Shown piece after piece: positions 1 through 64,000 of a DNA stretch of 64,000 nucleotides. The translations under genes were made by a program, and so were the position numbers. Location: positions 14,752,198-14,816,197 of the forward strand of contig NC_087377.1 of NCBI RefSeq assembly GCF_963675165.1, written 5' to 3'. Source of the DNA: Halichondria panicea. Lineage: Eukaryota; Porifera; Demospongiae; Suberitida; Halichondriidae. Each line of letters starts with the position of its first letter. Within the stretch, counting starts at the first letter, position 1. The notes under the pieces are model-generated. The model saw nothing but the letters and a program-made list of their open reading frames with translations, had not been told where the DNA came from and did not search any database.

Positions 1-2060
1 AATTATTCCCCCATGCATGATAGTTGCCACAATAGTCACGCACTTGCGTCAAAACCACACACCATTTTTTGAATAATAGGCAGTTTTTTTACAATTTGAA
101 TAATAGGCACTGTGAAAATAGTTTCATTGAGTTGCACATGCGCAGTAGCTCAGAACATTCCCACATTTTACATGGCAAGCAGTAAATCTAATTTTACGAT
201 TGTTAGTCCAATCAATGTTGAAACCATATTTTTGTGCTTATTTTGCTGCTGAAATTGACCATTTTTTGGTGCTATAGGTGTTTATTTTGCTGCTGTGTAT
301 GTTGAATAATTTGAATAATAGGCTGATCAAGTGCGAATAATAATAGGTGGAACAAATTTTAATATTTGGCACAGGCCTACCAGGCAGTCTTCTTCAATCA
401 CAATACAATCATGTCAAAAGTATTATACAGTCATGTATAATTATATACATGAAGGGACTTGAATATACACTACTGTTCAGATTAAGGTCATGCATGCATG
501 CAAAGGGTAATTATTATCAAGCCATGCATGGAGTACACATGAAGGGTGCTATACCAGGGAAGTTCCCACAGTATATAGACACAGTGACTATATTCAGAGA
601 GAAGAATGTGAGCTGTATATTGTGTGGACTGACAGGAAACCCAGAAGACTTTCAATGATTGGAGGATGCTATACATGTGCTGAATGGGGATTGGTGGGGG
701 GGACGTGCTATAGAATTTAACCACTTCTATAATACCGGATATTTTAGTAGTCACCATGCATGCATGGTTAGAGGATATAGACCCTTATGAACTACATGCA
801 TCCGTGTATATGCGAAGCAAGACGTGATTAATTTTAAAAAGAATTATATGAGAAGTCGGTCCAGGGAGTTAGGGCCAGTTGTGTACACATTTTTTTAGAC
901 ACATGAAGCTCGAGTTACTTGTAGCTATAATACTTGTCAAAGAAACACTCGAAAGGCATGCACTGTAATAATTATTATACATAGGACTTCAGTATCATTA
1001 TAAGTCTAGACTATAATTCGATAACAAACAGTTTACATAATTATATAGATTATCTTGGTCATATAATTCTATATATGAGCTATATATAGCTAGATCTCTA
1101 TTGTCCAGTTTTTTCGAGTTCTATCAATTATACTGTACCTGTGCATGCATGCATGTTGTGATACTGCTGCATGTACATGCACCCATCCTTTGACTCTTGT
1201 CAGAGGCAGTTACCTTGTTCAACATTACAGTGGACAATGCACATGATAGGCAAACGTCTCTACCCTGCGTTTGTGATAAAAAAAAATGTGAATCTTGAGC
1301 GATGAATTGCTCTCAGCTGGATCAACTGCTTATACATTCTATATTTAATTATTATTATAGTACTGCATCATGCATGCATGCATGTATACTTATAGTTCTC
1401 ATGTGCACAGAGTTTACTTGTTTTCTGCTTTGTCTCATGAACACTCTCCGTTATTGCAATACTGTTTGCCATCACCAATATAGAGTATATACCGCATGGC
1501 TATTCTAATAATTATTGTAGCCAAAGATAAAATGCGTGCAGACTACATTTGGCGGGGTGATTATTATTATTATTTTGGTATGTATGCGGTGGGCATATAA
1601 TTTGACGTTATATACAGACTATACTAAAAAGCGAAGGCTTGGATTAGCCAAGTCGCTTCGCTTCCAGAACTGTATACACTAGAAAAATATTGCCTATAAT
1701 TATAGTAGTTCAAGATTTTGTGGAGCGTATATAATCTATCTCCAAAACTACACAGCTATAATTATAAGTAAACAGACACTATTATAAATTATAGTCTATA
1801 TAAAATTATATCCTGCATGTAAAAAAAACAACTGTGACTGGAAATATACTTTTGCTTGCGTGCATGTAAATTAACAAATAAACAGTTAAGTTAATTCAAA
1901 AGCTGCTATCAACTTTAGCCATATTTATAGCTATTATAATATTATACTCATGCACGTATCGATTTCTTCAGCATGGTTTTTACTGCGACTGAATGTATAG
2001 ATTTTCCGTCTGCATGGGATATAGGATATTAATTACACAACATTAAACCTGATTTTCTCA
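1..2060. other. Gene-free repeat-rich flank
   Basis: No convincing exon chain is seen on either strand. The first 350 bases repeat the string AATAATAGGCA or close variants (near 66, 100, 305 and 335), a motif that recurs elsewhere in the window. Positions 540-620 resemble 4870-4950 (both carry a GGGTGCT-ATACCAGGGAA-like start followed by an ACAGTATA-GACACAG stretch), so this part is a dispersed repeat. Several CATGCATGC strings occur. Short open frames here lack coding character. Confidence 0.6.
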
Positions 2061-2067
2061 CTTGTTT

Positions 2068-2073
2068 TTTATT
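2068..2073 (-). terminator. Candidate poly(A) signal of the Ig-FN3-sushi gene
   Basis: The minus strand reads AATAAA here, about 145 bases after the stop codon of the gene at 2218-4799. The position is right for a polyadenylation signal, but such hexamers are common in AT-rich DNA. Confidence 0.4.
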
Positions 2074-2217
2074 ATTTGACTCTAATTGGATTTCTTGTAC
2101 TTTTGGTGACATTGCTAGACCAACTTCCTCATGTACTGAACCAGACGGGGCTTTTAGTAGTTCGTTGTCTGACAGTTGACTGTCTGCATGTTCAAGGGGC
2201 AAATCACATAATAATTG

Positions 2218-4799
2218 TTACGTTTCGTGCAATTGGCCCTCACGTTTTCCTTTGTTGACGAGACTGACTAAGAGAAGTATGAGCCACATGACTATCGGTG
2301 CCACCACAAACACACCGCTAACAACACGTCCAGCTACAGCAGCAATGCTTCCGCTTGTCACTTCCACACCTATATAATTATATGCCAGTATAACAGTATA
2401 CATCACGTAGACACTGTGACACAAAGCCGAACTTACACTCCAATAGAGCCGGGTCAGGATACCAGAGACCGGAGTTGTTACAAGTGGCAGTCGCTGCACC
2501 CACCAGTGAGAACCCAAGACCACATTGGAAGGTAATGACTGAGCCCTCAGTTTGGTTAGTGTTCTGATTGTTTGTGTTGAGTAACACTCCATTGAGAGGA
2601 GGGGCAGGCAGGACACAGGAAACTGCATGAGTATACATTGGGAGATGGGAAATGCAGATAAAGAATTTACTCACTAGATTCTCTTCTGCAGACAATCTCC
2701 CCTGATTTATTGTCCCACTCTCCTGTATCTAGGCATGTGGCAGTCAGTAGCCCCTCGGGGAATAGCCCATCGTTACACTGGAAGGTCACTTGTGTACCGG
2801 GTATAGCTGGTACTGAATGATCGCTGATGGTACCATTCTGTGGTGAGGGCAGTGGAACTGTGCAGTTCATTGAAGGAGCTGGAGTGATGAATGATTATTG
2901 TTATTAAATGTCCATACTATCAAAAACTTAACTTACGAGTTGTGGGAGGAGGCTGAGTTAATGATGTACACTCAATACCCTCAAGGTCTGGACTCCACAT
3001 CAGTGTATCCTCACAAGTCACCATCTTAATAGCAGATACATACCCAGCTACACACTGGATGGTTACCATGGATCCTGGCAATCTGTTGGAGACTAGTCCA
3101 AATATTCCATTCATGGGGTCGGTCAAAACAAGACAGCCCTCTGAGAGGGATAAGAAGCGTGTTAATTTTTGAATAGCAAAAGTAATAATGCTGTTATCTC
3201 ACCAATACTAAAGTTATACATAGCGGTTGCACTGCTCCCAGCACAGTTGGTAGCCACAACACTGATATTGTAGTCCACATTGTATTGAGCAGTCATAGTA
3301 AAAGAGGTGGATGTGAGGACAGTAGCAGAGAGCTGGGCCGGAGGTGAGATGGTCACTGTGTAGGTGACGTTATCTCTATTACAAAACGCAGTAGGAGGGT
3401 CCCAATCGACAGTCACACTGACTTCATTGGCTGAGCTGCTCGGAATAGAGTAACTGAATCCATTTGGTGGTGATGGAAGAGCTGCACGTAAAGTAAAAAA
3501 AATCCTTTAAAGCAGTCAGATGAGCTACACATGCAGAACAGACATGCAGACAGAGTAACTCACTATACATACAATGGTACCTTAATTCAATTGTTAGTGT
3601 GCCATGCCTTTTAATGTTGTGGTAAAAGGGTGTGCCATGCACTGGTCACTCAGTGCAAGCATCACCATGGGTGTGACAGACTAATTGGTGTGCCAGACTA
3701 ATTGGTATCATGCACTTGAAGTGTCATCAAGCTAATCATGAATCTGTGGAGTACATTCACAGCTGAAGTATATATATACAGTGCATCCAGCTTAGAGAGT
3801 ATGTGTGAGCAGTTGTAGTTAAATATTGATATCTTTTGATTGGAACCTTTGTGGTGCTGATACCATTGTGTAGGTGAATGAACAAGCTACAACATATCCA
3901 AAACATTTCCATGAAAACTGTACAGATAAATGGGCTACATTTTGATACTAAATTTGTGTGAAATAAGACAAATTAAACACTCATACTTTCCTCCACACTT
4001 TACTTAATTTTTACTAAATACGTAACGGAACCTTCAATTCAGAACGTGTTTTAGGAAATGCCTGCCTGCATGCTACAAAATCAGATTATTGGCACTTGTA
4101 GTAATTCATGATAGCGGCACACTGTTACATTACTATACCGTGCCAATATAAAACCGCATGTGCAAAACAAACAAACCTCACATGCACAACAGGCACAAAT
4201 AGATCATTGTAAAATACTCGGCGTTAATATAGCGCGGATGCGTCGCTTGATGAATTGGACATCTTGCCCATTATTATAGCATCATATTATTGTTAAAATA
4301 CAAATACTTACCGATAGTATACAGAAAAGCAGGTGCAGATCTATCAGTGCCCTGATCAGAGCCTGTAGCAAAACACTCAATCTTTGTCCCATTACGCCCT
4401 TGAGTTATCACACCGAGTCTTCTCGTCACCTCAACATTAGCAAAGTCATGTATATCGTCATACAGTATTATCCAATTTGGAACACTGATAAAGAGATCAT
4501 CTCCATTGATGTACCAGAATACGGCAGAGGCTCGAGCATGACAGGTGAACTGAGCTTCAGACTGTGTCTCAGGGACAGTCTGTGTCACTGGGCCATTCAG
4601 CACTTCTGCATGCATGCAAGTAAAATGCACTATTACCTATTATACCCCTATAAAAAATTGATTATGCAATATCATGCATTGTGTTTTGTTTCGGAAATCT
4701 ATATACATGAGCATATATCTATATACCTGGAATAATTTGAGTAGACACTTCCACTCCTGATATGCAGATGACAAGAAACAGCTCCAGCAGCAACTCCAT
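2218..4799 (-). CDS. Single-pass membrane protein: signal peptide, Ig, FN3, three sushi domains, TM
   Basis: Seven exons, in transcription order: 4727-4799, 4312-4605, 3203-3481, 2937-3140, 2675-2878, 2437-2622, 2218-2369. They total 1392 nt (463 residues) and all introns are phase 1 with GT-AG ends. Exon 1 starts MELLLELFLVICISG, a signal peptide. Residues about 25-122 form an Ig domain (FTCHA, a VFWYING tryptophan, KIECFATG). Residues 123-215 form a fibronectin III domain (VDWDPP, YNISVVATNCAGSS). Residues 216-415 form three sushi/CCP modules, each with four cysteines; the last cysteine of module 3 is created across the final splice. A hydrophobic helix (VVAPIVMWLILLLVSLV) then precedes a roughly 12-residue basic tail without signalling motifs. 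The order suggests a cell-surface adhesion or recognition receptor whose signal, if any, passes through partners. Domain calls are firm; the ligand is unknown. The 830-bp second intron shows no further exon. Confidence 0.85.
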
Positions 4800-7190
4800 T
4801 ACAGTGGATTCACATGCACTGTATTACTTGAAGTAGGATAAATGAGAGGTCCCAAACATGCAGTCATGGTGATTTAGTCACATAAAGGGTGCTTTCCCAG
4901 GGAAACTCCAAAACAGTAGACACAGCGACATACTATAAGAGAACAATGTGAAACCTTTTAGATTAGCTGTTTAGTATTATGTCTACTGTGAGTCTCTGCC
5001 AATACCAATGTGCGCACGAGTGATCAGCTTAGCCTCCTTCACAAGGCCTCAATACTATAAAAGGGACCGTTTCAGGTTACTGGGTGGAGGGTGGGCTTTA
5101 GGTAACTTCAGCCATACTATGCCAGTATCTAGATAGTGGCACAGTTCACCATTTGACCTGTGCCATATGGCAGATATTGGCACAGTGTTTCCTTTGATCT
5201 GCCCACTCATAATGCAACAATGCCCAATATTATTAGACACCTATTATGCTAAAATTATTCCGATTTATCAGGGCCTAATAAGGCTACATCAGTGTATAAG
5301 ATAGATCTAGATTTACTAAGATAGCTAGACTTTAGCTGTGTCTAGTCATCAGATATCTCAGCTGATCATGCATGTCAGCCCACCTATAACACCTCAATTG
5401 TACTGGAGCTATAAGTGTTTGCAACTGCATGAGTACAGAGGTGTATAGGCTAAACCATATAGATGGCTAAACAGAGCACTGCATGTGGTTTTCTAAAAGC
5501 TGCGGGTAAAAATTAATTCATTGCCCATAATTATACTGGGTGGTATACATGTATATGTGCATAGTAAGTGAGTCTTGCAACTGCTTTTTTTGCTCATTAA
5601 CTATTAGCAGTTCAAATTTTGAGCTGATTTATGATGATTTTTGGAATGGTAGAAAGATACCACCTATATAAAGACTATACCAGCTGACTTTATTCTTTCA
5701 GAGAGAAAGTGAATGTATATAGGATGTCTGCCAGTACAACATCATCTCTACGAAGGCTATATACATACACACAATTCTTTCATAATTATTATTGTATGTA
5801 TGCTGGAGAATTATTAGTTGTTCAGCTAGCTATAGCTGACAATGCCTGTACTCCCTGCCCACTTTAATTTTAACTTATAAGGCTAAGGCACGTGAGCAAA
5901 ACATCACGTGAGTCAAATTTCCACAATTCAACTTTTACAAGCAACCTGAAAAACTCTGTACTGTATCTATATGACTCTACACATAGCTAAATAGAACTCT
6001 GCATCTATTTAGCATGAATATACTACATACATACAAGATACCATCTATATAAAGACTATACCAGCTGACTTTATTCTTTCAAAGAGAAAGTGAATGTATA
6101 TATAGGATGTCTGCCAGTACAACATCATCTACGAAGGCTATATTCAATGCTATATATATACACTATTTTCTGACAAACTGTTTATAATAGATTTGTTTGT
6201 AGACTATATGTAGCTAGTGCATGCATGTGCACCGTGTGACTACAATGTCATATGCAGGATCGAGGCGTAACCCCACACTTTTCAGCGTGCTCTGTTCCAA
6301 AACCCCACCAATGTAAATTTCTTGGATCTGTCCCTGCCGCTCCTCTAACGTTGCATACTCGCATAATATGCAACTTTAGGTGGAGGTGGTTTGCTTAGCT
6401 GGCAGTTTACCACGACCTTGCCACGACAAACTCTGGGCTTGTAGAAAGTTTATAACTGACTGTTTAGCTAGCTCTATGTGTTTTGCTCAAGGTCTCTATA
6501 ATGGCTAGCTATAGTGTTTCTCCAGCTGAGGTCCTGGTTAGAACTCGTCAAGATATTTATAAAGGGTGCAGTGCTCTCACCTCTTGTAGCAAGCATATAT
6601 CTCGTAACTGAATAGGGATTCACTGGGGTTCAGCAACGGAAACAGTTTGATCTAGGTGTAGTCTATACTACCCTTAACTTTGAAAAGCCTTATATAGTTA
6701 CAGAATAACAGAGTTATTATGCATAGGGAGCACACTATACATTGAAAACCAATGCCAGAAAGATTGGAAAAAAAGATCACGAAATGCGTGTCATACCTCC
6801 TCTATAACAATGTCTTATCTCTTGTATTATAACTTGACCACCAGTCCATGCATATATAAGTGATTAACAAAGAAAGGGAGTAGGCATGGGGAGAAGGCTA
6901 AGATACTAATGACCACCATGCATGTACCACATGTTGACTTAATTGTTTTGCCTATTTAATAGAAGATCCCCAAAGGAAGTGCAAAGAACCCAGCTACATT
7001 GTGGTCTATATAATTATAGCTTGCCTCCTTATAGAATCGCACATGCATGCATGTACATGCACTCTGCCTAAATTATCCATTGCAGCCACATTATAATTCT
7101 TAATTGGAACATTCACAATCAGCATAATAATATACATTGAGATCTATATACGTAATTATGTACAACATTGTCTTTCCAACAGTTATAGAA
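4800..7190. other. Intergenic stretch between two minus-strand genes
   Basis: No exon chain is seen. It holds a dispersed repeat at about 4870-4950, a TTTATCAGGGCCT repeat end at about 5264-5276 that recurs near 13062, 17626 and 22495, and the direct repeat listed separately. The short minus-strand frame at 5055-5240 has no recognisable domain and sits in repeat sequence. Confidence 0.5.
5655..6144. repeat. Pair of direct repeats, about 108 bp each
   Basis: Positions 5655-5762 and 6036-6144 are near-identical. Each runs from AGATACCA through TATAAAGACTATACCAGCTG to ACGAAGGCTATAT, with one or two short indels. About 270 bases of unrelated sequence lie between them. No protein or structural RNA is recognised; they look like a recent local duplication or two copies of a short repeat. 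Confidence 0.8.
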
Positions 7191-7195
7191 ATTTA

Positions 7196-10100
7196 CTACG
7201 GCTTATCATTGCATTTCTTCCCACACTGTTTCTTGTCAGGATTAACTGCACACTCGGCATAGAAATCAGAAGGTATAGCCACAGGGCAACTCTTGACAAT
7301 GTCAACAACATACCACTGAATTTTGACAGAAGGAGCAGAGGAGACCCAACGTTGAATGACTTTGACCATCTCATGAGCAGATACATTCTCAAGACCGAAT
7401 AAAGTGGTCCTATCAAGTCAGAAAAACAAAAATTTAATGCAAGTGTCGTCAAGCATCTCTGATTATAGAATTTTTCGACTATAATTGTTAACCAATGCAT
7501 ACCAATTTTTAAATGGAGACAAGCATGTAAGCCGTAACTAGCTGTGTGTATAATACTTGCTTGCTTATAAGATAGTTAGTTGTGATAACGTTTACCTGAA
7601 ATGGGCCTCAGTCTGGGACGAGCGACAACTGAAAAAACTCCTTTCTACCGAAAATGGAGAGTGTGTCAAATTCGCAAAATTGATATGCGGCAGAGCAATA
7701 GATGCATAATTGAGTAGCACTTCTTGAATGGCTCCAATGAAAGCGAGTGTGATTCTATTAGCCCTGGATTCCTGTATAATCATATCATTAGCAAATGTCA
7801 CGGTAAACATAATAACCCGATAGCATCATCTGTTCAGAATATGTTTTGAGTGATCAGTGCGTGGGGGCATATATTAGCGCACCACCTGAATTTTTTAAAA
7901 TCATAGGAATTAAAAATTTATTGGAGTGTGTGCTGAAAAGCAATATTTACATACAAGAATAATTATGCTGTGGTATATTCTTAATGTTTGCTATATATGT
8001 TTGATAATTATACAGCCAGAATTAGACTACTATATCCACACCTATAATACATACAAAATGGCGTTGAGCCTGCTAAAGCAGTATACGTTGTAGACCTAGC
8101 CAGCCAATTCAAAGGCACTTTTATATGGTGATATCCACAACCAATTAACTTTCCCTTTCCATACACTACATGTATACTTACCATCCTGTGTGTGAAGAGA
8201 CATGCATTATATGCATGTGTACACCACCATACTGACCATACTGATAATAAATACGCCACAATGGCTGTCATGCAGCACCCATGCTGTCAGTGTGATGTAA
8301 CCAAAAATCTGCTTTGAAGTCTCTCATAGATGCACATGCACTTATAGTGGTTCACCATGGCAAGAGTGCACACTCAGATTACTGATAATTATTAAGAAAC
8401 AGACTGTCACAACCACAATGCTTCAAAAGTTTGCCTAAACTTTCTCTGTTCAAATACTTATAACCATGCATGCATGCATGCACCAGAGTACTTACTTCCC
8501 AATTCAAACAGCTACCCGAAGTAGGTGAAAACATCAGCTGCATCTTTGCCTCATCTGTGATGAAAAATAAGTATGCGGATGTGATGAAAAATAATTATGC
8601 GGAGCTTGCATGTGTATACTGATTAAATAAGGAGTAGACAATTTCCAGTACTCTGGAACAGGAAAGCCACGGAGAATATAAATTATAGCTAGCCTATATA
8701 TATACTGTGTAACATGTGTTCCAGTCAAAATGAAAAGATACTGTACAGTAGAGTGAAGAACTTACCCACACAGATTGGTGCAGATGAAGACCAGCCACTT
8801 GCATACCGGTAACTGCTGTATCTGCTGTAAGAATTGTATTGGCAGGATCGGGTTGAACTGCCACTCAAATTGTAGCCTGCGTTACAGCTGTAAGTGGCAG
8901 TCTTCCCTACTGTTGTACCGGTAGAGGTATCCACACTTCCATTTCTTGGGGCTGGTAGAGGCCCGCAATCATCTATATTAAATTGAAGCTACATATACAA
9001 GTGCTATATTTTAATGACATGACCGCCCTTCATTTGCATCATATAAATTATAAGCTGTGGCATAATTATAATCATATAGTTAAGAGCCAGTAACGTACTT
9101 GCAGTAATATAACTACGCCTCGAGGCATAATTATGGTTGATATAAATTATACTAACACGTCTATATAGACACAAAAATGACTATATACGCCTAGTTTACA
9201 GACTATATAAGGAGGCAAATTTATGTGTTAAATTGAGACTGGAGATTTAAAAATAGCCACACTTGGCCTCATCACAGAGCAAATGAGGAGATGGATCGAG
9301 CGTCCTACTATATGCATAGTATTGCGGAATCACTATAATTATTATCGTCTAACCACATTTCCTTGTTTGTAATGTGCTAAGTGCTCTGTACATTGCGGCT
9401 GATAACGTGTTTGATCTGATAATAGTGAATATCATTAAATAATGTTAGCAGCACTTAGCAGTTGGCAATAAATTATTTGTACATAGCAAGACGATACAGA
9501 ATCTGCGTATAGTATCTCCTCATTTGCTCCTGCAGATAATAATGAGCACTCACAGGCACAAATGGGTGTTGTTCCACTCCATCCTCTGTTGGTGCAAGTC
9601 CGTTCAGAACTACCAACCAAGCTAAATCCTCGGTTGCAAGAGATGCTAGCCACTCTTCCAGGAATATAAGGAGAGTCATACGTCACCAATCCATTGCCAA
9701 TTGAGAAATCACGGCAGAGTCGTAACTGAGCTGTATACAATGCAATAATACAGTGTATGCATGCATGGTGAACATTAATGTGAAAACACAAAACGTCCAC
9801 GATTTAACTAATTAACGAATATGGATTGGTACTATATTAACCATGCAACTAATGACAATTACAAGATATATATGTATAACATCCACAATGCTTTGCAAGT
9901 ATCAAACATTTGCATGGCAATGCGAGCTTTGCGAGTGCTTACAAAATAAGACCGACCTATACTCGTATACTTGTATATATGACAATCATATGATGATTTT
10001 TGCTTGATCACAACAGTTTGACAAGCAAAAGTGTTAAAAGTTTCCCCTTGCAAAACATTGCATGTGGCAGTAACAATATTACATATTACGGACGACTTTC

Positions 10101-11088
10101 CTCCATGTAACAATCAGAAAATAATCTCAATTTTAAAACACAATGTGACTTATAATTATATATAAGCCAGTATAATTTATATGAGAGTGCAGACTGCATG
10201 TGCTCATGCATTGGAAAATATATAGCACATGCATGCATGGTTTATACTCACAATAAGTGTACAATCCGACACACTTGCTAGTGGAAGAGTTGATACTTGT
10301 GTAGTTTGTTTCGGATACATACTCAGCAGTGATGTTGCCCGAGCCATTGACACTCTGAACATCACAGCAGTACACTCCAGTTGGGCCGTTTGCTGAATAA
10401 CTATGCAGATGCAGCTCTTGGCGTGCTCTGGTCACATAAAAGTTGTTGACCCGCTGGGAACTGCCAACAACCTGCAGAATACAAGTGCAATCACATGCAC
10501 AATCATTCAATATTCAATATATTAAAGATAGTTCATGATACATATTCAAATTATTATAGTTCATGCATGGTACATGCATATTCAATTAGAACAAAGAGTT
10601 ATACACCATAATTACTATACAGCTCTGCTATAGATTAATTATAGTTAACTTATAGCCACTAACCTGCCCATCGGGATAGAACCACTCTCCATTTTCCTCA
10701 TTTTCAAATGGATCATCAACATTACGACAGCAGTTAGGGATTTCAGTGTGGCACACAAGAGGTCCTTCGTTAGTATAGGATGTCCGACTAGACCAGGAGT
10801 AGTACGACCTGTATTCACGACCAACTCGGCTGATGTCTATGACGCTGTTGGCAAGTACTCTCCTGCCATATCTTTTCAAGGTGAAATCTATAATGACAGT
10901 GGACACAATAGATTGCAATTGGTGTGGTAGCAGGTTAGGAATGCAGGGTTATATACTGAATGCACTGATCTAGCATGTGCAGTATAGACATGCATATCTC
11001 CACTGTAAACTATGAAGCCCTTACCTAAACCATTTACAGACAGAACACAGCTCCCAATGAGCATAAAAAAAATCAATGCTGTCTTCAT
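7196..11088 (-). CDS. Secreted sushi protein with Ig-like N-terminal module and unnamed C-terminal domain
   Basis: Eight exons, in order: 11025-11088, 10664-10887, 10252-10471, 9554-9730, 8766-8972, 8496-8554, 7596-7771, 7196-7409. They total 1341 nt (446 residues) and phases close. MKTALIFFMLIGSCVLSVNG is a signal peptide. Exons 2-3 (residues about 22-169) encode a module with CHTEIPNCCRN, GEWFYPDGQ and GVYCCDV, probably an Ig-like fold. Exons 4 and 5 are one sushi module each (SISCNRGFSLVGSS; TYSCNAGYNLSGSS). Exon 6 is a 20-residue linker chosen because it alone joins phase 1 to phase 0. Exons 7-8 encode about 130 residues with TTLFGLENVSAHEMVKVIQ and KSCPVAIPSDFYAEC, ending in a basic cysteine pair and a stop; I do not recognise this domain. 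No transmembrane helix is seen, so it is probably secreted. Exon 6 is the least certain part. Confidence 0.75.
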
Positions 11089-11165
11089 GTCTTGCTGAAA
11101 TCACGAGTCCTGCTGAATTAAATCACTAACTCACAGTTTAATATAGGCTGCAGTGTCAACCTGTG

Positions 11166-11173
11166 CTTTTATA
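11166..11173 (-). promoter_or_regulatory. Candidate TATA box of the secreted sushi gene
   Basis: The minus strand reads TATAAAAG about 78 bases before the ATG at 11088. The same octamer precedes the four inhibitor-like genes further on, which supports the call. Confidence 0.55.
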
Positions 11174-11243
11174 CCATTGCCATAATAATTATTGCACCAT
11201 GAGCGATATCTATAGGAAGATAACCATATCCTGTTGACATGCA

Positions 11244-11431
11244 TACACTTGCTGTCTTCACCATGCACACAAGCTATTTTCCCAAAAGAGAGTGCACGCT
11301 TTGATATACACTTGCCGTCTTCACCCATGCACACAAGCTAGATTCCCAAAAGAGAGTGGACGCTTTGATATACACTTGCTGTCTTCGCCCATGCACACAA
11401 GGTAGATTCCCAAAAAGGAGTGCATGCATAT
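11244..11431. repeat. Tandem repeat, three copies of 64 bp
   Basis: Units start at 11244, 11308 and 11372. Each begins ACACTTGC[TC]GTCTTC, continues through CATGCACACAAG and CCCAAAAGAGAGTG, and ends near CTTTGATAT. They lie 150-340 bases upstream of the start codon at 11088, so they sit in the presumed promoter region. The short minus-strand frame across them is a by-product. Confidence 0.9.
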
Positions 11432-13840
11432 ATACTTATACATAATTAGGAATAAACCATTATAATAATAATCTACAACATTCGTGGTCTTATTGCATGA
11501 GTGTATCTATTCACTGCACTCACCTTCCTTTTACATGGGTAGATTATGCACTTGTAAGGAGATGGAAGCAGCAGAGTTGTTTTAGTATTAATACAGTGTA
11601 GTGCACTATACTTAACTGTATATAGTGCAAAAAATGACCTGCAGAGTCAGCACAAACTCGTTGGCAGTTATACCGCCAGGTGCATGTCACAGTATTAAAC
11701 AAAATTAATTATAGACACCATATACCATAGCTTGCTTGTGATGTTCTCGGACAAAATCACTGACGAAACATTTTTCAACCCAAGGTATATAGATTTTCCT
11801 GGCGACATGACTCAGTTTTGAAGTGTGTGTGTAGTCAACAGAGTCTTTTAGCAATCATGTATTATAATAAATAGCTACACTTGATATTCCTGGCCTAAGG
11901 TTTGATGATTACTCCTCCAGTCCCAATATCATCCTAACTGCTGGTGATCCTATCAGAGGCAGATATAATTGTCAAGTATTAATTATACCATTGCTAAGTA
12001 TTATGAAAAACAACTCTATACTGCTTCTATCGATCTGATTCTCCTTAAAAAAAGTGTTCTGAGCACACGTCGCGTATTGCACGCTTTTTAGTGTGCTCAG
12101 CACACATTGTTGACAAGTGCATAATGTAAATAAGAAAGGTGAGTCCAGTAGTCCAGTCCAGTGAATAGAGACACCCCGTCTTATAATTTCATTACTAAGC
12201 AGCAGCCTGCACAATCATGTATGTATCTGCCTACATGCATGCATGTACCAGTTGCAGTTCTTTTACTATATACATATAACTGTTTCCTAGCAACCATGTC
12301 AACATTATTAACACAACCAGCTGCAGTGGGCATGCATAGACACATGCATCAGAGGTGACCGCAACTTTTGTCAAAGAACAATACTACTAAATTGTAACAA
12401 AAGACCAGATGAGACCCAGTGTACACATATACGCATATACCCCCCGCAGCTATGTTGTTACAGTACACACAATGCCATATCAAAGACAGTAGAGTCTATA
12501 TACCATACAAACAACTTCCCTTCCCATACACTATGAACTTATACATCCTGTTTGTGGAGATCCTTGCATTCATCATCCAGGCTCAAAAGTGGTTTCTCTC
12601 CACTTATCTAGCTATCTAGTTGACTCAACTTCAGTGTTCTCATGCACTATGATGTAATAATCAATCACTGTCAATGCCATGTCAATAATATACTTATACA
12701 TTTATTAAGCTATAATCGTATGATCCTATAGTGCACTGGAATTTGTACAGCAAAGCATATGCTTATAAGTATCTATAGCCCTTTTACTATCTCTCTATAA
12801 AACATAGAGCTGCAATCCAACTATTTCCACCTCATCGCTTGTCTAAAAACGCAAACTATAGGCTTGCTTATGAATGGGAAATCTTTGAATGGCGTTTTCT
12901 CAATAATGCAATTTCAGAGCAACCAAATTAAAATGATAATAACTTAGTCAAGTATGTGCAACGCTTAGCATAGTATTGCATAGACATTTGTCGGGCAAGG
13001 TAAATAGCACTCGGCTATGCCTCGTGCAATTAGAAACTTTGCCATTGCTTGCTACTATAGGCCCTGATAAATTATGTTCGAATCCAGCATAATAGGGGTT
13101 ATGTCTTAAATAATAGGCATCAATGTCCATTTTTGGTAAATATCAATTCAGTGGCGGATCTAGGATTCTTAAAAGGGGGGAGGGGTTCCAGTGGCATAAG
13201 CAAGGATTTTTGCTCAAATTGAGCCGGCTCTCAATTTTACCTTAAAAAAAAGGTCGTCACTTCCTCCAAACAGTCAGCATGCGCATTTCATTTCACCTAA
13301 AAAAAAAGGTCAGCATGCACTTTTCCACAAGTCAGCATGCGCTGGAGAGTTTTTAGCCTTCCTTCATAAAACTGCACAGACAAAGCTTCGCAGGACTGAA
13401 CTGAAGGTAAGTGATAAGTGCATGTGAAACTCGCTGAAAGCTAGTATAAATAAAGGAAAACCTTGCTAACTAGTTGCTTAAGCCTCCCACTCACTTATGT
13501 CTCAGAGGGAGGTTCAATTGAACCCAAAGAACCCTCACTGATCATTACATTAAGTTTCGCATAACGCGACGTTCTCATGGCAAAAATGGCTGAAGGTGAA
13601 TATTATGGATCAGTTCAAGTCAGTTGTGTGCTGTGTTTATGTCTACGTCTTAATTTTATTATGTCACATTTTTTGGGAATAATCATGAGACCAGTCAGAT
13701 TTTTATATAGGCACATTTTTCAAGAATTAAAGAATAAATTAATGGGTAGAAAAAAAGCATAATATCAGGGCCTACTTGCTCATTAATAAAAAGCATTTAT
13801 AAATGTATATGCATGTAAGTTGGGAGGCAAATAATAGTTT
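11432..13840. other. Intergenic stretch with repeat debris
   Basis: No exon chain is recognised. At 12057-12107 GTGTTCTGAGCACAC and GTGTGCTCAGCACAC form a small interrupted palindrome. From about 13060 the sequence is repeat-derived: AGGCCCTGATAA and CATAATAGG motifs, then a CAGTGGCGGATCTAGG end at about 13150 that matches the terminus of the small transposon at 15832-16064. Positions 13570-13605 match, in reverse orientation, 17500-17530 and 22373-22400. Confidence 0.5.
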
Positions 13841-13851
13841 ATTGGAAGCAG

Positions 13852-14940
13852 TTAGTGACAGTTAAATTTGAGGACCTCTTCCGTTGCAAGAGTTAATCTC
13901 AGCATCACATAGGGTTCGATGATTTTATGATTTTGTCCCACTGGTTGATGTAGGCAGCTTTGATGATTCTGGAGCTGTTGCTGGGGGTGAAAAACCCTCA
14001 TATCAAAATATACGTCTTGAGCTGCAGACCAGAACCCTCGCACGGATGTCCAAACGGGCATTGTTAGTGGTAATGGTTGAGCAGTGGGACAAAGATTCGC
14101 CGCTTAGAGGTTGTAGTCGGGGTTCGGTGGTTACATTGTGGTAAACTTTGGTGAGAAGTGAAGCTGTCAGGTAATGTAGCTCGCTATGCCATATTGTTGG
14201 GAAGCCGCCCTCGGGCAAATTGTACGTGACAGGAAAGACTAACGACTAGAAAGATCATAGGCTGCGTGGGGTTGTGATTGGGCAATATTAGCCAGCAATT
14301 TTATCTCCTCCGACCACTTCCTGACTTTGCTTGTAACATATCCTGAGTGTCGGATCTGGAGCCAAGTGCAGTGTCGCGTGCCCCCTATGGTAATGCTGAG
14401 ATTTGTTCCTAGCAAAAAATTCTCTTGCCCTTCTCTTCATGGATAATAAGAATAGTTTTTGCGGCATTGGAATGGTAGCCATATCCGGTGCCGTGTTTCT
14501 GTACACTATATCCCAGAAATTTCTCAGCTTGTCACATGCAGGTGCCTACTAGCTCCAGTTGCGCCATCGGCATACCAAACTTGCTTCGTTGTAGCTTCTC
14601 GGTTTAATCGCAAGGGCATGCATACATGGCCATATAGCCAAGGAATCACCCTGTGTTGTACCTTCAGATGAGGTGATCTGTGCAGAGATAGATAGATCAA
14701 TAAAGGCGTTGGATGCGTCTATCAGCAGGGCCCCTTGAATCTCTTTGTCGGCAAGGGACAAAAATGGCAGCCTCACAGCCCCTCTCCTGGCCAGTACATA
14801 CTTGAAGCGGCCAGCTGCATTCTGTACATCGTCACGAATAAGACATCGGACAGCTAATGCACTTTTGGACCTCCCCCACTCCAATTGGTTGTATGCTCGG
14901 CATTTGTCTAGTGGAATCAAGCGGCTACAACAAAGGCACT
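13852..14940 (-). pseudogene. Decayed reverse-transcriptase ORF of a retroelement
   Basis: Read on the minus strand, fragments in several frames give LIDASNAFI, then SSEGTTQGDSLA, which match conserved RT blocks; the segment normally between them, including the polymerase aspartate pair, is missing. Downstream pieces give GGFPTIWHSELHYLTASLL, LSGESLSHCSTITTNNARLD and GFWSAAQDVYFDMRVFHP. This order is typical of a family of metazoan RT elements whose ORF ends in a CxC...H...C zinc motif and a restriction-endonuclease-like segment. Multiple frameshifts and stops show it is inactive. Related debris lies at 31.99-33.44 kb. Confidence 0.75.
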
Positions 14941-15071
14941 GAGGTAACTAGTGTTCAAGCTGGCGCTGTGCTAATGCCTCTCACCATGTTTTTGCTTTTG
15001 CTCAAAAGTATTAGAGTGTTATATTAGTTTCTATAATGAATTTTATATTAAAGTTAGCTTATAAAGTCACT

Positions 15072-15310
15072 GAGAAGAAAAGACTTATTTACATGCATCT
15101 ATTGTTGTTATTTATTGTATTATGTGGCTTACCAGGACCTCAAGAAAGAAGAAAATTGATTTTTCCAGGATCTGTAGTTCAGTGTATATAATATCTAAAA
15201 AGAAAAGACCTGTGTACATGCATATTGTTATCTATATTGTTATATGGTAGTGTTTTGTGGCTTACCAGGCACTCAAGACAAAGATGATTCTGCCAGGAGG
15301 ATCTGGATCT
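15072..15310. repeat. Two diverged tandem copies of about 110 bp
   Basis: The segments at 15072-15175 and 15196-15310 share AAGAAAAGAC, ACATGCAT, TTGTTAT and GTGGCTTACCAGG, then a CTCAAGA tract. Read on the minus strand each shows a CTG|GTAAGCC donor-like site, but no open frame joins them to anything. Nothing coding is supported. Confidence 0.5.
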
Positions 15311-15831
15311 GGATCTTGGCTCACACATGGGGGAATGAGTGCGCATGCGCATTACATCCACAGGAATAATTAAAGGGTGTGTCCAAAGAGATCAATTTCA
15401 CAAATGGCTACTGCTAGCTAGCTGTTTTAACAGATATTTTCTGAGTATTGTAGCTAACAAAAAGCTAGCGCTTTAGTGCAAGGCTAACTCATATGTTGAA
15501 TAGAAAGTTTGTGCGGACAGATGATGCTATAAAAGATTCTGAAGAGACTGCAACAGCCTTCAATGTGAGTCAAACTAGCCATAACTCGAGAAAGAAGCTT
15601 TAGTTTGCTAATCCACGAATCAAAATCCAAGAGAACGTGGCTAGAAGCCTATAGAAGCTGTTAGCTTTCGTCGCATTGCAACCGTTGAGCAGTTACAGCT
15701 GGAACAGACACATAATTAGGGTAAAGGTTGCATGCATGGAGGTACAAAACCAGTAGGTTCAAGGGTATGCATGACATAGGTCATGAGAGGCCGAGTTGAA
15801 AGAGGAGCACAGTCTCTTCCAGATATAAATT

Positions 15832-16064
15832 CAGTGGCGGATCCAGACAGGTTCCATGGGGGGGCTCCATGGAACCCCCTTTCACACAAGAACACACTGA
15901 ACTACTATCTATATGAACTTACTAAGCTAGCAATTCAGCTCGTGATCTCATAATTGATATGTGGGCAGGGCTCTCTAATGTGCATGCTCATTGCTTAGGA
16001 AAAGTGATGACTTTTTTTAGTCAGTTTTGGAACCTCCCTCTCAACATTCCTGGATCCGCCACTG
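15832..16064. mobile_element. 233-bp non-autonomous DNA transposon (MITE-like)
   Basis: It starts with CAGTGGCGGATCCAG and ends with the exact reverse complement CTGGATCCGCCACTG, giving 15-bp terminal inverted repeats. There is no coding capacity. No clear target-site duplication is seen (AAATT before, CATGT after). A related right half occurs at 40574-40717 and a related end at about 13150, so it is a dispersed family. Confidence 0.8.
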
Positions 16065-16260
16065 CATGTATATAATCATCCAGACCGACAAGTCTGGCTG
16101 CACCCTAGGTGTGTGTTGGGTGGCACGTTTTATGCATTTTGCATCAAGATTATTTATTTAGATAATTATTCATGAGCTAAATCTAGTGATCGTAAGCAGC
16201 CAGCTGAAACGCAGTATAATATTATAGTCATTTCATGGCTCAAATATATAGACACTTTTA

Positions 16261-17160
16261 CTAGAGAAAACCCAAAGTCACATATGTGTAATTGGCCACC
16301 ACATCAAAGGCATAAAAGTTGCTGTTTCCATCAGATGAGGCTCCACCAAAGTCAATACTGCCACTACTCAGTGCTGCCACAGCAGGGCAGGTTATAGCTG
16401 TAGACAGTTGGAGAGGGGAGAGGGTTTACAGTTGCAAGTAGGGGTTGGTAGATTATGCTAGCATAATTTCGAGCATAATAGGCACATTTTTTGGTGAGAA
16501 TTATATGCTGGCATAATAGGCACCTTTATAACAATTATGGGAAGATTTTGGAAGTACAGGTCAGTACAAATCATAGTATAACATTTGTAGGCCTGATGGT
16601 CGTACTGATGGTTAATTATCTTCTTGGCATTCTGTATTATAGTGTTAATAGATAGAGTCGTGTGGCCATTATTTATAGTTTCATGTTACTTGTGCGAGGA
16701 CATAGGGTCTATATGTTGTGCTTTGGAGGAATAATGTGGGAATAATAGCCGATTTAAAAGAATAATAGGCAATTTGTAGGCTGTTAGCTTGAGCATAAAA
16801 GAATAGCATAATAGGTAATATCTCGAGCATAATCTACCAACCCCTAGTTATTGCAAGTTAAGTGTGTGAAGAGCGCACTGCCACAGCAGAGCAGATTATA
16901 GTTGTGGATTAGAGCAAGTTAAATGTTCAGTATGAAGAGCACTCACAATCACAAGTTGGGGCCGCTCCATTAAAGCCACCATTGACACTCATCCCACTTC
17001 CAGTATAAGTCCTTGAGTCGCTATTAATTAGAGCAAATCCAGTGTCGCAAGAGTAGGTAGCCATTACTTTGACCGTAAAGTAGCCATTTACATCAGTAAT
17101 AGCTCCGCTATAAGACAAAGCGCTATTTGTTGGGCTCATCATAGCTAGGAGGACAAGTTA
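16261..17160 (-). pseudogene. Remnant of a sushi-domain gene
   Basis: Two degenerate sushi exons are visible on the minus strand. Around 16925-17160 the frame gives ATYSCDTGFALINSDSRTYT and NGAAPTC; the TCPP that should open the module is one base out of frame and an expected cysteine reads Tyr. Around 16261-16410 a second piece gives CPAVAALSSGSIDFGG and then VVANYTYVTLGFL-stop, again with Tyr for Cys and a stop where the module should continue. Both lie in AATAATAGGCA-type repeat sequence. I read this as a decayed relative of the upstream sushi genes. Confidence 0.6.
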
Positions 17161-18211
17161 TGGCTGCATAGGGGAAATATATAAGAATACGTTACACCGC
17201 ATGGTTCCTATGAAATCGTTTAATTCGCAGCGAGGCATAATCATGCAACCAGAGTTTTTAGGTGTCATCATTATGAATCTCATTGTATATAATTATGAAT
17301 CTCGATGTTAATACTTGCATGCCGGTATATACTGAACACTTGGGGGTGTCTTTTGTAATTGTCAGTTAGATTGGTAGCAGATTGAAATAAAAAAAACTAC
17401 ACATACTTCTTGACCTTGACAGAGCTCTACTCCAGTCTTCTATCACCTGGAGACAAATTAATGAGCTTTTTTGGGCCAAAAAGAATGATGCCTACGTCCT
17501 TCAGCCATTTTTTGCCATGAGAACATCGTTATAGCAAAACTTATCTCTACCAAAATGAACATTGATGCCTATTATTCCCAATTATTCTTTAGACACCTAT
17601 TATTGCTCCGAGCATAATAATTATTTATCAGGGCCTCACTAGAGGATGAAAACCTCATTGGAAATGGGCAGAGATGGTGCCATATACTTGAGAACTTTAC
17701 GCTGCAGACGGATGTTACAATCCCGTAAGGGCTGTTATAATAATTATATAAGGATCTCAGCAGATTATGATAGGTGGGACTGCTCATTGTCTTGAAGGTG
17801 AGCTATATATCATTTGTGTCTGTAACAATCCCTTAATGTTGAACTACTTTTAAGACCCTTTACTATAATTATTTTGTTCACATTTTGCTTACTTTACTGT
17901 GTGCATAATCTGTCGGAAGATAAATCATCCGTCTCTTGACTCTTACTGACGGCTATAGGCAACACCATCAAGCAGCAATCTCATGCATGCATATACACTG
18001 CTGAACCAATATTATTTGTGTCCTGTCATTACCGGTGAACAATCACTGTTTATGTCAAGTTCATCTCAATTAGACTCATTACTACATCGTGTCAACAGCT
18101 TATCTCAAACCGTTTCAATTTGCTAGAAGAAATATGCCGTATATATATATAGATCTAGATCTACAGCTATATATTAAAACTATAAAGTGCATGTCCATTG
18201 TTTATGCATGG

Positions 18212-19738
18212 CTACCCTCTTCTGAAACAGGGAGGAGAAGCACAAAATACTGCATCACCGGTAACCTGCAAAGAAAGGACTTATTAGGGCAAGCAATAAA
18301 GTCTACAAGCTAGTCTATTTGTACATGCTTTGTTGTAGCTATATACCAAGGCCTATATAGATCTTAATTAATAAGTATGCAGCTATACCTGGTCCTGGAA
18401 ACGACGCCCAATACATTGTGACCATTTCTTGTAGCACTTGTTAGGGGAAGAGTAATCAGGGCATTCTGTGCAGCTGGGAATCGTTGGGTTCTCTACTCCA
18501 AAAATGCATGCACTGCAGTACGTTAGGCGACAAGATCCTGTACAACCAGGCCGGGGGAGGGCGTCATTATACGCAGGGCTGTTGGTGTGACAAGGAAAAG
18601 CAGATATTTAAGAGACAAAAACGGAAGTATAATTAACATAGAGTCTTAAAATTAAAGCAAGTATTATACAGCCAAAACAAGTTTTTTTGACACCCTGTAG
18701 CTATCTCTCTGGTGATAGAAATTGAACTCACTTTGAGCATAGACCTTTTCGATTGGCAGTGCAGTAATCTCTAGAACACTCTGGGGGACAAGAGCACTGC
18801 ACTGTTTTGGTAGGGCAGGGTGCTTGCACACATACTACAGGCACGAGGCTGCAGATCTGATCAGACGAACAACCACCATTATCCAGTTCACAGTCTGGAT
18901 TGCAGAATGTTTTTCCTGTTCCCTTGTCGACTTCACATCGGTGGCCGAATGGACAGCGAAGTTTGCACACTGCAAAGACAGGCCGTGTTGATCCACCACT
19001 ATTATTACTACAGTGTATATAATTATGACTCATGCATACACACTATTATATTACTACAAAAAATTAAGGATAACTTGCCATAGTCAACAACCCTGTATTC
19101 TAGACAAACCTTCTTTGACACAGATTGGACAGCATTCTCCCTCTGGGACCGTCAGGATTTCTCCTTTCTCACACACTGGCCTGAGGCAAAGTACCGCGGA
19201 GCAGTCTATACCTGTTGGTGGGCACATATCGGCTGTCACACATATATTGTTAACAGTGTCAATGACTTGTCCAGGAGGGCAGGTGCATCCTTGTACACAC
19301 AGGGTGCTGCAGATTTGGTTAGGATCAGAGTCACAGGTTGTAGGGCACGGGGATGCACAGTCACTGAAAACTTGACCTTCAATTTCACATTGTATTGCTG
19401 CATAAGAAAAGCACAATAGGCTTGCACCTACAAGAACTGACAAAGAGCATTTCAGACAAACCTTCTTTGACACAGATTGGACAGCATTCGCCCTCAGGAA
19501 CTTCCAGCATCTCTCCTTTCTCACACACTGGCCTCAGGCAAGACACAGCAGAGCAGTCTTGTTGGCATCTGGCACAGCACTCACCAGGTGGGGTGACCAA
19601 TACTTCACCGTCATCACAATCCTTATCAGTCAAGACCAGACAGTCAACTAAAAAGCAAATTGAATTTATGGGAATAGCAGTGATCACTCCAATGGAGCCA
19701 GCAAGCACAAGTAAAGAGAGTGAAATTCTCAAATTCAT
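18212..19738 (-). CDS. Secreted cysteine-rich inhibitor-like protein, paralogue A
   Basis: Five exons, in order: 19462-19738, 19110-19397, 18732-18969, 18389-18578, 18212-18265; 1047 nt, 348 residues, frames close. Signal peptide MNLRISLSLLVLAGSIGV. Exon 1 holds two half-VWC-like modules (pattern C-x4-C-x4-C...GECC-x2-C). Exon 2 is a TIL module ([24 protein letters not shown]) plus one half-VWC module ([12 protein letters not shown]). Exon 3 is a FOLN/EGF-like, antistasin-like module (CPFGHRCEV, CELDNGGCSSDQICSL). Exon 4 is a conserved cysteine module (PGCTGSCRLTYCSAC, KWSQCIG), and exon 5 ends ASPPCFRRG. TIL and antistasin-like modules in known families inhibit proteases; that role is inferred here. 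Compared with B and D, exon 1 lacks about 63 residues: CFLVDC runs straight into LVLTDKD, an in-frame deletion. It is otherwise intact. Confidence 0.85.
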
Positions 19739-19739
19739 G

Positions 19740-21110
<1,371 letters not shown>

Positions 21111-21260
21111 TACTGAATCAAGTAATTTGGACCCTATATGCCAGGTATTGGGCGGTGTTGGGGATGTGTTCCTGCAGTGTTGCTGCTTGCAAGAGAACCC
21201 AGTAGACACAGGTCTGCAGTTACAGTGTGGACTTGAAACAGGCTCCTAACTGACCTATAT

Positions 21261-21535
21261 AGATTAGATAAAGGCTGCAATGGCATTCCAAGTAAGCGAA
21301 CTAAGCATAACTCGAGAACGAAGCACTATTTTGCAAATCCACGAATTAAAATCCATGACTAGAATCCTATAGAAACTCTTACTTGCACTTGATTGATCCT
21401 TGAGCAGCTGTAGCAGTCTACACATACACACGTACACACGTACACACACACACACACATACGTACACAAACACACTACCGTATAATTATTTAATAATGAT
21501 ATTTAAACCTTGCTTGCGCATGCGCAGCGAGGCAT
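21261..21535 (-). repeat. Dispersed repeat with internal (CA)n, SINE/MITE-like
   Basis: It shares, in opposite orientation, the tract at about 52575-52840: GAGGCAT...GCGCATGC...CAAGC end, a CA/TG microsatellite, then GCAGCTGTAGCAGTCTACAC, TTGATTGATCC, AATCCACGAATT and GGCTGCAATGGCATTC. A third, partial copy lies at about 15535-15715. No coding capacity or tRNA-like promoter boxes were recognised, so the class is open. Confidence 0.6.
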
Positions 21536-21701
21536 AATCATGCATCAGAGTTTTTAGGTGTCATCATTATGAATCTCATTGTATAATTATGAATCTCGAT
21601 GTTAATACTTGCATGCCGGTATATACTGAACACTTTGGAGTGTCTTTTGTAATTGTCAGTTAGATTGGTAGCAGATCAAAAAGAAAAGGAAATCCCTAAT
21701 A

Positions 21702-22265
21702 ATGGATCGAGTCATTAATTATAAGGTGATAATAAAATTATTCTTTGTTTTGTTTGGCAGTCTCAGTATCATCACAGTGCTATGTTATTTCCCAAGCTTA
21801 AACTTTAAGGCGGCAAGGGCTTATAATTAAGCCTTATAATTAAGCCTTTGCCAGTGAACTCATGAACAAGACAATGTTATTGAACGCTCAAAGGAGGTAA
21901 CGACTGAAACAAAACTCTCCATAGCGGACACAACTAATAATGATATCGAAATTGCACAAACTCGTTTTCTCTATCTAACTCAAACAGAAAACTGTATTCT
22001 AACTTATCTCAAAGTGATTGGTGACTCTGAAGCATGTCAGTGTGATGTCATCATCCCCAGTTACAAAAAGAAGTGTGCTGACACGTCCTTGCCTCATGTT
22101 CAATACATATATTCAACTCTAGTAAGTCTACAACCTGGACTGTTGGAAGAAACTTCCTTTACAAAGCATCCGAAAGAAAAGTACATCCACTACATTTTCA
22201 TGGACGACGATGCTCAACTAATAACAAAAAAACATGGGAGACGGAATAATGCCTTTTTGAAATAA
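21702..22265 (+). pseudogene. Broken type II membrane protein fragment, glycosyltransferase-like
   Basis: An ATG at 21702 opens a 42-codon frame beginning MDRVINYKV followed by a hydrophobic stretch (LFFVLFGSLSIITVLCYF), a typical N-terminal signal anchor. A short duplication of CTTATAATTAAGC brings a stop at 21828. Beyond it another frame stays open from about 21850 to 22265 and looks coding (FLYLTQTENCILTYLKVIGD, CDVIIPSYKKKC, YIHYIFMDDDAQL). The MDDD after a hydrophobic strand recalls the metal-binding DXD motif of Golgi glycosyltransferases; that assignment is tentative. The segment is absent from the sister duplication block at about 17380 and ends abruptly, so it is probably an inserted, truncated, intronless gene copy. 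Confidence 0.5.
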
Positions 22266-23100
22266 AAAAAACTACACATACTTCTTGACCTTGATCCAGA
22301 GGTCTACTCCAGTCTTCTATCACCTGGAGACAAATGAGTTTTTTGGGCCAAAAAGAATGATGCCTATGTCCTTCAGCCATTTTTTGCCATGAGAACATCG
22401 TTATATATGCAAAACTTATCTCTACCAAAATGAACATTGATGCCTATTATTCCCAATTATTCTTTAGACACCTATTATTGCTCCGAGCATAATTTATCAG
22501 GGCCTCACTAGGGGATGAAAACCTCATTGGAAATGGGCAGAGATGGTGCCATATACTTGAGAACTTTACGCTGCAGACAGATGTTACAATCCTGTAAGGA
22601 CTGTTATAATGATTATAGAAGGATCTCAGCAGATTATAATAGGTGGGACTTGCTCATTGTCTTGAAGGTGAGCTATATATCATTTTGTTTTTTGTGTCTG
22701 TAACAATCCCTTACCAGCTTAATGTTGAACTACTTTTAAGACCCTTTACTACAGTAACAGTTAATTATTTTGTTCACATTTTGCTTACTTTACTGTGTGC
22801 ATAATCTGTCGGAAGATAAATCATTCATCTCTTGACTCTTACTGACGGCTATAGGCAATACCATCAAGCAGCAATCATGCATGCATATACACTAATGAAC
22901 CAATAATATTTGTGTCCTGTCATTACCAGTGAACAATCATTGTTTATGTCAAGTTCACTCAAATAGACTCATTACTACATCATGTCAACAGCTTATCTCA
23001 AGCCGTTTCAATTTGCTAGAAGAAACATGCCGTATATATATATAGATCTAGATCTACAGCTATTAAAACTATAAAGTGCATGTCCATTGTTTATGCAAGG

Positions 23101-24824
23101 CTACCCTCTTCTGAAACAGGGAGGAGAAGCACAAAATACTGCATCACTGGTAACCTGCAAAGAAAGGACTTAGAGCAAGCAATAAAGTCTACGAGCTAGT
23201 CTATTTGTACATACTTTGTTGTAGCTATATACCAAGGCCTATAATTATATAGAATAACTATGCAGTTATATACCTGGTCCTGGAAACGACGCCCAATACA
23301 TTGTGACCACTTCTCGTAGCATTTGTTAGGGGAGGAGTAATCAGGACATTCTGTGCAGCTGGGAATCGTTGGGTTCTCTACTCCAAAAATGCACGCACTG
23401 CAGTAGGTTAGGCGACAAGATCCTGTACAACCAGGCCGAGGGAGGGCGTCATTATACGCAGGGCTGTTGGTGTGACAAGGAAAAGCAGATATATTTAAGG
23501 GACAAAAACGGAAGTAATTAACATAGAATCTTATAATTAGCGCAAGTATTATACAGCCAAAACAAGTTTTTTTGACACCCTGTAGCTATCTCTCTGGTGA
23601 TAGAAAATTGAACTCACTTTGAGCATAGACCTTTTCGATTGGCATGGCAGTAATCCCTAGAACACTCTGGGGGACAAGAGCACTGCACTGTTTTGGTAGG
23701 GCAGGGTGCTTGCACACATACTACAGGCACGAGGCTACAGATCTGATCAGATGAACAACCACCGTTATCCAGTTCACAGTCTGGATTGCAGAATGTTTCT
23801 CCGTTGTCAATTTCACATCGATGGCCGGGTGGACAGCGAAGTGTGCATGCTGCACATTTGAACCAATTAACACTATAATACTACTTTATAGAAAGAGTCG
23901 ATATTGTATTGGTATATGACTCATGCATATACACACTATTATAATTATTACTACAAACAATTAAGGATAACTTGCCATAGTAAACAACCCTGTATTCTAG
24001 ACAAACCTTCTTTGACACAGATTGGACAGCATTCTCCCTCTGGGACTGTCAGGATTTCTCCTTTCTCACACACTGGCCTGAGGCAAAGCACCGCAGAGCA
24101 GTCTATACCTGTTGGTGGACACATGTCGACTGTCACACATATATTGTTGACAGTGTCAATGACTTGTCCAGGAGGGCAGGTGCATCCCTGTACGCAGAGG
24201 GTGCTGCAGATTTGATTAGGATCAGAGTCACAGGTTGTAGGGCACGGGGATGCACAGTCACTGAAAACTTGACCTTCAATTTCACATTGTACTTCTGCAT
24301 AATGAAAGTACAATAGACATGCACCTACAAGAACTGACAAAGAGCATTTCAGACAAACCTTCTTTGACACAGATTGGACAGCATTCGCCCTCAGGAACTT
24401 CAAGCATCTCTCCTTTCTCACACACTGGCCTCAGGCAAGACACAGCAGAGCAGTCTCGTTGGCATCTGGCACAACACTCACCAGGTGGGGTGACCAATAC
24501 TTCACCGTCATCACAATCCTGATCAGTCAAGATCAGACAGAGGACAGCTGCACAGTCTGGACGAGTGCATACAGGGCAACATTCACCAGGAGGTGTTTCG
24601 ATAACTTCTCCTTCTTTGCATTGAGGTTTTGCACACAGAACAGTGGAGCAGTCTGGCCCACAGATAGGACAGCACTGGCCTGGTGGAGTGAATACGTCCT
24701 CTCGGTTGCATTTAAGGGGTAAACCACAGTTAACTAAAAAGCAATTTAAATTTATGGGAATAGCAGTGATCACTCCAATGGAGCCAGCAAGCACAAGTAA
24801 AGAGAGTGAAAATCTCAAATCCAT
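23101..24824 (-). CDS. Secreted cysteine-rich inhibitor-like protein, paralogue B
   Basis: Five exons, in order: 24359-24824, 24007-24294, 23618-23849, 23274-23463, 23101-23154; 1230 nt, 409 residues, frames close. Signal peptide MDLRFSLSLLVLAGSIGV. Exon 1 carries four to five half-VWC-like modules ([44 protein letters not shown]). Exon 2 is TIL plus one half-VWC. Exon 3 is the antistasin-like FOLN/EGF module (CPPGHRCEI, CELDNGGCSSDQICSL). Exons 4-5 are the conserved cysteine-rich C-terminus ending SPPCFRRG. Differences from A: the full module set in exon 1, and two residues fewer in exon 3. The gene looks intact and shares its upstream region with A. Its likely location is extracellular; a protease-inhibitor role is inferred from the TIL and antistasin-like modules. 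Confidence 0.85.
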
Positions 24825-24870
24825 GGTTGATGATAATTATGTTACTATGCAACACACTCTTTTGCCTGAA

Positions 24871-24878
24871 CTTTTATA
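24871..24878 (-). promoter_or_regulatory. TATA box of gene B
   Basis: The minus strand reads TATAAAAG about 47 bases before the ATG at 24824, at the position conserved in genes A, C and D. Confidence 0.65.
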
Positions 24879-25569
24879 GATGTGTTCTAGATCTAATGTG
24901 CACAAAGCGTAATAATTATATAGGCACAATAACACAGGAGATTACAACAGCCAGGTGGTTTTGCATTTGAAAGGATCTCTATATCCTGTGTCTTGCAAGA
25001 CATCACCCGACCTCCTGTATAGCACCACCACAGTTACAAGGTCTCCATTGATGCAAACTTGTGACGTATAGAAGGAAGGGGCAATTCTAAGTTCTAAATA
25101 TAAATAATATAATTTTACCAGTGAGCCTGGGCTCTGTGGGAAATCATATCCTGTGAGGGCGCTCGCCTTCCCCTGCAGCAACAGAGTGGGAAATTTATTT
25201 TGTTTGTAAATGGTGTAGATGTATAAATGGTATAATTAACAGTCAAACAAGATATTAATAATAAAATATAATAATTATATAGATATAAGATATGAGTCAA
25301 TACGGTAATGAATACGTTAGTATAGATTTTTATGTGTTACTCTTAATAGGAGTGTTCAAATTATAAACAATGTTGAAGTATAGATTATGTCTGCCATAAA
25401 TACTGCAATCTGATTGGTTAGAGGAAGTGTTCTATCCAACTTAGAAAATTATGTACTTACTTAGACAATCATGTAATTCACTTAGAAAATTATGAAGCAA
25501 AGATTAGATAAGAACATTCAAATTATCTGATTGGCTAGAAACTCATGGTTGCTATGATCTAAAATGCTT

Positions 25570-25700
25570 AGACACTGTTTAGGAAGTTTCCACATGATTT
25601 AGAAGCCCTCAGGGCAAGTAGAACCCTCACTACGTTCGGGATACTACAACCAGCCCTTTGGGCTTCTATAAATCATGTATAAACTTCCTAAACAGTGTCT
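25570..25700. repeat. Fold-back repeat with about 41-bp arms
   Basis: AGACACTGTTTAGGAAGTTT at the left is matched by AAACTTCCTAAACAGTGTCT at the right. The arms continue inward as CACATGATTTAGAAGCCC and its near-complement, with about 45 bases between. No coding capacity. It is likely a MITE-like element or an RNA hairpin source. Confidence 0.85.
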
Positions 25701-26205
25701 AACTATTATGTAGTGGTATCGAGAGCTCACAAAGGTCAGGGTAAATAGATCTATTCATGGTTGTATTATGGCAACCATGCATGTATATAACACAATCCAA
25801 GTGTAATAAGGATTCCATGCACACTAAACCCCCTCCCAATCTATGGATGTAAGACATGAAAGAAACCACCAGCTGTATAAACAGTTCGTTTCAAGTGGCT
25901 TCTCACAGCCCCGTGTAAATCTGGCAGGGAAATGTATGGCTGTCACAAAGAAAGAGAGTATAATTTGATCTCATGCACCAATGGAGATTTTATACGTATA
26001 GGCCAGCTTTGAGCCCGTGTACATCTGGCAGGGAAATTTATGATTGTCACCAAGAAAGAGAGTATACCGTATATCAGAGGAGGTTCGACTGGCGCGGTGC
26101 AGCTCAAGCAGTTAGCCTCTGATTACACTCAGCAAGAAACATACGGCGTGGGCGGATAACAACCAAAGACTAATCCACCCACACATGCACACACATGAGG
26201 CGTAG

Positions 26206-26880
26206 CAGGGGCGTAGCCAGGATTTGAGAGAGGGGGGTGCTGAGTGAATGGATTGTCTGAATTACCAGTGCGCTCGCCCCAACAGGGGGGTCTGGGGGCA
26301 CTCTCCCAGAAAAATGTTGTTGTTACCTGCTCTGATATTGATTCTAACGCAATCTGGCTAAAGAAATGAGGGTACTGCTGCTTTGAGGGTACTGGTGGTT
26401 AAGCCACATCTTCATCTGAAGATGTCCGAGTTGTGACAATTAAATCATGGCTGCTAACCAGGTTCTGCTTGTGAATTAGCAGGGCAGGGTGGCAAGCCAC
26501 TTGCAGTTGCAGTGCTGCTCTGTGAACTGGCTCAAAGAGTGACATGATGATGATGGTGATAGCTGCTGAACAGTTTGCAACTCTGTGGGGGACCTTGGTC
26601 TGCTCAGCCCACGTGGCTTTGCGCATGTGCACTGAATATTTGGAGGTGGAGCTAGCTAGTTGGAGGTGGAGTTTTGAGTTCATCGTGCAATAGAGCTCTA
26701 GTTCTCTCATATCTACATCAGCTAGCTAGCTAGTTGGGCGGAGCCCGACCGTCCCTCCCGTCAGGGACGGTTGGGCTCCGCCCAACTACTAGCTAGCTTA
26801 GCTAAGGAACTTGTGGAGCAGAGTCTGAGGCCAGAGGGGGGTGCTGGAGCACCCTCTGCACCCCTCTGGCTACGCCACTG
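26206..26880. mobile_element. Nested DNA transposon, 675 bp, CAGNGGCGTAGCCAG ends
   Basis: It begins CAGGGGCGTAGCCAG and ends with the complement of CAGTGGCGTAGCCAG (14 of 15 matching). It is flanked by a perfect 5-bp direct repeat CGTAG (26201-26205 and 26881-26885), consistent with a target-site duplication, and lies inside the element at 26075-26947. No transposase is seen. The element at 53598-54171 has similar ends and also a 5-bp flanking repeat, so they may share a mobilising transposase. Confidence 0.8.
26732..26787. repeat. Near-perfect 25-bp hairpin with 6-base loop
   Basis: AGTTGGGCGGAGCCC-GACCGTCCCT is followed by a 6-base loop and AGGGACGGTT-GGGCTCCGCCCAACT. The only mismatch would be a G-U pair in RNA. 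Flanking TAGCTAGCTAG strings extend the potential stem. It is GC-rich in an AT-rich region and lies inside the nested transposon. Confidence 0.9.
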
Positions 26881-27320
26881 CGTAGTGGAGTCAGCAGGGG
26901 CCATATTCCATTGCTATAGCTGCACCGCGCCTGTCGTACCTCCTCTGATCGTAATTATTGAGAATCATGCACTTTTACTCTAAACACATTATGAACTAAA
27001 CCTAGGATGTGTCCAACATTCAATTTCAAGCAAATGCATGTTGGCATAATTATATATACTTTCATTGCATGCATGTTGATCAGTAACCATTGAAAATTGA
27101 CCATGCACAAAAGTGTTTATACACTGACATTTGTATGCATCAATGTCCAGGTAAAGATCATTACATTAAGTTTTGCCCAACGACATCAACAATCTTATGA
27201 TGATCCACCAGTGATGATTATAATCTTGATGTTCTTACAGAATTATATTTAAAATCAGCTTTGTTCATCTACAATCATAAAGTTTTTTTACATAGCTGGA
27301 TTAGATAATTATTATAACAA

Positions 27321-30300
27321 TTATCCCTTTCGAGGACACGGAGGACTGGGACACTGAATATGCTCAGTGGAGGTTGACTGCTGCAGGGATAAACAGAGTA
27401 ATAAACAGTATATGTTGCTTTTATAAACCATTGCTTTCCGTCAAATTGCATGCATGCATGGAAACTAGGTGTCGACATGCATGCATGTACAATAGTATAG
27501 TCTACTATATAATTATAGAGCTAACCATATAATTTGCTCTCCTCCAGAGTTTCCCAGCACACCTAGACCACTTCCGGTAGCATACACTCGGTCTGGAGTA
27601 GTCATTTAAATTTGAGCACTGTCGACGTTGACATCGACGCAAATTTGTTGGTTGAACCACCTCACTACCACTACCACTGTAGAAGCAAACCCTACAGTAG
27701 GTCAGCCTGCACGCTCCAGTGCATCCAGGAATCTCCAGACCCCCAAGGGTAGAATTGATGCTGAAGTAATTGAATTTAATGATTTTGTGTCAGTAGTACA
27801 TTCAGTTGCTGCATGTTTGCTAAAGTTATGCAACATTAACAATAACGGGACCTATATGATTGCAAACTTCTCACCCTCAAAGCCCAAACAATACCCTAGT
27901 AATGCCAAAATAATTGCATTAGTGAAGTCAAAATACTTTCAGTAACTATTATATAGACTCACCTTGAGCACAGGCCTCTTGGGTTGTTAGTACAAAACTC
28001 CTTTGAGCAGGGAGGAGGACAGGAACACTGAGCAACAGGAGGACAGGGAGCACGTACACAGAGCACCTGTTTGAGCTCACAAATCTGATCAGAACGACAG
28101 CCCCCATTGTCTAAACTACAGTCTGGATCGCAAAATGGTTCACCAGTCAGTTTGTCAATTTCACAGCGATGACCAGATCGACATCTCACGGCAGCGCATC
28201 GACTGAGACACTGGACGACAGGTGGGCACGGGGCACGAACACACTGAACTTGTTGTAGAGTGCATAGCTCACCCTTGGAGCAACCACCGTTATTCAAACT
28301 GCAATTAGGAGAGCAGAACGGCTCTCCAGTTGGCTTAAATATTTCACAGCGGTGACCAGATCGACATCTAATTGTGGAGCAGGGATCTCTTGTACCTGTT
28401 AGTGATAGAGTCAAGTTTTATATAATAATTATTATTTGTATTGACTCACCACAGAACATCCGGCACTCATTTAGGGATTTAAAGTTGTTTGCATTACCCT
28501 GGCAACCACCATAGATGAAAGGTTCGCATTGTCTAGAAATAGAATTGTAGTTGTAGCGTGGAAACAATGCTTCACAAGGGCCCACTTCTTCTGGCAAAGA
28601 GCAGACCTCATCTCTACTTAGACAACTGACTGTAGGGGGGCAAGGCGTAGTCACACATTGCACAACAGTTAGCTGGCAAATTTGGTTCTTAGCACAGCCT
28701 CCGTTGCCGATTTCACATGATGGCTCACAGAAGGGCCGGTTGGTTTGCACGTCCACCTTACACGCAAAGCCTAGTGCACAGTCAACCACAGCACAGGGAT
28801 CTATACACAGTAATAATAATAAATATTATTACTGTCAGTAAAAAACATCTTCAGTTATGATAGTGTTATACTCATTTACCAAAACACACTGGACAGCATT
28901 CTCCCTCTGGGACCTCCAGGATTTCTCCTTCCTCGCACACTGGCCTCAGACAGGACACCGCAGAGCAGTCTACACCAAGTACACAAATTGGACAGCATTC
29001 TCCTTCTGGGACCTCCAGGATTTCTCCTTCCTCGCACACTGGCCTCAGACAGGACACCGCAGAGCAGTCTACACCAAGCACACAAATTGGACAGCATTCT
29101 CCTTCTGGGACCTCCAGGATTTCTCCTTTCTCGCACACTGGCCTCAGGCAGGACACTGCAGAGCAGTCTACACCAGGTACACAGATTGGACAGCATTCTC
29201 CCTCTAAGACCTCCAAGGTTTCTCCTTTCTCACACACTGGCTTCAAGCAGGACACTGCAGAGCAGTCTACACCAGGTACACAGATTGGACAGCATTCTCC
29301 CTCTGGAACCTCCAGGATTTCTCCTTCCTTACACACTGGCCTCAGGCAGGATACCGCAGAACAGTCTACACCAGGTACACAGATTGGGCAACATTTTCCC
29401 TCTGGGACTGTCAGGATTTCTCCTTTATCACACTCTGGCCTCAGGCACAGTACCGTAGAGCAGTCTACACCTGTTGGTGGGCACATGTCGGTTGTCACAC
29501 ACATATTGTTAACAGTGTCAATGACTTGTCCAGGAGGGCAGGTGCATCCTTGTACACACAGGGTGATACAGATTTGGTCAGGATTAGAGTCACAGGTTGT
29601 AGGGCACGGAGATGCACAGTCACTGAAAACTTGACCTTCAATTTCACATTGCACTTCTGCGTAAGAAAGAAACTATGAACTAAAGAACTGTATTAGATAG
29701 ATACATGACAAAAAGTGTACCTTCTTTGACACAGATTAGACAGCATTTGCCCTCAGGAACTTCCAGCATCTCTCCTTTCTCACATACTGGCCTCACGCAA
29801 GACACAGCAGAGCAGTCTCGCTGGCATCTGGCACAGCACTCACCAGGTGGAGTGACCAATACTTCACCATCATCACAATCCTGATCAGTCAAAGCCAGAC
29901 AGAGAACAGCTGCACAGTCTGGACGAGTGCACACAGGGCAACATTCACCAGGAGGTGTTTCGATAACTTCCCCCTCTTCACAGTCAGGCTTCAAGCACGA
30001 CACTTCAGCACATGATAACTCAGGCTGAGCACAAAATGCTTCATTTGTTGTCTTGTTCACTTTGCAACGAAACCCTGGCTTACAGTCAACTAATGCACAA
30101 GGATCTGTATAGGAAAAAACAATGGTATACGTTTGTACTTCTTTTGATTGAATGATAACACATACTTGTACATTCCTCCCTGGGAACGCATCGGCCAGAT
30201 ATGGTGTCAATTAATTCAGCTCCCGGACAGCCACAGCCAGGCCGGCACACTGCTGCGCAAACTCGAAGCTCTTCGTTGATGGCATCGATACAGGTAGAAT

Positions 30301-31157
30301 CACAGCCAGGACAAAAACTAAATTCCTGTCCCTCGACTGCACAAGCTAGAAACAACAGTATGCATCATTACTTTGAATTGTGAAAAATTATATCAATTTT
30401 AGCATAATTATACCTGTTGGTGGGCATATGTCAGTTGTCACACATTTATTATTGACAGTGTCAATGACTTGTCCAGGAGGGCAGGTGCATCCTTGTACAC
30501 ACAGGGTGATACAGATTTGATTAGGATCAGAGTCACAGGTTTTAGGGCATGGGGATGCACAGTCACTGAAAACTTGACCTTCAATTTCACATTGCACTTC
30601 TGCAGTAAGTATAATTATAATAGAAACAGGCATGTATCTATAAAGAACGGATATAATTATGATAAAAAGCGTATACCTTCTTCGACACAGACTGGACAGC
30701 ATTTTCCTTCAGGAACTTCAAGCATCTCTCCTTCCTCACACACTGGCCTCAGGCAAGACACAGCAGAGCAGTCTCGCTGGCATCTGGCACAACACTCACC
30801 AGGTGGGGTGACCAATAATTCACCATCATCACAATCCTGATCAGTCAAGGCCAGACAGAGAACAGCTGCACAGTCTGGACGAGTGCACACAGGACAACAC
30901 TCACCAGGAGGTGTTTCGATAACTTCTCTTTCTTCACATTGAGGTTTTGCACACAGAACAGTGGAGCAGTCTGGCCCGCAAATAGGACAGCATTGGCCTG
31001 GTGGAGTGACTAAGTCCTCCGGATTGCATTCAAGGGGTCGACCACATCGAACTACAGAGCAATCTATCTTTGTAGGAACAGTTTCACTTGTGATGGCAGT
31101 AATCACTCCAATGGAGCCAACAAGCACAAGTAAAGACAGTGACAATCTAAGATCCAT
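27321..31157 (-). CDS. Large secreted inhibitor-like protein, paralogue C, with Kunitz domain
   Basis: Nine exons, in order: 30677-31157, 30414-30599, 30166-30345, 29721-30104, 28880-29656, 28450-28800, 27963-28395, 27526-27760, 27321-27380; 3087 nt, 1028 residues, all phases close. Signal peptide [18 protein letters not shown]; then half-VWC modules (exon 1), TIL (exon 2), a second, distinct TIL ([14 protein letters not shown], exon 3), FOLN-like plus half-VWC (exon 4), TIL plus six 33-residue half-VWC modules (exon 5), and FOLN/EGF-like plus a Kunitz domain (exon 6: [39 protein letters not shown]). Exon 7 has two antistasin-like FOLN/EGF modules. Exons 8-9 are the cysteine-rich C-terminus ([12 protein letters not shown]; ends SPPCPRKG). 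In the Kunitz domain the residue after the second cysteine (P1) is Glu, so trypsin inhibition is unlikely. The broad domain set suggests a secreted multi-headed protease inhibitor; the targets are unknown. Confidence 0.85.
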
Positions 31158-31209
31158 GGTTAATTAATAGTTTCTTGCAACAGACGTATAGCATGGCCTT
31201 GACCTTGCA

Positions 31210-31217
31210 CTTTTATA
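31210..31217 (-). promoter_or_regulatory. TATA box of gene C
   Basis: The minus strand reads TATAAAAG, followed by TGCAAGGTC, about 53 bases before the ATG at 31157, as in the other paralogues. Confidence 0.65.
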
Positions 31218-31989
31218 CAACTATTGGACGCATGTGCAATACACTGAGAGATTGCACTAGTCAGTTTATCCTGCATGTGAGCAAGAATTAACACTCTGAC
31301 CTCAATCATGTATAGTCTACCAGCAGTTACTTAAATGGTCTCTATTGAGACAAGAGAGAGGTGACTTGTTTTACACACTAGAAATCTACCGGGGTAGTCT
31401 AGATCTATACATGCATGTAGAGAGTTTATATACTGAGCTGCATTTAATTGTTCCTGCATTCCTTTACAAAACAGAAGGGGCATTGATTTGACATCTTTCG
31501 CTATTATGCTGAACTGTGCCTCCTTCCAGACTATAGCCTAGCATACCTGCATTTAGTTGTACAGCAGCTGGGTCCATTCTAGGCTTTTCCCAATTATGCT
31601 AGAAAAACGAGTGTTGCAAGCGTGCGCTTGTTAATGCCTCTCACCATGTTTTTGCTTTCACTCAAAAGTATTAGAATGTTATAGAAGAGGTCAATAATTT
31701 GCAATGTGCTTTGATTGTTTCACAAGAAAGGGGTGTCCACAGTTAGTGCATACTGATCGTCTTAAATGGCCTGTAGCCAAACAGTGGGAGCAAACCTTTG
31801 TCAAAGGTATAGTCAGTAGTCTGTGAGATAAGTATTAAAGACAGAATTCATCACAGAAAGTAGTATCTATATAAGGCAAGGTAATGTGAAGCTATAATTA
31901 TTCAGAGTTCAGACAGAGAGGTTGGAGTCCGCAATGATGAGGTCCACGGAAGCAGCTATAGATGGCCGTTGAAGGATGGCTTTGAAGAT

Positions 31990-33440
31990 CTGGCGCCTCT
32001 TAGACACATGATAGAGGATCTGAGTAGTGAGAATGATATTCTATACATCTTAGCCAGCCAATGGTGGTGCTGTATGGTTGCTTCCATTTGTCCGAGAGCA
32101 TGCTGGCCAGGCGTTTGTAGAAAGCTGCAGCTGCTGGGCCAAGGCCACCTGTGGTAGCGAAGACCAGGGGGGTAAAAGAAGAGTGCTCCATTTCTCTTAT
32201 ACGCTGTTCATAGTGCCTCTTTTTTAGGTTATCATGATGGTGATAAAATGCAGATAGAGAGGAGTGTCTATTCGAGGGAGCAAATGGGTTAAAAACCCTA
32301 ACGTCAAAGAACGCTCTCTCGAAAGAACTTCCCCAAAAACCATTGGCCACTATACATCTAGACGGGTGCCATTCTGTCGATTTGCGGTGGTTCTGTTGAA
32401 TTTTTCACTTGTGATGGGTTGTAGAGACGGTTCAGTGGCCATGCACTCCATGGCAAGTTTCTTTTAATAGCAATGCTGTGATATCTCTCAGCTCATTGTG
32501 TCTTATTGAGGGGAATCCGCCTCTGGGGCAGGAGAGGGCATGTTGCACTGAAAACGAGTGGCCGCACACACAGTTTGTGGGGATCTGCGATGGGGGCCAG
32601 CCATACCGAAGGGCAATGGCATCACGGAATGCTGTTTTGTGGAGTGTGAAACCGTGCTCTTCTAACGGTAACGCAGTGAGCCAGCTGGAGGCACCTTTTT
32701 CTCTTGCAAGGTCTAGATCTATCGATCTGTTGCTAATTGCATTGGTGATATGAGGGAATCTCGTATCTTGTTCGCCACTTCTAGTCCTGTACTTAATTCT
32801 TTTATTTTGTTCTTTGTGTTGATTTGGTGTACGAGGACTTCATAAGGGTAATTTTTGTATTGCGATGCTATTAGGTCAGTTGTGATGATGTGTATTGTTC
32901 ATCTGCCAACGATGCAGAATTTCCTATATTTAAACCTCCTAGGCGAACAGGGAGGGAAAATAGACTCCTCGAGATCATTAGGTGCGTCTCTGCCTGTATA
33001 TAGTTTTGGGAGCAAGGTGGTTCGAATAGAGTTCTTAATAGAGTTCTATTTTAATATCTGGGGTAGTTCTTGAGAGGCAGGACCATTTACTTTCAAGGCC
33101 ATGAGTGATAGCACCATAGGCTGCGTGTGGTTGGCTGTCGGCTATTTCCGACAGTTTTTCAATTTCCGCTATCCAGTGTGTTACTTTTCTTTTTACAAAA
33201 TCAGATATGAACTCCGGTTTGCTAATTGGAGAACCAAGCACTTGTTGTCCTTCAGTAGTGATGCCTCAGAATCCCCAAATATCTGAGAGGCTGTGGAAAG
33301 GGAGCCATCTAGCCACGTTTTCTTGGTGTTAACAAAGTAACCAAAAGATGGACCAAGTTTTGTAAAGTTGTCCCCACCATTTCTTCAGGTTAGAAATTTT
33401 GCCTGCAGCAACTTGGTGAACGACAATTTAGGAGGTCCTG
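31990..33440 (-). pseudogene. 3' half of a retroelement RT ORF, decayed
   Basis: In minus-strand order the frames give KLGPSFGYFVNTKKTWLDGS, LGSPISKPEFISDFVKRKV, EKGASSWLTALPLEEHGF, LHKTAFRDAIALRYGWPPSQ, CVCGHSFSVQHALSCPRGGF and GFWGSSFERAFFDVRVFNP, then YEQRIREMEHSSFTPLVFAT and KQPYSTTIGWLRC. The CxC-x6-H-x4-C cluster and the later D...E...PLVF segment form the conserved C-terminus of this RT family; the latter resembles a PD-(D/E)XK nuclease core (inference). Stops and frameshifts separate the pieces and the catalytic RT palm is missing, so it is inactive. Confidence 0.75.
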
Positions 33441-33493
33441 CAACAAAGAAGGCAGACTGGAAGCAATTGTTAGCTTATACTTTTCAACATCAC

Positions 33494-33883
33494 TTACAGT
33501 AAGTAACAACCAATCAATTGCTGGAATGTGTTGACGATGACAGTTTTGTGAGGTCCAACATCAAATTTAAGCACAAAGGCAAGTGGTGCATGGTCAGAGA
33601 AGTTACAAGGAGAGTGCATGCATGTTATGTACGTATCACAGTGATGCTGTAGCGTGAGGATGTGATCAGGCCACGATCTGACTGAACTACCATCCTTCTC
33701 ATAATCAGTATGTGAATTTGACAGAGTTTTTGTAAATAGGTCCACAGAGCAGAGGTTGAGGTCAGATATGAAGCACATAAGACTGTTACGGAAAACAGAA
33801 GAGCGTGAAAAATCTACGTTGAAATCATCATTGCATGTCTTTAAGGTGAATTCATTAAATTTTTGTTTTTGTGTTTGTAACAA
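33494..33883 (-). pseudogene. Fragment of a LINE-type APE endonuclease
   Basis: A 129-residue open frame on the minus strand contains SSVRSWPDHILTL and ends in a NFSDHAPLAFVLKF segment; SDH-x-PL is the last conserved motif of apurinic-like endonucleases in non-LTR retrotransposons. The N-terminal catalytic part and any RT are missing. It borders, but is probably distinct from, the RT remnant just below, whose family carries its own C-terminal nuclease-like segment. Confidence 0.65.
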
Positions 33884-33957
33884 TCCCTTACCAAAATTAA
33901 TGTAGCTTAATGTTGAACTACTTTAATTATACATTTTGCTTACTTTACTGTTTGTAT

Positions 33958-35475
33958 AATTGATATAATTTTTCACAATTCAAAGTAATGATGCATACTG
34001 TTGTTTCCAGCTTGTGCAGTCGAGGGACAGGAATTTAGTTTTTGTCCTGGCTGTGATTCTACCTGTATCGATGCCATCAACGAAGAACTTCAAGTTTGCG
34101 CAGCAGTGTGCCGGCCTGGCTGTGGCTGTCCGGGAGCTGAATTAATTGACACCATATCTGGCCGATACGTTCCCAGGGAGGAATGTACAAGTATGTGTTA
34201 TCATTCAATCAAAAGAACTCCAAACTTATACCATTGTTTCTCCTACAGATCCTTGTGCATTAGTTGACTGTAAGCCAGGGTTTCGTTGCAAAGTGAATAA
34301 GACAACAAATGAAGCATTTTGTGCTCAGCCTGAGTTATCATGTGCTGAAGTGTAGTGCTTGAAGCCTGACTGTGAGGAGGGGGAAGTTATCGAAACACCT
34401 CCTGGTGAATGTTGCCCTGTGTGCACTCGTCCAGACTGTGCAGCTGTTCTCTGTCTGGCCTTGACTGATCAGGATTGTGATGATGGTGAATTATTGGTCA
34501 CCCACCTGGTGAGTGTTGTGCCAGATGCCAACAAGACTGCTCTGCTGTGTCTTGCCTGAGGCCAGTGTGTGAGAAAGGAGAGATGCTGGAAGTTCCTGAG
34601 GGCAAATGCTGTCCGGTCTGTGTCGAAGAAGGTACACTTTTTGTCATGTATCTATCTAATACAGTTCTTTAGTTCATAGTTTCTTTCTTACGCAGAAGTG
34701 CAATGTGAAATTGAAGGTCAAGTTTTCAGTGACTGTGCATCTCCGTGCCCTACAACCTGTGACTCTGATCCTGACCAAATCTGTATCACTCTGTGTGTAC
34801 AAGGATGCACCTGCCCTCCTGGACAAGTCATTGACACTGTTAACAATATGTGTGTGACAACTGACATGTGCCCACCAACAGGTGTAGACTGCTCTACGGT
34901 ACTGTGCCTGAGGCCAGAGTGTGATAAAGGAGAAATCCTGACAGTCCTAGAGGGAAAATGTTGCCCAATCTGTGTACCTGGTGTAGACTGTTCTGCGGTA
35001 TCCTGCCTGAGGCCAGTGTGTAAGGAAGGAGAAATCCTAGAGGTTCCAGAGGGAGAATGCTGTCCAATCTGTGTACCTGGTGTAGATTGCTCTGCAGTGT
35101 CCTGCTTGAAGCCAGTGTGTGAGAAAGAAGAAACCCTGGAGGTCTTAGAGGGAGAATGCTGTCCAATCTGTGTACCTGGTGTAGACTGCTCTGCAGTGTC
35201 CTGCCTGAGGCCAGTGTGTGAGAAAGGAGAAATCCTGGAGGTCCCAGAAGGAGAATGCTGTCCAATTTGTGTACTTGGCGTAGACTGCTCTGCGGTGTCC
35301 TGTCTGAGGCCAGTGTGCGAGGAAGGAGAAATCCTGGAGGTCCCAGAGGGAGAATGCTGTCCAGTGTGTTTTGATAAATGAGTATAACACTATCATAACT
35401 GAAGATGTTTTTGACTGACAGTAATAATTATTACTATTATAATTATAATTGTTACTGTGTATAGATCCCTGCACC
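33958..35475 (+). pseudogene. Inverted, truncated copy of gene C exons 3-5
   Basis: The plus strand here matches the minus strand of about 28790-30395, introns included. It starts in the intron before exon 3 and stops just after the first bases of exon 6 (ATCCCTGCACC, near 35464-35475). Exon 3 (34011-34190) has Cys to Tyr in GRYVPREEC. Exon 4 has an in-frame TAG after CAEV at about 34352 and a one-base deletion in GTCACCCACCTGG at about 34498-34510. Exon 5 (34696 onward) is open and has five half-VWC modules, against six in gene C. There is no promoter, signal peptide or C-terminus. It is a nonfunctional inverted segmental duplicate, although exon 5 could still donate sequence to the intact genes by gene conversion. 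Confidence 0.85.
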
Positions 35476-35930
35476 GCTTCTACACCGGTGTCATAAAATT
35501 TTGGGCCCCCCATGTTTACACCCCCCAGGGCCTAGAATTTTAATATTTTGGGACCCCCGGGCCTATAATTTTAACAGTTTAGGCCCCGCCCCCTAGGGGG
35601 TCCATTCTGTTAAAATTCTAGGCCCCCTCTTTTTTCTGCTATCCTTTGTAATGGATTCTTAACTGGATCTCTATTACACTTGCCTATTTATAGCTGTCTA
35701 CTTGCTATAATTATATTTACTTCACTTCACTTTGTTTCACTTTTTCTATAACATGTGGCTGACTAAGTCACCAGACGTGCACAAGATATGTTGTACAAAT
35801 AGATAGTAAAATGATAGTCAGTGGTGACGTAATTATAATGATATACATAGCTAATCAATAAATTCCATACACTGTTGAACAGGGTACTGTTCCACACATG
35901 TATACATATACAGTTAATCAGTTAATTATC
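35476..35930. repeat. GC-rich inverted repeat and gene-free spacer
   Basis: At 35515-35630 GGGGGCCTAGAATTTTAA-like tracts occur in both orientations (GGGCCTAGAATTTTAATATT; TTAAAATTCTAGGCCCC), with runs of C and G, so the DNA can fold back. The rest, up to the BEL-like element, shows no coding sequence. Confidence 0.6.
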
Positions 35931-38900
35931 TTCGATCAAACACTCAGTAATCCGATCTTTGGCTTGCAAAGCGGCCTTTTGAGTCGAACGTGCCCGAACA
36001 ACGACATTCTTAGTTGGGCGATCGGCATTTGTAGTCGAACGTGCTCGAACAACGACGTTCTCAGTTGGGCGATCACTCACATTCGTGTACTGTGTCTCTT
36101 GGGGATCAGTACGAACTTCTAGCGGGTATATGTGTTGGACAGGTCTCCGAATTATCTTGACCTGCCCTCCCTTGGATATCACCCTTACACGCACGCCACG
36201 AAGCTTATCATCTGAGCTTGGGGTGAGCTCTTCAATTCTTCCCAATCTCCACATTCCTCGTGGGTGTCCTTCATCGTAAACTGTCACAACTTCGCCCACC
36301 TGAAGAGTATAGGTGGCTCCCTTTTATTGGCGAGTGCGATGAAACTCTCTTAATTCTAACAGGTACTCCTGTTTCCATCGCTTCCAGAATGTATCCAGCG
36401 TTTTCTAGCGAGATGACTCGCTCTTCGGGTGAGGTTCTCAGGAGAATAGTGCTCATCGTGAGTCTCATGCTCTGTGGCATCTGGGAGAGAGAGGATCCTA
36501 TATTCGACCAGTAGGTGAGATGGTGTCAGGGCCTCTGTAACATCATCAGAGTAAACGTAAGTAAGGGGTCTTGAATTTAGCACCCCTTCCACCTCTGTCA
36601 CAAGAGTTAGTAGCTCATCAAAGGTCAGACAGGTTTTTCCTATGGATTTTCTTAGGCATCGTTTTGCAGACTTTTATCATGCGTTCGAAAGCTCCACCCC
36701 ACCAAGGGGCCTTTTCAAGATTAAATTGCCACTGCACATGTACAGTACTGAAGAATTTCTTTTACTTATGGTCATTCACAAATGCTCAATATTGAAACCG
36801 ATGTCGCCTTAAATGTTTTTGCGTTATCAGAAATCATTCTAGCTGGCGTTCCTCGTCTAGCTGTGAAACGTCTAAAACTTCTCATGAAGGTCTCCGCTGT
36901 CATGTCCTGGACTAGGTCGAGGTGGACAGCTCTGGTGGAACAGCACGTATAAAGGATCATCCATGCCTTGGACGGTATTCCTGGGATTGTCAGGTGTTTT
37001 AACGTACATAGGTCCAGCATAATCGACTCCAGTGGTTTGAAATGACCTGGTTTCGCTTACTCGAAATTCAGGCAGGGGAGGAGGTAGTGCGCCCTTACAG
37101 TGGGCTCCTTCATACCTCCGACAGGTAACACAAACATAAAGCAGATTCTTCACAACCTGTCTCCCCCGTATGACCCAATACATAGATCTTAACTCTAATC
37201 CCATTGTGTAAAACACGCTTGTGGGCTTCAATGACAAAGAGTGTTGTCAGGTGATGTTCTTTGTCCAAAAGAATAGGGTTTTTTGCAGTGAGGGGAAGGG
37301 AAGATTTTGCCATTCTACCTCCACACCTCCATACACCCTTTGGTCCAAAAATAATCCAAACTGCTCTTTCCATACAGGGAATTGTTTCTTTTCAGCTAGT
37401 TGGTTTTGTATATCGATTATCCACAACAACTTGGCTCGCTCTATCTCGATCTGTGCCTCTGAACTGACAATCGGTGGTATACTCTTAAGTCTTTGTTCAC
37501 AAATCTGAGTTTCAGTCATCATGCCTACTAGTTGCAATCGTGCGGTTTGGAGCAGTATTGGTGTCTGAGCTCCGACATACAGTACGCTAGAAGTTCGTGG
37601 GACATTAGCTCCTTCGGAGTTCCTCTCGGGATCCGGTAGTGAATCAGATGGTTTCTTGGTCTTATCCTGATAAGCGGCTTGAGTACATATTGATATGTGG
37701 TGCCGTCCTTGGCAATTTTTGGAATTAAATTTATATTGACAGTCCCTGCTAAGGTGGTGCCTCTTCAAACATACAAAACATCGGCCTGCCTTTCGAAATA
37801 ACTCCTTGCGGTCTGTTTTATCGGCTACAGTATAGTACAGGAGTTAGACGTGTGTTCTTGACTGCAGTACACGCAACTAACTTGACCTTCTCTAAATCCA
37901 GGGTTGTTTGCCACTAATGTAGCAGCAGTAGGCAAACGTGGTTGAGTTCTTCGAGGGGTACTGGGAATGAACGCACACTACCGTGCACTAACTTCTTGCT
38001 CTAATATCGTCATTAGTCGATCAAGGTCCCAGACGTCACCAGTCATCCCACGCGTGACAACTAGTCTCAATTCGGGAGGTAGCTTGTTGACAAGGACAGA
38101 TGTCAACAATCCACCGTAAGTCTGAGCAGGTACTCTCAATGCTCTGAGCCCTCTTATGTAGGCTTCGACTGAGTCATGCAGTTTTTGAAGTCCCTTAATA
38201 TCGTGGTGTGAAGTTACACCTTGAACAGTCAACAAAGCCTCCATATATATGGCGATTGATTATGAGTTGGGGATTACCGAACCGTCTTTTCAATGTAGCT
38301 ACGGCTTCTTCGTAATTTGCTTCCGTAGGAGTCAATCCCGCAATGGCCTCGGCGGCCGTTGATTCCAGCAATGATATCAAGTAATTAAACTTGTCAATTC
38401 CCGACAACGCAGTATTAGCATGTACAGAAGAGGAGATGGAATCCCAAAACGTAGTCCATTTTGTCAAATCGCCATTAAACCTCTTCATAGTCAATTTAGA
38501 AAGTTTTACGTGAGGTGCATGAGCGGGCATTCTAGATGGAAAAGGTACGGTAGGTACGGTTGGAACATGTGTCATGGCGTAACTCAAGGGTGTAGTTTTG
38601 TAAATGTTGGGATCGATTATTAGTGGTGGCTGTGGACCACGTAGAAATCTGTTTTCATGAGCGGTTGATATGTTGGGATCGATTAGTGGTGGCGGTGGAC
38701 CACGTAAAAATCTCGTTTCGTCGACTACCGTATTATTTGGCGGTAGATATCTCGTTTCGTTAGAAAGCGTTCGTAATTCAGAGGCTCTAACGAGCGGCGA
38801 ATCGATGGTACCATGCGCAAACGACACACCACAAGGGTTTGAGTATTGTACTGATACATTGGTATTATATATAATTATGCAGAAGACACAACATGCGTAT

Positions 38901-39280
38901 TCATCATAGTATTAGCAGTACAAACATATGACACATTAGGTACACGTCAAATCGTGACATGGGCTTGCGCCAATGTATAAGTGGGAGGAGCACGTCTCAA
39001 TGCTTCTGATGTGATGGTCGGCGCCGATTTCTTAAGTGAAAAGTTCCATGTTCGAGATAAGGAGAACGGTTCCGATGTCGTGGCCTCAGTAACAGCTTTG
39101 TGCCGCAGTGAGTCAGTCTCAGAAGCAACGGTCTAATGTTGACATGAGCGGTCACTTTCATCACCCGTGTCGGAAGTTGTGCTTCCATTGACTGGCGTCC
39201 TAGTTCTTCTCTTAGACTTAATGGGTCTAGTAAGTTTAGTGATTTCCTCGCGTTAATATGTATCCAACTGTTCATATAGA
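35931..39280 (-). mobile_element. BEL/Pao-type LTR retrotransposon remnant lacking RT
   Basis: In minus-strand order: a gag region (KRFNGDLTKWTTFWDSISSS, LESTAAEAIAGL, then LVNKLPPELRLVVTRGMTGD), a zinc knuckle (LKRHHLSRDCQYKFN, CQGRHHISIC), and the first bases of the aspartic protease region (VGAQTPILLQTARLQ). There follows an abrupt jump to sequence that normally lies after RNase H (AKLLWIIDIQNQLAEKKQF). Next come an integrase with an HHCC-type zinc segment (VIEAHKRVLHNG, CVTCRRYEG) and core pieces ([21 protein letters not shown]), and the BEL-specific C-terminal region (LNSRPLTYVYSD, GEVVTVYDEGHPRGMWRLGR). Protease, RT and RNase H are deleted and several frames are broken. No matching LTR pair was found by eye. 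It is inactive. Confidence 0.85.
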
Positions 39281-40892
39281 GATCCAGTTAAGAATCCATC
39301 ACATCCTTTTCTGCACGATAGAACAAAGATGAACGAAGTCAAAGAGATATAATATTGTTGTAAGGTTAGCTCTATTAGTTGACAAAGCATCAAAGAGACA
39401 TGCATGCAAAGACTCTGTAAGCAAAAATGTTAGCAAAAATGTTATAGCTATCATGGAATTCAAAGTGAAGGAATTAAGATTTACCTTCAAGTTTGCTTAT
39501 ACCTATTATAAGAGTTTAATGCTTTGATGCAGCTCTGCAATGTTGGATCTGCCTGCATGTAAGACAATCGATGTTGTGCATAGCTATCGCCATACAATTA
39601 TTTGTAACTTCGTGCTAGCTTCGCCATTCCAATTTTCCCAGCAGGACAAAACATGGTAGCGTTATCCCCCGAACGGCTGGCTGCCAAAGGAGGCGAAATT
39701 TTGTGAATTCACAATAATTATAAGCACACATTTTCAGTGCAAAGACAACAATTCATATCTTCTTCCATAATTATGTTTGGAAGAAGATCGATGTAAATTG
39801 TTGTGGAGATGCTCCAGTATAATTATAGCATTACTAGCTCAGCTCTCAATATGGAATCATAGAGAGAAGAGAGAAACTCTTTTATCTATGGTGGCCGGTC
39901 TGCCACGGCTGTTTGTTTGTTTATGCTGTTAAACTATTCATTTCACCTTCGATTGGTGTATAATTGTAAATTGGTTAATGTCCTCTACTCCTACTTCAAT
40001 GGGCTAGTCCAAAGCCCGTTGGTCAATCCGTCTCAATTCTCTCCGATTCCGAGGGCGAGTATATTATGGTAAAATGTGGTTTGGTTGATGGCAAGTTATA
40101 CTTAAACTTAATAAGGGATTGTACTGGCTGGAACAATTACCTCACAAATTCAGCCAACACAGTAATAATAATAATTATTATCACAAGATAACTGAAATGA
40201 AGATGACAATGCACCCCTTAAAAGATGTGCTCACAATAGAATAGACAGATTTCTTCAATATCTTGCAACTTGACTTTCCAGCAGACCTGTAGCAGCATCT
40301 TTACGCGGTTAACAAAACATATGCGCGTGCAGTTCATTGTGGCGGTAGGCAGGTGACCCTTCTCGGCCACCGTAGTATTGAGCGCGCATGCACATTACAT
40401 CCAGGAAAACAATTCTCATAAATTATTCATGTTTAGCGCTTGTGTTAAAAAGTAAGCCTCGATTAAAACCGCAGAGATACACGGATGGTACTTCGAGGGT
40501 ACTTCCGTTTCCAATCCCTCTCTACTCTATCCATGGTCTATCTAACTGCAGTACTGCATGCATAGTTACTAGATCGAGTAATTGATATGTGGGCAGGGCC
40601 ATTTGATGCGCATGCTCACTGCTGACGAAAATGATGACCTTTTTTTAATGAACTTCAGCGCCTATGCTCACACAATTTGAGCCCTGCCATTCCCAAAATC
40701 CTGGCTTCACCACTGTGTCATGCATGTCATTACCGGTGAACAATCATTGTTTATGTCAAGTTCATCTCATTACTACATCATGTCAACAGCTTATCTCTAT
40801 CAAACCATTTCAAAAAATAATAATTTTCTAGCATATATATAGATCTAAATCTATAGCTCTATGTTAAGTGCATGTCCATTGTTTATGCATGG
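39281..40892. other. Gene-free interval before gene D
   Basis: No exons are recognised. A hairpin at about 39746-39803 pairs CAACAATTCATATCTTCTTCC with its complement. A repeat end GGTGACCCTTCTCGGCCACCG at about 40355-40375 recurs at 55790 and 56270. A second repeat, CCGTTTCCAATCCCTCT (about 40507), recurs at 50660 and, with small changes, at 53220 and 54320. Confidence 0.5.
40574..40717. mobile_element. Truncated MITE related to the 15832-16064 element
   Basis: It shares AATTGATATGTGGGCAGGGC, GCATGCTCA, TGATGACCTTTTTTTA and the terminal CACTG with the right half of the 15832 element. The left terminus is not seen. Confidence 0.6.
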
Positions 40893-43025
40893 CTACCCTC
40901 TTCTGAAACAGGGAGGAGAAGCACAAAATACTGCATCACTGGTAACCTGCAAAGAAAGGACTTATTATAGTCATTGGCTTGATATGCTTATATAGAGCCT
41001 ACAAGCTAGTATCAGTATACAAGCTTTGTTGTAGCTACCGAGGCCTACATAGATCAGTATCTTAATAAGTATGCAGCTATATATATACCTGGTCCTGGAA
41101 ACGACGACCAATACATTGTGACCACTTCTCATAGCACTTGTTAGGGGAGGAGTAATCAGGACATTCTGTGCAGCTGGGAATCGTTGGGTTCTCTACTCCA
41201 AAAATGCATGCACTGCAGTAGGTTAGGCGACAAGATCCAGTGCAACCAGGCTGAGGGAGAGTGTCATTATACGCAGGGCTGTTCGTGTGACGAGGAAAAA
41301 GCATTTATTTGTATGTAAGGGGACAAAAACGGAAGTAGTTATAAGTCTTAATTGAAGCAAAATTTAACTCACTTTGAGCATAGGCCTTTTCGATTGGCAG
41401 TGCAGTAATCTCTAGAGCACTCTGGTGGGCAAGAACACTGCACTGTTTTGGTAGGGCAGGGTGCTTGCACACACACCACAGGCACGAGGCTACAGATCTG
41501 ATCAGATGAACAACCACCGTTATCCAGTTCACAGTCCGGTTTGCAGAATGTTTCTCCGTTGTCGACTTCACATCGATGGCCAGGTGGACAGCGAAGTTTA
41601 CATGCTGCACATTTGAACCAATTAACACTAATACTTTATATGAATAGTTAATATTGCATTGATAATTTAGTCATGCAGAGTATATTGGGTAACATGACCA
41701 AATCCCAGTGTGGTAATAATGTTTACACACCAAATAAATTCTATGCACACTGAACCCCTATAAGTAATAGGAATCACACATTACAATCAAATTTTATGAA
41801 CCAGCTAGTTTCTGTCCTGAGAAACACAAACCACGTACTTTTATCCCAAAAAGGGAACGTAGGATAATTTTTTACATCATAAGAAGAAGCTGTTGTGCTT
41901 AGAGACAAACCTTTTTTGGCACAGATTGGACAGCATTCACCCTCGGGAACTTCTATCGTCTCTCCTTCCTCACATACTGGCCTCAGGCATAACACAGCAG
42001 AGCAGTCTACACCAAGTACACATATTGGACAGCATTCTCCCTCTGGGACCTCCAGGATTTCTCCTTTCTCACACACTGGCCTCAGGCAGGACACCGCAGA
42101 ACAGTCTACACCAAGTAGTACACATATTGGACAGCATTCTCCCTCTGGGACCTCCAGGATTTCTCCTTTCTCACACACTGGCCTCAGGCAGGACACCGCA
42201 GAACAGTCTACACCAAGTACACATATTGGACAGCATTCTCCCTCTGGGACCTCCAAGATTTCTCCTTTCTCACACACTGGCCTCAGGCAGGACACCGCGG
42301 AGCAGTCTACACCTATTGGTGGGCACATATCAGTTGTCACACATATATTGTTGACAGTGTCAATGACTTGTCCAGGAGGGCAGGTGCATCCTTGTACGCA
42401 CAGGGTGATGCAGATTTGGTTAGGATCAGAGTCACAAGTTGTAGGGCACGGAGATGCACAGTTACTGAAAACTTGACCTTCAATTTCACATTGTACTTCT
42501 GCATAATGAAAGTACAACAGACATGCAACTACTATAAAGAACTGACAATGAGCGTGCAGACAAACCTTCTTTGACACAGACCAGACAGCATTCGCCCTCA
42601 GGAACTTTCAGCATATCTCCTTTCTCACACACTGGCCTCAGGCAAGACACAGCAGAGCAGTCTCGCTGGCATCTGGCACAGCACTCACCAGGTGGAGTGA
42701 CCAATACTTCACCGTCATCACAATTCTGATCAGTCAAGGCCAGACAGAGAACAGCTGCACAGTCTGGACGAGTGCACACAGGGCAACATTCACCAGGAGG
42801 TGTTTCAATAAGTTCTCCTTCTTTGCATTGAGGTTTTGCACACCGAACAGTGGAGCAGTCTGGCCGGCAGATAGCACAGCACTGGCCTGGTGGAGTGAAT
42901 ACGTCCTCTGGGTTGCAGTTAGGGGGTAGACCACATCGAATTACAGAGCAATCTATGGGAACAGCAGTAATCACTCCAATGGAGCCAGCAAGCACAAGTA
43001 AAGAGAGTGACATCCTCAAATCCAT
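40893..43025 (-). CDS. Secreted cysteine-rich inhibitor-like protein, paralogue D
   Basis: Five exons, in order: 42566-43025, 41911-42498, 41373-41604, 41089-41278, 40893-40946; 1524 nt, 507 residues, frames close. Signal peptide MDLRMSLSLLVLAGSIGV. Exon 1 has the same half-VWC series as B. Exon 2 has a TIL module followed by four nearly identical 33-residue half-VWC modules ([28 protein letters not shown]), where A and B have one; one linker carries an extra Leu. Exon 3 is the antistasin-like FOLN/EGF module; exons 4-5 are the cysteine-rich C-terminus ending SPPCFRRG. It is likely secreted. It is the third full five-exon gene of the family, lies about 10 kb from gene C, and is separated from it by retroelement debris and the inverted pseudogene. 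Confidence 0.85.
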
Positions 43026-43068
43026 GGTTGCTTAATGTTGTCTTGTAACATTCACTCTTTCGCTTGCA

Positions 43069-43076
43069 CTTTTATA
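43069..43076 (-). promoter_or_regulatory. TATA box of gene D
   Basis: The minus strand reads TATAAAAG about 44 bases before the ATG at 43025, matching the other family members. Confidence 0.65.
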
Positions 43077-43576
43077 GTGTGTTCTATATATAGATCTAAT
43101 GCGCATGTGCAAATTAAGCAAAACACAATGACATAGAGATCATGCAACAGCCAAGGTGGTTTTGCATTTGAAAGGATCTGACTGAGTCTCTATCCTGTGT
43201 CTTGCAAGACATCAACATGACCTCCTGTATAGCACCACAACAGTTACAAGGTCTCCATTGATGCAAACTTGTGATGTATATATAGAAGGTGTAATTCTAA
43301 GTGTTCTAAAATATACAATGTAAAAAGGAAACATGTGATGTGCTGTCATTAACAGTAAATGTGTTGTAATAATCCGTATAACAATTGTTATTATAAATAG
43401 TCGTTGTATAGATGTGTTTTTGATTTGTGTTAACTGACTTGTACATTTCGTTGAAATTGCAATTGAAAATCAACACCAATTATAAGCTAGAGCAACTACA
43501 CTATAGAAGTAATCTTACCGTCCTGAAAATAACCAAGTTACAAGGAGCACATGCACTGTATACATGTGTTAGACAA

Positions 43577-43966
43577 CCATTATTAGTGTGCTTGATGAAG
43601 GCACTGCATGTATGTGCTAGACAACATATCATATTTACCATTATTAGTGTGCTTGAAGGCACTGTATGTAATTATGTGCTAGACAACACATTTACCATTA
43701 TTAGTGTGCTTGAAGGCACTGTATGTAATTATGTGCTAGACAACACATTTACCATTATTAGTGTGCTTGAAGGCACTGTATGTAATTATGTGCTAGACAA
43801 CACATTTACCATTATTAGTGTGCTTGAAGGCACTGTATGTAATTATGTGCTAGACAACACATTTACCATTATTAGTGTGCTTGAAGGCACTGTATGTAAT
43901 TATGTGCTAGACAACACATTTACCATTATTAGTGTGCTTGAAGGTACTTATGCATGTGCTAGATAA
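43577..43966. repeat. 57-bp minisatellite, about seven copies
   Basis: Units begin with ACCATTATTAGTGTGCTTG at 43637, 43694, 43751, 43808, 43865 and 43922, with a diverged first copy near 43577. The internal copies are identical to the eye. Because 57 is a multiple of three the plus strand stays open and gives a 19-residue repeat, but I see no start context, splice sites or family match, so I do not call a gene. It lies 550-940 bases upstream of gene D. Confidence 0.95.
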
Positions 43967-45870
43967 CACACTTGCCAATGTGTTTAGTAACACACAACAG
44001 CTACGTGTTACGAAACACCTTTATAGGGGTGTCAAATTTAAACAGTTATCCCAACATCCCAAAAGTGTGTTCCAGAACACATCATTTTTAACAGTGTAGG
44101 GCTCAGGCTGAGCCTTGCTCACTAGCACTATAATACTGCACGCACTGCACTAGGCCTGTTCAGCTTCTGTATTCAAATAAAAAGATACCAGTTTAGTAAT
44201 AATAATTATAGGAGTGGCTATTTTAAGCTTATATATACCTTTGCTTGCCTACTAGCCTGGCATAGCTGAAGAGAACTGGTCAACCTGTCTATAGAGCTAT
44301 AGCTAGCTGTGTTGTTTCTTCTGGCTGGTTGCTACGCCCTCGTGGTCGGGAGGTTTACTGTCATAAACCCCTCTACACTGTACATTAACTAATTACAGAT
44401 ATTGCATGGTCAGGTGACCTTGTGGACCATGTCAAGGACTATACTTGTACTATACTATACTGCAAAAACAAGCGATGTTGATGAATTCTATAGTATTATA
44501 TGGCAACCATGTAGCACAAGTGTAATAAGGATTCTATATGCACACTATAAACCTTTAGGACACTAAGGGGTCAGACATGAAAGAAACCACAAGCTGTAAA
44601 CAGTCTGTTTCAAGTGGTTTCTGTCGTTAGAAACACAGCTGCTGTGTCTTGTAGGGAAATTTAGGTTATCACAAAGAAATTAAAGAGAGTGTTGTTATAT
44701 AGTGCACATTAAATCTATAACTATTGAGCCGGCGGATTAATTTTATCAGTAGGTTTTACATAGGATTGGCAGTGGGTTTGCCCGTGTTTAGCAATTGATT
44801 TGACTCATGTTTAAACTGTTCTATCTCTGCAGGGAAAGGCCACATCAAGAAACTGGTGGGATAGATCGAGTTTGTTCTCACTTGTTAGCACTGAAAAGTT
44901 CCTCAATTATTCAGAGGTGTATAAGATGACAGTCGCAATAGCCAGAGGGAAGAGTGGTGGGCGTACATAGCAATAGTGCTGGTCAAGTGCTATGCCAACA
45001 GAAGCCATGCATGCACGCATGATATTTGTGACGTTGAACATACAGTTGCAGGCTTATACTACATTGGTTTGCAGAACAGTTGTCATATATATATACTCAG
45101 AGTAGCAGTAGGCGGTGACTCTGTGGTTTTGTGGTCTGTTTACTAGACCTTTTACTCATGAATCATGATCAGTTCGAGTCCTCTTTTAAAGTTGCTGTCA
45201 AGAGCTGTACTGACCATCACTTTTAATAATTCCTCTAAATATGGTGCAGGCATGTTAGTAGGAGAAGCACTGAAGAGAGTATAGTTCAAATTCAAATTTA
45301 CTAAACACGCAGCGGTGAACTACTTTTCAGTACTTTTTTTGTGGGAAGTTATACGCAATATTCAGAAGATTAATTAAAGGTGGTACAGCTCAACGTATGC
45401 AGTTGATGGAAGAAACTCTTTTAAAGTTGCTGTCACATATTCATGATTCATGAGTAAATGGTCTAGTGAACAGACCACAAAACCACAAAACACTAGAGAG
45501 TTCACCGGCTCACCGCCTATACTGCTACTCTGAGTATGACAACTGTTCTGCAAACCACTGTAGGAATGTATCTGCATAATCAGACCATTCTCAGCACAAT
45601 AGACTAAATTAATTAAAATGTAAGTTGCAAAATGAATCAACATTATGTCATGGTATGTAGAAAGAGTGGGAAGAGTTGTCAGGACCTGAGAGCCAAAAGT
45701 CCAACTCTCCTACCAGGGTGGGATAGAGAAGAGTAATGAGTATACATGCAGTCATGCACTATAATTTTAATGCACATGCATGGCATTGCAGTTGCTATAC
45801 CTGCATGTGACTATGACATTTAATTTCTGATGGGGCAAAATGCTTTCACAAAAATTAATGAGGCATGGCA
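43967..45870. other. Gene-free repeat region
   Basis: Positions 44490-44700 match about 25770-26060 (ATGGCAACCATG, AGTGTAATAAGGATTC, CATGAAAGAAACCAC). Positions 44800-44870 match 55340-55400 (ATCTCTGCAGGGAAAGGCCA). Positions 44865-45060 match 58560-58790 (GGTGGGCGTACATA, GCCAACAGAAGCCATGCATG). No exon chain is seen. Confidence 0.6.
45051..45570. repeat. Fold-back repeat with about 120-bp arms
   Basis: The left arm 45051-45171 (CTACATTGGTTTGCAGAACA, GTCTAGTAAACAGACC-like core, TCATGAATCATGA) is matched in reverse complement by 45441-45565. The arms are diverged by several small changes and separated by about 270 bases. No coding potential. Confidence 0.8.
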
Positions 45871-45876
45871 ACAAAA

Positions 45877-47410
45877 CTAATAAAAAATTTGCACTCTATC
45901 ATTGTCATGATCAGACACATACACCACACCAAACTGGTCGACTGCTATGCCCAAAGGTTCTTTGAACTGTCCTGGTCCAGATCCCAATGATCCAAATGAC
46001 TTGACAAACACCCCCTCACACGTGAATACTGAGACCCGCTGGTTTATGCTCTCCCCCACATACACCAGACCTTTATTGTTCACACAGGTGCTGGCAGGCC
46101 TGTTAAGTTCTCCTTTTCCATTGCCTCTCTTTCCCAAACTGCCTCAGATAGCCACCATCGGGTGTGAAGACTTGCACTCGATCATTAACAAAATCAGCCA
46201 CATACACACAACCATTATGATCGGATGTAACGTCCCAGGGAGAATCAAACTGTCCCTCACCATTGCCATAACTGCCGAACTTACTAGAGAAGGTGAGGTC
46301 AGAGTTGATGATAATAACACAGTGAGTACCACGATCAACCACATACACCTTCCCATTGACACTGTTGACACACACACCATAAGGTGCAGAAAACTGTATA
46401 GGACCATCCCTATGACTACCTATAGTGCTGCTATCAAGTCTCCTTCACGTGAGAACTTCAACAGTCGATGATTGCCACGGTCTACCACCAGAATATTGTC
46501 TTCACCGTCTAATGCCACACCACGAAGATTCTTCACCTCTCCAACAACCGTGCGTTTAGTATCTAATGTTTGCGGCTTGTCTCCTGTTGGGCTAAAGATT
46601 GAAACAACACCTGCATCGCTTTCAGCCACAATCACTTCACCTCTCTTGTTGACTGCCACTCCCCAAGGTGATTTGAAAACTTCAATAAATCTAACGATAG
46701 TTCCCAGTTTATTGATCGGAGTCTTGACTGCCACCAGAAATGAACTTTCTGCCACCTCTTCCTCACCCACTCTCACATGTAGCCTTACCCACTATTGGCT
46801 GGAAAGAGTTCTCGTACTCTCACTTCCTTCGTTCCTTCACAACACATTTTGTCGTCTGATTTGTTGATCCTGATAAGTTGATCCTGATAAGAGCTCGACT
46901 TTAGTGCTTGAGGATGGAATTTGGATGAGTTGATTAGGATCATTATTTGATAATCGAAAACTAGCTCGTTGTGCTCCGATTATGGCCTTCAAAATCCTCC
47001 CACTCTTTGTGCATGGTCGTACACATATCGCAGATGAACTTGGTGCATTGTCGGCAAAAGCTGGTAGCTTTACGAGTCGTCCTGGAGCATTTCTCACCGG
47101 CTAAGTTTTGAGGCTCCTTGATCTTTTTGAGTGTTTCTTGGATATCAAAAGGTAATGAATATGGAATGCAGCCTGGAGGCCACTCACACCAGTGGGGGGT
47201 AGGGGGTGGGCCAGTGACACCTGGGACATTCAAGCTGGCTTGGTTCATTGTGGGCAACTATATCCTCGAGACAATGTTGACAGTAGATATGAAAACAGGA
47301 AAGCAGTCTAGGGTTGGTGTAGGGTTCGGAACTTCCACACAGACGAGGCATGACAGCTGGTCCTTCAATTTGGAGAGAGCTTCTTGGGGAGCACTTGGCT
47401 CTTCAGCCAT
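45877..47410 (-). pseudogene. Single-exon TRIM-NHL pseudogene
   Basis: The start would be MAEEPSAPQEALSKLKDQL at 47410, followed by a RING start (CLVCVEVPNPTPTLDCF). The rest of the RING (YCQHCLEDIVAHNEPSQLEC) is in another frame. A B-box follows (EKCSRTTRKATSFCRQC, FICDMCTTMHKEW). The coiled coil and filamin regions that usually come next are almost absent. About five NHL blades follow (SPWGVAVNKRGEVIVAESD, NLRGVALDGEDNILVVDRGN, APYGVCVNSVNGKVYVVDRG, EPLGIAVDQFGVVYVSDHDN), interrupted by frameshifts near 46415 (stop after LIAAL) and near 46137 (an extra T in a TTTGGG run). Intact TRIM-NHL proteins are E3 ligases or RNA regulators; this copy cannot encode one. The lack of introns could reflect retrocopying or the usual single-exon structure of the family. 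Confidence 0.8.
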
Positions 47411-47930
47411 TGAAAAAAAACTGGGAGAAGAGGGGGAAGGTAGTTTAAGTATAATGCACATCAGTCATATTCTATATGGCTGGACATGTGTACGGCTATG
47501 GTATTATTTAAGCACTCACACAGTTACGTTTATTGATTTGAAATAACCTAATTTGCAATCAGTATTATGAGTACATGCAGTAGCTCACCTTGTAGAGTAA
47601 GTACAAAGGCTTTCCTGGTGAAGAAATGAGTGGCTGTGTATTACTGATAAGTTGAGACAGCTCCCACGCATTCCATTTGACAGTGATACATTTATGGAGA
47701 TAATTATGGTATGTACAATAGTATTGTCGGGGGATCTAATCTAATGTGTCGTTAGCTAGCTAAAGAGCGGTACGACGACTGCATAACATTCAGTAATAAG
47801 TTTAGGTATGAAAATTCTGGTGAGTCGAGAATCATGTATTTTTAATTTCAAATTGGCAGCTTAATCAGTATTTCTCAGAGTATGGCATACACAAATAACA
47901 TAAAATGATTCTTGTTGGTGATAGATAATA

Positions 47931-47954
47931 GGGTTAGGGTTAGGGTTAGGGTTA
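47931..47954. repeat. Interstitial telomere-like tract (TTAGGG)4
   Basis: GGGTTAGGG repeated four times in an otherwise unrelated AT-rich context. The flanks show no subtelomeric structure. It may be a repair scar or chance. Confidence 0.9.
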
Positions 47955-48266
47955 TAGGTGCTACTGAACATAAATTATTAGAGTGTATCAGGCACTAGAG
48001 TATAAAAAATCAAATGTTCTTCATAATGTGAGAGCCATCTTTCTGTGTGTGTGTGTGTGTGTTTGTATGAGATGTACTCACATGCATTGAGAGTGGTAGC
48101 ACTGCAATGGTTTAACTATCGAATAACGTAGCCTCCCTCCACTGCAGCATATATATTATATGGTTATGCATCGTTAGACTTTACATGTTCAGCAGTTTCT
48201 AATTAATGGTGTATATATATATATATATTTAGATCCCACTTGTGTGTGTTTAGCAGGGAATTAGTT

Positions 48267-48385
48267 ATAGTTATAACACGGGCACAAGGGATGTATAGAA
48301 TATATTGCACTGAAGCACGAGGGCGCCAGCCCCGAGGGCTGAGTGCAATATATGTCATGCAGCCCGAGTGCACGTGTTATAACTA
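48267..48385. repeat. Fold-back repeat around TAGTTATAACACG
   Basis: TAGTTATAACACGGGCAC at the left faces GTGCACGTGTTATAACTA at the right; inside, AATATATTGCACT is mirrored by AGTGCAATATAT, and the centre is GC-rich. It is a MITE-like hairpin of about 120 bases. Related GTGCAATAT tracts occur at 49070-49130. Confidence 0.85.
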
Positions 48386-48580
48386 GTTTATATCCCTAGG
48401 GCATAGCAACATAACACTGTCCTAGTAACACAATATAAACTGCACAAAAAAAGACAGAGACAACTCTAGACACAGCTCCATCTCTTCTCTCTCCTACACG
48501 CCAGTATATGCAGCGTATAAGATTGGCATGACCGACGAATGGCTTGACACAAAATTGTTGGAGTTCCAACGCTGAAACTA

Positions 48581-48692
48581 CTGCAAAACAGCCCCACCCC
48601 ACTTCTGGTGCTGCAAAACAGCCCCACCCCTCTACTGCTGCAAAGAAACAGCCCCACCCCATTTACTGCTGCGAAGAAACAGCCCCACCCCA
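48581..48692. repeat. Four tandem units of about 30 bp, CTGCAAA-ACAGCCCCACCCC
   Basis: Units start near 48581, 48611, 48638 and 48668, each with ACAGCCCCACCCC. Open frames on both strands across it are repeat products (QPHPT or GWGCF repeats) without other support. Confidence 0.85.
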
Positions 48693-50655
48693 CTATACTA
48701 TACTACTCATCAGTGTAACTGCTGCTCGAACAGCCCCCTCCACTATCGATATCCTCGGCATCATAACCAAGCCAAAGAAGCTCGCCTCTACACTGCTGCA
48801 AAACAGCTCAAGCCCCCTGCAAAAAGAGCCGCTTCTAGTGCTATGCCTATGGTGAAGCCAGAATTGACCATGCATCAAGAAGTGGAGGACTAGGTCTAGG
48901 AACACAGAATCTTCACAAAATGAGCCTGGGACGATTTTAAAACCTGCATGGTTGCAAAGAAGAAATTCCAGCAGTGCTGAACATTCCTGCATGGCTGGAC
49001 TTACTTTGATACTTGTTATTTCTCATGATACAATATTTAATTTAATTATACCAGAGGGGCGTTTTGTGGTCAGTGCAATATGACTTTTCAGCAGTGCAAT
49101 AATGGTTCATATTGCACTTGGCAACAACATAGCAACGGGATATAATGAGCCATAATCTCATAGTTTCCCAGGGAATTATAAGCTTGAGGGTATAAAGTAC
49201 AAGTACAATTTTTGAATGTACAGAAATGATAATAAAGCTGTAGCTGCATGATAATTAGCTATGGCTGTTCAGTTTTTTCACTACCAGTTTCTATAGCGTT
49301 TGCTGGGTTGATGGTAGGGTTCACCAGTATCTTTTCTTGTCTCTACGAGGAACACTAAGAGCCAATGATTTTAACAGTTCTGGGTCCATTGTCACAAGCA
49401 TGAAAGCATGTCTTCAACTTGTAGCATTTGTCAACTTCGTCGTCCTGACTTCTGTTTCTATCCTGCAGCCATGTTTCAATTGTTTACTTCAGTAGACTCC
49501 TGTGTCTTTTTGGGAACAATAGTGCACTGTAGCATTGCTGCAAGCTGTTCCTTGCTAGCTAGCCGTACATATCAGAACAGTTGAGCTGGGGTGGGGCTTG
49601 AGTGCAGAGAAAGAGAAAGAGGATCGAGGCTGGGCTCATTTGTTGCAGAGCGCTTCCTGCACAAGGTGGAGTCACTAGTTTGTCCATTCCAACATTGAAG
49701 CAAGGCCAATGCAAAGGTTTTTTTTAGCAGAAATCATCTAGACTAGCTTGTCAGAACAGGACATTTTCAAAAATAAAGCTGTTGCTAAGGCTTGCTGCTT
49801 TTAGATACACTTCTTGCCTGAGGCAGCCAATGAAAAGTGGGATCTAAATCAGTTAGCACATGTGCATTCGGTATATATCTATGGTTATACAGTGTCCCTC
49901 ATCCCTCGGGCAAAGCCCTCGTGATATGGGACACTATAACACATAGATACCTCATGCCCATGTACTATCTATAACATAACATACCCCAGTTGCTTTAGGA
50001 GTCACCAACCTCACCACATACACCGTAGGGCGATCATGACAACCATGGCAATAAGAGAGATAAGCATCTTCAATGCTGGCATAGGAGAACCTGAGCGGAG
50101 TGATGGAATAGAACATGCATTATTGGACATGCATTATTGGAATAGATGAATCAATAATTAAAAGTGAAACCGAACAGGGAGAGGGATTGGAAACGGAAGT
50201 TACCTCGAATTATATCTGCATTACACCGGGGTTAAATCGAGGCTGTGTATCTAACGTTGGTACCTTGACTGTCTGCTAGATTATACTACATTTGTACTAA
50301 AATTGCTCTTCCAACTGCATGACACTTGAGACCATGTGGGACACAGTACACCGATGAGTTGCACAGTCTTAGCTATAATTATTAGAAGCATTTTAGGTAC
50401 ATAAAGATCTCATAGCGTGACGAAGAACGTTTTGTACCTCTAGCTATCTTCACAAAAGTCAAAAATGTATTTTTTTCTTTTCCAACTTATGTTCACCATT
50501 AGGGGGCATGAGAATGACATTTTAGGGAGGCTCTGAATAGCATGATCATAATTCATGAAACATTGTTTCCCGCGTGTTGAGCAACCGTAACACGGATTTA
50601 CATCAAAGGCTCTCTGGTGCCATGCTGCAAATTCAATGTAAAATGTCACATGACG
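48693..50655. other. Gene-free interval
   Basis: No exon chain or known domain is seen. It includes CAGTGCAATATGA-type repeat sequence at 49065-49145, a CATTATTGGA direct doublet near 50118-50142, and a GGGATTGGAAACGGAAGTTAC repeat end at about 50182-50202 whose reverse complement lies at 50660-50680. Confidence 0.5.
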
Positions 50656-51360
50656 CTACTTTCGTTTCCAATCCCTCTTCCTATTCAATCTATGGTGAAA
50701 CCAAGAAATATCATGCATCAGTGCTATAAAATGGCAACCTTTTGCTCCACTTGTTGTGCACTTATCATCTTCCACTGTGAAGGGCACTGTTATATCACGC
50801 ACAATATTTGCAGTGGTCTGGTTGGCTTGATATAGTACCAACTGTAGGATTGTTCCGTTGTCCACATCACCTTCGTGTAAATAGACATCGGCTCTCTTGC
50901 AAAACTTGTCTGGAAACCATTCTTGGTTGTACGTGACCGTGATGTCTTCTGTCTTATAAATTGGGTAATCCACACGAGCGTTGCCAATGTCTAGGCCTCC
51001 TTTTCTAACTACCACTGAAAAGTTTGTGTCATTATCAGTTCTGCACACTTGAAAGCGAAGTGTTTGTGTATAAGATCCATTAGTGGCTTCTAGTTGTTTT
51101 AATGATAGCGCAGATGCTACAATACAAAAAAACATAGCTAGCATTGTGTATATAGCTACAGCTCCATCACAATAGACTACTGTACAGTTCTGCATAGTTT
51201 ATCATGATGCAGCCTTGTGTAGCCTGGCTATTAAATGTACATGTGTGATGCAGACATGCACACACTCACTGTATCCTAGGGACTCTAGATCCAGTGCACT
51301 TGTCCATTGGGCCAGGACAGCAGTCAGTAGCACACACCAGTAGACAACTGCAGGGGTCAT
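50656..51360 (-). CDS. Small secreted protein of unknown family
   Basis: Two exons: 51270-51360 and 50656-51116; 552 nt, 183 residues, phase 1 junction. MTPAVVYWCVLLTAVLAQWT is a signal peptide; a second upstream ATG at 51384 is in frame, but the inner one gives the better signal. The mature part is about 150 residues with several N-glycosylation sequons (NGSY, NDTN, NGTI, NQTT) and few cysteines (FQVCRTD, DKFCKRAD, DDKCTTSGAKGC). Beta-strand-like alternation (FSVVVRKGGLD, EDITVTYNQEW, ILQLVLYQAN) suggests a beta-sandwich. I recognise no family. The last 12 or so residues (RLNRKRDWKRK) and the stop come from a repeat found elsewhere in the window, so the C-terminus may be recent or the model may be missing a splice. 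Confidence 0.6.
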
Positions 51361-51535
51361 CTTAGAGCTTTCTATGAAGTTCAACTATGAAGCATATGAT
51401 ATCTGCTACTCAGTGCTTTATGAAGGTTTGGTGGCAAATTCCTGGGAGTTAAATGGCCGACTAATTAATAGCTGGATTTCCCCTGGGGTTTCCCTGGGAA
51501 ATTTGGACAAAACTTGTACATCATCTCCTATGCAG

Positions 51536-52554
<1,019 letters not shown>

Positions 52555-52574
52555 TGAGCTATTGAGTTATTTAT

Positions 52575-52610
52575 TATGCCTCGGTGGGCATGCGCAAGCT
52601 AGGTATATGG

Positions 52611-52669
<59 letters not shown>

Positions 52670-52840
52670 TGTAGACTGCTACAGTTGCTGAAGGATCAAT
52701 GAAGTGCAAGTAAGAGTTTCTATATAGGCTTCTAGGCATGTTTTCCTGGATTGGAATTCGTGGATTTACAAAATAATGCTAGAGTTACCTAGTTTTGCGA
52801 ATGCCATTGCAGTCTCTTCAGAATAGTGCGTAGCAACATC
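52575..52840 (+). repeat. Dispersed repeat with (TG)27 tract
   Basis: A (TG)n run at 52613-52666 is embedded in a repeat that also occurs inverted at 21261-21535: GCATGCGCAAGC on one side, GTAGACTGCTACAGTTGCTG, GGATCAATGAAGTGCAAG and AATTCGTGGATTTAC on the other. It sits directly after the last visible exon of the m-AAA fragment. Confidence 0.7.
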
Positions 52841-53055
52841 TGTTAATATACATAACTTAGCTATTCTACTACTAGTAGTTAGCTCTGCACTAGAACGCTA
52901 GCTGCAAGAGTGAGAAAAGAGATGCAAAGCTGCACTAATAATAATTAATTAATAATTAACTTTCGATCATTTTAGTAGTCGATCATTTTCATTCAGATGC
53001 CATTTTAGTATGACTGTACTAAGTATTCATAAATAATTAATGTGCTGCCAAAAAC

Positions 53056-53145
53056 TAGCTACAGCTAGCCTCGTTCCCAGGCCGATCCGTCTCCAATTGA
53101 ACGCTAGGTCGACTCCTGGGAACGAGGCTAGGCTACAGCTAGCTT
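53056..53145. repeat. Inverted repeat with GCCTCGTTCCCAG ends
   Basis: AGCTAGCCTCGTTCCCAG is mirrored by CTGGGAACGAGGCTAGG with about 33 bases between. It is a short MITE-like fold-back without coding capacity. Confidence 0.8.
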
Positions 53146-53597
53146 GTGTAAATCAGAAATGCTAATAATGTCACGTGCAAATTATGCAATTTACTCTGAT
53201 GCGTCAAAGCATAGATAAAGAAGAGAGGGATTGGCAACGGAAGTTAAAACGTAGACCTTTGTGCAGGAGGTGTGGCTTAATCCTGAAACGATGCGTGTTG
53301 TCCCCCACCATAACGCCGCGAAACACTTTTTTTATGTTTGAGGCCTTACACAGAGCTTTCTAAGACCCCCCAAAACTTCATTTCCATGCTTCTTGATGAT
53401 GTGTATTATGTGGAAATTCCCAAAAATTTTTCTAGATTGTTGAGAAAGAGCTAGTTTCACCTCTTTTCACCGTTTTTTATGGCTATGTACCAATAGCACC
53501 TATAATATAGCTAAGATTGTCTAACTAAGTAGTGTCCTAGCTGGATCACATATAGCCTCAAGCATGGAAATGAAGTCTAAAATCAGCAGCAGGATTG

Positions 53598-54171
53598 CAG
53601 GGCCGTAGCCACCAACTTTAGAGTGGTCAGGTTATGAAATGGAACAAATCGGCGCGCATAGCGCGCCTAAATTTTTAGGGCCACGCCCACTTCTGGTATC
53701 GTTGGTTACGCCCCTTGTCTACTGACTACTGCTGGGACTAGATTCTGTTTAGCTTTAAAGCTTAGCCCTAACACAAAATAATGTTACAGAACACAACATC
53801 TTGATTCTCATCATGATGGAGAAACAGCAAAGTTTTATTTGGCAAGACCACAGAACTGGTTTGCAAATGATGATCGCTTCGGGAACAACAAATTATTAGC
53901 TGATGGTGAGCTTGGTCTGGAAGACTTGGAAGGGATTCTCTCTCAACATTGACAGCCATAGCAATGATAGCATGCAATACTTATAGATTAATAGTCTTGA
54001 TCACTTATAGTTCTAGCATAAATTTATGCTTGCATGTTTTGCAACTGCAGAAGGAGTTCACTGCACATTTTGTCCATTATGTGTTTATTGTAGTGACGAC
54101 CATTGCCTATTCACCTCGGAAAAAGTGGTCAGGTTGAAACCTGACTAACCTGACTGGTGGCTACGGCCCTG
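53598..54171. mobile_element. Non-autonomous DNA transposon with CAGGGCCGTAGCCACCA ends
   Basis: CAGGGCCGTAGCCACCA at the left end is matched exactly in reverse complement at the right (TGGTGGCTACGGCCCTG). Subterminal GTCAGGTT occurs in both. A 5-bp direct repeat GATTG flanks it (53593-53597, 54172-54176). The 574-bp interior has no transposase. The termini resemble those of the nested element at 26206-26880. Confidence 0.85.
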
Positions 54172-56300
54172 GATTGTTATACTGACAGTAAGACAATCAG
54201 TTGTCTCCTCAACCATTCCCAGCCTGTGCTTTACTCGAGGCTGTCTTCCTACGTTGAAGTAGACAGCCTCGAGTAACGCCGGGGCAACACGGATGGTTAT
54301 TCGAGGTTGATTTTGTTGCCAATCCCTCTTTGCTCTATCTATGGTCAAAGCTAAAGACATTTACACAGATCTATCTAGCCAGTCTTTTGATATTATAGAT
54401 CCTTGTACCAGTGTCTGTTGTGCCACAACTTGTGGATTAGCATGGAACAGCTGATGAACGTAGAAATCTTGGCAGTCCTTCTTTGAACCGAGGAGTGGCA
54501 GCGATTTTAAGACAGTTTGTATAAGTCTGACCAACTACTCTCAATTCAACTGCTGCCCTCTGCCATTATCTGTCTTGTATTGTACAGGTTATCAAAAGCC
54601 TTGGGCAACCAATAACACACTGACTTTTGGCTGCCATTTCTCATCATATAAAACTGAAACACAGCTAATCTCTGCTGGTGTCTTAGATTAGCTGAATGCC
54701 TGATGTCGTTATTACTCCATCAATTTTCTCTTTTCTAGCACTAGCATCCACTCTCAAACTGTAGCTAAGAAGCCCGCGATCACTTTTGCAGGCTCATGAG
54801 ACAATATTTCTGCACGGTTTCTGTCGCTGAATCTGTTGACAGCTAGTTGTGTTTGGTGTCTATGATGGTTACTGGACCTAACCCTATCAGCACATAATAT
54901 CCGTACTAGCTAGATCCACCTAGATCCAGTCATGTTCCACTGCTGAGTCAGCAAAAACGAAAAGCAATTTGGCCTGGAATGTCATTAAAAGGTCATAATT
55001 AGTGAAAGTTCAAGTGATGTCCAACCTCCTCTGCTGGGCTACAATAACTTCACGAGAGACGACTAACAAAACAAAACATCACACACAGGGCCTCTTTATA
55101 ACCAACAAACAAAGAGGGACGCTATAGGCTACAGACATCGCACTAACAAGTAAATTCCTAAATACTAATACACAAAAGCCATATAGTTACTAACTAATAA
55201 CATTCAGGGGAAGTGTTGATATTTTTTCCACAAACCACTGCATAGCCTATGTAGTGGTTATGCTAATAAGTATGTGGAAAAAACATCAACACTATCCTAT
55301 GACTGTCATAGGATTGGTAGTGGTGTTTGGCAGTATTTCACATATTTTGACTTGTGTTCAAACTGTTTTATCTCTGCAGGGAAAGGCCACATCTGGAAAC
55401 TAGTTTTATCTATTTATGTAGCTATGTCTTCATTGGGGCAAGCGATACCTATAGTGAGATTTTGTCTGTCTGTGGTCTGTGTGTGTGTATGTGTGTGTGT
55501 CGGCCATGGACCGGCACGATATTCGTTTTTTGTACTCGTGACCCTTTACCAACTTTTATGTGAGTCAATGCGCATGGGAACAACAGATAGCTACAATCAG
55601 CAACGAAGGCTCAGGCGAGACTAGTCTCGCGGGTCATGCTCAACAATCTGATACTACCTATGGTGACTATTGAAAGGTCACCCGCCTCTGCGCGCACTGA
55701 CATCAGGAACAACTGTGTGCGCTTAATGTGTTTACCATGAGCGTTCAGAATTAAGCGCGCGCGATTCATTGTGACTGTAGGCGGAGGCGGGTGACCCTTC
55801 TCGGCCACTGTACAATCTAGATAGAGTACAGTACATGGTGGAGCAATTTTATAGCCAGCAAACCTTGAAAAGCTGAGCTAGTTTGTAAGTAAAGTGCTGA
55901 ATCAGCAATAAGAAGAGTCTACTGCCACAATGAACCGCGTGCGCTGAATTCTGAACGCTTGCGGTAAACACATTAAACAAGCGCAGTTAAACAAAGATCA
56001 GTTTGCACAAATTAAAAGGTCAATGAATCATGTCCTGCATCTGTCAATAGCCAAGGAATACCTTGCGTTAATTACAATGCAGATATGATTTATTGACCTT
56101 TAATCTTGTGCAGACTAATCTGAAAATTGTTAGCAGCTCTTTGTTTAACTGCGTGCGATTAATGTGCCTACCGCAAGCGTTTAGATTTAAGCGCGTGGTC
56201 AACAAAAACTCCGCATGCGCTTAGAATTGAAGCGCATGCAGTTTATTGTAGCGGTAGGCGGAGGCGGGTGACCCTTCTCGGCCACCGTAAGACTGAGCCC
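54172..56300. other. Gene-free region of inverted repeats
   Basis: At 54230-54285 GAGGCTGTC and GACAGCCTC form a fold-back. At 55208-55295 GTGTTGATATTTTTTCCACA faces TGTGGAAAAAACATCAACAC with an inner AACCACTGCATAG/CTATGTAGTGGTT pair. At 55690-56290 lies the larger structure listed separately. No exon chain is seen. Confidence 0.6.
55690..56290. repeat. Complex inverted repeat with GGTGACCCTTCTCGGCCAC motifs
   Basis: GTTAAACAAAGATCAGTTTG...AAAGGTCAATGAATCAT (55986-56030) is mirrored by ATGATTTATTGACCTTT...CTCTTTGTTTAAC (about 56086-56150). Outside these, GCGGTAAACACATTAA and TTAATGTGTTTACCATGAGC-type tracts repeat in both orientations. GGCGGGTGACCCTTCTCGGC appears at about 55785 and 56258, and once more at 40355. 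It looks like a fold-back element or nested copies of one family. Confidence 0.75.
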
Positions 56301-59300
56301 AATAGATTACACTCGACAAAATCAAATTATTGGACAGTTTTTTTCTAGTGATCACAGCTCCGACTGGCCATGGAAGCGACTTAGCCCATCCAAATGTTCG
56401 CTGGTTAGTAGTCCCATAGCCACCTATTGGTGTTTGCAGTCAATCGTTTTGTTTGTACATTATACGCACTTTTAGCTGACAATTATTGACATCTGATGAA
56501 ATTCGGTAGTCTACTCTACACGCACCATAGATAGAGTAGAGATATGTACGTATGGACATATAAAACTCTCGTGAAATACAGACTATACCCCTCCCCTCTC
56601 TGAGTCTCTCTATACAGACCTACCTGTCCATGAGGTCCTGTTTAACGATGGTACTCCTACCTCACATCCAAATACTCTGGGATCAGTTTAACTGTGCTAT
56701 CAATAGTCGTATACACTCTCACCACTAAGTGCTGTTACTATACAATCTTAGCGAAATGCATGTATATAGCCGTGTATTGTGATTTAGTAACTATAACTGT
56801 ACTATAATTATACATCAATTCAATGTACACAAAAATCAAAAATTAATGAATACAAACAACCACCATGTTGGTACACTGACTTAATAACTATATGCTTATT
56901 ATTACTTTTTGTGGATGGAGTGCTGTAAAAAGTAATATCCTGTGAACTGCGAGTTGCTTATCGTTACTATTATCTCCATGCTGTAATACAATACACAGAT
57001 GATGCATATTGGCTATGGAATTGTGGGTTGACTGCATGTGCGATTGGTCTCGGGTCCAAGCTGCGCTTACGGCTTGGATCCGAAACTATGTGTGATAGTG
57101 GTTGCTTCTGCATGTAGGGAAGACATGTACACAGCTAAAAAACAAAACATTTTACACTTCTATAGTTGTTCGTGAGAACTAAATAACGATCTGTATCTAT
57201 TTGATTAGTAGTAACGGGCACTAATTTATTACATTAGACACAGTCATGCATGTGCTTTCAAGTATTTGGACAATAATAATTATGTGATGTTTATTGTACA
57301 ATAGACTTTACACTTACAATGCCTGCAAACACAAGCCATGGCAGTCCCTCCTAGGATGATCATCATGAGAGAGGTGCGGTTGAGCACCTCATATGCATGC
57401 ATATGCACACATCATCGTGGTAATCATGTAGACTGAGGAAAAAGTAGTCACTGGGCCCAGGGTCCACTGGCCACTGCAGCCTCAACCTGCACAGAGCGTG
57501 TTAATGTATATTTCATACATGCATCATTCAAGTCATGGCAGCTGCTGTATTAAAATGTCTATTTGGCTCATATGAATGTGCGTATCAGCTGCATTTACCT
57601 GTGTGTGTTATGGGATAGGGGAGGGAACTGGGAGGGGTATATTGAGGACACTGACTTTTCATAACACATGCATATAACAAATTTGTGCTTTTTGCTCTTT
57701 AAAGTTAGAGTAATACAATGTGTACATCCATGCAGAGCTTCTAAATTATAACATTGGGGCTCGTGAGTATAGTGATCCTAATTTCTATGGTTGGGTATAC
57801 ATTTCAGACGGGACACATGATATAGGCCTTGGCACATAATGTATTTGGGGGAGGGGGATAGGTAGCTATAGGCTTGTGAGCAATTAAAAAAATGTATAGG
57901 CAATTTTATCGGAGGTATTTACCTAATTACAATGTTGTTAGGCTTAAATTGTATAAGTTCATTAGCTGTCCACTGAATAGTAACATACCATATAATTATA
58001 TGAGTGATTGTGCTCAGATTTTGTCAAGCCATGCTATCTATGACAATGCATGCAACTAGAATATTGTTCATTGTCCAGCTTAGATCTACATACGGGTATA
58101 TAAAATATAAATGTGATACGAGTATATAAATGTGAGTCTTTTACAGTTAGTATAAATAATAAATATTATGAACAAACAACTATTATCCTCGATCAATAAA
58201 CAGCGGTAACCCAAACGCAAACTTGCCCTACAATGTATGTTACATATTCTCCGTCCCGTCTTGATGCTCAGCGTTGTCTAGTTTTGTGTGCCCATAATCA
58301 TGTTGAACAGTTTGAGAGAATGAATGAATAGAATTGCAGGCAGCTATAATGATGTGTAAATACTAAGAATTAACGGTATGTGGTCTCTTTAGGAAAGGAA
58401 TGTTATGAAACTGAGCCAAACAGTTATACACAAGAACGCAGACCGTAAGAGACAAACAACAATAAAAGAATGTGTGCACATTCCTTGCACAGCTTTGTTT
58501 GTATCAGAACAATTAAGCTTATATGAAAGAAAACAACTTGAACGAAGGACGTCATAATTCGATCGAGTGTTTTGTTTTTTCTCACCTATTAGCACTGAAA
58601 AAATGTTTTCAATTCCTGAATTATTCAAAGGTGTGTAAAATGTGACAATAGCCTGAGAGAAGAGTGCATGGTGGGCGTACATATACCACAGACAATGAGG
58701 AAAGTGCTGCATGGTCAAGTGCTACATGATATGTATGCCAACAGAAGCCATGCATGTATGCAGTTGAACATACAGCTGCAGGCTTAGGAATGTCTTTATA
58801 ATCAGACCATTCTCAGCACAATAGAACGTACCATATAGTAGTGCGAATTTTCGAGTGGCTTATTTTCGCAGATTTTGTGGGTTAGCAATCCTACACAAAA
58901 ATTAAGTCAACAAAAATTGTTAGAAATATCTTCTATAACGTGCAAAGATTAAAGGCGTGGCTTTCCGGTAAGCAGTCATTCCACGAACATTGTGCAACGA
59001 AATGCTTTTAGAGGCCATTCCATGAAATAATAAGTGCCTCAAAAATTTCGCACTATAATTATGGTAATTGCTCTAAATTGTAACATAGATAGAGAATCAA
59101 CATTATGGTCTGTAAAATAATTATTGCCTTCTATTATTATTATTCCCAATTTAGGGCAACTATGAGCAAGGGTATAATGTATAGGAAGTTTGCAGAGTCT
59201 CAGTCTAATCATTTATGCCTTTCCTGCCAAAACAGAGGCCTATTGGTTACGTATGACAAAACAACGAAAGCATTAAAGCCTTAGGCCATTGTTGTAGCCT

Positions 59301-61020
59301 GAGGATACACAGCATACCTTTGATCTACCCACTTGCAGGAAAGGGGTGCAAAGGAACAACAGTGAGTCAGAGGGCACCCAGATAACAATAATGCCCTATA
59401 ACATTTCCATATTTGGTACTACTAGTAACCTCTTGATAACAAGGGAAGTAAACAGTGGTTTGCACGAAAGTTGCCCCAGAGCCAAGGGCATCATGGCAAA
59501 ACCACAACTCTGTCATCCACCTATGAATATCATAGTTCCTTGGTAGAGGCTGACTGTTCGTTAATTTGAGTTTTATCAATCCTTGCTCTTGCTCTGTAAC
59601 TATATACAGTTGTCTTACACATGCAGTTGTTCTTGTCCATGCAGAACAATAATTATACTATACAGTTATTACTGATATATTCAAGTGTTATAAATAAGCC
59701 AACCTTATATTAAAGGCACTAAGGTTTGTTATGATATGCCCTTGCTCTGGACAACTCGTTGTCAAACCACTGCATGTATATACGTTTATAAGCTATATCC
59801 ATCCTCACACAATTCTTAGTGTTCTCTATATATACTTATCCGTATAGCGCAAAATTTTCGAGGCATTTATATTTCGTGGAATGGCCTCTAGCATTTCGTT
59901 GCACAATGTTCATGGAATGACTGCTTACCAGCCCTTAAGACACAATTGCAAGACTGTCTCGTTAATTGAATGCTCATGCATTTCAACAGCCAACTCGTGG
60001 TTATTACAATTCTATAGTTAAACAATTCAAGGAAGTGAACATTCCTTTCACTTAAAGTGACCTTTGAATATACTCGGAACTGCGGTGTTGTATGGCACCC
60101 TTAACTGCACCCTTAACTTTCATCCTTGCAAAAATATCCCGACACTGTGATCTATAATTAAGAATACCCATGCATGCACAGTGAGTAGGAACATGCATGC
60201 TTCCGTTGCCAGCTATTACAAGAATCTTCTACATTTCCTCTGCATGTTCGAATTCAACAGTATCAGTCTTTTTTTGGTAACTTTCAAAGAAAACCACACC
60301 TGAGAATAGTTTGTACGCCCTAGGGTGTATTATGCTAAAAATCATTTTAGAAGCCACGCAATGTTGTATATCATGGGATTCAGCGCTCTTGCAACTGAGT
60401 GGTTATTGTTACACAATGTCATTTTGTACTTCCTTTAATTAGAACACAGCGCTGCTGCCAATGTGTTGGCTGGTATTGTGACATCATATACGCCTAAGGG
60501 GATGCCTGGATAGAACACTCAGACGACACGACATTGCATTTCTGCCTATAAGAAAATTGTATCCTAATGATGGGAGAGTTTGTATAAGTCAGTGATTTCA
60601 ATAGCTGCAACAACCAGGTACCGTCTTGTATCTATGCAGTGTTCACAAACCACACATTTTTCAAGTACAAAATCCTAACGAGACAAGTTAGCTTTACTGA
60701 TTGGCAATTCATGCATGGGAAATAATAGCTATATTCTTTGTATCATTCATGTCACATTGGATGGTGTTTCTCTTTGAACCTTTCATACATCACTGTTACA
60801 TAGAAACTCACAATGTAAAAGTGTCTTCCAATTGTGAGGCATTCATTTCCTAGACAACAGGAAGTATACAGAACTTGTGGTTTGTTTAGCAAACAATGTT
60901 ACCACAGAGTCTGTCATAACTACCAAAAGAATGCAGGATGTACGTCTGCACAGATAACATTCCCAGGAAGGTACATGTAGTGTCACTAGCAGCCATTGCA
61001 CCGAAGTGGCTTCTTGGAGG
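56301..61020. other. Gene-poor interval before the Calx-beta gene
   Basis: No exon chain or domain is recognised. Positions 58555-58830 are a second copy of the dispersed repeat at about 44865-45605 (CACCTATTAGCACTGAAAA, GGTGGGCGTACATA, TCAGACCATTCTCAGCACAA). The inverted pair at 58976-59936 is listed separately. Short open frames at 58389-58718 and 59346-59579 have no recognisable content. Confidence 0.5.
58976..59936. repeat. Inverted pair of about 80-bp repeats
   Basis: GGTAAGCAGTCATTCCACGA...GCAACGAAATGC...GAGGCCATTCCATGAAAT at 58976-59050 is matched in reverse complement at about 59850-59936. The 800 bases between have no clear gene. It could be a transposon with long terminal inverted repeats or two independent insertions. 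Confidence 0.7.
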
Positions 61021-61032
61021 TATACTGTGTGG

Positions 61033-61039
61033 TATAAAA
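61033..61039 (+). promoter_or_regulatory. Candidate TATA box of the Calx-beta/EGF gene
   Basis: TATAAAA stands about 110 bases upstream of a likely 5' UTR splice donor (GAAAG|GTAAC at 61145-61146). The UTR intron would end at the AG at about 61296 (TTATAG), a few bases before the ATG at 61303. Together they give a plausible promoter and a non-coding first exon. Confidence 0.5.
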
Positions 61040-61302
61040 CAGAGGTAACCAGTTGCCATGCCTCATTCTCAAGCTGTTTACAAACATATTACACCAGTGA
61101 AAGAACTCAAGTGTTCAAGAATCTGCAACAACTGATTGGAGAAAGGTAACAACTTGATACTATAGCTATAGATGCATGCAGCTACAAACTTTCGACATGC
61201 CCTGTTTGATTGCATGCTACAAACAAACAAACACCATGCAAGCAGCAATAAAACTTATAATTATGTATTTCTGCGTGTATACCCACAGCTATTATAGAAG
61301 AG

Positions 61303-64000
61303 ATGATCCCTAAAGCAATTCTTTCTGCAACACTGTTGCTCTTCGTGATGTCACACCAAAGTCAAGGTGTGCATGCATGCTGTATACTATTTCTATAATT
61401 GTGATAGACTTAAAACACTCATTGATATTTAATCGACTGATATTCACATGCAGGTATCCAAGTGGGATTCGGTGAACTGGACTACAGTGAGGTGGAGGGA
61501 TCAGGAGGCGTGAATGTGGTCATTCAGAAGCAAAACGAAAATTTTGGCCCTCTGTCTTTCATTCTCAGAACTCTGCCATTCAGCAAAGTTACTCAACGAC
61601 CAGGAGATATTGTCCTACCCAATCCAGCAGAACGTACGTATAACCAAGGGCGTCGAATGTATTGGTATAATTTTTGAGTAAAATTATTGTATAGTTTGCA
61701 AATAATTATATACATTATTTTCAACTTGCAGAAGGAGAGAATGGTCGAAGGGATTTTGTTGAAACAGAAAAAACGATTATAATTCCACCATCAGCTGGAG
61801 CAATGGACCAAACCGTCTTCCTGGAGTTTATTAATGACGATATTAACGAAGCTCCTGAAGGATTCTTTGCCGTGCTTGAGTTTAACGTATCAGCGGAGCA
61901 TGATCAGAGAGACTTGGATGACGGTATCATCCTTATCAGACAGGGAGTGGCACTGATTGTCATACAAGATGATGATGGTGAGTGTTATACAGAATAAGAG
62001 ACCATGCAAATTTGACAGGCAAACGGCTTTCACACTATGTGTTTAGTCACCATGCACCTTTCCTTTATTGATCCCGATAATTTTATATACTATTATAATC
62101 TTGCCTCTCTTTAATTTACCGTGACAGATATCCAGCTGGCGTTTGAAAAGGCCAGCTTCACTGTCCCTGAGCAAGATAGTGATAAAAATGATCTTGTATC
62201 TATCGTGAAAGTAGATGGTCGAATTACTGAGCAAGAGTTGTCGGTCGTTGTACAGCTGACACCTGCATCGGGCGGAGATGGGTTGGCAGAAAATGGTAAG
62301 TGAGAACAATTCTCTTAGAGAGCTTTAAATTGGCCGTAAGTTATTCAGAAGTCAGTGAAAAAAGATCAGTAAAATAGCCAATTACTATAGAATTGTGTTG
62401 GGTTGCATGAGCTGAAGTACACTATACTATATAGTTATAATTATTATTACTGTTTGCACTGCAGGAAAGGACTTTCAAATAACTGAATTAAAGACTCTGA
62501 CCTTATCTCCTGAGCAGCAGAGTGTGCTTGTGCCATTCTCTGTCATCGATGACGGCATAGCTGAACTCGCAGAGACATTCAATATATTTCTTGCCGTACC
62601 AGAAGACACTACAGTTTACACGTTGAGTACGCCGGACAGTGCTACAATAACTATCAAAGATGATGAAGGTATATAATTCTCGTGATTTCATACAATTTTT
62701 GCGATTTTATTTTTGAACACTTATTATGTTCGCAAGAAATAATATTATAGTAATAATTATGCAGTACACCCTGTCCTAAATCTGAATGTCAACATAAATT
62801 CAAGGCAATCACGACATATACTTTTGTAGCTATTATATAGAACTAGAGCGGCTAATAATATTAGTATGATAATTATTACCAACAACTATTACAGATGTAC
62901 GGGTGGGCTTCGTGACCACAGTGGTAACCGGGTCAGAATCAGAGCCAGAGCTGGATGTTTGTTTGAGTATCAGCAATGCTTTTGAACTGTTTCTTGTCGG
63001 GAGGATCGTAGTGGAAGGAAACACTGCCACAGGTATAATTTATGGACTACTAATTCTCATTATACTTTCCTATAATCATTGGTAAAATTGAACATACATG
63101 ATCAATCTATTTTTTGGACACAGAGTTCGTGGATTTCAACGGACTATTTGGAAATTCTGAGGTTTTCCTAGACAATAATTCCCCGGAGCAGTGCTTTACC
63201 TTTAGCATTATTGATGACTCTGTGTTTGAGGGAAACGAGAGTTTCACCATCACAGTGGTATTTCCTCCGGAGGATAATGAAGGGCTCGACATTGATGTGG
63301 ATCCTTCTGTCATCACTGTGGTCATTATCGACGACGAAACACGTAAGAAGTCACGGTTTATATAATTATTGTTTGATCAGTCATTGAGAATAGTTGTTGA
63401 GGTAATGACTAAATTCATTATAGCATATATACAGTTTTCTATATATACTTATGTGAAGCTCACTTATAGAATACTGATTGATCTCTTTTTCATTACTTCA
63501 TTAATTTGCAGCACCCAGAGATCCGTGTGATGATTGCTCACCAAATGCTGACTGCATTGTCTCGGATAACGAAGGGTTGTCGCAATGCATTTGCAGGTCC
63601 GGATACAGGGGAGATGGAAAGGAGTGCGAGAGTAAGTCACATCACCTCTTATAGATAATCTATGTGACAGCAGTATACTGCATGTGAGTATTGCTTCGTT
63701 GCTTTTTTAGTATCAACAATTGTGCGTTAACTTAGACCTATACAACTGTCTGCAAACTTCTAGAGGTTTATGTTATCGTTTTACATGTGCAGACATTAAC
63801 GAGTGCCTGGAAGGGACTGACAACTGCGATATCAATGCTGATTGTACTGATACTGAAGGCAGCTACACATGTGCTTGCAAAGCAGGCTACGAGGGGAATG
63901 GATTCATATGTCGAGGTGAGTTGGCATGATACAGCCATGTAAATGCTGCCTTTACTTGCATTTGCATGTATACTGAGTCAGCGGTGTTGCTTACATATAC
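61303..64000 (+). CDS. Calx-beta and EGF repeat protein, 5' part, runs off the window
   Basis: Nine coding exons are visible: 61303-61366, 61454-61633, 61732-61977, 62128-62295, 62465-62668, 62895-63032, 63124-63342, 63512-63631, 63793-63915. All junctions are phase 1, and about 487 residues are decoded. MIPKAILSATLLLFVMSHQS is a signal peptide. Three Calx-beta domains follow, each split over two exons: residues about 22-163 (GFGELDYSEVEGSGG, EFINDDINEAPEGFFAVLEF, ending QDDDG), 164-287 (FTVPEQDSD, FSVIDDGIAELAETF, KDDEG) and 288-406 (FSIIDDSVFEGNESFTITVV, IIDDE). Two EGF modules follow; the second is a calcium-binding type (NINECLEGTDNCDINADC, YTCACKAGYEGNGFIC). Calx-beta domains bind Ca2+ through the acidic strand ends seen here. 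It is likely a large extracellular or membrane adhesion protein, as in other metazoan Calx-beta/EGF proteins. The 3' end is outside the window. Confidence 0.85.

Follow-up and report, generated by a model that had tools for sequence, protein, structure and literature searches.

Four adjoining genes, here called A to D, are predicted to encode secreted, very cysteine-rich proteins which have common ends and differ in the number of small repeats carried between them. All four lie within the 64-kb window (the whole stretch of DNA analysed) and, together with a further gene, E, located 1.5 kb to its left, they make up a cluster of five or more predicted genes in tandem. The reading favoured here, held tentatively and at slightly less than an even chance, is that of a disulfide-rich secreted scaffold whose length varies, in which the TIL domain would act as a fixed joint or as an inhibitor; a plain inhibitor role is its close rival.

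Gene models and module order

The four genes are on the minus strand. Gene A (18212..19738, 348 aa) comprises five exons at 19738-19462, 19397-19110, 18969-18732, 18578-18389 and 18265-18212; gene B (23101..24824, 409 aa) five exons at 24824-24359, 24294-24007, 23849-23618, 23463-23274 and 23154-23101; gene C (27321..31157, 1028 aa) nine exons; and gene D (40893..43025, 507 aa) five exons at 43025-42566, 42498-41911, 41604-41373, 41278-41089 and 40946-40893. The models of A, B and C combine the exon chain with Pfam and module reading, and that of D the exon chain with a genome profile search and module reading. Exon chains were rebuilt by script from the minus-strand DNA, and in the predicted chains all introns are GT-AG and internal stops are absent. 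Exon start phases are 0,1,1,2,0 in A, B and D and 0,1,1,1,1,1,1,2,0 in C, while a TATAAAA element starts 65, 54, 60 and 51 nt upstream of the ATG in A, B, C and D, respectively (starting at 19803, 24878 and 31217 in A, B and C, and spanning 43070..43076, minus strand, in D). A first-pass annotation had described four intact minus-strand genes of 348, 409, 1028 and 507 residues, with common TATA boxes, exon phases, C-terminal module and tiny last exon: the lengths were reproduced exactly by the rebuild, and the common features were all recovered from the DNA. A gene-prediction artefact was considered and set aside, splice sites and phases being identical across five genes.

Gene E (406 aa, C1:14750745-14748261) extends the gene set of that annotation beyond the left window edge; it keeps both family ends and is missing the TIL, neither a TIL nor a Kunitz match being returned by Pfam hmmscan of protein E. 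The cysteine content of the cluster proteins is about 15-16%, and the original description of a family of secreted proteins, arranged locally in tandem and variable in module number, is supported.

In predicted order, protein A carries a signal peptide, two half-VWC modules, a TIL, one half-VWC, one NGGC module and the C-terminal module; B has four half-VWC modules before the TIL and otherwise follows A; D has four half-VWC modules on either side of the TIL, one NGGC and the C-terminal module. Protein C runs from the signal peptide through four half-VWC modules, TIL-1, TIL-2, a partial NGGC-like module and three half-VWC modules to a further TIL-1, six half-VWC modules, an NGGC with a Kunitz domain, two NGGC modules and the C-terminal module. 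The constant parts are the signal peptide, an N-terminal block of half-VWC modules, an NGGC module and the C-terminal module, which has ten cysteines and is split over two exons. VWD, C8 and other assembly domains found no match in proteins A-E (Pfam, E up to 1 for VWD and C8), an NCBIfam search with protein D and one NGGC pair returned no match, and the full architecture was not found in the literature matches listed, which consisted of titles and abstract openings with subscription papers largely outside.

Half-VWC units and the broken copy

The half-VWC modules total 29 (A 3, B 5, D 8, C 13). Those following the last TIL number 1 in A, 1 in B, 4 in D and 6 in C, so that the module count reproduces the figures first reported. 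An addition to that description is that exon 1 holds two modules in A and four in B, C and D. After the TIL, the unit is 33 residues long, and repeat search together with module reading places six 99-bp units at 28884..29462 in gene C and four units at 41921..42304 in gene D (both minus strand). The second and third units of the D array (D6 and D7) are identical in DNA across 84 compared bases, and from this identity and the differing post-TIL counts the number of units seems quick to change. Exon-1 modules maintain their order between genes, whereas D5-D7 and C9-C13 are each most similar within their own set; exceptions to simple homogenisation are unit C8, closest to B5 and A3, and unit D8, closest to the exon-1 units B4 and A2.

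Besides the 99-bp units, the repeats include copies in direct orientation (300 nt, 87-99%) and one inverted pair (868 nt, 97%), and appear far longer than short chance repeats. The inverted broken copy previously noted was confirmed by repeat search and alignment at 33955..35471 on the plus strand; it runs from exon 3 of gene C as far as the beginning of exon 6, matches this part at 97% over 1419 bp with one 99-bp unit fewer, and carries both a frame break and an in-frame stop.

Profile searches covered the genome of 131.5 Mb in 39 contigs, with a limited number of candidates scored. Among these, VWC (PF00093) gave 38 matches, 22 of them in the cluster, supporting the half-VWC label. Every one of the 22 extends from profile position 23-31 to 57, corresponding to the second half only, and the first half (subdomain 1) had no match in the cluster in this search. 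Taken singly, the cluster matches have E-values of 0.07-4.4, some passing the cut-off when joined to in-frame neighbours, and the whole proteins D and E score below the VWC cut-off in Pfam hmmscan. A PDB profile search with the half-VWC alignment yielded nothing credible and no VWC chain among its matches, and the AlphaFold model of D exon 2, built with the homologues in the window, had a mean pLDDT of 33.6.

TIL, Kunitz and NGGC modules

The TIL domains are real, exceeding the Pfam gathering score (PF01826, 24.5 bits) in all four genes: hmmscan of the proteins gave 35.6 bits for A, 36.9 for B and 57.7 for C, with one TIL each in A and B and three TIL stretches in C, while the D domain reached 38.4 bits in the genome profile search and was unlisted in hmmscan of the whole protein. 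The second TIL type reported for gene C was found in exon 3 (30166..30345, minus strand; exon chain and Pfam). Ten cysteines can be read in the TIL sequence, and the loop Cys-(I/S)-Thr-Leu-Cys occurs in six of six type-1 copies, including that of the broken copy. The P1 register was taken from AMCI, a TIL-family serine protease inhibitor; accordingly read, the putative P1-P1' is Thr-Leu in all six. The best PDB matches of the TIL were to von Willebrand factor (vWF), with an E-value of 2e-13 summed over several TILs; for the best single stretch among the alignments shown, vWF scored 29.6 bits versus 26.6 for LL-TIL and 23.1 for BSTI.

The only Kunitz domain of the cluster, in gene C (residues 735-786; 28451..28606, minus strand), was confirmed by Pfam (PF00014, 71.5 bits, E 6e-20, cut-off 21), with SmCI as top-listed match. 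Alignment with TFPI, bikunin and SmCI places Glu at P1, which is neither basic nor large; for trypsin and chymotrypsin inhibitors, the large residues F, L, N and Y are listed at this site (PMC3273431).

The NGGC modules had been called antistasin-like, a label that does not hold, no antistasin match being present in the cluster by Pfam or PDB. Pfam hmmscan of A-E returned no antistasin, and the PDB search with the NGGC module gave seven weak matches up to E 10, none of them antistasin (0/7) and none credible. Antistasin family membership was rejected, since the seven genome matches to PF02822 among the candidates scored all fall outside both the cluster and the NGGC arrays of contig C12. In Pfam the module instead resembles FOLN and EGF_3, weakly and below threshold.

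The C-terminal module

Eight cysteines of the C-terminal module are encoded in exon 4 of gene A (18389..18578, minus strand; counterparts at 23274-23463 in B, 27526-27760 in C and 41089-41278 in D), with the pattern C-x(3,4)-C-x2-T-[YF]-C-x2-C ... W-x2-C. Two more are contributed by the tiny last exon (C-x3-P-C), at 18212..18265 in A, 23101-23154 in B, 27321-27380 in C and 40893-40946 in D. Profile searches of Pfam and PDB returned nothing credible, and of 10 and 51 pattern hits in prokaryotic genome contigs and IMG/VR none was confirmed by tblastn; AlphaFold prediction of the four window sequences gave a mean pLDDT of 47.3.

The module was found at 15 genome places among the candidates scored, four of them inside the window. 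At the 10 places inspected for partners, partnership denoting proximity and not joined exon chains, the neighbours included two TILs on contig C3 (putative P1 Arg, by eye) and, on C12, NGGC modules, one array of which adjoins a weak PF25489 match, and a Kunitz frame (P1 Phe, by eye). At 10 of the 12 loci the module is followed by the tiny last exon, where first-order Markov shuffles predict 0.23, a count whose loci are not independent (genes C and E account for two of the positives, and several C12 loci nearly duplicate one another) and whose pattern was composed after A-D had been seen.

The ten-cysteine module is apparently undescribed and would be the strongest point of novelty. It is quite possible, if somewhat short of even, that it represents an undescribed extracellular domain family ending secreted proteins with interchangeable upstream parts (on C12 NGGC arrays and a Kunitz domain, on C1 and C3 half-VWC and TIL), that it marks all of them for assembly into, or targeting to, a matrix or coat particular to the lineage, and that the half-VWC runs are rulers of evolving unit number.

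Selective constraint

Pairwise Nei-Gojobori estimates on short segments, with the broken copy entering 5 of the 15 TIL pairs, gave dN/dS of 0.03-0.20 in 14 TIL pairs and 0.43 in one. For the C-terminus, values were 0-0.17 in all six pairs among A, B, D and E and, against C, 0.23-0.27 in the two of three pairs that were computable, where dS is near saturation. NGGC exon 3 gave 0.36 (A-B), 0.09 and 0.10, and exon 1, with its half-VWC modules, was the fastest part measured (0.35-0.89, 6/6 pairs). Purifying selection acts on both the TIL and the C-terminus. The first-pass annotation had proposed a rapidly diversifying inhibitor and dN/dS between paralogues as a check; the invariant Thr-Leu of the TIL loop and the low values in TIL and C-terminus speak against it, with no sign of loop diversification. 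The fast-changing trait would instead be repeat number, and the proteins have more the look of conserved extracellular modular proteins, some of whose parts resemble protease inhibitors.

Discussion

As scaffold components, the proteins would be secreted into a matrix, surface coat or mucus, where the run of half-VWC units following the TIL in A-D would set length and spacing, its unit number being altered most simply, we infer, by unequal exchange. The function that the proteins share, either assembly or anchoring, would fall to the C-terminal module; the TIL would be a vWF-like joint that may also inhibit one fixed protease class and so protect the coat. The exon models and module order, the second-half VWC matches, the low dN/dS, the conserved order of the exon-1 modules beside the likeness of post-TIL units within C and D, the recurrence of the C-terminal module near varied partners, the tiny exon that usually follows it and the ends of E, kept without a TIL, argue for the scaffold, as does vWF being the best PDB match of the TIL, though by a modest lead. 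Against it stand the narrowness of that lead, a few bits per domain, the lack of matches to VWD, C8 and assembly domains in A-E, the departure of units C8 and D8 from simple homogenisation, the customary presence of Kunitz and TIL domains in inhibitor proteins, and the Arg and Phe P1 residues on C3 and C12, which resemble those of true inhibitors.

These last points bear on the close rival, a little less likely, that the proteins are multi-headed protease inhibitors, as in the first-pass annotation but with its diversification left aside; they would act on serine proteases, microbial or endogenous, through their TIL and Kunitz loops, with the half-VWC and NGGC modules as spacers. Ten-cysteine TILs above the Pfam cut-off in A-D, the strong Kunitz match in C, the few bits separating vWF from LL-TIL and the by-eye P1 residues on C3 and C12 are consistent with it, and the constant putative P1 Thr would fit subtilisin- and elastase-like enzymes. 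One study reports that two silkworm TIL proteins inhibit subtilisin and elastase more strongly with Thr at P1, and mentions cocoon protection; those proteins, however, lack cysteines 2 and 6 of the ten, the typical ten-cysteine inhibitors acting mainly on cathepsin, trypsin and chymotrypsin (PMC10004685). Moreover, the sole cluster Kunitz has a P1 outside both the basic residues and the large residues F, L, N and Y (PMC3273431), gene E has neither TIL nor Kunitz match, and the loop shows no sign of diversifying selection.

Modulation of BMP/TGF-beta ligands through VWC-type modules, in the style of chordin or crossveinless-2 (CV2), is improbable. CV2 combines VWC-type modules with a TIL, and serial VWC-type modules are indeed present here. 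The cluster matches, however, cover the second half only, and in CV2, according to one study, subdomain 2 of VWC1 makes no contact with BMP-2, Clip and subdomain 1 giving equal affinity; the same study cites subdomain 2 for chordin binding, which would leave room for some binding role (PMC6270503). Least probable of all, if by little, are recognition or aggregation molecules (self/non-self or microbe binding) with repeat number as the variable trait, a reading that the post-TIL counts of 1, 1, 6 and 4 in A, B, C and D and the two DNA-identical D units would suit, but in which no residues were seen to be hypervariable, many units have become alike instead of diverging, and the data are those of one assembly.

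That secreted proteins shuffle phase-1 modules is well established. What the cluster adds is a clear example of conserved ends and inhibitor-like domains alongside a repeat run that grows and shrinks, together with a C-terminal cysteine-rich module that recurs in the genome near different partners and for which the Pfam and PDB searches made here gave no relative. A nuclear cox1 fragment of the genome, which reads TGA as Trp, resembles non-bilaterian cox1, and the animal may be a sponge. Should the C-terminal module be a matrix-assembly tag, it would provide a handle on the extracellular materials of a probably early-branching animal.

Comparison with known systems

With chordin and crossveinless-2 the cluster shares VWC-type modules in series, but it has no match to the VWC first half, in which the BMP-2-binding part lies (PMC6270503). 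Antistasin-type inhibitors likewise consist of serial short cysteine-rich modules, whereas the NGGC module matches antistasin in neither Pfam nor PDB and leans, below threshold, towards FOLN and EGF_3. The multi-Kunitz secreted inhibitors SmCI, TFPI and bikunin are matched by the one Kunitz of C, with SmCI top-listed, and differ in that the cluster Kunitz is single, has Glu at P1 and makes up a minor share of its protein. The TIL inhibitors AMCI, BSTI and BmSPI38/39 share the ten-cysteine TIL and the Cys5-x-Thr-Leu-Cys6 loop; the cluster proteins, in contrast, are large and multi-module, and their sequence match to these inhibitors is slightly weaker than to vWF TILs. From vWF and the gel-forming mucins the cluster departs in having no VWD or C8 (A-E), second halves of VWC only, and additional NGGC and C-terminal modules, while sharing with them secreted, very cysteine-rich proteins, a TIL beside VWC-type modules and, by a few bits per domain, the best PDB match of the TIL.

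Organisation of the gene cluster

Exon chains rebuilt from the DNA gave exactly the protein lengths proposed in the first-pass annotation for the four intact minus-strand genes encoding secreted, cysteine-rich proteins, namely A (18212-19738; 348 residues), B (23101-24824; 409), C (27321-31157; 1028) and D (40893-43025; 507). The chains contain no internal stop, all introns are GT-AG, the phases are common to the four genes, and TATAAAA starts 51-65 nt 5' of every start codon. The earlier observation was borne out in its gene chains, phases and TATA positions, and the cluster reaches beyond the window. A further gene, E (14750745-14748261 of the contig), lies 1.5-3.9 kb to the left and encodes 406 amino acids in six exons. 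It shares with A-D a signal peptide of the same kind, the cysteine-rich C-terminal module and a tiny last exon, and carries three half-VWC units and three copies of the module referred to here as NGGC. Since a Pfam search at E up to 1 found no TIL in gene E, not every member of the family carries this domain.

A plus-strand stretch at 33955-35471 matches gene C inversely, from exon 3 through the start of exon 6 (97% over 1419 bp), and is shorter by one 99-bp unit. It is a dead fragment, the exon-4 counterpart being interrupted by an in-frame stop and a break in the frame. Three changes, two synonymous and one non-synonymous, separate its TIL from the second type-1 TIL of gene C, and the copy is accordingly recent. 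Between this fragment and gene D lie pieces of a BEL/Pao-like retroelement in separate frames (36775-38911, minus strand), with a Pfam DUF1759 match (38198-38911, minus) and a weak, below-cut-off integrase match (36775-37056, minus).

Other features of the window include a long CA/TG microsatellite between A and B (20837-21117), an upstream block duplicated at 98% (20357-20542 and 24820-25005), and an additional promoter-like TATAAAAGTGCA at 20415 (minus strand), behind which no such gene was found. A 57-bp tandem repeat (43573-44005), some 0.5 kb upstream of gene D, comprises six registered copies, four of them at least 99% alike. An AAA ATPase exon (51543-52100, plus strand; Pfam AAA, 1.7e-9) is FtsH-like by eye. 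Elsewhere on the contig, a nuclear cox1 fragment (5280527-5280718) has two TGA codons, read as Trp, and a KITGY-type sequence of the kind seen in sponges and cnidarians.

Domain assignments

Whole proteins were scanned with Pfam, keeping matches at E up to 1. TIL was recovered in A and in B, and three TIL stretches plus one Kunitz domain in C; the sole match in D was a sub-threshold VWC, and E gave VWC, FOLN and EGF_3, all sub-threshold. When searched from DNA, however, the TIL of D scored 38.4 bits, above the cut-off; a filter effect probably explains why the whole-protein scan did not list it.

To test the half-VWC label, Pfam VWC was run against the whole genome (131.5 Mb, 39 contigs). The cluster holds 22 of the 38 matches, and all 22 run from profile position 23-31 to 57 of 57, corresponding to the second half only. 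This supports the label, though the matches are weak singly (E 0.07-4.4), some exceeding the cut-off once same-frame neighbours are added. No VWC chain was recovered when a profile of the units was searched against the PDB. Each unit has six cysteines, so three disulfides could close within it alone; in CV2 VWC1, one of the three disulfides of subdomain 2 draws on a subdomain 1 cysteine (PMC6270503).

The antistasin-like label originally given to the NGGC module fails, as Pfam antistasin occurs at seven genome places, none in the cluster or in the arrays on contig C12. At E up to 0.001 the module itself was found at 68 places, of which contig C12 holds 56, and its PDB profile search returned weak EGF-type chains only (best E 1.2). 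At contig C12:2741688-2742301, weak, below-cut-off At5g54830-type matches (PF25489, E 0.0077 and 0.0012), of a Skeletor-like type, immediately precede an NGGC array, and the C-terminal module comes next after the array.

The C-terminal module spans 63 residues in genes A, B and D and is longer in C. It contains eight cysteines, with two more contributed by the separate tiny exon that follows. It occurs at 15 genome places (E up to 0.0023): five in the cluster, nine on contig C12 and one on contig C3, the last near two TIL frames. Of the 12 loci other than A, B and D, 10 showed an AG followed by a short open stretch that contains a C...PC motif and then a stop, against 0.23 expected from shuffles; these 10 include genes C and E, and several others are near-copies of one another. 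The module had no Pfam, NCBIfam or credible PDB match, and no confirmed relative among the prokaryote or viral contigs searched. At the relative on contig C3 (4052000-4057000), VWC-like pieces lie near the C-terminal module and two TIL frames, both of which have Arg at the putative P1. Further TIL arrays, with many equal scores, lie at C10:3324085-3328776 and C14:4239740-4242353.

Repeat turnover and selection

Half-VWC units, numbered per gene from the N-terminus, pair by position across genes in exon 1 (B2-D2 95%, B4-A2 99%, D1-C1 86%). After the TIL, units D5-D7 and C9-C13 are closest to others of their own gene, two D units being identical; the exceptions are C8, closest to B5 and A3, and D8, closest to the exon-1 units B4 and A2. 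The exon-1 order is thus old and the post-TIL number mostly recent. Exon 1 holds four units each in B, C and D and two in A, most simply explained by loss, even though little divergence separates A from B (whole-gene dS 0.12).

Pairwise Nei-Gojobori dN/dS at the C-terminus was 0-0.17 in all six pairs among A, B, D and E, 0.27 for B-C and 0.23 for D-C, A-C being not computable owing to saturated dS. For the TIL, six copies gave 15 pairs, of which 14 fell at 0.03-0.20 and one (A against the second TIL of C) at 0.43 on three synonymous changes. Values for the NGGC exon were 0.36, 0.09 and 0.10; downstream of the signal peptide, exon 1 gave 0.35-0.89 in all six pairs. Introns diverge by 3-50%. The inhibitor-like domain is therefore among the conserved parts and the half-VWC region is the fastest, which does not support the rapidly diversifying inhibitor initially proposed. 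What the data support is a family of modular secreted proteins that is conserved while its repeat number changes.

Putative function

The top PDB match of the TIL was von Willebrand factor (2e-13 summed across several TILs). Per domain its lead is small: the best single stretch among the alignments listed scored 29.6 bits, against 26.6 bits (5e-5) for LL-TIL and 23.1 bits (6.5e-4) for BSTI. All six type-1 TIL copies carry Thr-Leu at the putative P1-P1', the residue pair aligned with P1-P1' of AMCI. Inhibitor-like loops were seen by eye in relatives, CTRQC in the contig C3 TILs and GSCFA in a contig C12 Kunitz frame, and favour protease inhibition; against it, the Kunitz domain of gene C has Glu at P1, whereas according to PMC3273431 the trypsin and chymotrypsin motifs have Arg/Lys or a large residue (F, L, N, Y). 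Weighing the von Willebrand factor lead, the P1 residues and these loops, we tentatively favour a scaffold role, at a little under an even chance; a protease-inhibitor role, which overlaps with it, is a close but somewhat less likely rival.

PMC10004685 reports that two silkworm TIL inhibitors, which lack cysteines 2 and 6, act more strongly on subtilisin and elastase with Thr at P1, and that typical ten-cysteine TILs mainly target cathepsin, trypsin and chymotrypsin; by analogy, the type-1 TILs might block one fixed enzyme class. In CV2 VWC1, according to PMC6270503, Clip and subdomain 1 suffice for BMP-2 and subdomain 2 makes no contact with it, so the cluster modules, matching the second half of VWC only, would not be expected to bind BMPs in the CV2 manner; the same source also cites a contribution of subdomain 2 to the site that binds chordin.
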